From the NCBI GenBank assembly GCA_024220505.1, contig JAKZZE010000025.1:806001-870000 (forward strand): DNA of 64,000 nucleotides, written 5' to 3'. This document shows positions 1 through 64,000 of this stretch, piece by piece. The notes under the pieces were generated by a model. That model made no database searches. It was not told the DNA's origin and was given only the letters and a program-made list of their open reading frames with translations. This DNA comes from Rhizopus arrhizus (Eukaryota > Mucoromycota > Mucoromycetes > Mucorales > Rhizopodaceae). Position 1 is the stretch's first letter. Each line of letters starts with the position of its first letter. The translations under genes and the position numbers were made by a program.

Positions 1-499
1 TTTTCTTCCAATAATATTTGCAACCATCTGAGCCCCAAATGTTAATTTTGGTCTCACCAGAAAATATCACACGTCGCCAATCATGTACTGTCCAGTATTG
101 ATGCTTTTTTGCCCATGTCAATCGAGCCTTCTTATGCTTTTCAGTCAATAATGGCTTCTTCTTTTTGATCTCAGCATAAATTTCAACTGAATGTAAAACA
201 TTAATGGCCGATTGATACGACATAGGGTGTCCAAGCTCCTCCAACTTCATTTGAACATCCTTGGCAGTCTTCAAATAACCCGTGAGTACTTGTCTCTTGA
301 TGTATCGACGCGCTGATTTTGCCATAATGCTCGATTTATCTCCGCTTTTACGTATTCTATTATGCATCCAGTTATTTGCGTACCTATTAACGGTATTTCT
401 ATGCACTCAAACTCGTTTCCCAATGACTGTGGGGTCAACGCTATCTTCCAATAGTGGTTTGATACTGTTTTGAACATCGAATGGAACCGTTTTGGGCAT
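1..499 (-). pseudogene. Tc1-like DD34E transposase, N-terminal part, inactivated
   Basis: Read from ATG at 499 (MPKTVPFDV...) the frame aligns with the transposase decoded at 25760-26782: a helix-turn-helix N-terminus, the conserved AKDVQMKLEELG and SYQSAINVL blocks, then WTVHDWRRVIF and GSDGCKYYW. It is cut by the window edge at about residue 166. There is an in-frame TGA at 407-409 (codon 31). The first catalytic aspartate, expected in SDE, is glycine here (SGE, codon 148 at 56-58), so the protein would be dead even without the stop. Family assignment is firm; activity is excluded. Confidence 0.85.
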
Positions 500-900
500 T
501 TCTAATGATGGATAGACACTGGCGATGTATGATACGTTTGGGTAAAGTAGGAAAGAAAAAAAAAGGAAAATAATTGCAAAAAAGTTTATTTTAAGATCCC
601 CAGTGTGACTACATACTCCACAGACTAATTTATATCTGCCGGAATGGCCTCAGTCCGGGCATATAGTGTCAAACCCACTTTTATTTTAAAAGTCAAAAAA
701 CTGCACCAACCGACCTCCGCTTTTTTCTGGGCTCGCTTTAAGTGTATACTCAGCTTCTGACTTTGAAATTTTTGTCAATAAATCATAATAGTATTAAATT
801 TGTTTGGTTCAAGTTTCATAATGTTTGCTATAAAACTGACAGACCTATGCTCTTATTTCCGAAAAATTAGGTTAGGTTGGTGCAGTTTTTTGACCCACTG
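1..900 (-). mobile_element. Tc1/mariner-like element, truncated by window edge
   Basis: Transposase end and 5' terminal inverted repeat of a Tc1-like element in minus orientation; the other end lies outside the window. The outer end reads ...GACCCACTG at 900 followed by TA (901-902), as expected for a TA target duplication. A 20-nt site, GTCAAAAAACTGCACCAACC, lies at 692-711 and its exact reverse complement at 875-894, so the roughly 210-bp terminal region is bounded by two oppositely oriented copies of the same site. The spacer 500-691 holds only leader-like AT-rich sequence. Confidence 0.8.
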
Positions 901-902
901 TA

Positions 903-1507
903 AAATAATAACATCGTTAAATTTCTTTATTTTTTTCGCATCTAAATCTTTTTTCAAAATTCGAAAATGATCAATACAGCAAGATTTAATTTTTTTCACG
1001 AAAAAAAGTAGCAATTTGTTACCCAAACGAAGAGCAATCTTGCGCAATCCGGTACCTAATTGGAACGATTATTTGCAGTGAAAATTTTTAGTTCTTTTTA
1101 AAGAAGTTCTGGATAACTAAACTAGTTCCTTTGTGGTGCAGTAATACTCGCCTTAAAGAGGTGAAGCTTTGGGTCGTCTTCTTTTTGGGTCTAGCTCAAC
1201 TTGGTCATGGCCGAATGGAATGAGTAAAGTCAATGTGAAAGAAATTCGAGAAAATGAAAGATGTCTGTTGGTGACCTGGGGGGTCGGTAGCGAGTCGATG
1301 ACGGGGTGTAAGAAATCTGGGTTTGATTTCGGTGTTGTCTCGGCGGAGCTTCAACAGCATTGATCATTGCTCAAAGCTTAAATTTCTTTCCTTTGGTTTA
1401 CCATTTTTATTCTAGTATTTCCCTGACATGTTTGACGCTAAAATAGTTTATATTGTTCTAAATCTCCTTATGCCACAAAGTTTAGTTTATATTCACTCAT
1501 TCCCATT
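903..1507. other. Spacer between two Tc1-like elements, no recognisable gene
   Basis: About 600 bases of AT-rich sequence. A 64-codon frame at 1169-1363 (plus) is open but matches nothing I recognise and lacks domain features. It could be an exon remnant or chance. Confidence 0.4.
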
Positions 1508-1509
1508 TA

Positions 1510-3150
1510 CAGTAGGTCAAAAAATTGCTGCAAGGAATTGCAAAATACCGGTTTTACAGCTGGTTGTCTATGGATACTGCACCAAACTATCTCAAACTTT
1601 GATCGTTTGTACCTCACTAGAAAGGGCATTTATTCGTCGATTATCTGATATGGACAATGGTTATTGGCGGAATTTGATATAGTTAAAGGGAATGTTATAA
1701 ACATCTGGCATTTTTTACTTGTTTACATATGTTTGGAATAACGAATTTTAATACGACCCAGCCGATTGTTATCGTATGAATTCACATCCTTGACATCGTA
1801 AGAATGTTAGCAGTATATAAAGACGCTTGCAATTCCTTTATTTTAAATTTTAAATTGTCTTGCTTGCACTATTTATCTTTTTTACCCTATCATCAACCAC
1901 ATGCCTAAACGACTATCAAACGAGAAAGTAAACAATCTCAAACAAGCATTAACTGAGCCCACATCAGCGTACGCTATTGCTAAGGAGACTGGAGTACATA
2001 AATCAACTGTTAGTAGCTACTTTAGAAGGTTGTTTTTAAACAGGACAATAAATACAGGTGGTAGACCTACAATAAACTCCAAAGTGACGAAGCGGTTAAG
2101 CAAAAGAAAATTCGTTAAAGGGGTTCCAAATACTGCCAAAGAGGTATGCCGGGAGCTGGCTGAACTTGGCTATGATATCTCATACCAGTCAGCAATTAAG
2201 GTACTGAAATCAATGGAGTTCCATTTTTCAATAGAAAAAAAGAAGCTATTTCCGACAAAAGCACATATGTAGCATCAGTTAGAATGTGTCAACGATCATC
2301 AGGATTAGACAGTAGACGACTGACAATAAACGGTATTCTTTAATGAATCTGAGATCAATGTATGGGGATCTGATGGTGGTAACTACTATTGGAAAAGGCC
2401 AAGTGGTCTTTTTCAACATCGTGACCTGAAATTTACAGTCAAGCATAGAGCTAGCAAGTTGATGACGTGAGGCTGTATAACATGCGGAAGTCCAGGATAT
2501 GACTGCCAAATTTACGATGGAAGCATTTATTCGGATGTTTACCAGCATAATTTGAACACCACGCTTCGTGATACTATGGAGCACTATAATTCCGACTGGT
2601 CCTACATTTACTTTCAGCATGATAATGACCCAAAGCACAAGATAAAATCTACAGTAGCCTGGTTGAATAGTCACCAATAGAGTTATATTAACGATTGGCC
2701 TGCTCAGAGTCCGGACTTAAATCCAATAGAACATGTATGGCATCAGCTGAATTTAAAGCTCAGCTGTTACGAACGTAGAGCAAAGAATACGGATGAGCTT
2801 TGGGAACGAGTGCAAAAAGCATGGAATGGATTTGATAAAGAACTTTGCCAAAGGTACATCGATAGCATGCCGGTAAGAATTCAAGAGGTTATTAATAGAA
2901 AAGGAGGATCAACTAAATATTAATAAATAAATTCATTGCGTTCAAATTTTCGTTTTTTTCAAATTTTCAAATTGCGCGCCTCATACTTCCTTCAATACTT
3001 ATCCAATGGGGCTTAAACTCTTTCGGATTTTTCAAGACATGTAGGAAATCTACTATGTGGAAACAGAGGCAGTTTGTACCATTGTGGCAGGATGTACGCT
3101 ACAAAAATTGAGAAAAAATGGATTCCTTGCAGCAATTTTTTGACCTACTG
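1510..3150 (+). mobile_element. Tc1-like element, full length, decayed (copy 1)
   Basis: The 29-bp termini at 1510-1538 and 3122-3150 are perfect inverted repeats beginning CAGTAGGTCAAAAAATTGC. TA flanks both ends (1508-1509 and 3151-3152). It is 1641 bp long and carries one transposase relic in the same orientation. The same family recurs at 25535-28846. Copy 1 keeps the uninterrupted sequence CATATGTTTGG that corresponds to the nested insertion point in copy 2. Confidence 0.93.
1901..2923 (+). pseudogene. Tc1-like DD34E transposase, full-length relic
   Basis: From ATG at 1901 (MPKRLSNEKVN...) a 341-codon frame runs to TAA at 2921-2923, the same length as the homologous frame at 25760-26782. 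The N-terminal helix-turn-helix region (STVSSYFRRL) is followed by the DDE core: GSDGGNYYWKRPS, QHDNDPKHK (second Asp) and SPDLNPIEHVW (Glu). Six in-frame stops are present (codons starting 2270, 2306, 2321, 2327, 2468 and 2678). The first catalytic Asp is Asn (AAT at 2342-2344). The gene is dead but its frame is otherwise undisturbed, with no indels relative to copy 2. Confidence 0.93.
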
Positions 3151-3189
3151 TACATCATTTCCTTCAATTGTGTTATGTTTGATATCATT

Positions 3190-3500
3190 TGTTAATTTAG
3201 TTTATTTTCAATAATGTATAAAAGAATAACTTATGCGAATCAATAAACGATACCTTTTTTTGAAGGCCTAATTTTTTTGTCTTTGGTTTTCTGTCTGGAT
3301 AGACAGGGTTATTCTCTCTGGTGAACTGCTGTTTTTTTCTGATACTTTTAAATCTAACAAACGAACATCTACCGGTTTCTTTGGTCAACTATTTTCTTAT
3401 TCCTTTACTACCCGCAAGTCCTTCACTCTCTTAGTCTAAACTACCGCGTAATTCACACTTTTGATAGTGTGGTGAATATTGGTAAACTCGCTTTGAAAAG
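3190..3500 (+). repeat. Diverged LTR-like direct repeat, copy alpha
   Basis: Contains a TATA-like GTATAAAAGAATAAC at 3216, a polyadenylation-like AATAAA at 3240, and a block at 3411-3500 starting CCCGCAAGTCCTTCA. The same ordered blocks recur, diverged, at 4033-4441 in the same orientation. Order and content (TATA, AATAAA) suggest LTR or LTR-plus-leader. Exact ends are not visible. Confidence 0.5.
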
Positions 3501-4009
3501 AATATTTTTCTTATTTCTGTGGCTACTACATAATAAAAGTTCTACTTTTATTATTTTAAACTATTCTTGGACACTTCTCCTTTGGGTCTGAAGCTTTGGT
3601 TTAACAAGAGGTTGCAAGTTGTACATGGCGAATGAAGACATTGAAGACATTGAAGAAATTAAAAGAAATGTAGAAATGAAGAAATTCAAGTCCGAAGGTT
3701 GGCCTTGGTGTGCCGGTAGCAAGTTGGGACGGTGTTTGAACATTCTCGGTGAATGAATTGTTGTCCCAGCGGAGCTTCCTTGGACAAGTCGACGATCCTT
3801 CTTCCTCTTCTCTGTATTTCATTTATTTTCTTCAAGTCAGACAGTCTACTGTCTAGGCTTGTATCATTTCGGTTCTTTTTTTTTGTTGCCAAGAATCAGT
3901 TTATCAATTATCATCTTAGTCCAGCAGCCAGTTTAGTTTATTTTAGTTAATTTTTTTTTATTTTATTTTATTTATTTTATTTTTAGTTTGACATGTCGAC
4001 ATTGTGAAT
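3501..4009. other. Segment between LTR-like repeats, no intact gene
   Basis: Holds a 43-codon plus-strand frame starting at 3624 (MANEDIEDIEEIKRN...), ending in TGA, which may be a retroelement gag remnant. T-rich runs follow at 3870-3990. Nothing else is recognisable. Confidence 0.3.
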
Positions 4010-4441
4010 GTCAGTTTTACGCGTTGTAAAAAGTATAAAAGAAGTTAATTCTTAATTCAATAAAGAGGATATTTTATTATTCATAAAAAAGGAAAAACAA
4101 TCACTCTATACTTTCCATTGTATATTTTGGTTTTATTCCCTCTATTTTCAACTTCTGTCGATCTTTTCTCTCGAATTATTGACAGCTTACACCTACCTTT
4201 TTCTTACGCGAATATATCTCCTATGTTGTTGATTTCTGGTACCAATTATACGAGTAGGTTTTTCAGTCGCCTTGGTTCCGTAGTAATTGAAGTGAATTAA
4301 TAACAAGTCTCCTTACAGATATACCGTTTCTACTAGTAAATCAAAGACTCCCGCAAGCTCCTTCATTTTTGGTTACTAGTTCTACCGTGCAATTTCACTT
4401 TTGTGATACGTAGATGAAATTTGTAGTAAAACTCTCCTTCC
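4010..4441 (+). repeat. Diverged LTR-like direct repeat, copy beta
   Basis: Matches copy alpha: GTATAAAAGAAGTTAATTC at 4033, AATAAAGAGG at 4060, and the block CCCGCAAGCTCCTTCA... at 4351-4441. The two copies are 0.8-0.95 kb apart and clearly diverged, so this is an old element. Confidence 0.5.
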
Positions 4442-5160
4442 TAAAAAGGCAATTTACGTCATCAAGACAACAACCAGAGTTAAACTATTGTATTGATTCG
4501 GTTACACACCCTTGACAGATTAGAATTAAGAGTTCAGTTTGGACATTAAATAAAAGAAAACAGCTTTTCTTTCGTATAAATAATTTTAAACGTACTTTTT
4601 GCGATTCCTTGTTTATCAAAAAACATTGGAAAAGGGAATAGATCAGTAGAAATTGTTGTAAACATAGTTATTTTCTATATGATATCAGTTGTATTAAAAT
4701 AAATAACGATACACAAAAGATTAAACTATGATTGAACAATTCCACACTTTTCCAAATTTAGAACAATAAGATCAATATCTGTCATCCTAGAGAGTCTAAT
4801 CAATTGTCAACCCCAAAAGTAATTAGATCAAAGTTAATTGACTGGTTATTATTTCTATTGTTCAATTTCAGATGCATATATTAGAACATCGACAAGCTTT
4901 AGCTTAATCATTGGTTCTTCAGCACGACATCGTGACCGAGTCTATATCTTTTATATCTACGCTCATAAAGAATATAAATAGATGCCAACTTTTGATCCAT
5001 AAAGCGAGGCCTTTTCGCAATATAAAGAAATCTGCAATAAAGAAGGATTTTAATTTTATATTGCTGCTATTGTTTTTTGTTTAATTTTTTTATTTAATCT
5101 TGCGATTAAAACATTTTTTAAAATTAATCATCCTTCTGGTTCCTACCCTGGTAAACTGCT
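4442..5160. other. AT-rich leader / possible 5' LTR upstream of gag
   Basis: No gene. TATA-like and AATAAA-like words occur at about 4570-4580 and 4960-5045. Just before the gag ATG the leader contains TGGTTCCTACCCTGG (5139-5153), which starts with the TGG typical of a tRNA primer-binding site. LTR boundaries cannot be fixed because no second copy is present. Confidence 0.3.
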
Positions 5161-7680
5161 ATGGAAAGCCCTAAACAAGAAGATCGACCCATGGAGCATG
5201 ATCCATCCGATATGGAGATCGAACAAGCAAGTCAAGACCCCTCTCTTACTGAAGATGGCTCTGAAGTAACCCCTACTATAAATGCCAATGCGCATGAAGA
5301 TATCAATGATCATGATGACATTGATGCTGAAGTTTCAAAACTCATAAGATATAAAAAGGAAGAATCTGCTCGGTTATATCAAAAACATATAATGGCTGGT
5401 GAAGAAGATCAAGCAGACTTGGCGTTTCAAAAAATGAGAAAATATGGTGCACAACTGCTTGCTCTCTCTGGTAAACTTGTTTCTCCTGTAATCACTCCTG
5501 TCAAGAAGGAAATTGGTTTGCGTTTGACCCAAAATGACATACCCAAGTTTCAACTCTCCTCTTGGCCTGATGTCCCATTTCCTGGTGAGAAATGCTATGA
5601 ATCTGTTGAACACTTTTTGCGGTCCTTTGAAAAGGTTATCTATTCTGCTGCCTTGGACATTCAAGAGGTTTGGCGCCGGTATCTCCCTGTTTCTTTGGCC
5701 TTCGACCATGATGATTGGATCGAGAAAGAGCTCAAAAAATGTGATACATGGAATACAGCTAGAATTGTATTTACAAACAAATTCTTGACTGATAATGCTA
5801 GAACAGATGCTATGCATCGTCTATTCACTATGACAATGAATAAAAATGAATCTGTCTCCTCGTATATGACCCGATTTTTAAGCACTTGTATTGAGGCTGG
5901 GGCAAATAAAAATGATCCAATGGTGGCTGCTAGATTTAAAGCATCATTCTCTGAACCTGTTCTTGAGAAGTGTAAGACAGCTTTTGTTTTGAAAGAAAAT
6001 AAGAACATACCATGGACTGTAGAGAGAGCTGCTGAAATAGCAAGAAATTTGTTAGGAGATTGTTAAGGATCCATAAGATTATAGTCACTTTATTTTAGTA
6101 AAAGGAATCAGATATGATCCTGAATAATATGTTGACATAACTTGGAATCATTTATAACATTATTCCCAACACAGATCAATAAAATACTTTGATTAGATTT
6201 TTATATTAAGCTTTATTCATATTAACTTCACATAGTCAAATAAGATGACATGGTTGTAATTTAGTTTATTGATAATATGAGCATGTTGAATAGGGAATGA
6301 CGATTACTTACCGGATCATCATTAGTCATGAAAACATTTATCCTGACTGAGATATTATTGTTAACAATGATATCCAATCACGGAACTAAAAGTCTTTATA
6401 TTCATCCGTACCGTCTCCTTAAATAGTTATATCTGAAACCATCCCAATAGCATAATTGACAATACAAGCTAGGAACAGGCTAAACTAATAATTAGAAATA
6501 GTAATCATCTATTCTGTCAAATTGATTATAAATCTGTCCTAATTCTTTATCCGTATCATGTCTATAAATACTCTCACTTTTTACATGTAGAATTTTATTT
6601 TAATCTAATCATAAAATAGTTATCTTAACTTAATAAAGAGATACCAAGTTCTAACAGTATTTCTTTATCTTTGATTGCTATATTATATTTACCTAAAACT
6701 CCCCTTTCCTAAACAGAGATGACCCGAGAACATATTCAGGAGCATCCTATGCCAATGTCACTAGCGGTAGTAAAAGAATTCACACAAATGCTGGTCCCTT
6801 TAGTATTCAAAAAAGAAACAAAGGTCATGGTTCGTCTGGTGGTTTCTTTTGTTCAAGACATGGTGGTACAGCTGCAAATCACAATGAAGATGATTGCTAT
6901 AGTAAATCAAAAAAGAAAAATGATGCTGCGTCGACCATAAACAACAAGTATTATGGCAACAAAAATTTTCCTCATAAGGCAAGCACAAGTAAACCCTGTC
7001 GCTATTGTGGTAGAAGTTGATCCCATGGCCATCATTGTCAAGAATATGCAGACTATAAAAGAAAACTTCATGTCGATCCAAAAAATCCAAGAGATTCGGA
7101 CAAGTCAATTTATGCCATTGTTCGTACTGCAAATGAAGAAAATGATAATGACCATGATATGACAGAAGCTGAAAATCACTCATATGACTGTAAGGCATTA
7201 TGAAATAAAAAAACTGAAGATGAAGATACTAATTCATTTAAACTTTTGACTCCTATATTAATAGAGGGCAAGAAATTAATTGGAAAGATTGACACTGGCA
7301 GTGATATCACTTGCATATCAAAAATTTGTTTGAATAATAAATTGAATATTGACAAAGTGAATTCTGTAAATAGTTCTTTAAATTTTTTGTCTTCAGATAA
7401 TAATTGTAAACAAATTGGACAAACTGATCCTCTCACTTTAACATATATGAATATCTCTTTTAAACATTCTTTTGAAGTTGTAAATTTTAATGAGACAATG
7501 ACACAAGAATTTGATGTCTCGATTGGAACTGATGTTCTTGAAAAAATGAATATCGATCTCACTGGAGTAGCATACAAGTACCCAGGTAATGAAGATGATT
7601 ATTCAAATAGATTAAAAGAAGACGCACAATTCCTTAATATGAATTTTGACGCTAACAATGAGATTGAACCTAACAACTCG
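5161..7680 (+). pseudogene. Ty3/Gypsy gag-protease relic
   Basis: One reading frame, broken by an inserted solo LTR (6061-6715). The first part (5161-6060) is an acidic N-terminus and a retrotransposon capsid-like domain (YESVEHFLRSFEKV... VSSYMTRFLSTCIEAG). After the LTR the frame resumes exactly at 6721 when the GAGAT duplication is discounted. It reaches a zinc-knuckle region CRYCGRS-stop-SHGHHC (TGA at 7018-7020), a second stop (TGA 7201-7203), and an aspartic protease with DTGSD at about 7290. It ends abruptly at 7680 against an LTR; reverse transcriptase is missing. The same gene order is seen in the minus-strand element at 10572-16093. Confidence 0.85.
6061..6715 (+). mobile_element. 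Solo LTR inserted in gag (TSD GAGAT)
   Basis: Begins TGTTAAGG and ends CCTAAACA (near-perfect inverted termini) and is flanked on both sides by GAGAT (6056-6060 and 6716-6720). Internal TATA-like CTATAAATAC (about 6562) and AATAAAGAG (about 6633) fit an LTR in plus orientation; the strand is inferred from these. Removing it plus one GAGAT restores the gag frame. No internal retroelement sequence is present, so it is a solo LTR left by LTR-LTR recombination. Confidence 0.92.
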
Positions 7681-8015
7681 TGAGATATTTGCAGATAATT
7701 AAGTGAGAAAAAAGAAAGGAAATAGTACTTGAAAACTAGTGAATGAGTCTCTATGTAACCTCTTTATTAGATTTCAAGACGAGAGGGAGAACCCATTTAA
7801 TCAAACTACGCCTTTATATAGGAAATGAAATTATTCAGGGACCGAAGTGAGTTCAAGGTCAATTTTAGTATTGAGCTTGAACAATATAAACATTGTATAT
7901 GAGCTTTTAAGGAATATGTAATAAGTAATATTATGTATTCAGTACTTGTTATTTCTTATATAAGATCTGAGTAATCTCATACGAATAATAAGTATTTAAT
8001 GAGGTAAATACGACA
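7681..8015 (-). mobile_element. LTR, family A (minus orientation)
   Basis: Read on the minus strand it starts TGTCGTATTTACC and ends AAATATCTCA. It contains TATATAAAGGCGTAGTTTG and TCTAATAAAGAGG, which align with the family A LTR at 22423-22719. It abuts the truncated protease frame on one side and a truncated LINE on the other. The flanking 5-mers (ACTCG and GAATC) do not match, so this is not a clean insertion; a rearrangement joined the two neighbours. Confidence 0.75.
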
Positions 8016-9480
8016 GAATCGCTCGCTCAGTGGGGCGACGACAAGCATCCTGGCGACAAAAAACACTCGATAGTCTACAATCCCAACGTAATCATCTCCT
8101 AACAAATCCTTCCTCTCCCGACTCCTTACATCCCCAGTTATCCTCGATTGAAGCCAAAATTAGTCATATCCAACAGGATATTACAGATTCCAAAGCGCTT
8201 AAGGCACGAAAACATTGGCAAGAACATGGGGAACTCTCTGCCGGTTACCTTAAACGCATAATTGATCGTCAGTTTTCTTCCCGTTATATTGAACAACTCC
8301 AACATCCAGATGATCCGTCCCGTACCTGTAAGACACCTGCTGAACTACAGGATGCTACTGTTGAATTTTACCGTTCCTTGTTCACTCCTTCTCCAATCGA
8401 TCAGGACTCCGTTGACAGCCTTCTGGAGACTATTTCCACATCCGATAGTATTACTACAAATAACGCTGATTTGCTTCTTGAACCCTTTACGCTTGATGAC
8501 CTACTAAACGCTACTAACCGTACTCCTAGACGCAGCAGCCCCGGCATGGATGGTCTTCCGTATGAAATCCTAAAGCTTTTGTTCTCTCACAACGGTATCT
8601 CTCGTCTGGTTGTCCAGGTCTTCAACGATGCTCTACTCACCAGAGTTATCCCGCCCTCCTGGCAGACTACATGCGTTTCTCTGTTACCAAAAAAAGGTGA
8701 TCTGACAACACTCCGGAATTGGCGTCCAATTGCCCTCATCAATACTGACGCCAAAGTCTTCACCCGCCTACTAAATTCTAGACTCATGAATACTCTTGAA
8801 ACCAAGATCTGCCAACATCAGCTAGGCTTCATGCCTGGGAGTTTCATTGAAGAAAATGGACCCATCCTCCAACTGGCAATGACCGCAGCCTCCATCAGTC
8901 GCTCTTCCGCTGTTGGAATGCTTTTAGATTAAGAAAAAGCCTATGACCGCGTCCACCCAGATTATCTTTCTCAAGTCCTGTCTCGTTTTGGAGTACCCCC
9001 TCAATTGAATAATTCCATCATGAACCTTTTCTTCTCCACTCAGGTAAGTATTAATGTTAATGGTTTCCTAACCAAACCCTTCCAAGCACGGCGAGGCTTG
9101 CGCCAAGGGGACCCACTTAGTCCTTTGCTCTTCAATCTCGCCTTTGACCCGTTCCTCCGCCTCATAGATCAAGATGCATCCTTCCAGGGCTTCAACTTTG
9201 CCCCACCCCAATTCGTAGAACCTCCTCCTCCTCACCCGCCTTATTCAAATATTCCTTCCGCTTCCACACCTCCTGCAGTTGAAGCACTCGCTTACGCCGA
9301 TGATGTTCTCGTGATACTCAGTTCCTTTCGAGACTTCGACCGTCTCCAAGCTGCCATCAGCACATATGCAGCTGCTTCCAACGCTCATCTCAACTACAAC
9401 AAAACACAGGCCTTCTCTCTGAGTGGTGCCACTCTGCCGGAATGGCAGCAATTTCTGACAGACCACCATATCTCCACATG
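8016..9480 (+). pseudogene. L1-like LINE ORF2 (reverse transcriptase), 5'-truncated
   Basis: Open from the LTR junction (ARSVGRRQASWRQK...) through RT motifs: SSPGMDGLPYEIL, LPKKGDLTTLRNWRPIALI, HQLGFMPGSFI, a palm motif LLD-stop-EKAYDRV, GLRQGDPLSPLLFNLAFD, and AYADDVLV with the YADD catalytic pair. One in-frame TAA (8930-8932) interrupts it, probably CAA to TAA. The N-terminal endonuclease is lost at 8016. At 9480 the frame is cut by LTR sequence within ...ISTW, and the continuation is found inverted at 9691-9980. The sequence looks L1/Tx1-like and is unrelated in detail to the LINE array at 31-64 kb. Confidence 0.88.
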
Positions 9481-9690
9481 TGTCGTGTTTGGTCATTAAT
9501 GATGTCTTTATTTATTATTTTATGATTGATCTCAGTCAAGCCTACGTCAGACTATATAATTAATAGTCAGACAATATAATCCAGGGTTCATTCTAAATTA
9601 TTAGTTCCTCTCCTTTTTCTGACTTAATAAATAGTAGTTGTTAGCTATTGACTTCTTGCTGTTTTCATATTATAAGTACCAAATATCTCA
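9481..9690 (+). mobile_element. LTR, family B (plus orientation)
   Basis: 210 bp starting TGTCGTGTTTGGTC and ending ACCAAATATCTCA, inserted in the LINE after ACATG (9476-9480). Near-identical copies lie, reversed, at 9981-10495 and 16137-16343. The AATAAATAG near 9628 is a candidate polyadenylation signal. The right flank is GGGGG rather than ACATG because the LINE continuation was inverted. Confidence 0.9.
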
Positions 9691-9980
9691 GGGGGGAAAG
9701 AACCCCCATTCATAAATCTGGAAGAAATGCTGCGAATACGAGAAAGCTGAGACTTCGCTAGAGGTACCAAGCGGAGAACATGCCACAGTCGAGAAAGAGT
9801 AAGTGAGTTGAGGACGGTTGCCCTGCCTCGAATACACAGTTGGCGTTGGGAGTGGATGTTGCATGCATTGCTGATGGACGTAATGAGTTGCTCTATGAAA
9901 ACATTGCGCTGTTGTGGGGAGCTGTAAACGGGGTAGCCAAGATATCGTAAAGGCGACAGAGATTGAGCGTCGTGCCATGT
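9691..9980 (-). pseudogene. Inverted 3' continuation of the L1-like LINE ORF2
   Basis: Read on the minus strand from 9980 it begins ACATGGCACGACG. It encodes WHDAQSLSPLRYLGYPVYSS and onward through ISNACNIHSQRQLCIRGRA, the segment expected directly after ...LTDHHIST at 9480. Its ACATG (9976-9980) equals the 5-mer left of the LTR at 9476-9480, so together they look like the target duplication of an LTR retroelement insertion. The distal end (9691) abuts the end of the plus-strand LTR. Confidence 0.85.
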
Positions 9981-10495
9981 TGAGATATTTGGTACTTATA
10001 TGAAAACAGTAAGAAGTCAATAGCTAACAACTACTATTTATTAAGTCAGAAAAAGGAGAGGAACTAATAATTTAGAATGAACCCTGGATTATATTGTCTG
10101 ACTATTAATTATATAGTCTGACGTAGGCTCTGAGATATTTGGTACTTATAATATGAAAACAGTAAGAAGTCAATAGCTAACAACTACTATTTATAAAGTA
10201 AGAAAAAAGGAGAGGAACTAATAATTTAGAATGAACCCTGGATTATATTGTCTGACTATTAATTATATAGTCTGACGTAGGCTCTGAGATATTTGGTACT
10301 TATAATATGAAAACAGTAAGAAGTCAATAGCTAACAACTACTATTTATAAAGTAAGAAAAAAGGAGAGGAACTAATAATTTAGAATGAACCCTGGATTAT
10401 ATTGTCTGACTATTAATTATATAGTCTGACGTAGGCTTGACTGAGATCAATCATAAAATAATAAATAAAGACATCATTAATGACCAAACACGACA
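9981..10495 (-). repeat. 3' LTR, family B, internally triplicated
   Basis: Three tandem units (starting 9981, 10131 and 10285; 150-154 bp each) cover the LTR from its CA end back to GTAGGC, followed by the unique remainder to TGTCG at 10495. Unit junctions join the LTR end ATCTCA to GAGCCTACG, where the normal LTR has ATCTCAGTCAAGCCTACG, so the shared ATCTCA is a microhomology. Units 2 and 3 are nearly identical; unit 1 differs slightly. Confidence 0.85.
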
Positions 10496-10506
10496 TCACC
10501 CCCTAC
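10496..10506 (-). other. Polypurine tract next to 3' LTR
   Basis: On the minus strand CTGGTAGGGGGTGA lies immediately before the LTR start TGTCG. This is the expected position and composition for the plus-strand primer of reverse transcription. Confidence 0.75.
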
Positions 10507-10571
10507 CAGTTGGTATCAACGTTTGGAAGTTGAATGGGAAGTGTTTGAACAGCTATAAATTTTTGTGTGAC

Positions 10572-13500
10572 CTAATTTCTCTTAATGCGCTTACTGTGCC
10601 TAAGGTTATTATTTGCAGTCACGGTATTTTTTACGAAGCCTTCATGATGATCTGTTCTTCGATCAGAGCTTTCTTGATTTTGGTGTAGTCTTCGTTTGGG
10701 ATATCTGGATAAAGTGTTGCCATTACGTTTGGATTGGCGTTTCTTTTTTTCTTTTGTATTGTGAGATTGTCTATTGTGCGACATGATTCCAGACTTTGAC
10801 TGTTCATTCATGCTTGTCGTAGTCAATAATTTACTAGGGGTGTAGTCTGAGGGCAATTTTTGCTTTTTATTCTTTTCAGCCTCATTATTTTTCTTTTTTA
10901 CTACTTCACCCTTTTGGTTTATGGATTTACCCAGTTTGCGCCAATAAATGTTAATGGACTCGGGATCAGTAAATGCTTCAGCAGTTAACCAGCTATCATC
11001 GTCTTTGCTATAATTTTTCCAGCGTACGAGATATTCCCTGTTTCCAGGTTCGCCTCTATGATTGATGATTGCCTCCATTTCGTACAATTCATCTTTTGGA
11101 ATGACTTCATCCTGTGAAATGATCTTTAATTCTTTTGGAGAATAATTTCGAGACATGAGCGTTTCGTCAACATCACGAAGTATATAAGCACCACCTTGTA
11201 CTTGACGTACAACACGATATGGACCTTTGTAAGCCGGGGAGAGACTATTGTACTGCTCTCTGTCACGCACCATTACGTAACTTCCTTCCGGGAATGTGGA
11301 CTGACGATTTTTGCTGTCAGCTTTTTCTTTTTGCCTTTTGGTGTAAAGGTCGGTTCTATCCTGTATAGCAGGGAAGACCACTTGCGACATGTAGTCTATT
11401 CTTTTCAACAACTCATCGTGCGGCATGTACTCCTTCTTTTTTAATTCACCAGCATCATCCCTGTATTCAATGAAGTCATTTATGTTGCGAGCAAACATCA
11501 ATGAGAAGGGTGTGGTCTGCAAGCGTGTGGAGATCTTATTGTTGATCATGAGCTGTGCAGATGGAATGTAATGATGCCAATCTTCAGTGGCACCTTCAAG
11601 GAACTTTGCTAGTATTTTTTAGTAGATTGAACATAACGTTCAGCAGCTCCATTTGCTGAGGGATGGTAAGGAGTGGTATATCTTTTGTCGATACCCATTG
11701 CATTGAATAGATTCTCTAAAATTTCATTTTTGAATTCAGAGCCGTTATCGCTACATACAAAGTGTCTAGGATAGCCGAGTAAAGAAAATGTATCAACCAT
11801 GGCACCTGCAACGGTTTTTGCCTTTTTGTCTACTAGGGGTTTCAACACGCAGAATCTGGTGCAAATGTCGACTAGAATCAACACATATGTATACATGTTG
11901 CTACTAGATTGAAAGGGCCCAATTAAATCAAAAGCATAGGCATCCCCAGGAACATAAGCGTAGACAGGTCGATGAGGATTACAACCCTTTTTAGCAATAT
12001 TGTACTTTTGACAGGTATTGCACTTGCTTACATAATTTACTGCATCAGCTAATAAGTTTGGCCAATGTAGGTTTTGGTTATGGATTGATTTCACAATATG
12101 ATCAGCTCCAAAGTGTCCGAATTTATGGACTCCATCAAGAATCTCTTGTCGATCCTCATATGGTGGAGTGATATAGTCCTTGTCACTGAATTTGGTAGGA
12201 CTTTGTACATAGAACACTTTTCGGTTCTCTTTTTTCATTTTTAATCCATGTTCCTTTTTTAGATTTGGTTTGTAAGCAAGGTTTTGGTGTTTTACTGTGC
12301 TACTATTAGAATCACCCCCTGCCAGTTCTTTTTCAGGTGGAAAAAGACGTGAAAGAGCATCAGGTAAAACGTTTTGTACACCGGGTATATGGATGATGTC
12401 AAAATCATAGGACAACAATGTGTCCATCCAACCCACCATCATGGGGTTGAGTTCATCTGATGCGAACAAGTATGTGAGCGCTCGATGATCAGAATATAAG
12501 GTAAAGTGATGACCATATAAAAATTTGTGAAACTTTTTCAAAGCAAACACAATAGCGAGAAGTTCACGTCGAGTGACAGAATAGTTTCGCTCAGATTGGG
12601 ATAAAGAACGTGCCATGAAGCCTAGGTATCTGATGGTGGTAACAGTGAGTCCATCCGACTGTTTTTCGTCAAATTTTTGGAACAGAACTGCACCGATCCC
12701 AGTGTTGGATGCATCAGTGGCAACGTAGAGAGACTTAGCAGGATCGTATGGACTCAAAACAACGTTGGAACATAATATGTCCTTGATGCTTTGAAAGTGA
12801 ACTTGCAGTTCAGGTGTCCAATTAATATCATCGATGAACGCAACATTTCGTAACGCATCTAGAGGAGCAGTGAGTGTGGCAGCACAAGGGATATGTGCAC
12901 GGAAGTAGTTGACAGTGCCCAACCATTGCATCATTTCTCTGCCGGTTTTAGGGCGGGGCCAGTCAGCAATATTTGTCAATTTGCGTGGATCCAAGCTTTT
13001 CCCTTTTTCAGAAATGCAGAAACCCAACAGATGAACACTTCTTTTGCCAAAGTGACATTTCTGAGGATTGAGGATCATGTTATGTTGAGTGAGTCTATCA
13101 ATGACAGCACTAACGGCTTGACAATGTTTTTCCATGGAATCACCTGGAGTGCCAATCACAATATCATCCACGTACACATGAACATTGGGTAGATCATTGA
13201 GAATGAGGTTCATGATGCGCATGAAATGACTGGAGACATGTTTCAATTCGAATGGTGCTGAACGAAACATGTATTGTTTGTTTCTGTGAGTAAAAGTAGT
13301 TTTGACTTGATCTGATTTACGAATTGGTAATCGATGAAATGCACTTTTGAGATCAAGTGAAGTAAAAATGGTAGAACCAGCAAGGTCATGGAAAATATCA
13401 TCAATCAATGGTAATGGATAGTTATCGGACTCCAGTAGAGCATTGATTTTACGAGGATCAATACACGGTCTGTAATCAGTGGGATTACCATTTGCATCCT

Positions 13501-16093
13501 TTTTTGGAGCAAATGTGATAGGACTATTCCATGGTGAGGGTGGCGCACGTATAATGACACCGTTCTCGAGCCATGTTTTTACAGCCTCATCAAAGATTGG
13601 CATCATCTTATTTGCAATAGGATACTGCCGGACGTGTGCATGTTTTCCATGAGGAGTATCTAACTTTACTACGGCTTCTGGTAGATTACATAAGGAATGA
13701 ACATCAATCTGTTGATTTTTATCAATGTGAGATTGCAGCGTCAGTAATAAAGCTTCATGTTCATCTGGTGTGCCAGCATTGGAAACATTTGGAATGTATT
13801 CTGAGTCTTCAATAGAGTCATCAAATTTGACTTTGTTGTCATCCCAATTAGTAGCAACACCAGTAAGGTGGATTCCTAAGATTGGTAATATATCCCTTCC
13901 GAAAATAGCGTCTATCTTATCATGCATGTTCAAAACCTCAAATTCATGAGCTATAATTTGTCCTTTGTACCCGACATTTAACTTATCGGTCACTCCCACT
14001 CGTTTAACAGTTTTTTCTTTATCTGCTAACAGTAATGAACCATGAACTGGAATAACACGCAGTTTCAATTTATTAACAGCATTTTTACTTATGAAAGAAA
14101 TATCTGCGCCTGTGTCGACGAGAGCTATTAATCTATGATCGTTCAATAAAAAAAGAGTGTGTAATGAGTAAGGGCTTTGAAGCATAGTGGGATGTGTCTC
14201 CTCTTTTGTTTTTAAACTGTAGCAACGAACATTACCTTGCTTATGCTTCTTTTTCTCCTGAACTTGTTTCAACGCTTTCTGAAACGGACTGATGACTTCA
14301 TCATCATATAAAAGGTCATTCATAACCTCATCCGCAGGATGTGTTTGCATGATCTCTGGTTCAGTAATGGTCTGTTTCTCGACCTTCTCAACATTATGAA
14401 CCGCTATGCGTGAATCATTTCTGTTATGAACTTTCTCTTCAAATGATCTACGCCTTTGGGAAAAATTACCAGTATAGTTTTTGGGTGCATCTTTGTGTGC
14501 TCTAAAACCCGTATCTTTATTTATATAATGGTCACGACGTTTTTCCATTTCTCGACATTTGTCAAGGTGACCAGGGGTATATTTGTCCCCACAATAGCGA
14601 CATTTAGGCATGCTGTGTGCGGGCCTTTTGTGAAGATTTCTTTCCCTATTCTTGTTTTCAGGAAAGTATCTCTGCTCGTCGCCATGAAACTTTCTTTTCG
14701 TTTCCGTAAGTCTTGGTGCCTTATTGTTGGCAGACTTGAGTTGGGGTCTTTCCTGATTTTTCAAATCAGGGAAGCTCTTCTTGCATTCTTCTATAAAATG
14801 CATCTTGTTGTTTTCTATGATTGTCTGAATGTTCGACAACGAGTCATCTTCCAAGATGAACTCAGCATTCTTCTTCGCGCGTATTTCAGCCAGTTTTCTT
14901 TCCAAACAATCCTTGACAGGTGCAATCAACGTGCCCAAGAAATGCATTACTGCCAGAGAACTGTCTGCAAACTTGGCTTTGGTCATGAGGTCTATATACC
15001 TGTCAACGTACGTGTTCAAGTATTCGCCATTGAGCTGCCTTATTCTCATCAGCTTTTGACGATACTGCAAGTAGGTGAAGGACTCACCAAACTTGCCTAT
15101 GAGAGCGGCCTTGATTCCTTCCCAATTACTGTTCTTGAAATCAGCTACAGTCAGCTTATGTTGGAGCTAATTGATGCTCCTATCATCCTGGCCATTTTCA
15201 ATGGATACCTGGAGATATCTCAGCCCGTTCTTGTCAATGTTGACATTGTAGTGCTTCAGGACTGTCTCAAACTTCCTGATGAAATTCTTTATCGTTTTAA
15301 AGGCATTATCATTCTTCACATCATCAGGGCTGATCTTGCTAGCATTGTAATGCTTAAGACTGTAAGCAGCGCTGACCAACAGGCGAAAGGGAGGAATGAC
15401 CTTGATGGGGATGGTAGGCTCAGATTCACGAGTATTGTTGGTATTGCTCCCAACCTCATTCATCTTTCGGCTAATTTCATTAGCGATGATCTCATCCAGC
15501 TTGGTAATACGCTCCTCATAGTATTCCAAATCTTCCCTGTACTCGCGTATTTGAATCTTAAGAGCCTTTCTTTTAGACTCATCTTCTTCCAAATCACGTT
15601 TCTCAACTAACTTGTCGAGCAAGCCAGTTGTCTCATCATACTTACGATGAAAGTGATTTAATTTCTCATAAGATCTGCTCTTATTGTTCGAGACAGACTT
15701 AGAATAACGCGAGGCGTTCTTTTTCTCACCACTAATGGCGCGGCGAGCGTTGTTCAGAGGTGCATCCTCCATCACAACGTCATCTTCAGCAGTGGACAGA
15801 CTAATGGCGTCACCACGTACCAAAGACGATTCGTCCTTCTTTATAGAAAGAGAGTTAAGTCTCTCCCCTATAGCACCACTGACTGAGTCAGCAGGAGAAG
15901 GCGAACGAGAACGGGAACCAGTGACCATTTCCACGCAGGAAGGTGACCCAGGACGGTCAGAAAAGTTGTCCAGGCCAGGAGCCACAGGAGAAACAGGACG
16001 AGAAGAAGCAACCTCAGAAACAACAGAGGACAAAGAAGAGATGGAAGCACGAGATGTGCGAGTGGGGCGGTTGTTGCGGGTGATGACGGCCAT
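10572..16093 (-). pseudogene. Ty3/Gypsy gag-pol polyprotein with chromodomain, two lesions
   Basis: From ATG at 16093: a Ser/Arg-rich N-terminus, coiled-coil-like capsid region, in-frame TAG at 15167-15169, then the same frame continues to 11609. Visible domains are a zinc knuckle CRYCGDKYTPGHLDKC, aspartic protease (DTGAD near 14115), reverse transcriptase (YVDD near 13165), RNase H (YVATDASNTGIGAVL), and integrase with an H2C2 finger (HKFGHFGADH...CNTC) and DDE residues in FDLIGPF, CSDNGSEF and NGAAERY. At 11615-11620 a T-run is one base short, giving a frameshift. The frame then resumes through 11549-10572 with the integrase C-terminus and a chromodomain (YEMEAIINHRG...YLVRWKNY). The TAG falls within capsid, so it looks like a mutation and not programmed readthrough. 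Confidence 0.92.
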
Positions 16094-16136
16094 GTTTGTA
16101 GTCGTGGTAGTAGTTGGAGTGGCTTATTGAAAAAAA

Positions 16137-16343
16137 TGAGATATTTGGTACTTATAATATGAAAACAGTAAGAAGTCAATAGCTAACAACTACTATTTAT
16201 TAAGAAAAAAGGAGAGGAACTAATAATTTAGAATGAACCCTGGATTATATTGTCTGACTATTAATTATATAGTCTGACGTAGGCTTGACTGAGATCAATC
16301 ATAAAATAATAAATAAAGACATCATTAATGACCAAACACGACA
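16137..16343 (-). repeat. 5' LTR, family B
   Basis: 207 bp, TGTCGTG...ATCTCA on the minus strand, nearly identical to 9481-9690. On its outer side it abuts the truncated gag of another element at 16344. Its sequence accidentally supplies an ATG (16328) in frame with that gag. Confidence 0.9.
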
Positions 16344-17533
16344 GATATGAAGGAGAAGATTTCCGTCATTTTCAAGAAATCCTAGACTCCTACCTTGCAG
16401 TTAATAATACGCAGGGAGAATCAAGAAAAATAGCCATTCTCAAATCACAACTAAGACGTGCTGCCAAAGTCTACTTTGAACGTGTTATATTAAAAGAACA
16501 GCCAGAGATCAAGTATGACCAAGCAATAGAGGCACTCAAGAATCATTATATCACCCCGGAACTAATACAAAGCTATGAAATGGAATTTAATGATATGTTC
16601 CAAGGAGAACAAGAGCATCCACAAATATTTCTTGCAAGATTAAGAGAAGCAGCCGATTTGGCCAATATTGATAATGAAGCATTGATAGAAAGCAGATTCC
16701 GTGCTGGATTACTAAGCGAAATAAAAAATTTCTGCATACAAAGCAGTTCCAAGAACTTTAAAGACTGGCTCACACATTCTGAAGGATGGTGGAACGCAAA
16801 TAGACCTCGTAAGATTGCCATGGTCGACAACCCCTTCATACCTCGAAACATTAACAATGCCTTGATATATCACAACGATAATGCACATGCTGGTCGATAC
16901 AACATAAATAATCATAATGTTGAACTTGTAGATATTGATGAAAGACCTGCACAAATTTTACCAGTCAGTGATATTCAAATATTTGGTAAATCATCAGGAA
17001 ATCTAGCTACCAATACCAATGTTACAACAGGAGTTAATCGGTTGTCAACAATGGAAGTAGTAGGTTATCCTAATGACGCCCAAGATCATGTGAATCATTC
17101 AACTAGGTATCATCACGGTCATACTCATCTCAATAATCAACAAGAGATTCTTAATATGATTCAACAAGCTATCCGCAACGAACTGAATATACATGATCAA
17201 CATAACCGACCTTACAATCGCAATGCTCGCAACAACTATAACAATTTCAACAATTACAATCCCAGCGTTAAAGACAATTATCAAAGATATAACAACAACA
17301 ATAATAATAGTAACCATAACTATTATAGCAATAACGGTTATAACAATAATCGAAACATCGACTACAACGGAAATAACAATTATAATGGACACAATAATAG
17401 ATTCAGAAATAACTATAATAATGGATATGAAAGATCTAATTACAACAGCCGATATCGTAATCAACCCAACAGTAATCAAAATGATGAACTTCCTTTGCAA
17501 CCATCTGCACAAAATCAGCCTTCAAAAAACTAG
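16328..17533 (+). CDS. Ty3/Gypsy gag (5'-truncated, second element)
   Basis: Capsid-like gag: ESRKIAILKSQLRRAAKVYF, PELIQSYEMEFNDMFQ and HPQIFLARLREAADLANI are typical of the retrotransposon gag fold (about residues 5-160). The C-terminal half is extremely Asn-rich (runs of NN between 17160 and 17480) and I see no CCHC knuckle. The first five codons (16328-16343) come from the neighbouring LTR, so the true N-terminus and 5' LTR are lost; the start is an artefact. The frame closes with TAG at 17531-17533, directly after an A AAA AAC heptamer, and pol overlaps in the -1 frame. Confidence 0.8.
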   Translation: MTKHDRYEGEDFRHFQEILDSYLAVNNTQGESRKIAILKSQLRRAAKVYFERVILKEQPEIKYDQAIEALKNHYITPELIQSYEMEFNDMFQGEQEHPQIFLARLREAADLANIDNEALIESRFRAGLLSEIKNFCIQSSSKNFKDWLTHSEGWWNANRPRKIAMVDNPFIPRNINNALIYHNDNAHAGRYNINNHNVELVDIDERPAQILPVSDIQIFGKSSGNLATNTNVTTGVNRLSTMEVVGYPNDAQDHVNHSTRYHHGHTHLNNQQEILNMIQQAIRNELNIHDQHNRPYNRNARNNYNNFNNYNPSVKDNYQRYNNNNNNSNHNYYSNNGYNNNRNIDYNGNNNYNGHNNRFRNNYNNGYERSNYNSRYRNQPNSNQNDELPLQPSAQNQPSKN

Positions 17534-17575
17534 ATGGGTCGATTGTTTTTAGTAACGAAAGCAATGGTCAATCGA
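17524..17575 (+). promoter_or_regulatory. Candidate -1 programmed frameshift site (gag/pol)
   Basis: In the gag frame the codons TCA AAA AAC TAG form the heptamer A AAA AAC (17524-17530), a classical -1 slippery sequence, immediately before the gag stop. After an 8-nt spacer, TCGATTG (17539-17545) can pair with CAATCGA (17569-17575). The pol frame is open from 17488 and overlaps here in the -1 register. This is a sequence-based prediction; the stem is only 7 bp. Confidence 0.6.
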
Positions 17576-19215
17576 ATACCCAAAATCAAACAAAATCCAT
17601 TAACGAAACCAAACAACCATCACAAAAACAAACACAACATTTAAATGCCATCCTAACAGAAAATGTAAAAAGACACGAGAAAGACTTATATACTGTCATC
17701 AGACCTGATAAACCACCCGAAGTTACCAGAGCAGTTCCTTATACTAAAACACGCACCACAGCTCAAAAGAAAACAGCCAAACCGACAGTTGTTACCAAAC
17801 GCGTTACTACTAGAAGTCATTTGGAAGAAATCAAACCTTCAAATAACAATCAAACACATACAAATCAAGATATAGAAATGGAAACTGATTTACCTATTGA
17901 GCCTATCAAAAAGAAACAGCCTAAAAGAACACAACCAATTCCATCCTACGATATCGCTACGGATATATTAGACCAACCTACCAACGCAACATTTAGAGAC
18001 CTAATCAATGATGTCCCTAAATACCGCAGACAGTTAGCTGGTGTTTGTAGAACTAGAAGAACTGCTACTAAAAATCAAGGTTCTCAGCAAACGGTTGCAA
18101 TAATTGAAGACGATGAATTTAATACCACTGCTGTATATTCAAAGACTACTATCGGAGACCATAGGATTAGAACGTTAATTGACTGTGGAGCAGCAAAGAC
18201 TTGTATGTCGAAAGCTTTAGCCGATAAATTAGGACTTTCTATAGACGCTGCCTCCGGAACTATATTTACTATGGGAAATGGAACAAAACAAGCAGGATTA
18301 GGAGTTATCTATGATGTGCCTGTGGAAGTAAAAGAAAACATGATTATACCTTGTACAGTGGAAGTATTACCTTCATGTCCCACTCATTTCATCCTCGGAA
18401 ACAATTGGTTAATTAGAGCCAAAGCGAAGATTGATTTTAATAGCGAATCTTTAAAAGTATCATACAAGAACCAAAAAGCCGAATTGCCTATTACCTTCTT
18501 ACGCAAGCAAGAAAAAATACCAAAAATCACGACTTATACGCAAACATATAAAAATCCAGTCAGTCAAACAAATTCCAATTCAAAACATGTCCATTTTGAA
18601 GAAGAAGCCGATGAAAGCACTGAAGAGGAATACAGTACGGAGGATGAATCAATAGAACATAGTGATGAAGATATTTACAGTGCTGAAGATGAACTATCTG
18701 ACAAAGAGCATCAAGAAGAAGGCAATGATGAATCATTATTAGTATTGGAAAAAGAATCTGACCAAGAGATTGAGATAATAACAAACAACAATGATCAAAT
18801 CATTCGTGCTCCAAAAGAAGGGATGATCCTAAAAGCCTATACGTCAAACACATTTCAGCTTAAAAAACCACCTGGACAGTCAAAGTCAGGCACTTATAGT
18901 TTTGAACTAACCAACCCTGACAGTATTCAAGCAATGGGATATTTTGACTTAAATGCCACTATAGTATTAAACAACAAGAGCATCGAAATACATCTATACA
19001 ACCGATCAAAGAAAAACATCCACCTAAAGTCGTTTGAAAAGATAGGAAAGCTTGAAAAAATTGATCTACAAGATGAAGAAGTCATACAAGCGTATCAACT
19101 CAACAAAGAAGCAGATTTATATACTATGGAGTATAATCAGAACTCAGAAACCGAAAGTGATAAAGAAGAAATGATAGACAAAGATTCACATGCAAAAGTG
19201 GAAGTTGGAGATATA
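17530..19215 (+). pseudogene. Ty3/Gypsy pol, part 1: protease region (interrupted)
   Basis: Follows gag in the -1 frame. A basic, low-complexity linker leads to an aspartic protease-like domain: RTLIDCGAAKTCMSKALADKL (Asp codon at 18181) with flap and ILGNNWL near 18395. The active-site triplet is DCG where DTG or DSG is usual. An acidic linker (EEEADESTEEEYSTEDES) precedes the reverse transcriptase. The frame is cut at 19215 by a Tc1-like element; if that element and one TA are ignored it continues in frame at 20864. Confidence 0.85.
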
Positions 19216-20861
19216 CAGTTGCCGTCAAAATTGGTCGCATTTTTTCATATTTTGCCTATACACATTGCGGACTACTTCATTTCTTAGTTTATAGCAATGT
19301 AGTATACACCATTCGAAAGAGCAATCTCTGGGTAACACTATGGTAGTACAAGTATTGCAGTAGATCCAGTGTATCGGTAATAACTGGCCCTCAAAGTCCG
19401 ACGGCACATGCGACCAATTTTGACGGCGTTTACAAGTGACATAATATAGTCATAAAAATGTGACTTAATTGCAGATTTTTTATATTTTTTTCTTCTCTTT
19501 CTTCTATTATTATAATATTGTTTACATGTAAGTGTTTTATTGCTACATTGCGACACCCCATTAAGAAATTACACCATTGCAGATTCGACATGCGCGCAAT
19601 TGCAACTGACAAAGTAAACAGCATTTCCTCATTGCTAAGATCCAAGAAGTCAAACAGCAAAGTAGCAAAACAAGTTGGTGTTAGTCGTACTACTGTTCAG
19701 AAGTACCGCTCATCTCTGAAGATGAGTGGAAATGTTAATGAAGCTGGTCGTCCATCCCTAATTAGTCAACGCATGGTAAACTACATCCGGAGATTAGTCA
19801 CCTTGGGAAGAAAAAATAATGCTGTAGAGATCCAAAAAGCTCTAAAAGAAGAATTTGGAATGTCTGTAAGTGACAGTACCGTACGCCGCGTCCTCAAAAA
19901 AGCTGACTTTATAGCATTTGTCAAGCCTCAAAAACCATTGCTGCGAATGCAAAACATCATAAAACGCCTTCAATGGGCTACATCGCACCAGCATTGGACT
20001 GTGGACGACTGGAAACGGGTCATATTCTCAGATGAGACCAAAATAAATCGTTTTGCATCCGACGGAAAGGCTTATACATGGAAACTACCCAATGAGGAGT
20101 TGAACTCGCGACATGTACAGCAAACCGTCAAGCATGGGAGTGGCAATATTATGGTCTGGAGCTGCATTACATGGGAAGGTGTTGGGTGGATAGTTGATGT
20201 AGGTCATCGTATGAATAGCGAGGCCTATCTTGAGGTCTTAAAAGATGATTTACTGAAGACAATGGAAAGTTATGGCTTGGATTCTTCCAAAATAGTGCTT
20301 CAGCAGGATAATGATCCGAAGCATATATCGAAGGTGGTGAAAGAATGGATTGACCAGCAGCCTTTCGAGGTATTGGAATGGCCTCCTCAGTCCCCAGACC
20401 TAAATCCTATAGAGCATATGTGGGCGCATTTAAAGAGAGAGCTATTTCATAGCTATGATGCACCACCAAGTAGTATGCATGAGCTATGGGAGCGTATAGG
20501 TCAGACCTGGTATGCCATTCCTAAAGAGGAATGCCAAAAATACATCGAAAGTATGCCTAAAAGGTGTGCTGCAGTTATTAAAGCAAAAGGTCGTTGGACT
20601 AAGTATTGATTTTTTTAAATAAAGTGTGTCAAAACATTTACTTATAAACGCCGTCAAAATTGGTCGCATGTGCCGTCGGACTTTGAAGGCCAGTTATAAC
20701 CGATACACTGGCTCTACTGCAATACTTGTACTACCATAGTGTTACCCAGAGATTGCTCTTTCGAATGGTGTATACTACATTGCTATAAACTAAGAAATGA
20801 AGTAGTCCGCAACGTGTATAGGCAAAATATGAAAACATGCGACCAATTTTGACGGCCACTG
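19216..20861 (+). mobile_element. Tc1-like element, structurally intact, inside pol
   Basis: 1646 bp flanked by TA (19214-19215 and 20862-20863), with terminal inverted repeats of about 220 bp (19216-19438 and 20641-20861) that differ at only a few positions. Within each repeat a 20-nt site (GCCGTCAAAATTGGTCGCAT) at the outer end recurs exactly inverted at the inner end. It encodes one uninterrupted transposase. The insertion splits a retrotransposon pol at a TA in an ATA codon. Confidence 0.95.
19590..20609 (+). CDS. Tc1-like DD34E transposase, intact
   Basis: 339 residues from ATG at 19590 (MRAIATDKVNS...). An in-frame ATG at 19518 would add 24 residues, but the later one fits the family. 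Domains: N-terminal paired-like helix-turn-helix (SKVAKQVGVSRTTVQKYR), second HTH (DSTVRRVLKKADF), then the DDE catalytic core with Asp in VIFSDETKINRF, Asp in LQQDNDPKH and Glu in SPDLNPIEHMW, 34 residues after the second Asp. It should cut and paste the element at TA sites in the nucleus. No stop, frameshift or catalytic loss is visible, making it the best candidate for a recently active DNA transposon here. Related to the enzyme at 27207-28239. Confidence 0.95.
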   Translation: MRAIATDKVNSISSLLRSKKSNSKVAKQVGVSRTTVQKYRSSLKMSGNVNEAGRPSLISQRMVNYIRRLVTLGRKNNAVEIQKALKEEFGMSVSDSTVRRVLKKADFIAFVKPQKPLLRMQNIIKRLQWATSHQHWTVDDWKRVIFSDETKINRFASDGKAYTWKLPNEELNSRHVQQTVKHGSGNIMVWSCITWEGVGWIVDVGHRMNSEAYLEVLKDDLLKTMESYGLDSSKIVLQQDNDPKHISKVVKEWIDQQPFEVLEWPPQSPDLNPIEHMWAHLKRELFHSYDAPPSSMHELWERIGQTWYAIPKEECQKYIESMPKRCAAVIKAKGRWTKY

Positions 20862-22251
20862 TATCAAAAGAAATGAATCAGAAACTACGAAAATTATTAT
20901 ATAGATTCAAGGAAATACTTGATTGGGATAATAATACCATTGGCTACACATCAATCTTGAAGCACAAAATTATCATAGAAGAGAATACTCAGCCTATTAG
21001 TCATAGACCCTATCGACTTAGTCCTATAGAATCTGATTATTTACAAAAGGAATTGGATAAATACTGCAAGCTAGGTGTAATTGCACCATCAAACAGTCCT
21101 TGGGCTGCTCCGGTAATCCTTGTAAAAAAGAAAAATGGAGAATACCGCATGGTTATTGATTATCGCAAGTTGAATGCCGTTACAAAGAAAGACTCATACC
21201 CATTACCAAGAATTGACGACCTATTAGACACTTTGGGGAAAGCTAAAGTATTTTCCGCCCTTGATATGAGAGCTGGTTTTCATCAAGTACCCTTAGAAGA
21301 AAATAGCAAGGAGCTAACAGCATTTACCACAAAATACGGAGTATATCATTATAACACATTGCCCATGGGATTAGTAAATTCACCCGCAACGTTCCAACGT
21401 CTCATTGATCTCTGCTTCAGACCATTAATCAACAAATGTTTGGTAGCATATATCGACGATCTAAATGTTTATTCAAATAACTGTCAAGAACACTTAATTC
21501 ACTTAGAACAAGTTTTCAATTGTATCAAAATGGGAAACCTAAAGTTCAACCCAAAAAAGTGCTTTTTCTTTAAAGATCATCTGAAGTTCCTTGGATACAT
21601 TGTAACAAAAGAAGGAATTCAAACCGACCCAAGCAAGATAGAAAAGATACAAAATTATCCTGTCCCCAAAACCCTCACACAAATTAGAGGATTCCTAGGT
21701 TGGCCTCATATTACCGTAGATTTATAAAAATTTTTGCTGCAATAGCACGCCCACTACATGATCAAACCAAGACGACAAAAAGAATCCCCTGGACTAGCAA
21801 GACAACTGAATCTTTTGAATCCCTGAAAAAATTATTGACACAGGCACCAGTTTTAGCAAGGCCAGATTTCAACAAAAGTTTTATACTTGTAACAGACGCT
21901 TCTAGACTAGGCCTTGGTTGCATCTTAACTCAGTTAGACGACAATGGTCACGAGCACCCTATAATATACGCAAGCAGAAGCTTAAAGTCAAGTGAAACCA
22001 ATTATGGAGTATCAAATTTAGAATGCTTAGCCTTAATTTGGGCTATCAAACAATTTAGACCTTACCTTCTTGGACGAAAATTCACCATTATTACAGATCA
22101 TTCAGCACTAAAAGGCTTACTTAATACAACAAATCCTACTGGTATCACTGCAAGATGGATTACCATATTAGCAGAATATGAGTACGAAATCAAGTATCGG
22201 CTAGGCCGAGTTAATGAAAGTGCCGACTTCCTGTCAAGATTAGGCTACTAA
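20862..22251 (+). pseudogene. Ty3/Gypsy pol, part 2: reverse transcriptase and RNase H
   Basis: Continuation of pol after the Tc1 insertion. Reverse transcriptase motifs: YRMVIDYRKLNAVT, FSALDMRAGFHQVPL, YNTLPMGLVNSPATFQ and LVAYIDDLNVYS (YIDD catalytic). At about 21700 one T is missing in GGTTGGCC (GGTTTGGCC expected), shifting the frame. RNase H then follows (FILVTDASRLGLGCILTQ, YEIKYRLGRVNESADFLSR), ending in TAA at 22249-22251. No integrase follows directly. Confidence 0.9.
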
Positions 22252-22422
22252 AGAACAAAAGAACATCAAAAAAAAAAAAAAAAAAAAAAAACTACAAGGA
22301 GGCTGGGAGGGTAGTTGAAACAAACAAAATCAAAAAAAAAAATTATACACACACATACAAACAGACAAAACCTTAATACAGAAATAGTACCACATTAAAA
22401 GCACAATAACAAAGTTACACAC
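22252..22422. other. A-rich spacer after RNase H with purine tract
   Basis: No gene. A 24-A run at about 22267-22290 is followed by the purine-rich AAGGAGGCTGGGAGGG (22296-22312), which resembles a polypurine tract, then CA-rich sequence. No matching LTR start could be confirmed next to the tract. Confidence 0.4.
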
Positions 22423-22719
22423 TGTCGTATTTACTCTAATAATTTCCTTAATGTCGTGTGAGATCACTCAAAAGGTTCTTAAAATTAATAATTTGACTGT
22501 ATATCATATATAGCACTTCGTGCTATGTACGATAAACAACCCACACAATTTCTACCGTACTACCTCGGACCCTAAATCATATTGTTATATTCTAAGACGT
22601 AGTTTGTATTGAATGGGCTCTCTCTCTCGTCCTTACTCAATAAAGAGGTTCAAGAGACTCGTCGATTATTTGATTTATTGTTAATTTTATTAATCGAGAG
22701 AAACAACACGCCTATTCCA
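22423..22719 (+). mobile_element. Solo LTR, family A (TSD CACAC)
   Basis: Starts TGTCGTATTTACTC and ends CCTATTCCA. CACAC flanks both sides (22418-22422 and 22720-22724), although the local sequence is CA-rich so the duplication is slightly ambiguous. The central block AAGACGTAGTTTGTATTG...AATAAAGAGG aligns with the family A LTR at 7681-8015. Confidence 0.75.
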
Positions 22720-22727
22720 CACACACA

Positions 22728-23036
22728 ATGGAAGAAGAAAAAATGAAAAAGATGAAACAATATTTACTCACACTAAAAGCATCTGATAACATATCAACAA
22801 AAATGATAAAGTATCTTGAAAGAGAGTCAATCAATTATACAATATATAAAGATACTTCATATCGCTACAACACATCCAATGGGATCATTCGCAAAGTAAT
22901 AAAACAAGAAGACTCTTGGACCCATTTACATGTCCCACGCCATGGAACGTTCGAGGACGAACTTTTGTCCACCCCGGGCATCTGTAACACAATGCAGCAA
23001 ACTTTTGCAGCATTTGACTTTTCTCTCTCCAACTAA
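22728..23036 (+). pseudogene. Possible Ty3 pol linker/integrase N-terminal remnant
   Basis: A 102-codon frame from ATG at 22728. The segment MKQYLLTLKASDNISTKMIK...YTIYKDTSYRYNTSNGIIRKV resembles the linker usually found between RNase H and the integrase zinc finger of Ty3 polyproteins (short helix, then a Y...LYR..G...R-V strand). The expected H-H-C-C finger does not follow; the frame drifts into unrelated sequence after about residue 65. It may be the missing continuation of the pol at 20862-22251, separated by the A-rich spacer and the solo LTR. Assignment is tentative. Confidence 0.35.
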
Positions 23037-23299
23037 TTCAAATCCAGGAAAATACAAACAAATACGTATGAATACGTAGGAATACAGATAAATCCAGAAA
23101 AATACAAAAAAATACAGAATATCTACAAAAACAGCATATAATCAGAAAAGCCAAACATATAAATAACTTCAATATTTCTTATACTCTTGACTTACTTACT
23201 TACTTACTTTTGAACTTTTATTTTATTTTACTTCACTTATTTACTTTACTTTTTGATTATTTTAATAAATATCATACAAAGTAAATCTCTTTTGTTTTT

Positions 23300-24000
23300 C
23301 TTTTATTTTATCTAATATCAAGAACAAGAAGTCCCTTGAAGCAAATACACTTCATTGTAATCCCTTTTTTTTTATCTTTTTACTTTACTTTATTCACAAC
23401 AGTTTGATCTACTTAACAAGATCTGGTGGTCACTACTTAAAACCAAATTACTATATCAAAAGAACTGTTAAACGTTCAATCAAGTTAATCAAACTCAAGT
23501 CATTCAAGGCTTCTAACCTCAAACTAAACAAATCTATAACACTTTAACACAATCCAAATCCCAAGTACTAACAAGTTACACTGTGCCGCAGTTGGTGTAA
23601 CTTTTGCGGAAGAAGGGACTCAGTCCTAGGAGGGACATCAGTCCCTGAAGATAAACAAAAAAAGTTCAAAAATAGAAAAACACAAAAAAATCACAACCCT
23701 ATAAATATCCCTTTATCCTTTCACTTTTGAAAGACTTACTTACTTTTGATATAACTTACTTTTTACTTACTTTTGATATATTTAACATAACATAAATAAA
23801 AAGAATATCTTCAAGGATCTACATTTAAAATCTTTCTGATCCCCTACATATACATCAAGTCAAGTCCTTTGAAGTCAAATTATCTTCATCGTATCAATCT
23901 TATATTCTCTTATCAAGAAAACTCTTATTACTTTTTACTGTTTGATCTACAATACAAGATCTGGTGGTCACTTACTACAAGCAAACCAAATTTATCAACA
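23300..24000 (-). repeat. Two inverse copies of the 0.5 kb AT-rich repeat unit
   Basis: On the minus strand, two units each contain the block GTGACCACCAGATCTTG (complement at 23417-23434 and 23954-23971) followed by the ACAATGAAG...TTCAAGGGACTT block (complement at about 23335-23368 and 23855-23890). They are about 537 bp apart. The same ordered blocks occur four times on the plus strand at 29132-30770. The surrounding 23040-24120 sequence is AT-rich with CTTACTTACTTAC microrepeats and has no gene. Confidence 0.75.
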
Positions 24001-24153
24001 TAAACACAAGCTTTTGATCTCAAATTCTTTTACACTTCAAAGAAAAGTCAAATTATTTCTAAACTCTTAAGGCCATTTAAACGAAACAATACCTATCACA
24101 CGAAAAATTACAATACATTTATTGGTTCATGAACTGCACGAAAAAAAAAAATA

Positions 24154-24696
24154 CTACATTGGTTTACGGCTCAAACAATCCTCGAACCTAGTAGCTGAGT
24201 ATCTACAAAACCCTTGAAGATCACTCAAAAGGACCTTGTTGCATGCATCTCCAATTCTAGAGGACATTGTCTCTTCCTGTAAAAGCTCTTCTCTTTTCAA
24301 TTTGCTTTTACACGCTGACCAGAATTGCTCAATCGGGTTGAGCTCAGGGGAGTAAGCTGGAAGATAAACACAGCCGTAGCCGCGTTGTTCAATGTATTTT
24401 CTAATATCAGCATTCTTGTGGATAGGAGCATTGTCCATGACAATATAATAGCCCTTAAATTGCTCATGCTGATCTAAAATGTCAAGAGCACTTGCAATAA
24501 AATTGAAGTAATGACCCGTGACGGTTCCGCCTTTGGTATTTTGAGTATTCTGGGTACTACCTGCCGCCTTTCTCTTCTTCGAAGGGATGGGTGCTTTTGG
24601 TCTTCTTACTTTGATGTTTACTACACCGTAAGGAGATATAGCACTCAAAATACTTGTTGTTTTGGCTCTGGGGCTGAAGGAAAAGATACGATGCAA
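24154..24696 (-). pseudogene. DDE-type (IS630/Tc1-related) transposase, C-terminal fragment
   Basis: The minus-strand frame encodes RAKTTSILSAISPYGVVNIKV, then YYIVMDNAPIHKNADIRKYI (catalytic Asp), VYLPAYSPELNPIEQFWS (catalytic Glu) and a basic C-terminus ending at TAA. This matches the DDE superfamily endonuclease fold of eukaryotic IS630-like transposases and differs from the Tc1 copies nearby. The N-terminal third, with the DNA-binding domain and first Asp, is not recognisable upstream of about 24700, so it is truncated. No terminal repeats were found. Confidence 0.8.
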
Positions 24697-25192
24697 GGGG
24701 ATTCCGGTCCGGATACCTGTCCTACGTAAAATCCGATTATGGTAATCGATGCACCCGAATTTTCCGGATCGAATGGTATAACTTTAATGACCGCCGCACA
24801 TAAACTCAGCTCGTAAATCGCATAATATCGATAAAAAACTACCTTTGACGGACTAAAAAAGAATGATTGCGTGCCCACTGTTTGTTACACAGAGGCATCC
24901 ATTACCTCAAACGATTCAAATAATTTTTTCGCTTCTAACGATGGTATTTTCGAAGCAGTCACTGTACCACCCGATGAGCTACGGGCATTCAAAGACGAAA
25001 AAACTATTTGGCTGACCGTCAAGTAAGGTTACGGCGTGATTGCAGACCGGATACTACCCATATCTGAAACTTACACCCAATTATGGATCCATTTAATGAT
25101 TCTGCACCAAATGATGATACATGTGAAGCGATCACAATAGTATTCAGGAAGTATGAACTTCCAATCACTAAAACGCCGCATCGATTAAGTGT
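24697..25192 (+). other. Degenerate coding-like sequence, unrecognised
   Basis: One plus-strand frame can be followed from about 24742 (PEFSGSNGITLMTAAHKLSS) through four stops to NDCVPTVCYTEASITSNDS and VPPDELRAFKDEKTIWLTVK (ending near 25026), with coding-like composition. I cannot assign it to a family. It may be an old retroelement or host gene fragment. Confidence 0.3.
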
Positions 25193-25530
25193 TCTGACTA
25201 TAAAAGTAGGGACAAAGAAGAATTAAAAAGACCGAACAATAGTTCTAAAGTCGAATACTTTTATTAAAGAAAGATTTCAAGGCTATTTATATTAGTTGAG
25301 CAAGACCTGAGATTAGATGACAAAAATAGTTACGACCGATATGATTTGACATGTATAAGAAAAATTTTATAAACTGATGTTAATAATCAACTGTTGAGAT
25401 GAAAGTGAAACTTGGCTGTTTAGGGCAGCGATAATTATCAGGTTCTATTCTTATTCAAACTCATTTATAAAGATTTAGTCCAGAATGATAAGACTGTATC
25501 TTATTGACATGTCAAAACATGACAACGACA
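25193..25530 (-). repeat. LTR-like sequence, family C (minus orientation)
   Basis: On the minus strand it starts TGTCGTTGTCATG (25530). It contains a TATA-like AATATAAATAGCC (about 25283-25295) and TTTAATAAAAG (about 25259-25269), and may end near TCAGAACA (25193). The TGTCGT start is shared with LTR families A and B. No second copy is present, so the inner boundary is uncertain. Confidence 0.4.
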
Positions 25531-25759
25531 TTTACAGTAGGTCAAAAAATTGCTGCAAGGAATCCATTTTTCTCAGTTTTTGTAGCGTACATCCTGTCAC
25601 AATGGTACAAACTGCTTCTGTTTCTACATAGTAGATTTCCTACATGTCTTGAAAAATCCGAAAGAGTTTAAGCCCCATTGGATAAGTATTGAAGGAAGTA
25701 TGAGGCGCGCAATTTGAAAATTTGAAAAAACGAAAATTTGAACGAAATGGGTTTATTTA

Positions 25760-26782
25760 TTAATATTTAGTTGGTCCTCCTTTTTTATTAATAACCTCTT
25801 GAATTCTTGCCGGCATGCTATCGATATACCTTTGGCAAAGTTCTTTATCAAATTCATTCCATGCTTTTTCTACTCGTTCCCAAAGCTCATCCGTATTCTT
25901 TGCTCTACGTTCGTAACAGCTGAGCTTTAAATTCAGTTGATGCCATACATGTTCTATTGGATTTAAGTCCGGACTCTGAGCTGGCCAATCGCTAATATAG
26001 CGCACTTGATGATTATCTAACCAGGCTATTGTGGATTTTGCCTTGTGCTTTGGATCATTATCATGCTGAAAGTAAATGTTGGACCAGTTGAAATTGTAGT
26101 ACTCCATAGTATCACGAAGTGTAGTGTCTAATATATGCTGATAAACATCCGCGTTCATGTTCCCATCGTAAATTTGACAAGCATATCCTGGTCCTTCAGA
26201 TGTTATGCAGCCCCACATCATCAATTTGCCGGCTCCATGCTTGACTGTAAACTCTAGATGATGCGGTTGAAGAGGATCACTTGGTCTTTTCCAATAGTAC
26301 TTGCAACCATCAGAGCCCCATACGTTGATCTTGGTTTCATCAGAAAAGACGACTTTTCGCCATTCTTCCACTGTCCAATCCTGGTGCTTCTTGGCCCATT
26401 CTAATCGATACTGCATATGAGCTTTTGTCAGAAACGGCTTCTTTTTTTTTATTGAAGAATGGAACTCCATTGATTTCAGGACGTTAATTGCTGACTGGTA
26501 TGAGATATCATAGCCAAGTTGAACCAGCTCCCGGTGTACCTCTTTGGCAGTCTTTAGAACCCCTTCAATGACTTTTCTTTTGATTAGCCGTTTCGTCACT
26601 TTGGAGACTAATGTAGGTCTACCAGCTGAGCCCATTGTCCTATTTGAAAACAACCGCCTAGAGTATCTACTAACAGTTGATTCATGTACTCCAACCTCCT
26701 TAGCAATATCGTACGTTGATGTGGATCCAGTTAATGCTTGCTTGAGATCGTTTACTTTTTCTTCTGGCAGTCGTTTAGGTAT
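25760..26782 (-). pseudogene. Tc1-like DD34E transposase, start codon lost
   Basis: The frame is open over 340 codons from 26782, colinear with copy 1 (1901-2923), but the first codon is ATA where copy 1 has ATG. The next Met is at 26653, which would remove the first 43 residues including much of the first helix-turn-helix (KEVGVHESTVSRYSRRL). The catalytic core is intact: VVFSDETKINVWG, QHDNDPKHK and SPDLNPIEHVW (DD34E). It probably makes no functional enzyme, although an N-terminally shortened protein could form. The 5' leader is further disrupted by the nested element. Confidence 0.88.
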
Positions 26783-26955
26783 GCGATTGGTAATAAGGTA
26801 AAAAAGAGAAATAATTTAGATAAGAAAATTTAAAATTTAGAATAAAGGAATTGTAAGCGCTTTTATATACTGGCAACATTCTAATCATGTCAAGAATGTG
26901 AAAAATTATGATAGCAACCGGTTGGGTCGTATTAAAATTTGTTATTCCAAACATA

Positions 26956-28626
26956 CAGTGGCTCACAAAATTGTACAAGTGTTTTGCATTTTTTGCTTCA
27001 GTAGGATTTATCGACACTAAAACGATAAATAAGCTACAGCATGTTATACATCATTCGAAAGTATAGCTTCTGGGCGTTTTGCTAATATTATTTAGTCGGC
27101 GATAAAATCAGTTTTGATGGAGTTATGACCGTTTACAAATGCCGACTACACTTGTACAATTTTGGGACCGATGTTTTACAATAAGGTTTTTATTTAAAAG
27201 TGTGCGCTAATAGTTGATCCAAAGACCCTTATTTTCTATAATGTCAATACATCGTTGAGGCATAGTTTCAATATAAATTTGACATTCTTTTTCGGTAATT
27301 TCGTACCAAGTCTCGAACGTACGAGTCCATAGTTCATCCATAGAGATAGGAGGAAAATCGTACTGCTTAAACAAGCGTTTTTTTTAAGGTATTCCACATA
27401 TTTTCAATTGGATTTAAGTCTGGAGACTGTGGAGGCCACTCCATTGTTGTAAAATCCTGTTTAGACAGCCATTCAGATACGATTTTGGACTTATGCTTCG
27501 GATCGTTATCTTGCATAAATTCAAAATCAGTCATTCTCAGGCCATTTTCTTTACAATAGTCGGTCATAGACTTCACCAAATCATCTTGCAATACAGATAA
27601 ATAGACACTCTTGTCCATATTCTTGCCTACGTCGACAATATACCCAACCCCGTACCAGCTAATACAGCTCCAAACCATAAGTGAGCCTCCACCATGTTTT
27701 ACGGTTTGCTTTACATGCCTTCTTTTAAGCTTCTCATTTGGTTGTTTCCAAGCATAAAGCTTACCATCCGATCCAAAACGATTAACTTTAGTCTCATCAG
27801 ACCAAATCACGCGTTTCCAGTCTTCTATGGTCCAGTCAACGTGATTAAGAGCCCAGTCCAATCGCTTTCGTCTGTTTACTTCACTGAGCAATGGTTTTTG
27901 AGGCTTCATAAAAGAGGTTAAACCAGACCTGCGCAACGATCTTCGAACTGTTTCAGCTGATACAATCTTTTGCAAGTCATTCTCAAGTGTGTTTCTGGCT
28001 TCTACTGCATTCTCTTGACCTTTAACAGTTACCAATCGGACTAAATACTGATCATCCCTGCTGCTGAGTAACTTGGGGCGACCTGCTTTAATGCTCTTTA
28101 CTTCGTTTTTTATTGTTTTTCGATCATTCTGAACAGTTCCACGGCTTGCTCCAGTTATTTTTACTGTTTTTGATATAGAGTATCCGCTTTTTAAGCAGCT
28201 GATGATACGATTACGGAGATCTTCACTGATAGGTTGCATATTGGACGTTGGTACACTTTTATATAGCAGTTAGCTCCTGTAGATGTAAGTAAAATGGCAA
28301 AAAAGGAAAGAAAAACATACTTTGAGCATTGAAGAATAAAAAAAAAATCTTTTCTGGTGGCTTATGCGCTGTGACGAGCAAGATTATAAGCTGATATTGA
28401 AATATTTGAAACGGTCCCAAAATTGTACAAGTGTAGTCGGCATTTGTAAACGGTCATAACTCCATCAAAACTGATTTTATCGCCGACTAAATAATATTAG
28501 CAAAACGCCCAGAAGCTATACTTTCGAATGATGTATAACATGCTGTAGCTTATTTATCGTTTTAGTGTCGATAAATCCTACTGAAGCAAAAAATGCAAAA
28601 CACTTGTACAATTTTGTGAGCCACTG
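26956..28626 (-). mobile_element. Tc1-like element nested in another Tc1-like element
   Basis: 1671 bp with terminal inverted repeats of 215 bp (26956-27170 and 28412-28626) and TA on both sides (26954-26955 and 28627-28628). Each repeat has CAAAATTGTACAAGTG near its outer end and the exact inverse at its inner end. The pre-insertion sequence is preserved in copy 1 at about 1727-1737, confirming a TA duplication. Orientation is that of the transposase. Confidence 0.95.
27207..28239 (-). pseudogene. Tc1-like DD34E transposase, C-terminal frameshift
   Basis: From ATG at 28239 (MQPISEDLRNRI...) a helix-turn-helix N-terminus (GASRGTVQND) leads to an intact catalytic triad: RVIWSDETKVNRFG, FMQDNDPKHKS and SPDLNPIENMW, with 34 residues between second Asp and Glu. 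An 8-T run on the plus strand (27378-27385) has one base too many, closing the frame at 27367. With one fewer base the frame would continue about 55 codons to TAG at 27207-27209. The truncated protein keeps all catalytic residues but lacks the C-terminal helices. Closest relative here is the intact enzyme at 19590-20609. Confidence 0.9.
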
Positions 28627-28846
28627 TATGTAAACAAGTAAAAAATGCCGGATGTTTATAAAATTCCCTTTAACGATATCAAATTCCACCAATAATCATT
28701 GCCCATATCAGATAATCGACGAATAAATGCCCCTTCTAGTGAGGTACAAACAATCAATGTTTGAGATAGTTTCATGCAGTATCCATAGACAACCAGCTGT
28801 AAAACCGGTATTTTGCAATTCCTTGCAGCAATTTTTTGACCTACTG

Positions 28847-28925
28847 TATATGTTTTTGGATTTTATGTTTTGTTCTGTTTTTGGTATTTTGAATGGTTGT
28901 TATAACATAAGAGGCGGTTGTTGTA
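28847..28925 (+). repeat. 75-bp exact direct repeat, copy 1
   Basis: TATATGTTTTTGG...GAGGCGGTTGTTGT is repeated without visible change at 30457-30535. The Tc1-like element copy 2 ends exactly at its TA. A second block (CTGCAACGATTTAAATTCCG, 28973-28992) recurs at 31177-31196. Confidence 0.85.
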
Positions 28926-29089
28926 TAGTGTAAGGTGGTTGTTGTAAACTGCAAGGCGTTCGTTATAAACTGCAACGATTTAAATTCCGCCGTTTTATTC
29001 TTGTGTGTTACAACATTGTAAAAGTTCGCGTTCACAGAGTTTGAGTAATTGAGATAGATAAAATATAAGCGCGTTTGCTTGGAATAAAG

Positions 29090-30780
29090 GTAGTTCTTGA
29101 CTAAGTAGAATTGATTTCGGTTCTTGTAAGAGTGACCACCAGATCTTGTTAAGCAGATCAGACTTGAGTTTGATAGAGTAAAAATTAAAAGTAAAAGAAT
29201 AAAATAAAAAGGGATTACAATGAAGATATATTGGCTTCAAGGGACTTGTTCGTGCTCGATATGAATAATTCAGAGGTTTTTATAAAAGGGAACTTGATAT
29301 TTATTTGATAAAATATACGAGGGAAGTTAAGTAAGTCAAAAGTAAAGTTGAAAAAGGGGAGTATTTTATATCTTTTCATGTTTTTGGTTTTTCTCACGTT
29401 TTCTATTTTTTTTGTTAACATTTGCTGTTGTAAAAGTAAATCAATAAAAGCTAATTTCTGGCTAAACCTCTTTTGGAAGTAGTGTAAGGATAACCGGTGT
29501 AAGGTTCGTTATGTTTTCGGGTTTCGATAGGTTCGATATAAGTTGTTGAGATAAAGTATTAGGTCAATTGAGATCCAATAAGGGTAAGTAATTTGAATTA
29601 TAGGCTTGCTTGTATATAGTGACCACCAGATCTTGTTAAGTGGATCAAACTTGATTTGTAAAGTAAAATGTAAAGAAATATAATAAAAATATAAAATGGA
29701 TACAATGAAGATAATTTGCTTCAAGGGAATTCGACTTGTTTGTTATAAAATAAGAAAAATAGATTTTGTCTTTTAAGAGACTATTTATTCAAAGTAAAAA
29801 TGGGTTTTTGAATAGAAGTGAATTGAAATAAAAGATATAGAGATATTTATATATAAATGAAAGAGAAAAAAGAAAAGGAAATAAGGTTGATATTTTTACT
29901 TGAGTTAATATTTTTACTTGTGTCGATATTTTTACTTGTGTCGATGTTGTGTATTTCAGTTAAATTACTGAAGTAAGTCGATTTCAAAGTCAGTTGTACT
30001 GTCCAAAATTTTATAGATGTCTTCATCATTCTCGTTACACCGGACGTTGATGGCAACAAAGCTACTGTAATAAATTTTTACTAGTTCGCTTGAGTGTGTT
30101 GAGTTGAGGTTTAAATAAACAGATTTAAGTTGTAATTGGTATAATAATTGCTTTTATATGAGTTGGATTGGCTTGATTCGCTTGTTATAGTGACCACCAG
30201 ATCTTATAAAGTAGATCAAACTGTTTTAGTTAAGGTAGAATAAAAATAAAAAGATAAAGTAAAATAAAAAAGGGGATTTACAATGAAGTATAATAGCTTC
30301 AAGGGACTTCTTGTTCTTGATGTTAAATAAAATAAGAGATAGTTTGCCTCTTTAAAAGAATATTTATTTGATAAAAAGAAAAAGTAAAAATAAAATAAGA
30401 GAGAAGTTAGGAAGTTAGAAGTGAAGTATTTTTTGAGATTATTATTTGGGGTTATTTATATGTTTTTGGATTTTATGTTTTGTTCTGTTTTTGGTATTTT
30501 GAATGGTTGTTATAACATAAGAGGCGGTTGTTGTTGTAATTTTAGGTGTTGTTGTTTCAATGGCTTGTAAGAGTTAACGGTTTTAAAATAGAGTAAAGTT
30601 GATGAAAATAGATAAAAAATTAAGAGTTGGGTAGAGTATTGATATTAGGTTCGTTTGTAAGTGACCACCAGATCTTGTTACGTTGATCAGACTTGTTTTA
30701 TATTCAGATAACTTGATAAGAGTATTAAAAGGATTTACAATGAAGATAATTGGCTTCAAGGGACTTGTCTTGCTTGTATT
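29090..30780 (+). repeat. Four tandem AT-rich units of about 0.5 kb
   Basis: Each unit has GTGACCACCAGATCTTG (starting 29132, 29619, 30190 and about 30660), about 60-80 bp of AK-rich sequence, then GGAT(T)ACAATGAAG and GCTTCAAGGG(A)ACTTG (about 29213, 29698, 30276 and 30730). Between units there is diverged AT-rich sequence with TTTATTGATAAAATAT-type words. No open frame has coding character. Two inverse units lie at 23.3-24.0 kb. Function unknown; it could be a satellite or parts of a non-coding mobile element. Confidence 0.8.
30457..30535 (+). repeat. 75-bp exact direct repeat, copy 2
   Basis: Same sequence as 28847-28925, embedded in the unit array. Its left flank differs from copy 1, where a Tc1-like element abuts the repeat. 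Confidence 0.85.
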
Positions 30781-31326
30781 TTAAGAGTGTTATATCAAAA
30801 GATTCAGAGATAAGGATACTTGGTTTATTGATAAAATATATTTATATTGTTAAGAGAAGTAAAGTCAAGAAAAGTGAAGTTTTGTCAAAAGAATAAAAAG
30901 CTAGGCTTTTTATAGGCAAAAATATAAAGTTCAATTTTTACAAAATGTAAAAATATTCGCAAAGGTTAAAAAAAATATCAAAAGGTTAAAAAATATCAAA
31001 GGTTAAAAAATATCAAAAGGTTAAAAAAATATCAAAAGTAAAAATATATCAAATGGTTAAAAATTTGTCAAATAGGAAAAATAATGACAATTTGTAAAGT
31101 GATTTACAAAACGTCAAAAATTAAAGCTTGAAAGAAGTTTCGGAGTTCAAATCTTCATAATCATAGCTACATTGTAAACTGCAACGATTTAAATTCCGAC
31201 GTTTCATTCCTGTTTGTTACACTACAACATTGCCAAATTTAGAAGATAAAAGACATGACAACAACAGTAAAAAAAAGTTACATAAAAATATTACACAAAC
31301 CACTTCCCACAAGGGGTGAATGCATC
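30781..31326. other. AT-rich spacer with AAAATATCAAAGGTTAAA microrepeats
   Basis: Short repeats of GGTTAAAAAATATCAAA between about 30965 and 31070. The block CTGCAACGATTTAAATTCCG recurs at 31177-31196. No gene seen. Confidence 0.5.
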
Positions 31327-31397
31327 TGGTCACTACGAGGGTCGAACTCGCGACCTTGGCGTTATTAGCACCACGCTCTAACCAACTGAGCTAGACC
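31327..31397 (-). tRNA. tRNA-Ile (anticodon AAU), 5' end broken by LINE insertion
   Basis: On the minus strand: TAGCTCAGTTGG (box A, D-arm), anticodon loop CTAATAA with AAT, GCGAGTTCGACCCTCGT (T-arm, box B) and 3' acceptor AGTGACC plus A. The 5' acceptor should be GGTCACT but only GGTC lies before TAGCTCAG, followed outward by LINE sequence (31395 onward). Three pairing bases are therefore missing at the junction. Probably a damaged gene; whether residual GGTC:GACC pairing supports function is unknown. Confidence 0.85.
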
Positions 31398-31583
31398 TTT
31401 CTTTCGCTCTTCCGACCGTTACACAAGGTATAGTACGCGTAATCAACTTTGAACTCAAATATCTCTGCGAATACGATACATCCATCCACCGTTTTAACAC
31501 CAAAATAATCGTTGTATTTTTCTCTACAAACTATATTTTTTTCAACTCGATTGCTCTATTTTTCATCATTTTCGACATTTCCC

Positions 31584-32594
31584 ATGTCTCAACAATCTGG
31601 TTCCCCCATTTCGCTCATCTCGCAAGATGGAGTTGCAAATGTCAACATTACAAACCCTTCTGACATGCAACAAGCTTTGCAATATTTATTGCACAACTTC
31701 CAAACCCTCCAGCAACGTGTTTCAACACACGATGACTTGTTTGCTGAACTGACTGCTTTACGCAGTGAAAACGCTACTCTGAAGGCGAAAATCGCCTCAC
31801 TCGAATCTCAACTCTCCGCTGGCGCTGACGTCAACAGTTCTTCCGCTTTTTCCTCTTTGGCTTCCGACCAGGCTACCATACGTGCACCCCAAGATGCACC
31901 CCAAATGAACAAAGTAACCTATAGTGCTATTGCTGCCAAGGCTGCTGCTACTGCTACTGCTACTATCCCCTCTCGTCGCCCACCTAGCAAGAAGCGTAAG
32001 CTTGCTGCTAGTCGTACATTTATGCCAGTTGACCCTTCTGCTCCTCGTGGATTCGAGTACTTGTACTTGAATCGCAACCGCAAGCTGTCCCGTTCTGAAG
32101 TTCGCAGAAACCTCCGTTTGCTTGGTCTTGATCTTTCCCGTGTCTTGGACATCTGCTTTCCTGGCCCCAAGGTCATTGGCCTCTTGGTCCACGTTCAATA
32201 CAAAGAAGAGGTGATCTCTCTTCTATCCACAGCCAAGGTTCCGTTGGTTGACGGTTTTGATCCATTGGATCCTGTCAACTTGGCGGATCCTGAGCTCCAG
32301 CATCTTTCATCGGCTGACAAGGCTAATGAATGTGCTGAGCTCCAGTTCACTCGCTGCTCCCGTGCTCTCTCTCGTCTTGGTGCTGGCCGTGCTCACCTGG
32401 TGGGTCCCATAGGTAAGTACTTTTGTTCTAAGGGTTGGATCGATGACGACTCTTTGAGTCAGATTCTGTCCTCCCTCCCCCCTTCCTCATTTGCTTCTCG
32501 TGGTCGTGACCCAGGCGCTGCTTTCCGTGGTGACACGGTCATGTCAGATGCTTTGGTCTCTGATCCCGCTAGTGCTGGATCACACTCATTATGA
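31584..32594 (+). CDS. LINE ORF1 (coiled-coil, RNA-binding-like)
   Basis: 336 residues from ATG at 31584 (MSQQSGSPIS...). An in-frame ATG at 31512 lies in sequence conserved as 5' UTR among copies and is not preferred. Residues about 32-80 form a Leu-heptad coiled coil (LLHNFQTLQQRV... LRSENATLKAKIASLESQL), suggesting a trimer or oligomer as in other LINE ORF1 proteins. A basic KKRK nuclear-localisation-like stretch (about 133) follows an Ala/Thr-rich linker. A conserved region with RRM-like alternation (YLYLNRNRKLSRSEVRRNLR... GPKVIGLLVHVQYKEEVISLL) spans about 150-240. Likely a nucleic-acid chaperone in the retrotransposition particle. The stop TGA overlaps the ORF2 start. Confidence 0.88.
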   Translation: MSQQSGSPISLISQDGVANVNITNPSDMQQALQYLLHNFQTLQQRVSTHDDLFAELTALRSENATLKAKIASLESQLSAGADVNSSSAFSSLASDQATIRAPQDAPQMNKVTYSAIAAKAAATATATIPSRRPPSKKRKLAASRTFMPVDPSAPRGFEYLYLNRNRKLSRSEVRRNLRLLGLDLSRVLDICFPGPKVIGLLVHVQYKEEVISLLSTAKVPLVDGFDPLDPVNLADPELQHLSSADKANECAELQFTRCSRALSRLGAGRAHLVGPIGKYFCSKGWIDDDSLSQILSSLPPSSFASRGRDPGAAFRGDTVMSDALVSDPASAGSHSL

Positions 32595-35500
32595 GTGAGG
32601 TCCAACACCTTTCTATAAGCCTTTGGAACGCGAATGGTCTTCGGACCACGACCGTTCATGAAGTCCTGTCTCATTGTCTCTCCTCTACACTCCTTTTTAT
32701 CACCGAGACTTGGCTTCTTTCCCCTTCTCTCCTTCCTACAGACTGGATGCAATATCATGTGTATGGTGTTCCTGTACCTTCGGCCAACCGTGGTTCGATG
32801 GGTGTTACTGCTCTGGTCTCTCCGTCTTGTCCCTTTCCTGTCTCTCAACTTCCTTCAGCGAATCGGTATACCCTTTCGTTGAAGGTCGGACCGTTTCGCA
32901 TTCATTGTTTGTATGTTCCTCCTCCTCTTTCCAACTCTGAATTTATTAATGTACTTTCCTCCATCCCCTCCTTACCCAATACTTTCATTTGTGGCGACTT
33001 TAATGCTCGTCTTGGTGACCTCACTGGTGATGCATTGGTCTCTCCTCGTGGTGCTGCTATGGCTCGCTGGCTTGCTGATCGCTCCTTGACCGTTCTGAAC
33101 GGCCCACTGGCTCATGGTATTCCTACCTGGGTCGGGTTTCGTGATGATCGAGAGATGAGTAGCATCATTGACATGTTTCTAACAAACGCGTCATTGATGT
33201 CTCCTTGCCTTGACATCGCGTCTGACTTGTCTCTTGGTTCTGACCATCGTCTACTCACGTTGTCATTCTCATTTGCTCAGTCAAGTGCCTCTGAGTCTTC
33301 ATCTGATACTCCTGATTTCACTCTACATCCTCGTCGACTATGGAACTTGTCTCGCCTTGGTGAACCTGATCCATGTCAGCTGTATCAAGATACTTTTCAT
33401 TCGTCCTCTGCTCCTTTGCTTTCTCAACTGAAAAGGTTGGTTCAACACCCTCCTTCTTCACGTCCGCCAATTGACGACCTCAACGCGTCGCTCAACTCAA
33501 TCATCTACCGCTCTCTTGACTCTTCTGTCGGTGATCGTCCACCTCGTCCATCCCATTGGAAAAAGTACTGGACGCAACAACTTCAAAATGCTGCTGACTT
33601 CCGCAACAGGTGCTACCGTAGATGGCGTCGTGCCTTTGGTATTGACAAAGTCTATTGGTGGCATCAACACCAACAAGCAAATGTTTCCTTTCGTCAAGCT
33701 GTGGCCAATGCCAAACGTCTGTCCTGGCAAGCATTCTGCAAGTCCCTTGAGTCTGACTTTACTAAAGCCATCTCAAAAGTAAAGCAACTCAAACGTCGTC
33801 ACCTCACTTCATCCTCATTCACTCATCCTGATGGTCCGGCTACGGCAGTGGAAGTAATGGCTCGTCACTTGGCGTCTGTCTATGATGGTCACTTGCTTCC
33901 ATCTGTCCGTCCGCCTGCTCCTCCTGATCCGTCTTCTCTTGGTTTGCCCTTTGGTCCTCCTGGTTCGTCTCCTCTGGTTGTCTCCCCTGGTGCTGCTACT
34001 CATACTTCTACGTCTACTACTCATTCCACTCACTTCAATACATCCATATTCTCGTCTGTAACATTGGCTTTACTTATCGGTCAACTGCCTACGCGCAAAG
34101 CTCCTGGTGCTGATCACATCAAGGCCGAGATGCTCAAGCCGATCAGTACTGACCTGTCATTCCTTCTTTCCTGGTTCTTTACACTCTGCTGTCAATGGTC
34201 CTATGTTCCTTCTCTCTGGCGACATGCTCAAGTCTATCCTATCTTCAAGAAAGGTGATTCATCACTTCCCTCAAACTACCGTCCAATCTCACTCACATCT
34301 GTATTCCGCAAGCTACTTGAGCTGTCGCTCTCTCCATGGTTGTCCTCTGTCTCTCCTCCTCTTGACCTCGCTCAAGGTGGTTTCCGTCCTCGTCGATCTG
34401 CTCTTGATCAAGCCTTATGCCTTCATGAGCTGATGCAGTCTTATTATCGTCGCTCACATCGTTTTCCTGTGGTTGCATTCCTGGATATCAAGTCGGCCTA
34501 CGATACCGTCGACCGGCGTGTTATCTGGGATGCTCTCTCTCGCTCTGGTGCTGGTTCCTCTCCTTGTCTGCCTCTCTTGGTCCATCTCTTTGATGATGTC
34601 TCGGTGTCTGTCTTGGTGTCAAACCATTCTTCTGCTTCCTTCTCTCCTGTCACCGGTGTCTTGCAAGGTTCTGTTCTCAGTCCTCACTTGTACTCGGTGT
34701 ACATCAACACTCTTCCTGCTCTCCTTCGTCAAGTCGCTGCTCCTGCCACCCATTTGGTTCCTTCCACTGGTTCTGGTGATGCTGGTATGGTCCCAGTCAA
34801 CTCTCTCCTCTTTGCTGATGATGTCGCAGTCATTGGCTCGGCAAAGTCAATTAAAGAGATGCTCAAGCTCTGTGAAGAACACTCCCTGTCTCTTGGATAT
34901 CGCTGGAATCCTCTGAAGTGTGCGGTGCTCAACCACCCCACTTCCTCTTCATCGTCATCTGGTTCAACCCAACTAAAACTCTATGGTACTCCGCTTCCTT
35001 TGGTCGACAAGTTCGTATACCTTGGTATGCCTTTCGTCAAGACTGGTCTCTCTGCTGCTTCGGTGCTTCCTCTTCGTTCTCCTGGTGTTCTAAAGCTCAT
35101 GTCGATCCTCAATTTTATAGGTGTCAATCGTCAAGGCGTTTCTCTTCTGTTGTGTGCTCGGATCTATGCTACTTTTGTCCGTCCCAAGTTCGAATATGGT
35201 CTCGCTATCTCAAAGTTTACTGCAATTCAAGTCAAAGAAATAGAACGTCTTCAAGATCGCTGCCTTCGTATGATGGTAGGTGGTCATGCCACCTCCTCTA
35301 CGTTGGTCATCAAACATATGACAACCTTGCCGTCTATGCACCACCGCATAGATGTGCTTACAACTCGTTTCTGCCTTCGTGCTCGCTCGCTTCCTGGTTC
35401 TTGCCTGCTATCTCTGCTATCAACCACGCTACCTGTCTCACGTATCAAGGTCCATCTTGAAAAGAATCCGCTCTTCTTGGCTTTGCCTTCTCCTCCTCCG

Positions 35501-35995
35501 TCCTCCGATGCTCGGCTCAAGACCTTCTTTCGCCAGTATCGTGAGCGTCAAGTCACTTCACTCGTCACCTCCACTACCCAGGTTCTCTTACGCGCATGTC
35601 GCCCTGCTCTGGTGGTTGATCCCATCTTATACGTTCCTGCTACTCGTGCAGAACGCTCTCTCTTGGTTCGTTGGCGTCTTGGCTGGCTGCCAGGTAAGCC
35701 TGAAGACTGTCCTTGTGGCCGTGATCGTCGCTCTCGCCGTCACTTTCTCGAGTGCGATTTGATCCCGTCCTTCCTTTGGTCTGATCTACCTCGCTGTCCT
35801 CCTGGGTGCTATCCCATTGACTTTGCTCTTTCCTCGCTGCCCCTTGGTCGCTCAGCTCGCTGTCCTCCTTGGTGGTCTTCTCTCTTGTTGATGCTCTGGC
35901 ATATACAACGTCTGTGTCGTCCTGATAGCTTCTATGCTATTGACTCTTCTCCTGGTGCCTTATGGTATTCAAGTTCTTCTCGTAGCCCTGACTGA
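32591..35995 (+). CDS. LINE ORF2: AP-like endonuclease and reverse transcriptase
   Basis: 1134 residues. The N-terminal endonuclease (about 1-225) keeps WNANGL, ITETWL, GDFNARLGD, SIIDMF and GSDHRLL, so nicking of the target strand is expected to work. Reverse transcriptase: APGADHIKAEML (about 503), FKKGDSSLPSNYRPISL, GGFRPRRSALDQ, FLDIKSAYDTVDR, GVLQGSVLSPHLYSVYIN and LLFADDVAVIG (FADD about 740). The C-terminus carries a CCHC-type finger CPCGRDRRSRRHFLEC (about 1040). It should perform target-primed reverse transcription of the LINE, and of the SINEs that share its 3' end. The start ATG lies in the ATGA overlapping the ORF1 stop. Its Ser/Thr/Pro linker (about 430-490) differs from the other copies. 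No lesion seen. Confidence 0.95.
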   Translation: MSEVQHLSISLWNANGLRTTTVHEVLSHCLSSTLLFITETWLLSPSLLPTDWMQYHVYGVPVPSANRGSMGVTALVSPSCPFPVSQLPSANRYTLSLKVGPFRIHCLYVPPPLSNSEFINVLSSIPSLPNTFICGDFNARLGDLTGDALVSPRGAAMARWLADRSLTVLNGPLAHGIPTWVGFRDDREMSSIIDMFLTNASLMSPCLDIASDLSLGSDHRLLTLSFSFAQSSASESSSDTPDFTLHPRRLWNLSRLGEPDPCQLYQDTFHSSSAPLLSQLKRLVQHPPSSRPPIDDLNASLNSIIYRSLDSSVGDRPPRPSHWKKYWTQQLQNAADFRNRCYRRWRRAFGIDKVYWWHQHQQANVSFRQAVANAKRLSWQAFCKSLESDFTKAISKVKQLKRRHLTSSSFTHPDGPATAVEVMARHLASVYDGHLLPSVRPPAPPDPSSLGLPFGPPGSSPLVVSPGAATHTSTSTTHSTHFNTSIFSSVTLALLIGQLPTRKAPGADHIKAEMLKPISTDLSFLLSWFFTLCCQWSYVPSLWRHAQVYPIFKKGDSSLPSNYRPISLTSVFRKLLELSLSPWLSSVSPPLDLAQGGFRPRRSALDQALCLHELMQSYYRRSHRFPVVAFLDIKSAYDTVDRRVIWDALSRSGAGSSPCLPLLVHLFDDVSVSVLVSNHSSASFSPVTGVLQGSVLSPHLYSVYINTLPALLRQVAAPATHLVPSTGSGDAGMVPVNSLLFADDVAVIGSAKSIKEMLKLCEEHSLSLGYRWNPLKCAVLNHPTSSSSSSGSTQLKLYGTPLPLVDKFVYLGMPFVKTGLSAASVLPLRSPGVLKLMSILNFIGVNRQGVSLLLCARIYATFVRPKFEYGLAISKFTAIQVKEIERLQDRCLRMMVGGHATSSTLVIKHMTTLPSMHHRIDVLTTRFCLRARSLPGSCLLSLLSTTLPVSRIKVHLEKNPLFLALPSPPPSSDARLKTFFRQYRERQVTSLVTSTTQVLLRACRPALVVDPILYVPATRAERSLLVRWRLGWLPGKPEDCPCGRDRRSRRHFLECDLIPSFLWSDLPRCPPGCYPIDFALSSLPLGRSARCPPWWSSLLLMLWHIQRLCRPDSFYAIDSSPGALWYSSSSRSPD

Positions 35996-36274
35996 AATCC
36001 TTCTTTGTCTGTCTCCTACTGATCCCCCACGGAAGTAAAGCCATCAAAGTTCCTTACCGTTGGGTTGTGGCGGTAGGTCAGCTAAGTTGTGGAAGTAGGC
36101 AGCAAGTCTCATCTTTTGCTTTATCTTTTTTTGGAGTTTTTCTGTTTCTCAGGCTCCTTTTTTTGTACTTATTCTTATTCTTTGTACTTGAAGATGCAAT
36201 AATGACTTCTTAGTCGCCTGCAATATATCTTCTTATTAAATAAAAACAAAATCTTTAACCTGAGCTAAGCGACC

Positions 36275-36796
36275 AAGGTATGTGGAGATAGTGCAAATGG
36301 TTAGAGCGTCTGCCTATCATTCGGGAGGTTGCAAGTTCAACCCCTCGTATCCGCATATCTACCCTTTCCGCACTCTAACTGCATGTTCTCTTTCTGCGGT
36401 GCTTTAAGCACTGAATGATTTTGTCTTGTGTGTCGCGTTGAGCGACAGCTTTGTATCTGTTCGCCTTCCTTCCCTCCATTGTTGTTTGGTGTTGTGCCGC
36501 TTGATAACACCTGGTTTTAATGCCACAAGTTGCTTCGGTGGTATGAGGTGTTTGTTGATCGTTGTCTGTGCGTTGCCTGGATTCCCAGCCCCGGGATTAA
36601 AGAAGCACCGTTCTGTCTCTGCCTCAAGTCTTCGTCTATGGTTTCTGCTTCAAGATTGTAATTCGCTCCTTCCCCCATTCCCCCCTAATAACTTGTATGC
36701 TTTCCAGGATGTTCCTGTGGATTGCAATAATGATTTGTTAATCGCCTGCATATAATCCAATAAAATATAAAAATCTTTAACCTGAGCTAAGCGACC
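36275..36796 (+). mobile_element. SINE A (type 2 head)
   Basis: 522 bp directly after the LINE tail. Head: tRNA-like with GTGCAAATGGTTAGAGCG (box A region) and GGTTGCAAGTTCAACCCC (box B region). The body shares TCAAGTCTTCGTCT and several other blocks with the type 1 SINEs. The 3' part matches the LINE: GCAATAATG, hairpin GATT-TGTT-AATC (36732-36743), GCCTGCA, AATAAA and AATCTTTAACCTGAGCTAAGCGACC-type tail. Short open frames in it are not coding-like. Confidence 0.9.
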
Positions 36797-36853
36797 GGGG
36801 ATGTGGATGTAGCTCAGTCGGTAGAGCGTCTGACTATTATTGGTGTGGTCGCA

Positions 36854-39800
36854 CACTGCACCCAATCACCGTTATCCAAGTTGATAAAGTTGATCTTTTT
36901 TGATAGTGGTAATTCTATTAAATGAGTGAGAACTCGGATTTAAATGTTAGAAAGCTGATTTTTATATCAGAAGAAAGCTTGAAAAAATAGATTGTAAATC
37001 TATAAAAATAATCAAAAGTATATAATATGTTTGTTGAATAAAAAGACATTGTATTTTTTAAAAAAATAAATAATTTTCTGTTGTGCTACATGATGCCATA
37101 CAAGATTACAAATTGGGAAGACTATGCTTTTTCAACTTCAGTGCAATATTTTTTAACTTCAACAAAGATCGAAAACACAGTTCTATTGGCCTACAAGCTC
37201 GGAAATCCAAGTGATTGAGTCGTGGCGTTTTCTTTTCAAGCATTCTTCGGCTCTCATGTCGTATTTTACAAAAAAAAAAACTTTGTTTAATACAAAAGGA
37301 GATTTATTTTGGTTACTAATGAACAAAAGAAAAAAAAAAAAAAAGAAAGAGTAAAGAGGTACATATGAATAAGAGGGATGAAACTCTTATATAAGTGCAT
37401 AATATCGCTATAATAATAAGTATAAAAGTATGTGTTTATAAATTAGAACAAAAAAAAAGAATGTGAATATAGTAGAAAATTTAAAAGATTGAATAAAATA
37501 TATAAAAAAAAGAAGGATTCTTTTGGCTCTAAAGAAGTTAAACTTGTTTTAAAGCTGAAAAAGATATGTTTTAAATAGTAAGATCACGGCATAAAAAAGA
37601 CAGAGTATTTTTGATAATCATTTTTATTTTTTGAGAGTAAAGAAAAAAAAGGTGGCAACGGAATGAATGTCTATTATGCTACACGTCTTGAGATTTCTAT
37701 GAAAAGGTTAAAAAACAAGAGAAAAAGTATATTGTTACTGAGTACTTTTGAAAAAAAAAAAAAAAAGTTGCAATGTTGAAATTGTAAAAAAAAAAAAATT
37801 ACACTCCCAGCATTGACATTACAAAAGGAATCTCCATTCAATGTATTGTTTAAACTTGAATAAAAAAAAGGAGTGTTTTAAATTTGGGTTTTAAAAAAAA
37901 AGTACTTTAGAAATTTTTTCATTAAATAAAAGTGGACCAAATATGACGAAGGTGGAAAGCATCAAACAGAAATCTAAAATAAGATTCAAAGACCACAATA
38001 CAAACGGCAAACTGATTTTATCTGTAACCAAATCTAGAATGAAACAAAGGTAAAAAAAAAAAAAATTAAATTTAAAGATCTAAACACCGCTTTCATTTTT
38101 TTTTTGTTTTATTTATTTCACAAGTTTTTTTTTTTTTTTTTAAAGCAGCAAGTTGATTTCATCCAACTCTATTTCACCACCAAAAGCCCAAGCGATACTC
38201 TCTTCAGTTATATTTTCTTTTTTGATGAAGTCAGGAACAGGCAACGAGCATTTTCTTTGTATACGAGGAAGAAATTGGATGCTGCTATTTCCAGTTCTTT
38301 GCCTCTTTGCCTTGTCACTTGCTATCTGATCATCCAACAGCTTAAAAAATTCGGTACACTGAATATTGGATAATTAGTTGATTACGCTTAAAGAGATATT
38401 AATCAGACTTACTGCAGGTGATCTGTACTTTGGTACGCGAACTTCAAAATAATCAACTGTTTCCTTACACAAGACAGACATGCGTTCCTTTTCAGTAAAA
38501 GAAGTTATTCTATCTGGATTTTGCTCCAGAAGAATTTCCTCCACCTTGTCGATTGTATCATTGTTGTACATGTCTTCTTCTTCAGACATGTATTGCTGTT
38601 GAAGCAAATACTCACAGTTTGGATAACTTTCGTAAACGCCTTGATCCTTGTACTGCTCGTATATAGCCTTACGAGCTCTTGTTTTCTAAAAAACAAAGTT
38701 AGTTATGCGATTACAATATTTTATGTGGCACTTACAGCGCTTCTACGGGTGACTTTTGCTGCTTTTCGTTTTCTTATGAATTCTTCAACTGGATCTTCCT
38801 CCTCACCCGTGGATATTCCCGCCTTCTTTGTATAATATTGGCGCTCGAGGTACTTGCGCAAATCGCGGTTGTTGGTATTTTTAAATGAATAATGGCTATT
38901 CACATAATCCTGCAGTAATTTAAATACTCTTTGATTTTCAGCAGACTTCAGAGGCTTTTCAAGAACATATTGAGATGTCTGGGGTAGGTTGTTGTAGTGA
39001 TTTCTCACAGCATCCTATATTTCAGAGAAAAGCGATTAGTATATTTGTTTAAAATTGAATTTTAATGTTCTTACTTTGACAGCAGTAGCAATCGGCTTTG
39101 CGCCTTTGCCTGATTCTGCTTCAAGCTCATCGTATGCTTCTTTGAGCTTGCTGTATGCTACTTGCAAGGCCCGCTTTTCCTCTTGCTCTTTTCGAAGCAT
39201 CTCTTTCAAACCATCATTTTCTTTTCTTAGCTCCATATAAATGGAAAAAGAAAGAGATACTTCATCAGTCTCCATGTCTTCGGCTTCACGCATTCGCTTC
39301 TGAACATGAGTCATGGGAGGAAAGCCAGGCCTAGGATAGGCAAAGCTATCAGGAATGGCATCGCTTGAAGCAAGCTCAGGAGCAACATCACGAGAAGGAA
39401 CAGCGATTGGTTGCCCAACAAAGTTAGAGCCACGAGCATTGGCAGGAGCAGGGTTGAATTGAATACCACGATCAGACATATTGTTATAAGGGTAATTTGA
39501 AATAAAGATAAGTGAGCTTGGCATCAAAATTGAATCTTTCTTAAATATCATCGAGTTTACAATGAAACTCAGTCTTAGTATAGCAAAAAAAAAAAATATA
39601 AAAAGATTTCCTTTTCGAAATTTTGTTCCTTTTTTTTTCTTTCTGTTCAGCAATTTCCTTTTTCAACATCGCTCCGGTTATCGCAAGGTAAGTAAAAAAA
39701 AAAAAAAAAGAAAAAGAAAAAGAAAAAAAGAAAACTTTAGTTCTAACATGCTGTAGTAGACATTCATACATGTATCCATGGCTGCTGTAGTTCCTTTAGT

Positions 39801-40715
39801 TTGTATATCTGCTCAAAAGGTAAATACATTCATATCTTTCAGTAATCTTTATTAAAAGTAAAATTAGATTCCTTTAGTTCGTGGCTGAAGCTTTATGGAT
39901 GTCTTGGCATCCTGTTTTGTTAGTAAAAGAGCTTTAAGGTAAATAAATCAAGTATATCATGGTTTACTTTTATTAATATTTTATTTTATACAATTTTAGA
40001 TGCTTTGGCTTCTGTTGTTCCATGTTGTCTATAACCTCCTATAGCTTTGGATCCTTTTTACTACTGGCGCGCTTTTCTTTATGGGTTTTATTTACTACGC
40101 TCTTTTGTTTGCTGCTTCTATGGTCAAGGTAAGTGTATTTTCCTTTTTTTTTGCATCTACCGTTTAAATTTTTATATTTAATCGTTTCCATGGATCCCCT
40201 GCTCGCTTTCCCTCCTTCCCCTACCCTTTTGTAATACTGGAATGAACCAATAATATATAATCAATATGGCAATAAAGCCCAAAAATAAATGAATAAAACT
40301 ACATTTTTGACCAATAATACCGTGTTTTAAGCCTATTTTATTTCCCAATATAAATCATCCAAAGCTAAATATAGCCATAATAAGCCAATAAGGAAGCATT
40401 GTTAAAGAGCAACAGACGAATAAGGAAGCATTAGGAAAAGGTAACAAGCCAATAAAGAAGTGGTATTAAAGAGAAACGCAAGCATGTAAGGTCCAATAGA
40501 AAGGCATCATGCTTGTGTTTCATCGTTAAAAGAATAATGAAGCGGCGCGTTGCCAAACAGTGATACTTGGTTATCGCACTGAAATAGTTAACATTCAACG
40601 TAAACTGGTTCAACTTGGCATACTGCAATAACGCTGCATTAAATATGATAAATCCCGATTAACTGAGGTATATCTGAGGGCTATCATACTTTGTAAATAA
40701 CAATTATGTGCAGTG
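36854..40715 (-). mobile_element. CACTG-ended DNA transposon (CACTA-like ends) with a spliced gene
   Basis: 3862 bp with inverted ends CACTGCAC...GTGCAGTG and a 3-bp duplication GCA (36851-36853 and 40716-40718), proven by the intact sister SINE. CACTR-type ends with 3-bp duplications are typical of CACTA/EnSpm elements. Subterminal repeats AATAAGGAAGCATT occur near 40390 and 40420. The only clear gene is the four-exon gene on the minus strand. No DDE transposase could be recognised in 36854-38139 or 39480-40715, which are AT-rich; a plus-strand ATG at 39779 with GT-AG-like junctions is a weak second gene candidate. Probably non-autonomous or carrying cargo. Confidence 0.8.
38140..39479 (-). 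CDS. Unrecognised four-exon gene inside the CACTG element
   Basis: Exons on the minus strand: 39479-39075, 39014-38736, 38685-38413 and 38358-38140, each a whole number of codons, with introns of 60, 50 and 54 nt having GTAAG donors and AG acceptors. The product is 391 residues: a Pro-rich N-terminus (MSDRGIQFNPAPANARG), a coiled coil (about 78-125, ELRKENDGLKEMLRKEQEEK), a basic segment (FIRKRKAAKVTRR), an acidic YMSEEEDMYNND region and a C-terminal domain (FEVRVPKYRSPACTEFFKLL). The YMSEEE...YRSPAC layout is reminiscent of accessory proteins seen near large fungal DNA transposons, but I cannot name it. All lengths are divisible by three and no stop interrupts the exons, which supports the model. 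Confidence 0.75.
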
Positions 40716-41393
40716 GCAAGTTCGACCCCTGATAGGATCTTCGGATCTATCCCTTCCCTGCCCCTCTACATGTTCTCTTTGCCGAGTGCATCAAGCACTT
40801 TTGTTTCTCCGCCTGTGTGTTGCGTTGCGTAGCAGCTGAGCATCTGTCTACTTTCCTTCCCTTTCGGGGGACTTTGGTGTGCGCTCTTGATGATAATACT
40901 GGTTTTAACGCCACTGCTGTTCTGGTCGGTTGGTCTGCGTTGGTTGTTTGTCGAGCGTTGTTGGTCCGCGGTGCCGGGATGCCCAGCCCGGGCTTAATGA
41001 AGCGCGTTCTGTTCTGCCTCAAGTCTTCGTCTCTGGTTCCAGCTCCCCCCAATAATAATCCGTTCCTTCTTTCTTCCTTTCCCTCCTCCCCCATAATAGT
41101 TTGTATGCTTTCCAGTTTATCACTGTGGATAGCAATAATGACATATTTGTCGCCTGCATATTATCCAATAAAAATATAAAATCTTTAACCTGAGCTAAGC
41201 GACCACCTTTCTTTCGCTCTTCCGACCGTTACACAAGGTATAGTACGCGTAATCAAATTTGAACTCAAATATCTCTGCGAATACGATACATCCATCCACC
41301 GTTTTAACACCAAAATAATCGTCGTATTTTTCTCTACAAGTTATATTTTTTTCAACTCGATTGCTCTATTTTTCATCATTTTCGACATTTCCC

Positions 41394-42404
41394 ATGTCTC
41401 AACAATCTGGCTGCCCCATTTCGCTCATCTCGCAAGATGGAGTTGCAAATGTCAACATTACAAACCCTTCTGACATGCAACAAGCTTTGCAATATTTATT
41501 GCACAACTTCCAAACCCTCCAGCAACGTGTTTCAACACACGATGACTTATTTGCTGAACTGACTGCTTTACGCAGTGAAAACGCTACTCTGAAGGCGAAA
41601 ATCGCCTCACTCGAATCTCAACTCTCCGCTGGCGCTGACGTCAACAGTTCTTCCGCTTTTTCCTCTTTGGCTTCCGACCCGGCTACCATACGTGCGCCCC
41701 AAGATGCACCCCAAATGAACAAAGTAACCTATAGTGCTATTGCTGCCAAGGCTGCTGCTACTGCTACTGCTACTATCCCCTCTCGTCGCCCACCTAGCAA
41801 GAAGCGTAAGCTTGCTGCTAGTCGTACATTTATGCCAGTTGATCCTTCTGCTCCTCGTGGATTCGAGTACTTGTACTTGAATCGCAACCGCAAGCTGTCC
41901 CGTTCTGAAGTTCGCAGAAACCTCCGTTTGCTTGGTCTTGATCTTTCCCGTGTCTTGGACATCTGCTTTCCTGGCCCCAAGGTCATTGGCCTCTTGGTCC
42001 ACGTTCAATACAAAGAAGAGGTGATCTCTCTTCTATCCACAGCCAAGGTTCCGTTGGTTGACGGTTTTGATCCTCTGGATCCTATCAACTTGGCGGATCC
42101 TGAGCTCCAGCATCTTTCATCGGCTGACAAGGCTAATGATTGTGCTGAGCTCCAGTTCACTCGCTGCTCCCGTGCTCTCTCTCGTCTTGGTGCTGGCCGT
42201 GCTCACCTGGTGGGTCCCATAGGTAAGTACTTTTGTTCTAAGGGTTGGATCGATGAGGACTCTTTGAGTCAGATTCTGTCTTCCCTTCCCCCTTCCTCAT
42301 TTGCTTCTCGTGGTCGTGACCCAGGCGCTGCTTTCCGTGGTGACACGGTCATGTCAGATGCTTTGGTCTCTGATCCCGCTAGTGCTGGATCACACTCATT
42401 ATGA
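41394..42404 (+). CDS. LINE ORF1 (copy 2)
   Basis: 336 residues, same layout as copy 1 (coiled coil, KKRK, RRM-like region), with only scattered substitutions such as G to C at residue 6. Open throughout. It overlaps ORF2 by ATGA at 42401-42404. Confidence 0.88.
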   Translation: MSQQSGCPISLISQDGVANVNITNPSDMQQALQYLLHNFQTLQQRVSTHDDLFAELTALRSENATLKAKIASLESQLSAGADVNSSSAFSSLASDPATIRAPQDAPQMNKVTYSAIAAKAAATATATIPSRRPPSKKRKLAASRTFMPVDPSAPRGFEYLYLNRNRKLSRSEVRRNLRLLGLDLSRVLDICFPGPKVIGLLVHVQYKEEVISLLSTAKVPLVDGFDPLDPINLADPELQHLSSADKANDCAELQFTRCSRALSRLGAGRAHLVGPIGKYFCSKGWIDEDSLSQILSSLPPSSFASRGRDPGAAFRGDTVMSDALVSDPASAGSHSL

Positions 42405-45400
42405 GTGAGGTCCAACACCTTTCTATAAGCCTTTGGAACGCGAATGGTCTTCGGACCACGACCGTTCATGAGGTCTTGTCTCATTGTCTCTCCTCTACTC
42501 TCCTTTTCATCACCGAGACTTGGCTTCTTTCCCCTTCTCTCCTTCCTACAGACTGGATGCAATATCATGTGTATGGTGTTCCTGTACCTTCGGCCAACCG
42601 TGGTTCGATGGGTGTTACTGCTCTGGTCTCTCCTTCTTGTCCCTTTCCTGTCTCTCAACTTCCTTCACCGAATCGGTATACCCTTTCCTTGAAGGTCGGA
42701 CCCTTTCGCATTCATTGTTTGTATGTTCCTCCTCCTCTTTCCAACTCTGAATTTGTTACTGTACTCTCCTCCATTCCTTCTCTCCCCAATACTTTTATTT
42801 GTGGCGACTTTAATGCTCGTCTTGGTGACCTCACTGGTGATGCATTGGTCTCTCCTCGTGGTGCTGCTATGGCTCGCTGGCTTGCTGATCGTTCCTTGAC
42901 CGTTCTGAACGGCCCACTGGCTCATGGTATTCCTACCTGGGTCGGGTTTCGTGATGATCGAGAGATGAGTAGCATCATTGACATGTTTTTAACAAACGCG
43001 TCATTGATGTCCCCTCGCCTTGACATCGCGTCTGATTTGTCTCTTGGTTCTGACCATCGTCTACTCACGTTGTCTTTTTCATTTGCTCAGTCAAGTGCCT
43101 CTGAGTCATTGTCTGATACACCTGAAGCTACTATTCATCCTCGTAGACTATGGAACTTGTCTCGCCTTGGTGAACCTGATCCATGTCAGCTGTATCAAGA
43201 TACATTTCGTTCGTCTTCTGCTCCTCTGCTTTCTCAACTGAAGAGGTTGGTTCAACACCCTCCTTCTTCACGTCCGCCAATTGACGACCTCAACGTGTCG
43301 CTCAACGATATAATCTACCGTTCTCTTGACTCTTCTGTCGGTGATCGTCCACCTCGTCCATCGCATTGGAAAAAGTACTGGACGCAACAATTGCAAGATG
43401 CTGCTGACTTCCGTAACAGGTGCTACCGTAGATGGCGTCGTGCCTTTGGTATTGACAAAGTCTATTGGTGGCATCGACATCAACAAGCGAATATCTCCTT
43501 CCGTCAAGCTGTGGCCAATGCCAAACGTCTGTCCTGGCAAGCATTCTGCAAGTCTCTTGAGTCTGACTTTACGAAAGCCATCTCTAAAGTAAAGCAGCTC
43601 AAACGTCGTCATCTCACATCATCCTCGTTCTCACATCCTGATGGTCCGTCTAAGGCAGTGGAGGTAATGGCTAGTCACTTGGCTTCGGTCTTTGATGGCA
43701 GTCTTCTACCTTCCACTCGCCCATCACCACCTCCATCTTCATCCTCTCTTGGTTTGCCTCTTGGTCTCCATGGTTCATCTCCTTCTGGTACGTCTCCCTC
43801 TGGTTTCTCTGGTCCTCCTGGTTCTTCCAACTCGTTATTCACTCCTTTAACTATTCACATGTACATCGGTCAGCTTCCTACTCGTAAAGTTCCTGGTGCT
43901 GATCACATCAAGGCCGAGATGCTCAAGCCGATCAGTACTGACCTCTCCCACTTGCTGTCTTGGTTTTTTTCCTTGTGCTGTCAATGGTCTTACGTTCCTT
44001 CTCTCTGGCGGCATGCTCAAGTCTATCCAATCTTCAAGAAAGGTGATCCTTCGCTGCCGTCCAATTATCGACCGATCTCACTGACCTCGGTGTTCAGAAA
44101 GCTCCTTGAGCTTAGTCTCGCTCCATGGTTGTCTTCTGTCTCTCCTCCCCTTGACCTCGCTCAAGGTGGTTTCCGTCCTCGTCGCTCAGCTCTTGATCAA
44201 GCCCTATGCCTTCATGAGCTGATGCAGTCTTACTATCGTCGATCTCATCGTTTTCCTGTGGTTGCATTCCTGGATATCAAGTCGGCCTACGATACCGTCG
44301 ACCGGCGTGTTATCTGGGATGCTCTCTCTCGTTCTGGTGCTGGTTCGTCTCCTTGTCTGCCTCTCTTGGTCCATCTCTTTGATGATGTCTCGGTGTCTGT
44401 CTTGGTGTCAAACCATTCTTCTGCTGCTTTCTCTCCTGTCACCGGTGTCTTGCAAGGTTCTGTTCTCAGTCCTCACTTGTACTCGGTGTACATCAATACT
44501 CTTCCTGCTTTACTTCGTCAAGTCGCTGCTCCTGCCACCCATTTGGTTCCCTCCTCTGGTTCTGCTGATGCTGGTATGGTCCCAGTGAACTCTCTCCTCT
44601 TTGCTGACGATGTCGCAGTCATTGGCTCGGCAAAGTCAGTCAAAGAGATGCTTCAGCTCTGTGAAGAACACTCCCTGTCTCTTGGCTATCGTTGGAATCC
44701 TCTGAAGTGTGCGGTGCTCAACCACCCCACTTCCTCTTCATCATCATCTGGTTCAACCCAATTAAGCCTCTATGGTACTTCTCTGCCCTTGGTCGACAAG
44801 TTCGTATACCTTGGTATGCCTTTTGTCAAGACTGGTCTCTCTGCTGCTTCGGTGCTCCCTCTTCGTTCTCCTGGTGTTCTCCAGTTAATGGGTATTCTCA
44901 ACAAGATTGGCGTGAACCGTCAAGGTTTTTCTCTGCTACTGTGTGCTCGGATCTATGCTACTTTTGTCCGCCCAAAATTCGAATATGGTCTCGCCATTTC
45001 CAAGTTTTCTGCTGCTCAAGTCAAAGATATCGACCGTTTACAAGACCGATGCCTTCGTATGATGGTTGGTGGTCATGCCACCTCCTCTACGTTGGTTATC
45101 AAACATACGACAACCTTGCCGTCTATGCACCACCGCATAGATGTGCTTACCACTCGTTTCTGCCTTCGTGCTCGCTCTCTACCTGGTTCTTGCCTGCTGT
45201 CTCTCCTGTCGTCAACGCTGCCTGTCTCTCGAATCAAGATCCATCTTGACAAGAATCCGCTCTTCTTGGCATTGCCTTCTCCTCCTCCGTCCTCCGATGC
45301 TCGGCTCAAGACCTTCTTTCGCCAGTATCGTGAGCGTCAAGTCATCACTCTCGTCACCTCCACTACCCAGGTTCTCTTACGCGCATGTCGCCCTGCTCTG

Positions 45401-45784
45401 GTGGTTGATCCCGTCCTATACGTTCCTGCAACCCGTGCAGAACGCTCTCTCTTGGTTCGTTGGCGTCTTGGCTGGCTGCCAGGTAAGCCTGAAGACTGTC
45501 CTTGTGGCCGTGATCGTCGCTCTCGCCGTCACTTTCTCGAGTGTGATTTGATCCCGTCCTTCCTTTGGTCTGATCTGCCTCGCTGTCCTCCTGGGTCTTA
45601 TCCCATTGACTTTGCTCTTTCCTCGTTGCCTCTTGGCCGTTCAGCTAGCTGTCCTCCTTGGTGGTCATCACTGCTCCTTATGCTCTGGCATATTCAACGT
45701 CTCTGCCGTCCTGATAGCTTCTATGCTATTGATTCTTCTCCTGGTGCCTCTTGGTATTCACGATCATCTCGCAACTCTGACTGA
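42401..45784 (+). CDS. LINE ORF2 (copy 2): endonuclease and reverse transcriptase
   Basis: 1127 residues and uninterrupted. Endonuclease motifs (WNANGL, ITETWL, GDFNAR, SDHRLL), RT motifs (FLDIKSAYDTVDR, LLFADDVAV) and the C-terminal CPCGRDRRSRRHFLEC finger are all present. The linker is Ser/Gly/Pro-rich (LGLPLGLHGSSPSG...) and ends with SLFTPLTIHMYIGQLPTRK, shared with copies 3, 4 and 6 but not copy 1. RT variants HLLSWFFSLCCQ and GDPSLP also group it with copies 3 and 4. Predicted functional. Confidence 0.95.
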   Translation: MSEVQHLSISLWNANGLRTTTVHEVLSHCLSSTLLFITETWLLSPSLLPTDWMQYHVYGVPVPSANRGSMGVTALVSPSCPFPVSQLPSPNRYTLSLKVGPFRIHCLYVPPPLSNSEFVTVLSSIPSLPNTFICGDFNARLGDLTGDALVSPRGAAMARWLADRSLTVLNGPLAHGIPTWVGFRDDREMSSIIDMFLTNASLMSPRLDIASDLSLGSDHRLLTLSFSFAQSSASESLSDTPEATIHPRRLWNLSRLGEPDPCQLYQDTFRSSSAPLLSQLKRLVQHPPSSRPPIDDLNVSLNDIIYRSLDSSVGDRPPRPSHWKKYWTQQLQDAADFRNRCYRRWRRAFGIDKVYWWHRHQQANISFRQAVANAKRLSWQAFCKSLESDFTKAISKVKQLKRRHLTSSSFSHPDGPSKAVEVMASHLASVFDGSLLPSTRPSPPPSSSSLGLPLGLHGSSPSGTSPSGFSGPPGSSNSLFTPLTIHMYIGQLPTRKVPGADHIKAEMLKPISTDLSHLLSWFFSLCCQWSYVPSLWRHAQVYPIFKKGDPSLPSNYRPISLTSVFRKLLELSLAPWLSSVSPPLDLAQGGFRPRRSALDQALCLHELMQSYYRRSHRFPVVAFLDIKSAYDTVDRRVIWDALSRSGAGSSPCLPLLVHLFDDVSVSVLVSNHSSAAFSPVTGVLQGSVLSPHLYSVYINTLPALLRQVAAPATHLVPSSGSADAGMVPVNSLLFADDVAVIGSAKSVKEMLQLCEEHSLSLGYRWNPLKCAVLNHPTSSSSSSGSTQLSLYGTSLPLVDKFVYLGMPFVKTGLSAASVLPLRSPGVLQLMGILNKIGVNRQGFSLLLCARIYATFVRPKFEYGLAISKFSAAQVKDIDRLQDRCLRMMVGGHATSSTLVIKHTTTLPSMHHRIDVLTTRFCLRARSLPGSCLLSLLSSTLPVSRIKIHLDKNPLFLALPSPPPSSDARLKTFFRQYRERQVITLVTSTTQVLLRACRPALVVDPVLYVPATRAERSLLVRWRLGWLPGKPEDCPCGRDRRSRRHFLECDLIPSFLWSDLPRCPPGSYPIDFALSSLPLGRSASCPPWWSSLLLMLWHIQRLCRPDSFYAIDSSPGASWYSRSSRNSD

Positions 45785-46244
45785 AACCCTTCTTTGTCTG
45801 TCTCCTGCTGATCCCCCACGGAAGTAAAGCCATCAAAGTTCCTTGCCGTTGGGTTGTGACAGTAGGTCAGCTAAGTTGTGGAAGTAGGCAGTCAATCTCA
45901 TCTTTTTACTTTATCTTTTTTTTTGGAGTTTTTCTGTTTCTCAGGCTCCTTTTTTTGTACTTATTCTTTTTCTTTGTACTGGAAGATGCAATAATGACTT
46001 TTTAGTCGCCTGCAATATATCTTCGTTATTTAATAAAAACAAAATCTTTAACCTGAGCTAAGCGACCGCTCTTCCGACCGTTACACAAGGTATAGTACGC
46101 GTAATCAACTTTGAACTCGATTATCTTGCCCAATACAACACATCCATCAACCGTTTTAACATCAAAAAATTCGCTAAATTTTTCTCTACAACATATATTT
46201 TTTTCAAGTTCGTAATCCCTTTTTTACAATTTTCGACATCTCCC

Positions 46245-47231
46245 ATGTCAGAACATTCCACCCTTGCTAATTTGCAAATGTCAACAAATGTCGCGACTAA
46301 TGTTGACATGTCCAACCCAACTGACCTCTCACAAGCTGTACAATATTTATTAAACACCGTTCAGACACTACAAAACCGCGTTACCTCGCACGACGACATC
46401 TTGGCCGAACTCCATGCATTGCGATCTGAAAACACATCTCTTAAAGCCGAGATTGCGAATTTGAAGGCGCAATTGACATCTCCTTCTGAAAAACTTGCTA
46501 CTGCACCTGTCTCTTCTGTTCCGTCTCTTTCTGTTGCTGTTCCTTCTACTCCTGAACAAGTTCCCACTGTTATGGTTCCTACCTATAGTGCCATTGCTGC
46601 TCGTAACGCTTCGAAACCTGCTTCCAAAAAGCGCAAGCTTGCTGCCAGCCGTACCTTTCAACCTGTCGACCCCTCTGCTCCTCGTGGTTTCGAATACCTG
46701 TACTTGAACAGAAATCGCAAACTCACCCGCGCTGAAGTTCGTCGCAACTTACGTCTGCTTGGCCTTGATCTTTCCCGTGTCCTCGACATTTGCTTCCCTG
46801 GACCTAAGGTCATTGGTCTCTTGGTTCATGTCCAGTACAAAGAAGAGGTGATCTCTCTTCTGTCTGCTGCAAAGGTTCCGTTGGTTGACGGTTTTGATCC
46901 TTTGGATCCTGTCCACTTGGCGGATCCTGAGCTCCAGCATCTCTCATCGGCTGACAAGGCTAATGAATGTGCTGAGCTCCAGTTCACTCGCTGCTCCCGT
47001 GCTCTCTCTCGTCTTGGTGCTGGCCGTGCTCACCTGGTGGGTCCCATTGGTAAGTACTTTTGTTCTAAGGGTTGGATCGATGAGGATTCTTTGAGTCAGA
47101 TTCTGTCTTCCCTTCCCCCTTCCTCTTTTGCTTTTCGTGGTCGTGACCCAGGCGCTGCTTTCCGTGGTGACACGGTCATGTCAGATGCTTTGGTCTCTGA
47201 TTCCGCTAGTGCTGGATCACACTCATTATGA
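46245..47231 (+). CDS. LINE ORF1 (copy 3, alternative N-terminus)
   Basis: 328 residues from ATG at 46245 (MSEHSTLANLQMSTN...). The N-terminal 110 residues differ strongly from copies 1, 2 and 4 but keep a coiled coil (YLLNTVQTLQNRV... LRSENTSLKAEIANLKAQL). From KKRKLAASRTF onward it is almost identical to them. Open throughout. Confidence 0.88.
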   Translation: MSEHSTLANLQMSTNVATNVDMSNPTDLSQAVQYLLNTVQTLQNRVTSHDDILAELHALRSENTSLKAEIANLKAQLTSPSEKLATAPVSSVPSLSVAVPSTPEQVPTVMVPTYSAIAARNASKPASKKRKLAASRTFQPVDPSAPRGFEYLYLNRNRKLTRAEVRRNLRLLGLDLSRVLDICFPGPKVIGLLVHVQYKEEVISLLSAAKVPLVDGFDPLDPVHLADPELQHLSSADKANECAELQFTRCSRALSRLGAGRAHLVGPIGKYFCSKGWIDEDSLSQILSSLPPSSFAFRGRDPGAAFRGDTVMSDALVSDSASAGSHSL

Positions 47232-50200
47232 GTGAGGTCCAACACCTTTCTATAAGCCTTTGGAACGCGAATGGTCTTCGGACCACGACCGTTCATGAGG
47301 TCTTGTCTCATTGTCTCTCCTCTACTCTCCTTTTATCACCGAGACTTGGCTTCTTTCCCCTTCTCTTCTTCCCACTGACTGGATGCAGTATCATGTGTAT
47401 GGTGTTCCTGTACCTTCGGCCAACCGTGGTTCGATGGGTGTTACTGCTCTGGTCTCTCCTTCTTGTCCCTTTCCTGTCTCTCAACTTCCTTCACCGAATC
47501 GGTATACCCTTTCGTTGAAGGTCGGACCGTTTCGCATTCATTGTTTGTATGTTCCTCCTCCTCTTTCCAACTCTGAATTTGTAAATGTACTATCCTCCAT
47601 CCCCTCCTTACCCAATTCGTTTATTTGTGGCGACTTTAATGCTCGTCTTGGTGACCTCACTGGTGATGCATTGGTCTCTCCTCGTGGTGCTGCCATGGCT
47701 CGCTGGCTTGCTGATCGCTCTCTTACCGTTCTGAACGGCCCACTGGCTCATGGTATTCCTACCTGGGTCGGGTTTCGTGATGATCGAGAGATGAGTAGCA
47801 TCATTGACATGTTTTTAACAAACGCGTCATTGATGTCTCCTCGCCTTGACATCGCGCCTGACTTGTCTCTTGGTTCTGACCATCGTCTACTTACGCTGTC
47901 ATTTTCTTTTGCTCAGTCAAGTGCCTCTGAGTCTATGTCTGATACACCTGATGCTACTATTCATCCTCGTCGACTATGGAACTTGTCTCGCCTTGGTGAA
48001 CCTGATCCATGTCAACTCTATCAAGATACCTTTCGTTCGCTTTCTGCTCCTTTGCTTTCTCAACTGAAGAGGTTGGTTCAACACCCTCCTTCTTCACGTC
48101 CGTCTATTGACGACCTCAACGCGTCGCTCAACTCAATTATCTACAGCTCTCTTGACTCTTCTGTCGGTGATCGTCCTCCTCGTCCTTCGCATTGGAAAAA
48201 GTACTGGACGCAACAACTCCAAGATGCTGCTGACTTCCGCAACAGGTGCTACCGTAGATGGCGTCGTGCCTTTGGTATTGACAAAGTCTATTGGTGGCAT
48301 CAACATCAACAAGCGAATGTCTCCTTTCGTCAAGCTGTGGCCAATGCCAAACGTCTATCCTGGCAAGCATTCTGCAAGTCTTTAGAAACTGACTTTACCA
48401 AAGCCGTATCCAAAGTCAAGCAACTCAATCGACGACATCAGTCGTCATCGTCGTTTTCCCATCCTGATGGTCCATCTAAGGCAGTGGAGGTAATGGCTAG
48501 TCACTTGGCTTCGGTCTTTGATGGCAGTCTTCTACCTTCCACTCGTCCACCTTCTCCTCCATCTCCATCCTCTCTTGGTTTGCCTCTTGGTCTCCATGGT
48601 TCATCTCCTTCTGGTACGTCTCCCCCTGGTATGTCTCCTTCTGGTTCCTCTGGTCCTCCTGGTTCAAGTCACTCTTTATTCACTCCTTTAACAATCCATA
48701 TGTACATCGGTCAGCTCCCTACTCGTAAAGCTCCTGGTACTGATCACATCAAGGCCGAGATGCTCAAGCCGATCAGTACCGACCTCTCCCACTTGCTGTC
48801 TTGGTTCTTCTCCTTGTGCTGTCAATGGTCCTACGTTCCTTCTCTCTGGCGGCATGCTCAAGTCTATCCGATCTTCAAGAAAGGTGATCCTTCGCTGCCG
48901 TCCAACTATCGACCCATCTCACTGACCTCGGTGTTCAGAAAGCTCCTTGAGCTTAGTCTTGCTCCATGGCTCGCCTCGGTGTCTCCTCGACTTGATCTGG
49001 CTCAAGGTGGCTTTCGTCCTCGTCGCTCAGCTCTTGATCAAGCCTTATGTCTTCATGAGCTGATGCAGTCTTACTATCGTCGCTCACATCGTTTCCCTGT
49101 GGTGGCATTCCTGGATATCAAGTCGGCCTACGATACTGTCGACCGGCGTGTTATCTGGGATGCTCTCTCTCGCTCTGGTGCTGGTTCCTCTCCTTGTTTG
49201 CCTCTCTTGGTCCATCTTTTTGATGATGTCTCGGTGTCTGTCTTGGTGTCAAATCACTCGTCCGCTCCTTTTTCTCCTGTCACCGGTGTCTTGCAAGGTT
49301 CTGTTCTCAGCCCTCACTTGTACTCGGTGTACATCAATACATTACCTGCTCTCCTTCGTCAAGTCGCTGCTCCTGCCACACATTTGGTTCCCTCCTCTGG
49401 TTCTGCTGATGCTGGTATGGTCCCAGTTAACTCTCTCCTCTTTGCTGACGATGTCGCAGTCATTGGCTCGGCAAAGTCAGTCAAAGAGATGCTCAAGCTC
49501 TGTGAGGATCACTCGTTGTCTCTTGGCTATCGCTGGAATCCTCTGAAGTGCGCGGTGCTCAACCACCCCACTTCCTCTTCATCATCATCTGGTTCAACCC
49601 AACTAAGCCTCTATGGTACTTCTCTGCCCTTGGTCGACAAGTTCGTATACCTTGGTATGCCTTTTGTCAAGACTGGTCTCTCTGCTGCTTCGGTGCTCCC
49701 TCTTCGTTCTCCTGGTGTTCTCCAGTTAATGGGTATTCTCAACAAGATTGGCGTGAACCGTCAAGGTTTTTCTCTGCTACTGTGTGCTCGGATCTATGCT
49801 ACTTTTGTCCGCCCAAAATTCGAATATGGTCTCGCCATTTCCAAGTTTTCTGCTGCTCAAGTCAAAGATATCGACCGTTTACAAGACCGATGCCTTCGTA
49901 TGATGGTTGGTGGTCATGCCACCTCCTCTACGTTGGTCATCAAACACATGACAACCTTGCCATCTATGCACCACCGCATAGATGTGCTTACAACTCGTTT
50001 CTGCCTTCGTGCTCGTTCTCTTCCTGCTTCTTGCTTGCTGTCTCTTTTGTCAACAACACTACCAGTGTCTCGTATCAAGATCCATCTTCAAAAGAATCCG
50101 CTCTTCTTGGCTTTGCCTTCTCCTCCTCCGTCCTCCGATGCTCGGCTCAAGACCTTCTTTCGCCAGTATCGTGAGCGTCAAGTCACTTCACTCGTCACCT

Positions 50201-50625
50201 CCACTACCCAGGTTCTTCTACGCGCATGTCGCCCTGCTCTGGTGGTTGATCCCGTCTTATACGTTCCTGCAACCCGTGCAGAACGCTCTCTCTTGGTTCG
50301 TTGGCGTCTTGGTTGGTTACCAGGTAAGCCTGAAGACTGTTCTTGTGGCCGTGATCGTCGCTCTCGCCGTCACTTTCTCGAGTGTGATTTGATCCCGTCC
50401 TTCCTTTGGTCTGACCTTCCTCGCTGTCCTCCTGGGTCTTATCCCATTGACTTTGCTCTTTCCTCGTTGCCTCTTGGCCGTTCAGCTCGCTGTCCTCCTT
50501 GGTGGTCATCGCTGCTTCTTATGCTTTGGCATATTCAACGTCTCTGCCGTCCTGATAGCTTCTATGCTATTGACTCTTCTCCTGGTGCCTCTTGGTATTC
50601 AAGTTCTTCTCGCAACTCTGACTGA
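47228..50625 (+). pseudogene. LINE ORF2 (copy 3), one-base deletion in endonuclease
   Basis: Starts MSEVQHLSISLWNANGL in frame, but at about 47333 one base is missing (CTTTTATCACC where copy 2 has CTTTTCATCACC), so the frame is left just before ITETWL. The rest (47311-50625) is open in the shifted frame with all RT motifs, FADD and the finger (CSCGRDRRSRRHFLEC). The single lesion suggests recent inactivation or a sequencing error. Confidence 0.92.
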
Positions 50626-50907
50626 AACCCTTCTTTGTCTGTCTCCTGCTGATCCCCCACGGAAGTAAAGCCATCAAAGTTCCTTGCCGTTGGGTTGTGA
50701 CAGTAGGTCAGCTAAGTTGTGGAAGTAGGCAGTCAATCTCATCTTTTTTCTTTATCTTTTTTTTGGAGTTTTTCTGTTTCTCAGGCTCCTTTTTTTGTAC
50801 TTATTCTTTTTCTTTGTACTGGAAGATGCAATAATGACTTTTTAGTCGCCTGCAATATATCTTCGTTATTTAATAAAAACAAAATCTTTAACCTGAGCTA
50901 AGCGACC

Positions 50908-51449
50908 GGGGATGTGGATGTAGCTCAGTCGGTAGAGCGTCTGACTATTATTGGTGTGGTCGCAAGTTCGACCCCTGATAGGATCTTCGGATCTATCCTT
51001 TCCCTGCCCCTCTACATGTTCTGTTTGCCGAGTGCATCAAGCACTTTTGTTTCTCCGCCTGTGTGTTGCGTTGCGTAGCAGCTGAGCATCTGTCTACTTT
51101 CCTTCCCTTTCGGGGGACTTTGGTGTGCGCTCTTGATGATAATACTGGTTTTAACGCCACTGCTGTTCTGGTCGGTTGGTCTGCGTTGGTTGTTTGTCGA
51201 GCGTTGTTGGTCCGCGGTGCCGGGATGCCCAGCCCGGGCTTAATGAAGCGCGTTCTGTTCTGCCTCAAGTCTTCGTCTCTGGTTCCAGCTCCCCCCAATA
51301 ATAATTCGTTCCTTCTTTCTTCCTTTCCCTCCTCCCCCATAATAGTTTGTATGCTTTCCAGTTTATCACTGTGGATAGCAATAATGACATATTTGTCGCC
51401 TGCATATTATCCAATAAAATATAAAATCTTTAACCTGAGCTAAGCGACC
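50908..51449 (+). mobile_element. SINE C (type 1 head), uninterrupted
   Basis: 542 bp. Head GATGTAGCTCAGTCGGTAGA (box A) and GGTCGCAAGTTCGACCCC (box B), consistent with RNA polymerase III promoters of tRNA-derived SINEs. Body nearly identical to SINE B. Hairpin GACA-TATT-TGTC at 51386-51397, then AATAAA and the LINE tail. It serves as the empty-site control for the CACTG insertion. Confidence 0.93.
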
Positions 51450-51985
51450 GGGTATGTGGAGATAGTGCAAATGGTTAGAGCGTCTGCCTATCATTCGGGA
51501 GGTTGCAAGTTCAACCCCTCGTATCCGCATATCTACCCTTTCCGCACTCTAACTGCTTGTTCTCTTTCCGCGGTGCTTCAAGCGCTGAATAATTTTGTCT
51601 TGTGTGTCGCGTTGAGCGGCAGCTGTGTATCTGTTCGCCTTCCTTCCCTCCATTGTTGTTTGGTGTTGTGCCGCTTGATAACACCCTGGTTTTAATGCCA
51701 CAAGTTGCTTCGGTGGTCTGAGGTGTTTGTTGATCGTTGTCTGTGCGTTGCCTGGATTCCCAGCCCCGGGATTAAAAGAAGCATCGTTCTGTCTCTGCCT
51801 CAAGTCTTCGTCTATGGTTTCTGCTTCAAGATTGTAATTCGCTCCTTCCCCCATTCCCCCAATAACTTGTATGCTTTCCAGGATGTTCCTGTGGATTGCA
51901 ATAATGATTTCTTAATCGCCTGCATATAATCCAATAAAATATAAAAAAAAAAAAAAAAAAAATCTTTAAACTGAGCTAAGCGACC
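51450..51985 (+). mobile_element. SINE D (type 2 head)
   Basis: 536 bp, same family as SINE A, directly after SINE C. Hairpin GATT-TCTT-AATC at 51906-51917. It has an extended A-run (51943-51961) before the final ATCTTTAAACTGAGCTAAGCGACC-type tail. Confidence 0.92.
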
Positions 51986-52163
51986 GCTCTTCCGACCGTT
52001 ACACAAGGTATAGTACGCGCAATCAACTTTGAACCCAAATATCTCTGCGAATACGATACATCCATCCACCGTATTAACACCAAAATAATCGTCGTATTTT
52101 TCTCTACAAGTTATATTTTTTTCAACTCGATTGCTCTATTTTTCATCATTTTCGACATTTCCC

Positions 52164-53168
52164 ATGTCTCAACAATCTGGCTCCCCCATTTCGCTCATCT
52201 CGCAAGATGGAGTTGCAAATGTCAACATTACAAACCCTTCTGACATGCAACAAGCTTTGCAATATTTATTGCACAACTTTGAAACCCTCCAGCAACGTGT
52301 TTCAACACATGATGACTTGTTTGCTGAACTGACTGCTTTACGCAGTGAAAATGCTAATTTGAAGGCGAAAATCACCTCGCTTGAAGCTCAAATCTCCGCT
52401 GGCGCTGACGTCAACATTTCTTCCGCTTTATCTCCTTTGGTTTCCGACTCGGAATCCATACGTGCACCCCAAGTTGCATCTCCAATCAACAAAGCAAGCT
52501 ATGGTGCTATTGCTGCCAAGGCTGCTGCTACTACTGCTACTACTACCCGTCGCCCACCTAGCAAGAAGCGAAAGCTTGCTGCTAGTCGCCCATTCCAACC
52601 AGTTGACCCTTCTGCTCCTCGTGGTTTCGAATACCTGTACTTGCATAGAAACCGCAAGCTGTCCCGTGCTGAAATTAGACGCAACCTGCGTTTACTTGGT
52701 CTTGATCTTTCCCGTGTTTTGGACATCTGCTTTCCTGGCCCAAAGGTCATTGGTCTATTGGTCCATGTTCTCTACAAAGAAGAGGTGATCTCTCTTTTAT
52801 CCACAGCCAAGGTTCCGTTGGTTGACGGTTTTGATCCTCTGGATCCTGGCAACTTGGCGGATCCTGAGCTCCAGCATCTTTCATCGGCTGACAAGGCTAA
52901 TGAATGTGCTGAGCTCCAGTTCACTCGCTGCTCCCGTGCTCTCTCTCGTCTTGGTGCCGGCCGTGCTCATCTAGTGGGTCCCGTAGGTAAGTACTTTTGT
53001 TCCAAGGGTTGGATCGATGAGGACTCTTTGAGTCAGATTCTGTCTTCCCTCCCCTCTCCCCTTTCTGCTTCTCGTGGTCGAGATCCAGGCGCTGCTTTCC
53101 GTGGTGACACGGTCATGTCAGATGCTTTGGTCTCTGATTCCGCTAGTGCTGGATCACACTCATTATGA
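52164..53168 (+). CDS. LINE ORF1 (copy 4)
   Basis: 334 residues (MSQQSGSPIS...), type 1 N-terminus with more substitutions than copies 1 and 2 (NFETLQQRV, ITSLEAQISAGADVN). NLS-like KKRK and the RRM-like region are kept. Open, and it overlaps ORF2 by ATGA. Confidence 0.88.
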   Translation: MSQQSGSPISLISQDGVANVNITNPSDMQQALQYLLHNFETLQQRVSTHDDLFAELTALRSENANLKAKITSLEAQISAGADVNISSALSPLVSDSESIRAPQVASPINKASYGAIAAKAAATTATTTRRPPSKKRKLAASRPFQPVDPSAPRGFEYLYLHRNRKLSRAEIRRNLRLLGLDLSRVLDICFPGPKVIGLLVHVLYKEEVISLLSTAKVPLVDGFDPLDPGNLADPELQHLSSADKANECAELQFTRCSRALSRLGAGRAHLVGPVGKYFCSKGWIDEDSLSQILSSLPSPLSASRGRDPGAAFRGDTVMSDALVSDSASAGSHSL

Positions 53169-56100
53169 GTGAGGTCCAACACCTTTCTATAAGCCTTTGG
53201 AACGCGAATGGTCTTCGGACCACGACCGTTCATGAGGTCTTGTCTCATTGTCTCTCATCTACACTCCTTTTTATCACCGAGACTTGGCTTCTTTCCCCTT
53301 CTCTCCTTCCTACTGACTGGATGCAGTATCATGTGTATGGTGTTCCTGTACCTTCGGCCAACCGTGGTTCGATGGGTGTTACTGCTCTGGTCTCTCCTTC
53401 TTGTCCCTTTCCTGTCTCTCAACTTCCTTCAGCGAATCGGTATACCCTTTCGTTGAAGGTCGGACCCTTTCGCCTTCATTGTTTGTATGTACCTCCTCCT
53501 CTTTCCAACTCTGATTTTATGAATGTACTCTCCTCCATTCCTTCGTTACCCAATACTTTTATTTGTGGCGACTTTAATGCTCGTCTTGGTGACCTCACTG
53601 GTGATGCATTGGTCTCTCCTCGTGGTGCTGCTATGGCTCGCTGGCTTGCTGATCGTTCCTTGACCGTTCTGAACGGCCCACTGGCTCATGGTATTCCTAC
53701 CTGGGTCGGGTTTCGTGATGATCGAGAGATGAGTAGCATCATTGACATGTTTTAACAAACGCGTCATTGATGTCTCCTCGACTTGACATCGCGTCTGACT
53801 TGTCTCTTGGTTCTGACCATCGTCTGCTCACGTTGTCTTTCTCATTTGCTCAGTCAAGTGCCTCTGAGTCTATGCCTGATACACCTGATGCTACTATTCA
53901 TCCTCGTCGACTATGGAACTTGTCTCGCCTTGGTGAACCTGATCCATGTCAGCTGTATCAAGATACATTTCGTTCGTCTTCTGCTCCTCTGCTTTCTCAA
54001 CTGAAGAGGTTGGTTCAACACCCTCCTTCTTCATGTCCGCCTATTGACGACCTCAACGCGTCGCTCAACAACATTATCTACAGCTCTCTTGACTCTTCTG
54101 TCGGTGATCGTCCTCCACGTCCATCCCATTGGAAAAAGTACTGGACACAACAACTGCAAGATGCTGCTGATTTCCGCAACAGATGTTACCGTAGATGGCG
54201 TCGTGCCTTTGGCATTGACAAAGTCTATTGGTGGCATCAACATCAACAAGCAAATACTTCTTTTCGTCAAGCTGTGGCCAATGCCAAGCGTCTCTCTTGG
54301 CAAGCATTTTGCAAGTCTCTCGAATCTGACTTTACTAAAGCCATCTCTAAAGTAAAGCAACTCAAACGACGACATCAGTCATCATCATCATTCACTCATC
54401 CTGATGGCCCGTCTAAGGCAGTGGAGGTAATGGCTAGTCACTTGGCTTCGGTCTTTGATGGCAGTCTTCTACCTTCCACTCGCCCATCACCACCTTCATC
54501 TCCATCCTCTCTTGGTTTGCCTCTTGGTCTTCATGGTTTGTCTCCTTCTGGTGCGTCTCCCTCTGGTTCTTCTGGTCCTCCTGGTTCTTCAAATTCTCTA
54601 TTCGCTCCTTTAACTATTCACATGTACATCGGTCAGCTCCCTACTCGTAAAGCTCCTGGTGCTGATCACATCAAGGCCGAGATGCTCAAGCCGATCAGTA
54701 TCGACCTCTCCCACTTGCTGTCTTGGTTCTTTTCCTTGTGCTGTCAATGGTCTTACGTTCCTTCTCTCTGGCGGCATGCTCAAGTCTATCCGATCTTCAA
54801 GAAAGGTGATCCTTCGCTGCCGTCCAACTATCGACCGATCTCACTGACCTCGGTGTTTAGAAAGCTCCTTGAGCTTAGTCTTGCTCCATGGCTCGCCTCG
54901 GTGTCGCCTCGACTTGATCTGGCTCAAGGTGGCTTTCGTCCTCGTCGCTCAGCTCTTGATCAAGCCTTATGTCTTCATGAGCTGATGCAGTCTTATTATC
55001 GTCGCTCACATCGGTTTCCTGTGGTTGCATTCCTAGATATCAAGTCGGCCTACGATACTGTCGACCGGCGTGTTATCTGGGATGCTCTCTCTCGCTCTGG
55101 TGCTGGTTCCTCTCCTTGTTTGCCTCTCTTGGTCCATCTCTTTGATGATGTCTCGGTGTCTGTCTTGGTGTCAAATCACTCGTCCGCTCCTTTTTCTCCT
55201 GTCACCGGTGTCTTGCAAGGTTCTGTTCTCAGTCCTCACTTGTACTCGGTGTACATCAATACATTACCTGCTCTCCTTCGTCAAGTCGCTGCTCCTGCCA
55301 CACATTTGGTTCCCTCCTCTGGTTCTGCTGATGCTGGTATGGTCCCAGTCAACTCTCTCCTCTTTGCTGACGATGTCGCAGTCATTGGCTCGGCAAAGTC
55401 AGTCAAAGAGATGCTCAAGCTCTGTGAAGAACACTCACTGTCTCTTGGTTATCGATGGAATCCTCTAAAGTGCGCGGTGCTCAACCACCCCACTTCCTCT
55501 TCATCATCATCTGGTTCAATCCAATTAAGCCTCTATGGTACTTCTCTGCCCTTGGTCGACAAGTTTGTATATCTTGGTATGCCGTTTGTCAAGACTGGTC
55601 TCTCCGCTGCTTCGGTGCTTTCTCTTCGTTCTCCTGGTGTCCTTCAACTGATGGGTATTCTCAACAAGATTGGTGTAAATCGTCAAGGCTTTTCTCTTCT
55701 TTTGTGTGCTCGGATCTACGCTACTTTTGTCCGTCCAAAATTCGAGTACGGCCTTGCTATCTCAAAGTTTTCTGCTGCTCAAGTCAAAGAAATCGATCGT
55801 TTACAAGACCGATGCCTTCGTATGATGGTTGGTGGTCATGCCACCTCCTCTACGCTGGTTATCAAACATATGACAACCTTGCCATCTATGCACCACCGCA
55901 TAGATGTGCTTACAACTCGTTTCTGCCTTCGTGCTCGCTCGCTTCCTGGTTCTTGCCTGCTGTCTCTGCTATCAACCACGCTACCTGTCTCACGTATCAA
56001 GGTCCATCTTGACAAGAATCCGCTCTTCTTGGCTTTGCCTTCTCCTCCTCCGTCCTCCGATGCTCGGCTCAAGACCTTCTTTCGCCAGTATCGTGAGCGT

Positions 56101-56547
56101 CAAGTCATCACTCTCGTCACCTCCACTACCCAGGTTCTATTACGCGCATGTCGCCCTGCTCTGGTGGTTGATCCCATCTTATACGTTCCTGCAACCCGTG
56201 CAGAACGCTCTCTCTTGGTTCGTTGGCGTCTTGGTTGGTTACCGGGTAAGCCTGAAAACTGTCCTTGTGGCCGTGATCGTCGCTCTCGCCGTCACTTCCT
56301 CGAGTGTGATTTGATCCCGTCCTTCCTTTGGTCCGATCTGCCTCGCTGTCCTCCTGGGACTTATCCCATAGACTTTGCTCTTTCCTCGTTGCCTCTTGGT
56401 CGCTCAGCTCGCTGTCCTCCTTGGTGGTCATCTCTCTTGTTGATGCTCTGGCATATTCAACGTCTCTGCCGTCCTGATAGCTTTTATGCTATTAACTCTT
56501 CTCCTGGTGCCTCATGGTATTCTCGTTCTTCTCGTCACCCTGACTGA
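53165..56547 (+). pseudogene. LINE ORF2 (copy 4), one-base deletion
   Basis: Open to 53755, where ATGTTTTAACAAACG lacks one T present in other copies (ATGTTTTTAAC or ATGTTTCTAAC), giving an immediate TAA within the endonuclease just after SIIDMF. The frame is open again to 56547 with the endonuclease SDHR motif, RT, FADD and C-terminal finger. Otherwise undamaged. Confidence 0.92.
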
Positions 56548-56826
56548 AACCCTTCTTTGTCTGTCTCCTGCTGATCCCCCACGGAAGTAAAGCCATCAAA
56601 GTTCCTTACCGTTGGGTTGTGACAGTAGGTCAGCTAAGCTGTGGAAGTAGGCAGTCAATCTGATCTTTTTTCTGTATCTTTTTTTGGAGTTTTTCTGTTT
56701 CTCAGGCTCCTTTTTTTGTATCTTATTCTCTTTTTTTGTACTTGAAGATGCAATAATGACTTTTTAGTCGCCTGCAAATATCTTCCTATTAAATAAAACA
56801 AAATCTTTAACCTGAGCTAAGCGACC

Positions 56827-58152
56827 TGTACAATCGTCAAGAAGCTTTGTCCGGATGTCTCTATATGATGAGGATCTTCCCTCAGTAGATGAGTTCATCT
56901 ATCTTGGTATCCCATTCTGCAGCAAAGGCATCTCTGTTCCGGCTATGGTCAAGCATCGCGCCTCTAGTACCTTGTTTGCCATGTCACAGCTCAACGCTAT
57001 TGGTCTCAACCGTAATGGTTTCTCTCTGCTGCTTTCTTCTCGTTTCTACGCTTCTTTCGTACGTCCGAAGCTTGAGTATGGCCTAGCCATTGCTCATCTT
57101 CTCAAGAAGGACTACACTGAGCTCAACCGAGTTCAGGATAGATGTCTTAGGATGATCGTTGGTGGTCATCGAACTTCGTCCACGGTAGTGCTTCGGCACA
57201 TTTGTAATCTACCATCCATGGATTTCCGTGCCGATACTCTGGTGCTCAAGTACTGTCTTCGTGTCTCTGGTCTTCCTGATGACTGTCTACTGTCACTCCT
57301 TGCATCCTCCGTTCCTTTGTCTCTTTTGTCTCGGCTCCGGCAGCGGCGTATCGTTCATGATTGCCCTCCGGATGCTTCATCATCTACATCTCGTCTCTCG
57401 TCTTGGTTGCGTCGGTATCGTCAAGAATGCTTTGATACCTTCCTCCAGTCCACCTCCCGGGTACTAATTCGTGCTTGTCGCCCAGTACTTCGGGTTGATC
57501 CCGTTCTCTTTGTTCCTGCCTCCCGTGCTGACCGGAGCCGCTTAGTGCGATGGCGCATGGGATGGCTTCCTGGTAAACCTCGTCCTTGCTCCTGTGGTCT
57601 TGGTCAAACAAGTCGCTCACACCTTGTGCTCTGTACAATGGTTCCTTCCTACCTTTGGTCTTGTCTTCCATTTCCACCGACTAGCTATGTGGGCAACCAC
57701 ATAGACTATGTCCTCAATCAACTGCCGCTGTCTCCTTCTGCTTCTTGTCCTCCGTTCTGGTCTGCTCTCTGCACAATTCTGTGGCATTTCGACAGGTTGT
57801 GCAATCCTGATGGTGACTACACCACTGATCCCACGCCAGGTCAAGTCTGGCTTGACAAGTCTCAGTCTCCCTCGTGAACAGCGCCCTGATTCTCCCTCTG
57901 GCTTCTTCCTCCCACTGCCAAACCATCTTCGTGCACGTTGCGGAGGGGACCAAGGAGCTGACGGGATTGCTTATTAACTTGCGCTTCTCTTCCACTGCTT
58001 CTACATTTTCACCTTTGATGTGTATCCGCTGGTGTTTTTTCGTTCTCTTGTTCCTTTGTCTCCGAGGTTATCACAGTTAATGATCCATTGATCGCTTGTA
58101 TTTTAACCTTTATTTTAATAAAAACATAAATTTTCGACTGAGCTAAGCGACC
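56827..58152 (+). mobile_element. LINE fragment of a divergent subfamily, 5'-truncated
   Basis: 1326 bp. It begins inside the ORF2 C-terminal region and ends with its own 3' UTR, hairpin GATC-CATT-GATC (58082-58093), AATAAA and CTGAGCTAAGCGACC. Apart from the hairpin context and tail, the 3' UTR is unlike the other LINEs. The 5' truncation is typical of incomplete reverse transcription. Confidence 0.92.
56828..57877 (+). pseudogene. LINE ORF2 C-terminal fragment (divergent subfamily)
   Basis: An open frame from the junction to TGA at 57875-57877, about 349 residues. It corresponds to the last third of ORF2: VDEFIYLGIPFCSKGIS, FYASFVRPKLEYGLAIAHL, RVQDRCLRMIVGGHRTSSTV and RADRSRLVRWRMGWLPGKP, then the finger CSCGLGQTSRSHLVLC. 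The RT catalytic region is missing. Clearly homologous to, but well diverged from, the main LINE family. Confidence 0.9.
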
Positions 58153-58341
58153 ACCTTTCTTTCGCTCTTCCGACCGTTACACAAGGTAGACGACGCGTAA
58201 TCAACTTTGAACTCGATTATCTCGCTCAATATAATACATCCATCAACCGTTTTAACATCAAAAAATTCGCTAATTTTTTCTCTACAAACCATATTTTTTT
58301 CAAGTTCATAACTCCTTTTTTTACAATTTTCGACATCTCCC

Positions 58342-59325
58342 ATGTCAGAACATTCCACCCTTGCTAATTTGCAAATGTCGACAAATGTCACAACTAATGT
58401 CGACATGCCCAACTCAACCGACCTCACACAAGCTGTGCAGTATCTATTAAATACTGTTCAAACCCTCCAACACCGTGTTACAACACACGACGACCTCTTG
58501 GCCGAACTTACTGCATTACGCAGTGAAAACTCTACATTGAAAGCCGAGATTGCTAATCTCAAAGCTCAATTGAATGCTGCATCTGGCGAATCTGTCGCTA
58601 AGGCTACTTTTTCTGTTCCTGTCTCTTCTGTCCCTACTTCTGTGGTCGAACAAGCGCCAACTACTGTCGGCCCTACTTATAGTGCTGTTGCCGCCCGTAA
58701 CACTTCCAAACCTGCGTCTAAAAAGCGTAAGCTTGCTGCCGGCCGAACTTTTCAACCTGTGGATCCTACTGCACCTCGTGGATTCGAGTACTTGTACTTG
58801 AACCGTAACCGTAAGCTCACCCGCGCTGAAGTCAGACGTAATCTACGTCTACTTGGTCTTGACCTCTCTCGTCTGCTCGATATCTGCTTCCCTGGCCCAA
58901 AGGTCATTGGTCTATTGGTGCACGTTCTTTACAAAGAAGAGGTGGTTTCTCTTCTTTCTGCTGCCAAGGTTCCGTTGGTTGACGGTTTTGATCCATTGGA
59001 TCCTGTCAACTTGGCGGATCCTGAGCTCCAGCATCTTTCATCGGCTGACAAGGCTAATGAATGTGCTGAGCTCCAGTTCACTCGCTGCTCCCGTGCTCTC
59101 TCTCGTCTTGGTGCTGGCCGTGCTCACCTGGTGGGTCCCATAGGTAAGTACTTTTCTTCCAAGGGTTGGCTTGATGAGGACTCTTTGAGTCAGATTCTGT
59201 CTTCCCTTCCCCCTTCCTCTTTTGCTTCTCGTGGTCGTGACCCAGGCGCTGCTTTCCGTGGTGACACGGTCATGTCAGATGCTTTGGTCTCTGATTCCGC
59301 TAGTGCTGGATCACACTCATTATGA
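58342..59325 (+). CDS. LINE ORF1 (copy 6, alternative N-terminus)
   Basis: 327 residues (MSEHSTLANLQMSTNVTT...), type 2 N-terminus like copy 3, with the coiled coil and KKRKLAAGRTF, then the common C-terminal domain. Open and overlapping ORF2 by ATGA at 59322-59325. Confidence 0.88.
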   Translation: MSEHSTLANLQMSTNVTTNVDMPNSTDLTQAVQYLLNTVQTLQHRVTTHDDLLAELTALRSENSTLKAEIANLKAQLNAASGESVAKATFSVPVSSVPTSVVEQAPTTVGPTYSAVAARNTSKPASKKRKLAAGRTFQPVDPTAPRGFEYLYLNRNRKLTRAEVRRNLRLLGLDLSRLLDICFPGPKVIGLLVHVLYKEEVVSLLSAAKVPLVDGFDPLDPVNLADPELQHLSSADKANECAELQFTRCSRALSRLGAGRAHLVGPIGKYFSSKGWLDEDSLSQILSSLPPSSFASRGRDPGAAFRGDTVMSDALVSDSASAGSHSL

Positions 59326-62300
59326 GTGAGGTCCAACACCTTTCTATAAGCCTTTGGAACGCGAATGGTCTTCGGACCACGACCGTTCATGAGGTCTTGT
59401 CTCATTGTCTCTCCTCTACTCTCCTTTTCATCACCGAGACTTGGCTTCTTTCCCCTTCTCTTCTTCCTACTGACTGGATGCAGTATCATGTGTATGGTGT
59501 TCCTGTACCTTCGGCCAACCGTGGTTCGATGGGTGTTACTGCCCTGGTCTCTCCTTCTTGTCCCTTTCCTATCTCTCAACTTCCTTCACCGAATCGGTAT
59601 ACCCTTTCGTTGAAGGTCGGACCCTTTCGCATTCATTGTTTGTATGTTCCTCCTCCTCTTTCCAACTCTGAATTTGTAAATGTACTTTCCTCCATCCCCT
59701 CCTTACCCAATACTTTTATTTGTGGCGACTTTAATGCTCGTCTTGGTGACCTCACTGGTGATGCATTGGTCTCTCCTCGTGGTGCTGCTATGGCTCGCTG
59801 GCTTGCTGATCGCTCCTTGACCGTTCTGAACGGCCCACTGGCTCATGGTATTCCTACCTGGGTCGGGTTTCGTGATGATCGAGAGATGAGTAGCATCATT
59901 GACATGTTTCTAACAAACGCGTCATTGATGTCTCCTCGCCTTGACATCGCGTCTGACTTGTCTCTTGGTTCTGACCATCGTCTGCTGACCTTGTCTTTCT
60001 CATTTGCTCAGTCAAGTGCCTCTGAGTCTTCATCTGAAACTACTGATGCTACCATTCATCCTCGTCGATTATGGAACTTGTCTCGCCTTGGTGAACCTGA
60101 TCCATGTCAATTGTATCAAGACACCTTTCGTTCGTCCTCTGCTCCTTTGCTGTCTCAACTGAAGAGGTTGGTTCAACACCCTCCTTCTTCACGTCCACCT
60201 ATTGACGACCTCAACGCGTCGCTCAACTCAATCATCTACCGCTCTCTTGACTCTTCTGTCGGTGATCGTCCTCCTCGTCCTTCACATTGGAAAAAGTACT
60301 GGACACAACAACTACAAGATGCTGCTGACTTCCGCAACAGGTGCTACCGTAGATGGCGTCGTGCCTTTGGCATCGACAAAGTCTATTGGTGGCATCAACA
60401 TCAACAAGCGAATACCTCTTTCCGTCAAGCTGTGGCCAATGCCAAACGTCTGTCCTGGCAAGCATTTTGCAAGTCTCTCGAATCTGACTTCACTAAAGCC
60501 GTTTCCAAAGTCAAGCAACTCAATCGACGACATCAGTCATCATCGTCGTTTTCCCATCCTGATGGTCCGTCTAAGGCAGTGGAGGTAATGGCTAGTCACT
60601 TGGCTTCGGTCTTTGATGGCAGTCTTCTACCTTCCACTCGCCCACCACCTCCATCATCTTCATCCTCTCTTGGTCTGCCTCTTGGTCTCCATGGTTCGTC
60701 TCCCTCTGGTTCGTCTCCTTCTGGTTCGTTTCCCTCTGGTTCCGCTGGTTCTCCTGGTCCTTCAAATTCTCTCTTCGCTCCTTTAACTATTCACATGTAC
60801 ATCGGTCAGCTCCCTACTCGTAAAGCTCCTGGTGCTGATCACATCAAGGCCGAGATGCTCAAGCCGATCAGTACTGACCTGTCATTCATTCTTTCCTGGT
60901 TCTTTACTCTATGCTATCAATGGTCCTATGTTCCTTCTCTGTGGCGACATGCTCAAGTTTATCCCATTTTCAAGAAAGGTGATTCATCACTTCCCTCAAA
61001 CTACCGTCCAATCTCACTCACATCTGTATTCCGCAAGCTACTTGAGCTGTCGCTGTCTCCATGGTTGTCCTCTGTCTCTCCTCCTCTTGACCTTGCTCAA
61101 GGTGGTTTCCGTCCTCGTCGATCTGCCCTGGATCAGGCTCTGTGCCTTCATGAACTAATACAGTCGTATTACCGTCGCTCTCATCGGTTTCCTGTGGTAG
61201 CATTCCTGGATATCAAGTCGGCCTACGACACCGTCGACCGGCGTGTTATCTGGGATGCTCTCTCTCGTTCTGGTGCTGGTTCCTCTCCTTGTCTGCCTCT
61301 CTTGGTTCATCTTTTTGATGATGTCTCGGTGTCTGTCCTGGTGTCAAACCATTCTTCTGCTGCTTTCTCTCCTGTCACCGGTGTCTTGCAAGGTTCTGTT
61401 CTCAGTCCTCACTTGTACTCGGTGTACATCAACACTCTTCCTTCCCTCCTTCGTCAAGTCGCTGCTCCTGCCACTCATTTGGTTCCCTCCTCTGGTTCTG
61501 CTAATGCTGGTATGGTCCCAGTGAACTCTCTCCTCTTTGCTGACGATGTCGCAGTCATTGGCTCGGCAAAGTCAGTCAAAGAGATGCTCAAGCTATGTGA
61601 AGAACACTCCCTGTCTCTTGGATATCGCTGGAATCCTCTGAAGTGCGCGGTGCTCAACCACCCCACTTCCTCTTCATCGTCATCTGGTTCAACCCAACTA
61701 AAGCTCTATGGTACTTCTCTCCCCTTGGTCGACAAGTTCGTATACCTTGGTATGCCTTTCGTCAAGACTGGTCTCTCTGCTGCTTCGGTGCTTTCTCTTC
61801 GTTCTCCTGGTGTGCTTCAACTAATGGGTATTCTCAACAAGATTGGCGTGAATCGTCAAGGCTTTTCTCTGCTCCTGTGTGCTCGCATCTATGCCACATT
61901 TGTCCGTCCAAAGTTCGAATATGGTCTTGCTATCTCAAAGTTTACTGCAACTCAAGTCAAAGAAATAGAACGTCTTCAAGACCGATGCCTTCGTATGATG
62001 GTTGGTGGTCATGCTACCTCCTCTACGCTGGTCATCAAGCACATGACAACATTGCCATCTATGCACCACCGCATAGATGTGCTTACAACTCGTTTCTGCC
62101 TTCGTGCCCGCTCTCTTCCTGGTTCTTGCCTGCTGTCTCTCCTGTCGTCAACGCTGCCTGTCTCTCGAATCAAGATCCATCTTGACAAGAATCAGCTCTT
62201 CCTGGCTCTGCCCTCTCCTCCTCCGTCCTCCGATGCTCGGCTCAAGACCTTCTTTCGCCAGTATCGTGAGCGTCAAGTCACATCCATTGTCACCTCCACT

Positions 62301-62720
62301 ACCCAGGTTCTCTTACGCGCATGTCGCCCTGCTCTGGTGGTTGATCCCATCTTATACGTTCCTGCAACCCGTGCAGAACGCTCTCTCTTGGTTCGTTGGC
62401 GTCTTGGTTGGTTGCCAGGCAAGCCTGAAGACTGTCCTTGTGGCCGTGATCGTCGCTCTCGCCGTCACTTTTTCGAGTGCGATCTTATCCCGTCTTTCCT
62501 TTGGTCTGACCTTCCTCGCTGTCCTCCTGGGACTTATCCCATTGACTTTGCTCTTTCCTCGTTGCCTCTTGGTCGCTCAGCTCGCTGTCCTCCTTGGTGG
62601 TCATCTCTCTTGTTGATGCTCTGGCATATTCAACGTCTCTGCCGTCCTGATAGCTTTTATGCTATTAACTCTTCTCCTGGTGCCTCATGGTATTCTCGTT
62701 CTTCTCGTCACCCTGACTGA
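59322..62720 (+). CDS. LINE ORF2 (copy 6): endonuclease and reverse transcriptase
   Basis: 1132 residues and uninterrupted. Endonuclease residues (ITETWL, GDFNAR, SDHRLL), RT (FLDIKSAYDTVDR, LLFADDVAV) and the finger CPCGRDRRSRRHFFEC are present. The linker has extra SPSGSSPSGSFPSGS repeats. The stretch SFILSWFFTLCYQ...GDSSLP matches the copy 1 type, unlike copies 2-4. Predicted functional. Confidence 0.95.
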   Translation: MSEVQHLSISLWNANGLRTTTVHEVLSHCLSSTLLFITETWLLSPSLLPTDWMQYHVYGVPVPSANRGSMGVTALVSPSCPFPISQLPSPNRYTLSLKVGPFRIHCLYVPPPLSNSEFVNVLSSIPSLPNTFICGDFNARLGDLTGDALVSPRGAAMARWLADRSLTVLNGPLAHGIPTWVGFRDDREMSSIIDMFLTNASLMSPRLDIASDLSLGSDHRLLTLSFSFAQSSASESSSETTDATIHPRRLWNLSRLGEPDPCQLYQDTFRSSSAPLLSQLKRLVQHPPSSRPPIDDLNASLNSIIYRSLDSSVGDRPPRPSHWKKYWTQQLQDAADFRNRCYRRWRRAFGIDKVYWWHQHQQANTSFRQAVANAKRLSWQAFCKSLESDFTKAVSKVKQLNRRHQSSSSFSHPDGPSKAVEVMASHLASVFDGSLLPSTRPPPPSSSSSLGLPLGLHGSSPSGSSPSGSFPSGSAGSPGPSNSLFAPLTIHMYIGQLPTRKAPGADHIKAEMLKPISTDLSFILSWFFTLCYQWSYVPSLWRHAQVYPIFKKGDSSLPSNYRPISLTSVFRKLLELSLSPWLSSVSPPLDLAQGGFRPRRSALDQALCLHELIQSYYRRSHRFPVVAFLDIKSAYDTVDRRVIWDALSRSGAGSSPCLPLLVHLFDDVSVSVLVSNHSSAAFSPVTGVLQGSVLSPHLYSVYINTLPSLLRQVAAPATHLVPSSGSANAGMVPVNSLLFADDVAVIGSAKSVKEMLKLCEEHSLSLGYRWNPLKCAVLNHPTSSSSSSGSTQLKLYGTSLPLVDKFVYLGMPFVKTGLSAASVLSLRSPGVLQLMGILNKIGVNRQGFSLLLCARIYATFVRPKFEYGLAISKFTATQVKEIERLQDRCLRMMVGGHATSSTLVIKHMTTLPSMHHRIDVLTTRFCLRARSLPGSCLLSLLSSTLPVSRIKIHLDKNQLFLALPSPPPSSDARLKTFFRQYRERQVTSIVTSTTQVLLRACRPALVVDPILYVPATRAERSLLVRWRLGWLPGKPEDCPCGRDRRSRRHFFECDLIPSFLWSDLPRCPPGTYPIDFALSSLPLGRSARCPPWWSSLLLMLWHIQRLCRPDSFYAINSSPGASWYSRSSRHPD

Positions 62721-63002
62721 AACCCTTCTTTGTCTGTCTCCTACTGATCCCCCACGGAAGTAAAGCCATCAAAGTTCCTTGCCGTTGGGTTGTGACAGTA
62801 GGTCAGCTAAGTTGTGGAAGTAGGCAGTCAATCTCATCTTTTGCTTTGTCTTTTTTTTGGAGTTTTTCTGTTTCTCAGGCTCCTTTTTTTGTATCTTATT
62901 CTCTTTTTTTTGTACTTGAAGATGCAATAATGACTTTTTAGTCGCCTGCAAAATATCTTCCTATTAAATAAAAACAAAATCTTTAACCTGAGCTAAGCGA
63001 CC

Positions 63003-64000
63003 ACCTTTCTTTCGCTCTTCCGACCGTTACACAAGGTATAGTACGCGTAATCAACTTTGAACTCAAATATCTCTGCGAATACGATACATCCATCCACCGT
63101 TTTAACACCAAAATAATCGTTGTATTTTTCTCTACAAACTATATTTTTTTCAACTCGATTGCTCTATTTTTCATCATTTTCGACATTTCCCATGTCTCAA
63201 CAATCTGGTTCCCCCATTTCGCTCATCTCGCAAGATGGAGTTGCAAATGTCAACATTACAAACCCTTCTGACATGCAACAAGCTTTGCAATATTTATTGC
63301 ACAACTTCCAAACCCTCCAGCAACGTGTTTCAACACACGATGACTTGTTTGCTGAACTGACTGCTTTACGCAGTGAAAACGCTACTCTGAAGGCGAAAAT
63401 CGCCTCACTCGAATCTCAACTCTCCGCTGGCGCTGACGTCAACAGTTCTTCCGCTTTTTCCTCTTTGGCTTCCGACCAGGCTACCATACGTGCACCCCAA
63501 GATGCACCCCAAATGAACAAAGTAACCTATAGTGCTATTGCTGCCAAGGCTGCTGCTACTGCTACTGCTACTATCCCCTCTCGTCGCCCACCTAGCAAGA
63601 AGCGTAAGCTTGCTGCTAGTCGTACATTTATGCCAGTTGACCCTTCTGCTCCTCGTGGATTCGAGTACTTGTACTTGAATCGCAACCGCAAGCTGTCCCG
63701 TTCTGAAGTTCGCAGAAACCTCCGTTTGCTTGGTCTTGATCTTTCCCGTGTCTTGGACATCTGCTTTCCTGGCCCCAAGGTCATTGGCCTCTTGGTCCAC
63801 GTTCAATACAAAGAAGAGGTGATCTCTCTTCTATCCACAGCCAAGGTTCCGTTGGTTGACGGTTTTGATCCATTGGATCCTGTCAACTTGGCGGATCCTG
63901 AGCTCCAGCATCTTTCATCGGCTGACAAGGCTAATGAATGTGCTGAGCTCCAGTTCACTCGCTGCTCCCGTGCTCTCTCTCGTCTTGGTGCTGGCCGTGC
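63003..64000 (+). mobile_element. LINE copy 7, 5' end only (window edge)
   Basis: Starts ACCTTTCTTTCGCTC after the copy 6 tail. Over all 998 bases visible I see no difference from copy 1 (31395-32392), making this the most similar pair in the window. The remainder lies beyond the window. Confidence 0.93.
63192..64000 (+). CDS. LINE ORF1 (copy 7), partial
   Basis: First 269 codons of a type 1 ORF1 (MSQQSGSPIS...), open to the window edge. It includes the coiled coil, KKRK motif and RRM-like region. Same sequence as copy 1 as far as can be seen. Confidence 0.88.
   Translation, partial: MSQQSGSPISLISQDGVANVNITNPSDMQQALQYLLHNFQTLQQRVSTHDDLFAELTALRSENATLKAKIASLESQLSAGADVNSSSAFSSLASDQATIRAPQDAPQMNKVTYSAIAAKAAATATATIPSRRPPSKKRKLAASRTFMPVDPSAPRGFEYLYLNRNRKLSRSEVRRNLRLLGLDLSRVLDICFPGPKVIGLLVHVQYKEEVISLLSTAKVPLVDGFDPLDPVNLADPELQHLSSADKANECAELQFTRCSRALSRLGAGR

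Follow-up and report, generated by a model that had tools for sequence, protein, structure and literature searches.

The tandem array considered here raises the question of why LINEs and SINEs of different families, packed head-to-tail from a single tRNA gene, all finish in one short tail. A sequence-only reading had proposed that the elements carry a tail which mimics their target. The window, i.e. the whole stretch of 64,000 nt that was analysed (Rhizopus arrhizus GCA_024220505.1, contig JAKZZE010000025.1, 806,001-870,000 of the forward strand), contains the array at 31327..64000 with the following features, the tails being labelled according to the reading preferred below.

31327..31393, minus strand: tRNA-Ile(AAT), array head; 67/74 nt, 5' end altered at the LINE junction; intact copies elsewhere called tRNA-Ile(aat)
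31395..36259, plus strand: LINE-1 copy W1; stop-to-stop frames, ORF1 361 aa and ORF2 1140 aa
36260..36274, plus strand: element C and 14-bp target-site duplication TGAGCTAAGCGACC; exact 15-mer
36275..36781, plus strand: SINE-B
36782..36796, plus strand: element C and 14-bp duplication; exact 15-mer
36797..41189, plus strand: SINE-A interrupted by another element (3.86-kb insert, 6-bp overlap where SINE-A is broken)
41190..41204, plus strand: element C and 14-bp duplication; exact 15-mer
41205..46052, plus strand: LINE-1 copy W2; ORF1 and ORF2 frames both open
46053..46067, plus strand: element C and 14-bp duplication; exact 15-mer
46068..50892, plus strand: LINE-1 copy W3; 5' end 12 nt short, ORF2 N-terminus disrupted
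50893..50907, plus strand: element C and 14-bp duplication; exact 15-mer
50908..51434, plus strand: SINE-A, unbroken; tRNA-like head (by eye), LINE-like 3' hairpin
51435..51449, plus strand: element C and 14-bp duplication; exact 15-mer
51450..51970, plus strand: SINE-B
51971..51985, plus strand: element C and 14-bp duplication; exact 15-mer
51986..56811, plus strand: LINE-1 copy W4; 5' end 12 nt short, ORF2 split
56812..56826, plus strand: element C and 14-bp duplication; exact 15-mer
56827..58137, plus strand: LINE-2, 5'-truncated; ORF2 part with 49.6% aa identity to LINE-1
58138..58152, plus strand: 15-mer tail after LINE-2; its first C may come from element or target
58153..62987, plus strand: LINE-1 copy W5; both frames open, ORF2 1138 aa with predicted APE endonuclease and reverse transcriptase
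62988..63002, plus strand: element C and 14-bp duplication; exact 15-mer
63003..64000, plus strand: LINE-1 copy W6; continues past the window, with more tails beyond, reaching to within 1.2 kb of the contig end

The shared tail of ten 3' ends (six LINE, four SINE) with the next element adjoining, as described earlier, is borne out by 10/10 exact 15-mers. The 5 LINE-1, 1 LINE-2 and 4 SINE copies finish in CTGAGCTAAGCGACC, and a LINE or SINE begins at the very next base in each case, the follower at 56827 being the 5'-truncated LINE-2. A search of the window allowing up to 2 mismatches revealed no further copy of the 15-mer (shuffle mean 0.04). The start of the array in a tRNA-Ile gene also holds, as Rfam places a tRNA at 31327-31397 of the minus strand (44.8 bits) and the head matches the intact tRNA-Ile(AAT) loci at 67/74 nt. 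ARAGORN called no tRNA on the window because the copy there is damaged, with 7/74 nt mismatched at the 5' end and a junction reading CTGAGCTA/GACCTTTC as against CTGAGCTAAGCGACC/ACCTTTC at other loci. Intact tRNA-Ile genes at 9 loci elsewhere in the genome are identical at 74/74 nt and read ...CCAACTGAGCTAAGCGACC; the tail agrees with their 5' end at 15/15 positions, the 15/17 given earlier having been counted against an inferred sequence.

The identity of the 10/10 window tails would be explained if the element RNA encoded the tail and paired through it with the target. Genome-wide, the exact 15-mer occurs 95 times, 86 times at an element end and 9 times in a tRNA-Ile gene, and the reversed pattern used as control gave 0. 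Ile-type tails stand after LINE-1, LINE-2 and SINE ends without distinction, which also favours an encoded tail, though these 86 were found by exact match and are identical by construction. Against it, near-identical LINEs and SINEs elsewhere in the genome bear the tail TGAGCTACATCCCC at tRNA-Ala(AGC), where SINE-A, SINE-B and LINE-1 all end in the local tRNA sequence; at the 3 genes seen, CCATT followed by TGAGCTACATCCCC directly abuts SINE-A, truncated SINE-A or truncated LINE-1. The SINE-A of the window recurs at a tRNA-Pro(AGG) gene with the tail TAAACCAAGAAGCC, the copies being 98-99% identical over the 115 nt compared per end. Among the 40 LINE-1 ends listed of 80 candidates, 34 adjoin the Ile 15-mer and 6 the Ala one; one of the latter agrees at 100% with the last 250 nt of the window, and at 94.5% over 1,400 nt. 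LINE-2, LINE-3 and LINE-4, with ORF2 each 42-51% like that of LINE-1, obey the same rule. Every verified tail is the reverse complement of nt 1-14 of its local tRNA, and this dependence on the target refutes an encoded tail for the copies examined and makes it very improbable as a general account. One locus (C41) has an Ile tail located past an Ala tail by roughly the length of a LINE, as encoding would allow; the tail can therefore travel, by recombination or as a read-through dimer. The target is likewise wider than one tRNA-Ile locus, as verified targets also include tRNA-Ala, -Pro, -Phe, -Lys and -Met.

Further loci were chosen with a loose tail pattern (305 matches against 177 in the reversed control; first places listed), which served for that choice only; a second loose pattern (10 matches against 18 in its control) was not counted as evidence, and a weaker-match LINE listing (40 of 85 candidates, mostly other LINEs) provided 14 places that were followed. 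Among the LINE-4 heads fetched, 6/8 contain a tRNA (Phe, Lys or Met), and in each of these six the local element has a tail equal to nt 1-14 of that tRNA. The other two (L141 and L142, places guessed) contain no tRNA and were counted against a duplication of the target, as were extra bases separating tRNA from element at some heads (L136, L138-L140, L146). Several arrays run to contig ends (C12, C14, C18), as an assembly artefact or collapse might produce; such an origin is hardly credible, since the junction rule also holds for a solitary LINE-4 insertion whose two junctions were both read (C2) and for over 10 tRNA-headed loci on different contigs.

A 15-bp duplication was rejected in favour of 14 bp. 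The first C stays where the target has T in 20/20 TGAGCTACATCCCC tails with a leading C, all of which come after LINE-1 or SINE ends, and LINE-4 has an A before the tail where C stands in the target (7/7 tails). The leading C of the 15-mer is thus element-derived in LINE-1 and SINEs, the element end being ...TTTAACC in LINE-1 and most SINE copies and ...TTTAACA in LINE-4.

These observations very probably reflect site-specific APE-type LINEs, together with SINEs borrowing their 3' end, whose tail is a 14-bp target-site duplication of tRNA nt 1-14. The endonuclease would nick the tRNA-sense strand in the A box, between A14 and N15 (TRGYTYA^RN), and the nicked 3' end would prime reverse transcription of the element RNA. 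The opposite strand would be opened at mature tRNA +1, 14 bp off, so that fill-in leaves nt 1-14 on both sides of the insert; the duplicate beside the tRNA body would restore the full gene, and the copy at the element 3' end would be the tail. Since the proximal duplicate keeps the tRNA whole, the site would stay open to further hits, and repeated hits would yield head-to-tail arrays headed by the tRNA. The earlier view that insertion is aimed at tRNA genes, re-creates its target and so explains head-to-tail growth is retained in this form. The cut order, the target priming and the choice of site by the endonuclease are the presumed parts of the scheme; the equality of tail and local tRNA nt 1-14, the precise position, the arrays, the intact tRNAs and the 3' hairpin common to LINE and SINE are observed.

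Unequal crossing-over, or tandem duplication of a founder unit, could also have been the main way in which the arrays grew, instead of repeated insertion. In favour of this, the C3 and C14 arrays have the same LINE-2 fragment (161-162 nt) at their start and agree in the bases next to the tRNA, which makes some loci duplicates of one another, and C25 is a 1,179-bp perfect inverted repeat. As the main source of the arrays this is unlikely, considering that the five full window LINEs are just 87-94% alike with mosaic similarity, that 5' junctions vary in length and extra bases, and that LINE-1, LINE-2, SINE-A and SINE-B alternate without regular order. Counting against the proposed scheme, all 86 Ile-type tails run into another LINE or SINE (79 + 7) and 0/86 into unique flank; therefore the oldest end of the Ile arrays is not seen. 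The two tRNA-Ile genes of C25 have no LINE-1, LINE-2, SINE-A or SINE-B start (one flank aligned; both start alike), and the C9 gene, taken together with the flank on its tRNA side, agrees with them at 96% over 153 bp, tRNA included; a full filled/empty pair was not obtained, as the C25 5' flank was not found in the 7 kb fetched at the distal end of the C9 array. In the array at C3:1791-1803 kb, the contig ends 6.1 kb past the last tail, and an exact-match search found no 15-mer in that interval; an intact tRNA-Ile head is therefore lacking there, which also counts against the scheme.

Profile search of LINE-1 ORF2 gave PF14529 (3.5e-10) and PF00078 (2.7e-21), both over cut-off, and PF03372 just below it (22.9 vs 24.5 bits); with a predicted apurinic-like endonuclease and reverse transcriptase, LINE-1 classifies as an APE-type non-LTR retrotransposon. 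Among the PDB relatives, the named LINEs are of L1 ORF2 and R2 types only. The SINEs have the make-up of LINE-dependent SINEs, namely a tRNA-like head (A/B-box-like, read by eye only) and a 3' end shared with the LINE (SINE-A 84% over 38 nt, SINE-B 79% over 58 nt), although the outer stems of the hairpin differ.

Site choice may rest with the endonuclease itself. The A box is the binding site of TFIIIC, every verified target is a tRNA gene and the cut lies inside the A box, all of which suits selection by Pol III factors, whether TFIIIC on the A box or TFIIIB, in the manner of Dictyostelium TRE5. The cut is, however, fixed to the same base at six tRNA types (Ile, Ala, Phe, Lys, Met, Pro), as against the 40-54 bp upstream window given for TRE5 in the available portion of PMC5911963, and selection by Pol III factors is accordingly the less probable, though a serious, alternative to sequence recognition by the endonuclease.

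Among known systems, as far as the accessible text of each source describes them, R1 is close in logic: a site-specific LINE of arthropod 28S rRNA genes with a 14-bp target-site duplication, arrays spaced by it and variable 5' junctions with extra bases (PMC2718515). The 14-bp duplication and the spacing recur here, so the array logic is already known from Drosophila R1; the Rhizopus LINEs differ in using the A box of many tRNA genes, having SINE partners and leaving the tRNA whole. Dictyostelium TRE5 and TRE3, APE-type as in Rhizopus, and D. purpureum NLTR-A (2-6 bp upstream of the mature tRNA, with an RNase H domain downstream of the reverse transcriptase) are also LINEs at tRNA genes (PMC5911963, PMC5006619). 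In Rhizopus, the duplication spans tRNA nt 1-14, the junction lies at the tRNA start instead of 40-54 bp upstream, the end is TTTAACC and not poly(A), and no RNase H match was found in ORF2 at E 0.001. NeSL-1_TV (tRNA-Pro), LIN15_SM (tRNA-Arg) and LIN25_SM (tRNA-Glu) share the specificity for tRNA genes but are relatives of the NeSL clade with a restriction-like endonuclease, in place of which LINE-1 ORF2 has an apurinic-like one (PMC4640811). Some Dada families cut the tRNA A box (TAGCTC), but these are DDE DNA transposons with 6-7-bp duplications (PMC3706591). A fungal clade of APE-type LINEs that reads the tRNA A box and has SINE partners is a new variant, and it did not appear in the literature searched.

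Essential genes would thereby be parasitised without breakage, as the cut falls within the gene and the duplication rebuilds it. The rule relies on the tRNA gene's most conserved part, so that one putative enzyme, a natural candidate endonuclease for the A box, could reach many sites; it also offers a readily testable case for the evolution of LINE target choice. Occupied genes amount to 7/7 sampled for tRNA-Pro(AGG) and 8/10 for tRNA-Ile(AAT), one of the 8 by inference, where 63 of 2,878 candidates of the tRNA family search were scored and occupancy refers to sampled genes. LINE and SINE 5' ends may, tentatively, be standing 5' flanks of essential tRNA genes, selected for working Pol III transcription, within a LINE clade, perhaps Mucorales-wide, that has spread one A-box endonuclease rule over many isoacceptors. 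This raises the question whether fungal tRNA supply depends on transposon-derived 5' flanks; if so, element and tRNA supply would be coupled.

One close protein homologue comes from Rhizopus oryzae 99-880, in whose assembly LINEs make up 3.78% according to the available part of PMC2699053, where tRNA co-localisation is reported for Ty3-like LTR elements; those LINEs are possibly the same elements as the ones described here.

The window (C18:806001-870000) carries a head-to-tail array of LINEs and SINEs, which starts at a tRNA-Ile gene at 31.3 kb, where the sequence-only reading had located its origin, and continues past the window end. The units follow in the order LINE-1, SINE-B, SINE-A (split), LINE-1, LINE-1, SINE-A, SINE-B, LINE-1, LINE-2 (truncated), LINE-1 and LINE-1. 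All 10 complete 3' ends in the window terminate in CTGAGCTAAGCGACC, in agreement with that reading. LINE-1 ORF2 encodes an apurinic-like endonuclease and a reverse transcriptase, and its closest named proteins are from Rhizopus: R. stolonifer (88% over 99% of ORF2), R. delemar (93% over 66%) and R. arrhizus (94% over 64%). A foreign insert of 3.86 kb lies inside SINE-A at 36854-40712, with a 6-bp overlap. Elsewhere in the window are three copies of a 154-bp unit (9981-10437, matches 98%) and a reverse-transcriptase fragment of a different LINE, judged by eye to fall outside the array family (8003-9499).

The assembly (50.26 Mb, 41 contigs) was searched for the Ile 15-mer, i.e. the tail at the element 3' end. 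The exact 15-mer occurs 95 times and its reversed control 0 times. All 95 contexts were read: 86 are element ends (81 after a LINE-1/SINE end and 5 after a LINE-2 end), and 9 are intact tRNA-Ile 5' ends. The next unit beyond all 86 tails is a LINE or SINE (recognised by pattern in 79 cases and by alignment in 7, where the copies are mostly truncated), and none of the 86 was seen beside a unique flank. The tRNA query gave 11 genomic matches: nine identical at 74/74, the damaged window copy (67 nt) and an 85% match assigned to tRNA-Val by ARAGORN. LINE-1 or LINE-2 abuts the tRNA start at 7 of the 10 tRNA-Ile genes, the window joint showing a small deletion. At C24:212 kb the gene carries 8 bases resembling the SINE-B start, then LTR-like sequence, with tails farther out; we infer that it is occupied. 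Two tRNA-Ile genes on contig C25 show none of these element families; both lie in a perfect inverted repeat of 1,179 bp (C25:412700-420400). The C3 and C14 loci are not independent, since they have an identical first fragment, and between the C3:1791-1803 kb tails and the contig end there is no exact start of a tRNA-Ile gene.

The sequence-only reading held that the element itself carries a tail mimicking tRNA-Ile. An encoded tail should therefore be constant at other targets; instead, the tails differ on the same element families at tRNA-Ala and tRNA-Pro sites, and the claim was not borne out. Among the 40 listed of 80 candidate LINE-1 ends, 34 adjoin the Ile 15-mer and six are followed by CTGAGCTACATCCCC (two on C23, one each on C34, C5, C17 and C41); these six are 95-100% alike to the window's ends over 250 nt. 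Genome-wide, CTGAGCTACATCCCC lies behind element ends in 20/20 occurrences. A tRNA-Ala(AGC) gene is present at three loci, reading CCATT/TGAGCTACATCCCC, and is directly abutted by SINE-A, truncated SINE-A or truncated LINE-1. SINE-A of the window is 96.5% identical to an Ala-site copy over 520 nt. Its comparison with a tRNA-Pro(AGG) copy, which has tail TAAACCAAGAAGCC, covered 115 nt at either end and gave 98-99%; for SINE-B, Ile-site and Ala-site copies are 97.4% identical over 499 nt. Each of the seven genes that match the tRNA-Pro start carries an element at that point: LINE-3 in two (one preceded by about 9 extra bases), SINE-A in one and, in four, a further sequence with a tRNA-like head (by eye), found also behind a LINE-3 tail at C8:1214 kb.

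The duplicated stretch measures 14 bp, and the base preceding it comes from the element: in LINE-4 this base is A against C in the target (7/7 tails), and at tRNA-Ala sites the element C is kept against T in the target. When the verified targets (Ile, Ala, Phe, Lys, two Met and Pro) are lined up on the cut, all have TRGYTYA^RN at tRNA positions 8-16, which is the Pol III A box. On the other side the duplication stops at the mature tRNA's first base, given a standard 7-bp acceptor stem; at some loci the ARAGORN end lies a base further. Insertion leaves a complete tRNA gene again, and the element points away from it, the two meeting at their 5' ends.

The same rule, tail equal to tRNA nt 1-14, is obeyed by LINE-3 at tRNA-Pro (ORF2 51% identical to that of LINE-1 over 830 aa), and several further LINE-3 tails are tRNA-like, as judged from the tails. 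A large LINE-3 array, with at least 8 units by 3'-end matches, extends from C8:1174229 to about 1226000 at a tRNA-Pro gene. LINE-4 (42% over 869 aa) gave 14 pattern matches; one is unrelated and 13 are element ends, among which five different tails occur. Six of the 8 presumed LINE-4 heads fetched are tRNA-Phe(GAA), tRNA-Lys(TTT) or tRNA-Met(CAT) genes whose nt 1-14 equal the tail; the other two, both at guessed places, showed no tRNA. Between tRNA and element there are 2 to about 9 extra bases at four LINE-4 heads (L136, L138-L140) and one LINE-3 head (L146). Despite the divergence in ORF2, LINE-1, LINE-3 and LINE-4 copies have a common 5' start, ACYTTTCTTTCGCTYTT, two LINE-4 copies being 1 base off. 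This start ends up as the 5' flank of the tRNA and may be under selection for Pol III transcription.

Insertion can be repeated because the tRNA-side copy of the duplication rebuilds the site. Drosophila R1 likewise forms arrays by reinsertion at a restored duplication; in PMC2718515, units are separated by the 14-bp 28S duplication, and the authors propose that new copies enter the duplication found 5' of an R1 already in place. Repeated insertion fits the present arrays better than copying of one unit, since similarity among the five full-length LINEs of the window is mosaic and amounts to 87-94%, and the 5' junctions vary (extra base, short run or truncation); some loci are, however, clearly duplicated. 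SINE-A, SINE-B and LINE-1 have in common a terminal part and the hairpin GCAATAATGAY...RTCGCCTGC; the outer stem differs in sequence between SINE-A and LINE-1 but its pairing is kept, and the LINE-2 3' end folds alike. This common 3' end is the usual sign of SINEs using LINE machinery.

tRNA-linked LINEs are reported in Dictyostelium and animals, and Rhizopus LTR elements are noted close to tRNA genes, in the portions of the literature available. No description of A-box-specific LINEs or of such LINE/SINE arrays in fungi was found in the accessible parts of the open-access literature. The locus C41:1963427-1968306 (L086, L134, L042) is mixed: the Ala-type tail comes first, then 9 odd bases, what appears to be a single LINE-1 (its middle read in part) and the Ile-type tail. 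This locus does not fit the proposed scheme, nor do the absence of unique flank beside Ile tails and the C3:1791-1803 kb tails. The Ile tail beyond the Ala tail would be accounted for by mobilisation of a read-through dimer or by recombination between arrays. Repeats starting with TGAC (TGACAAAGTCGG..., TGACAGTACCC...) were observed (L103, L110, L113, L034, L083, L089 and L100), 8-11 bp from a tail or tRNA start, some within the initial bases of a LINE or SINE; these may be Ty3-like LTR elements piled up at the same tRNA genes.
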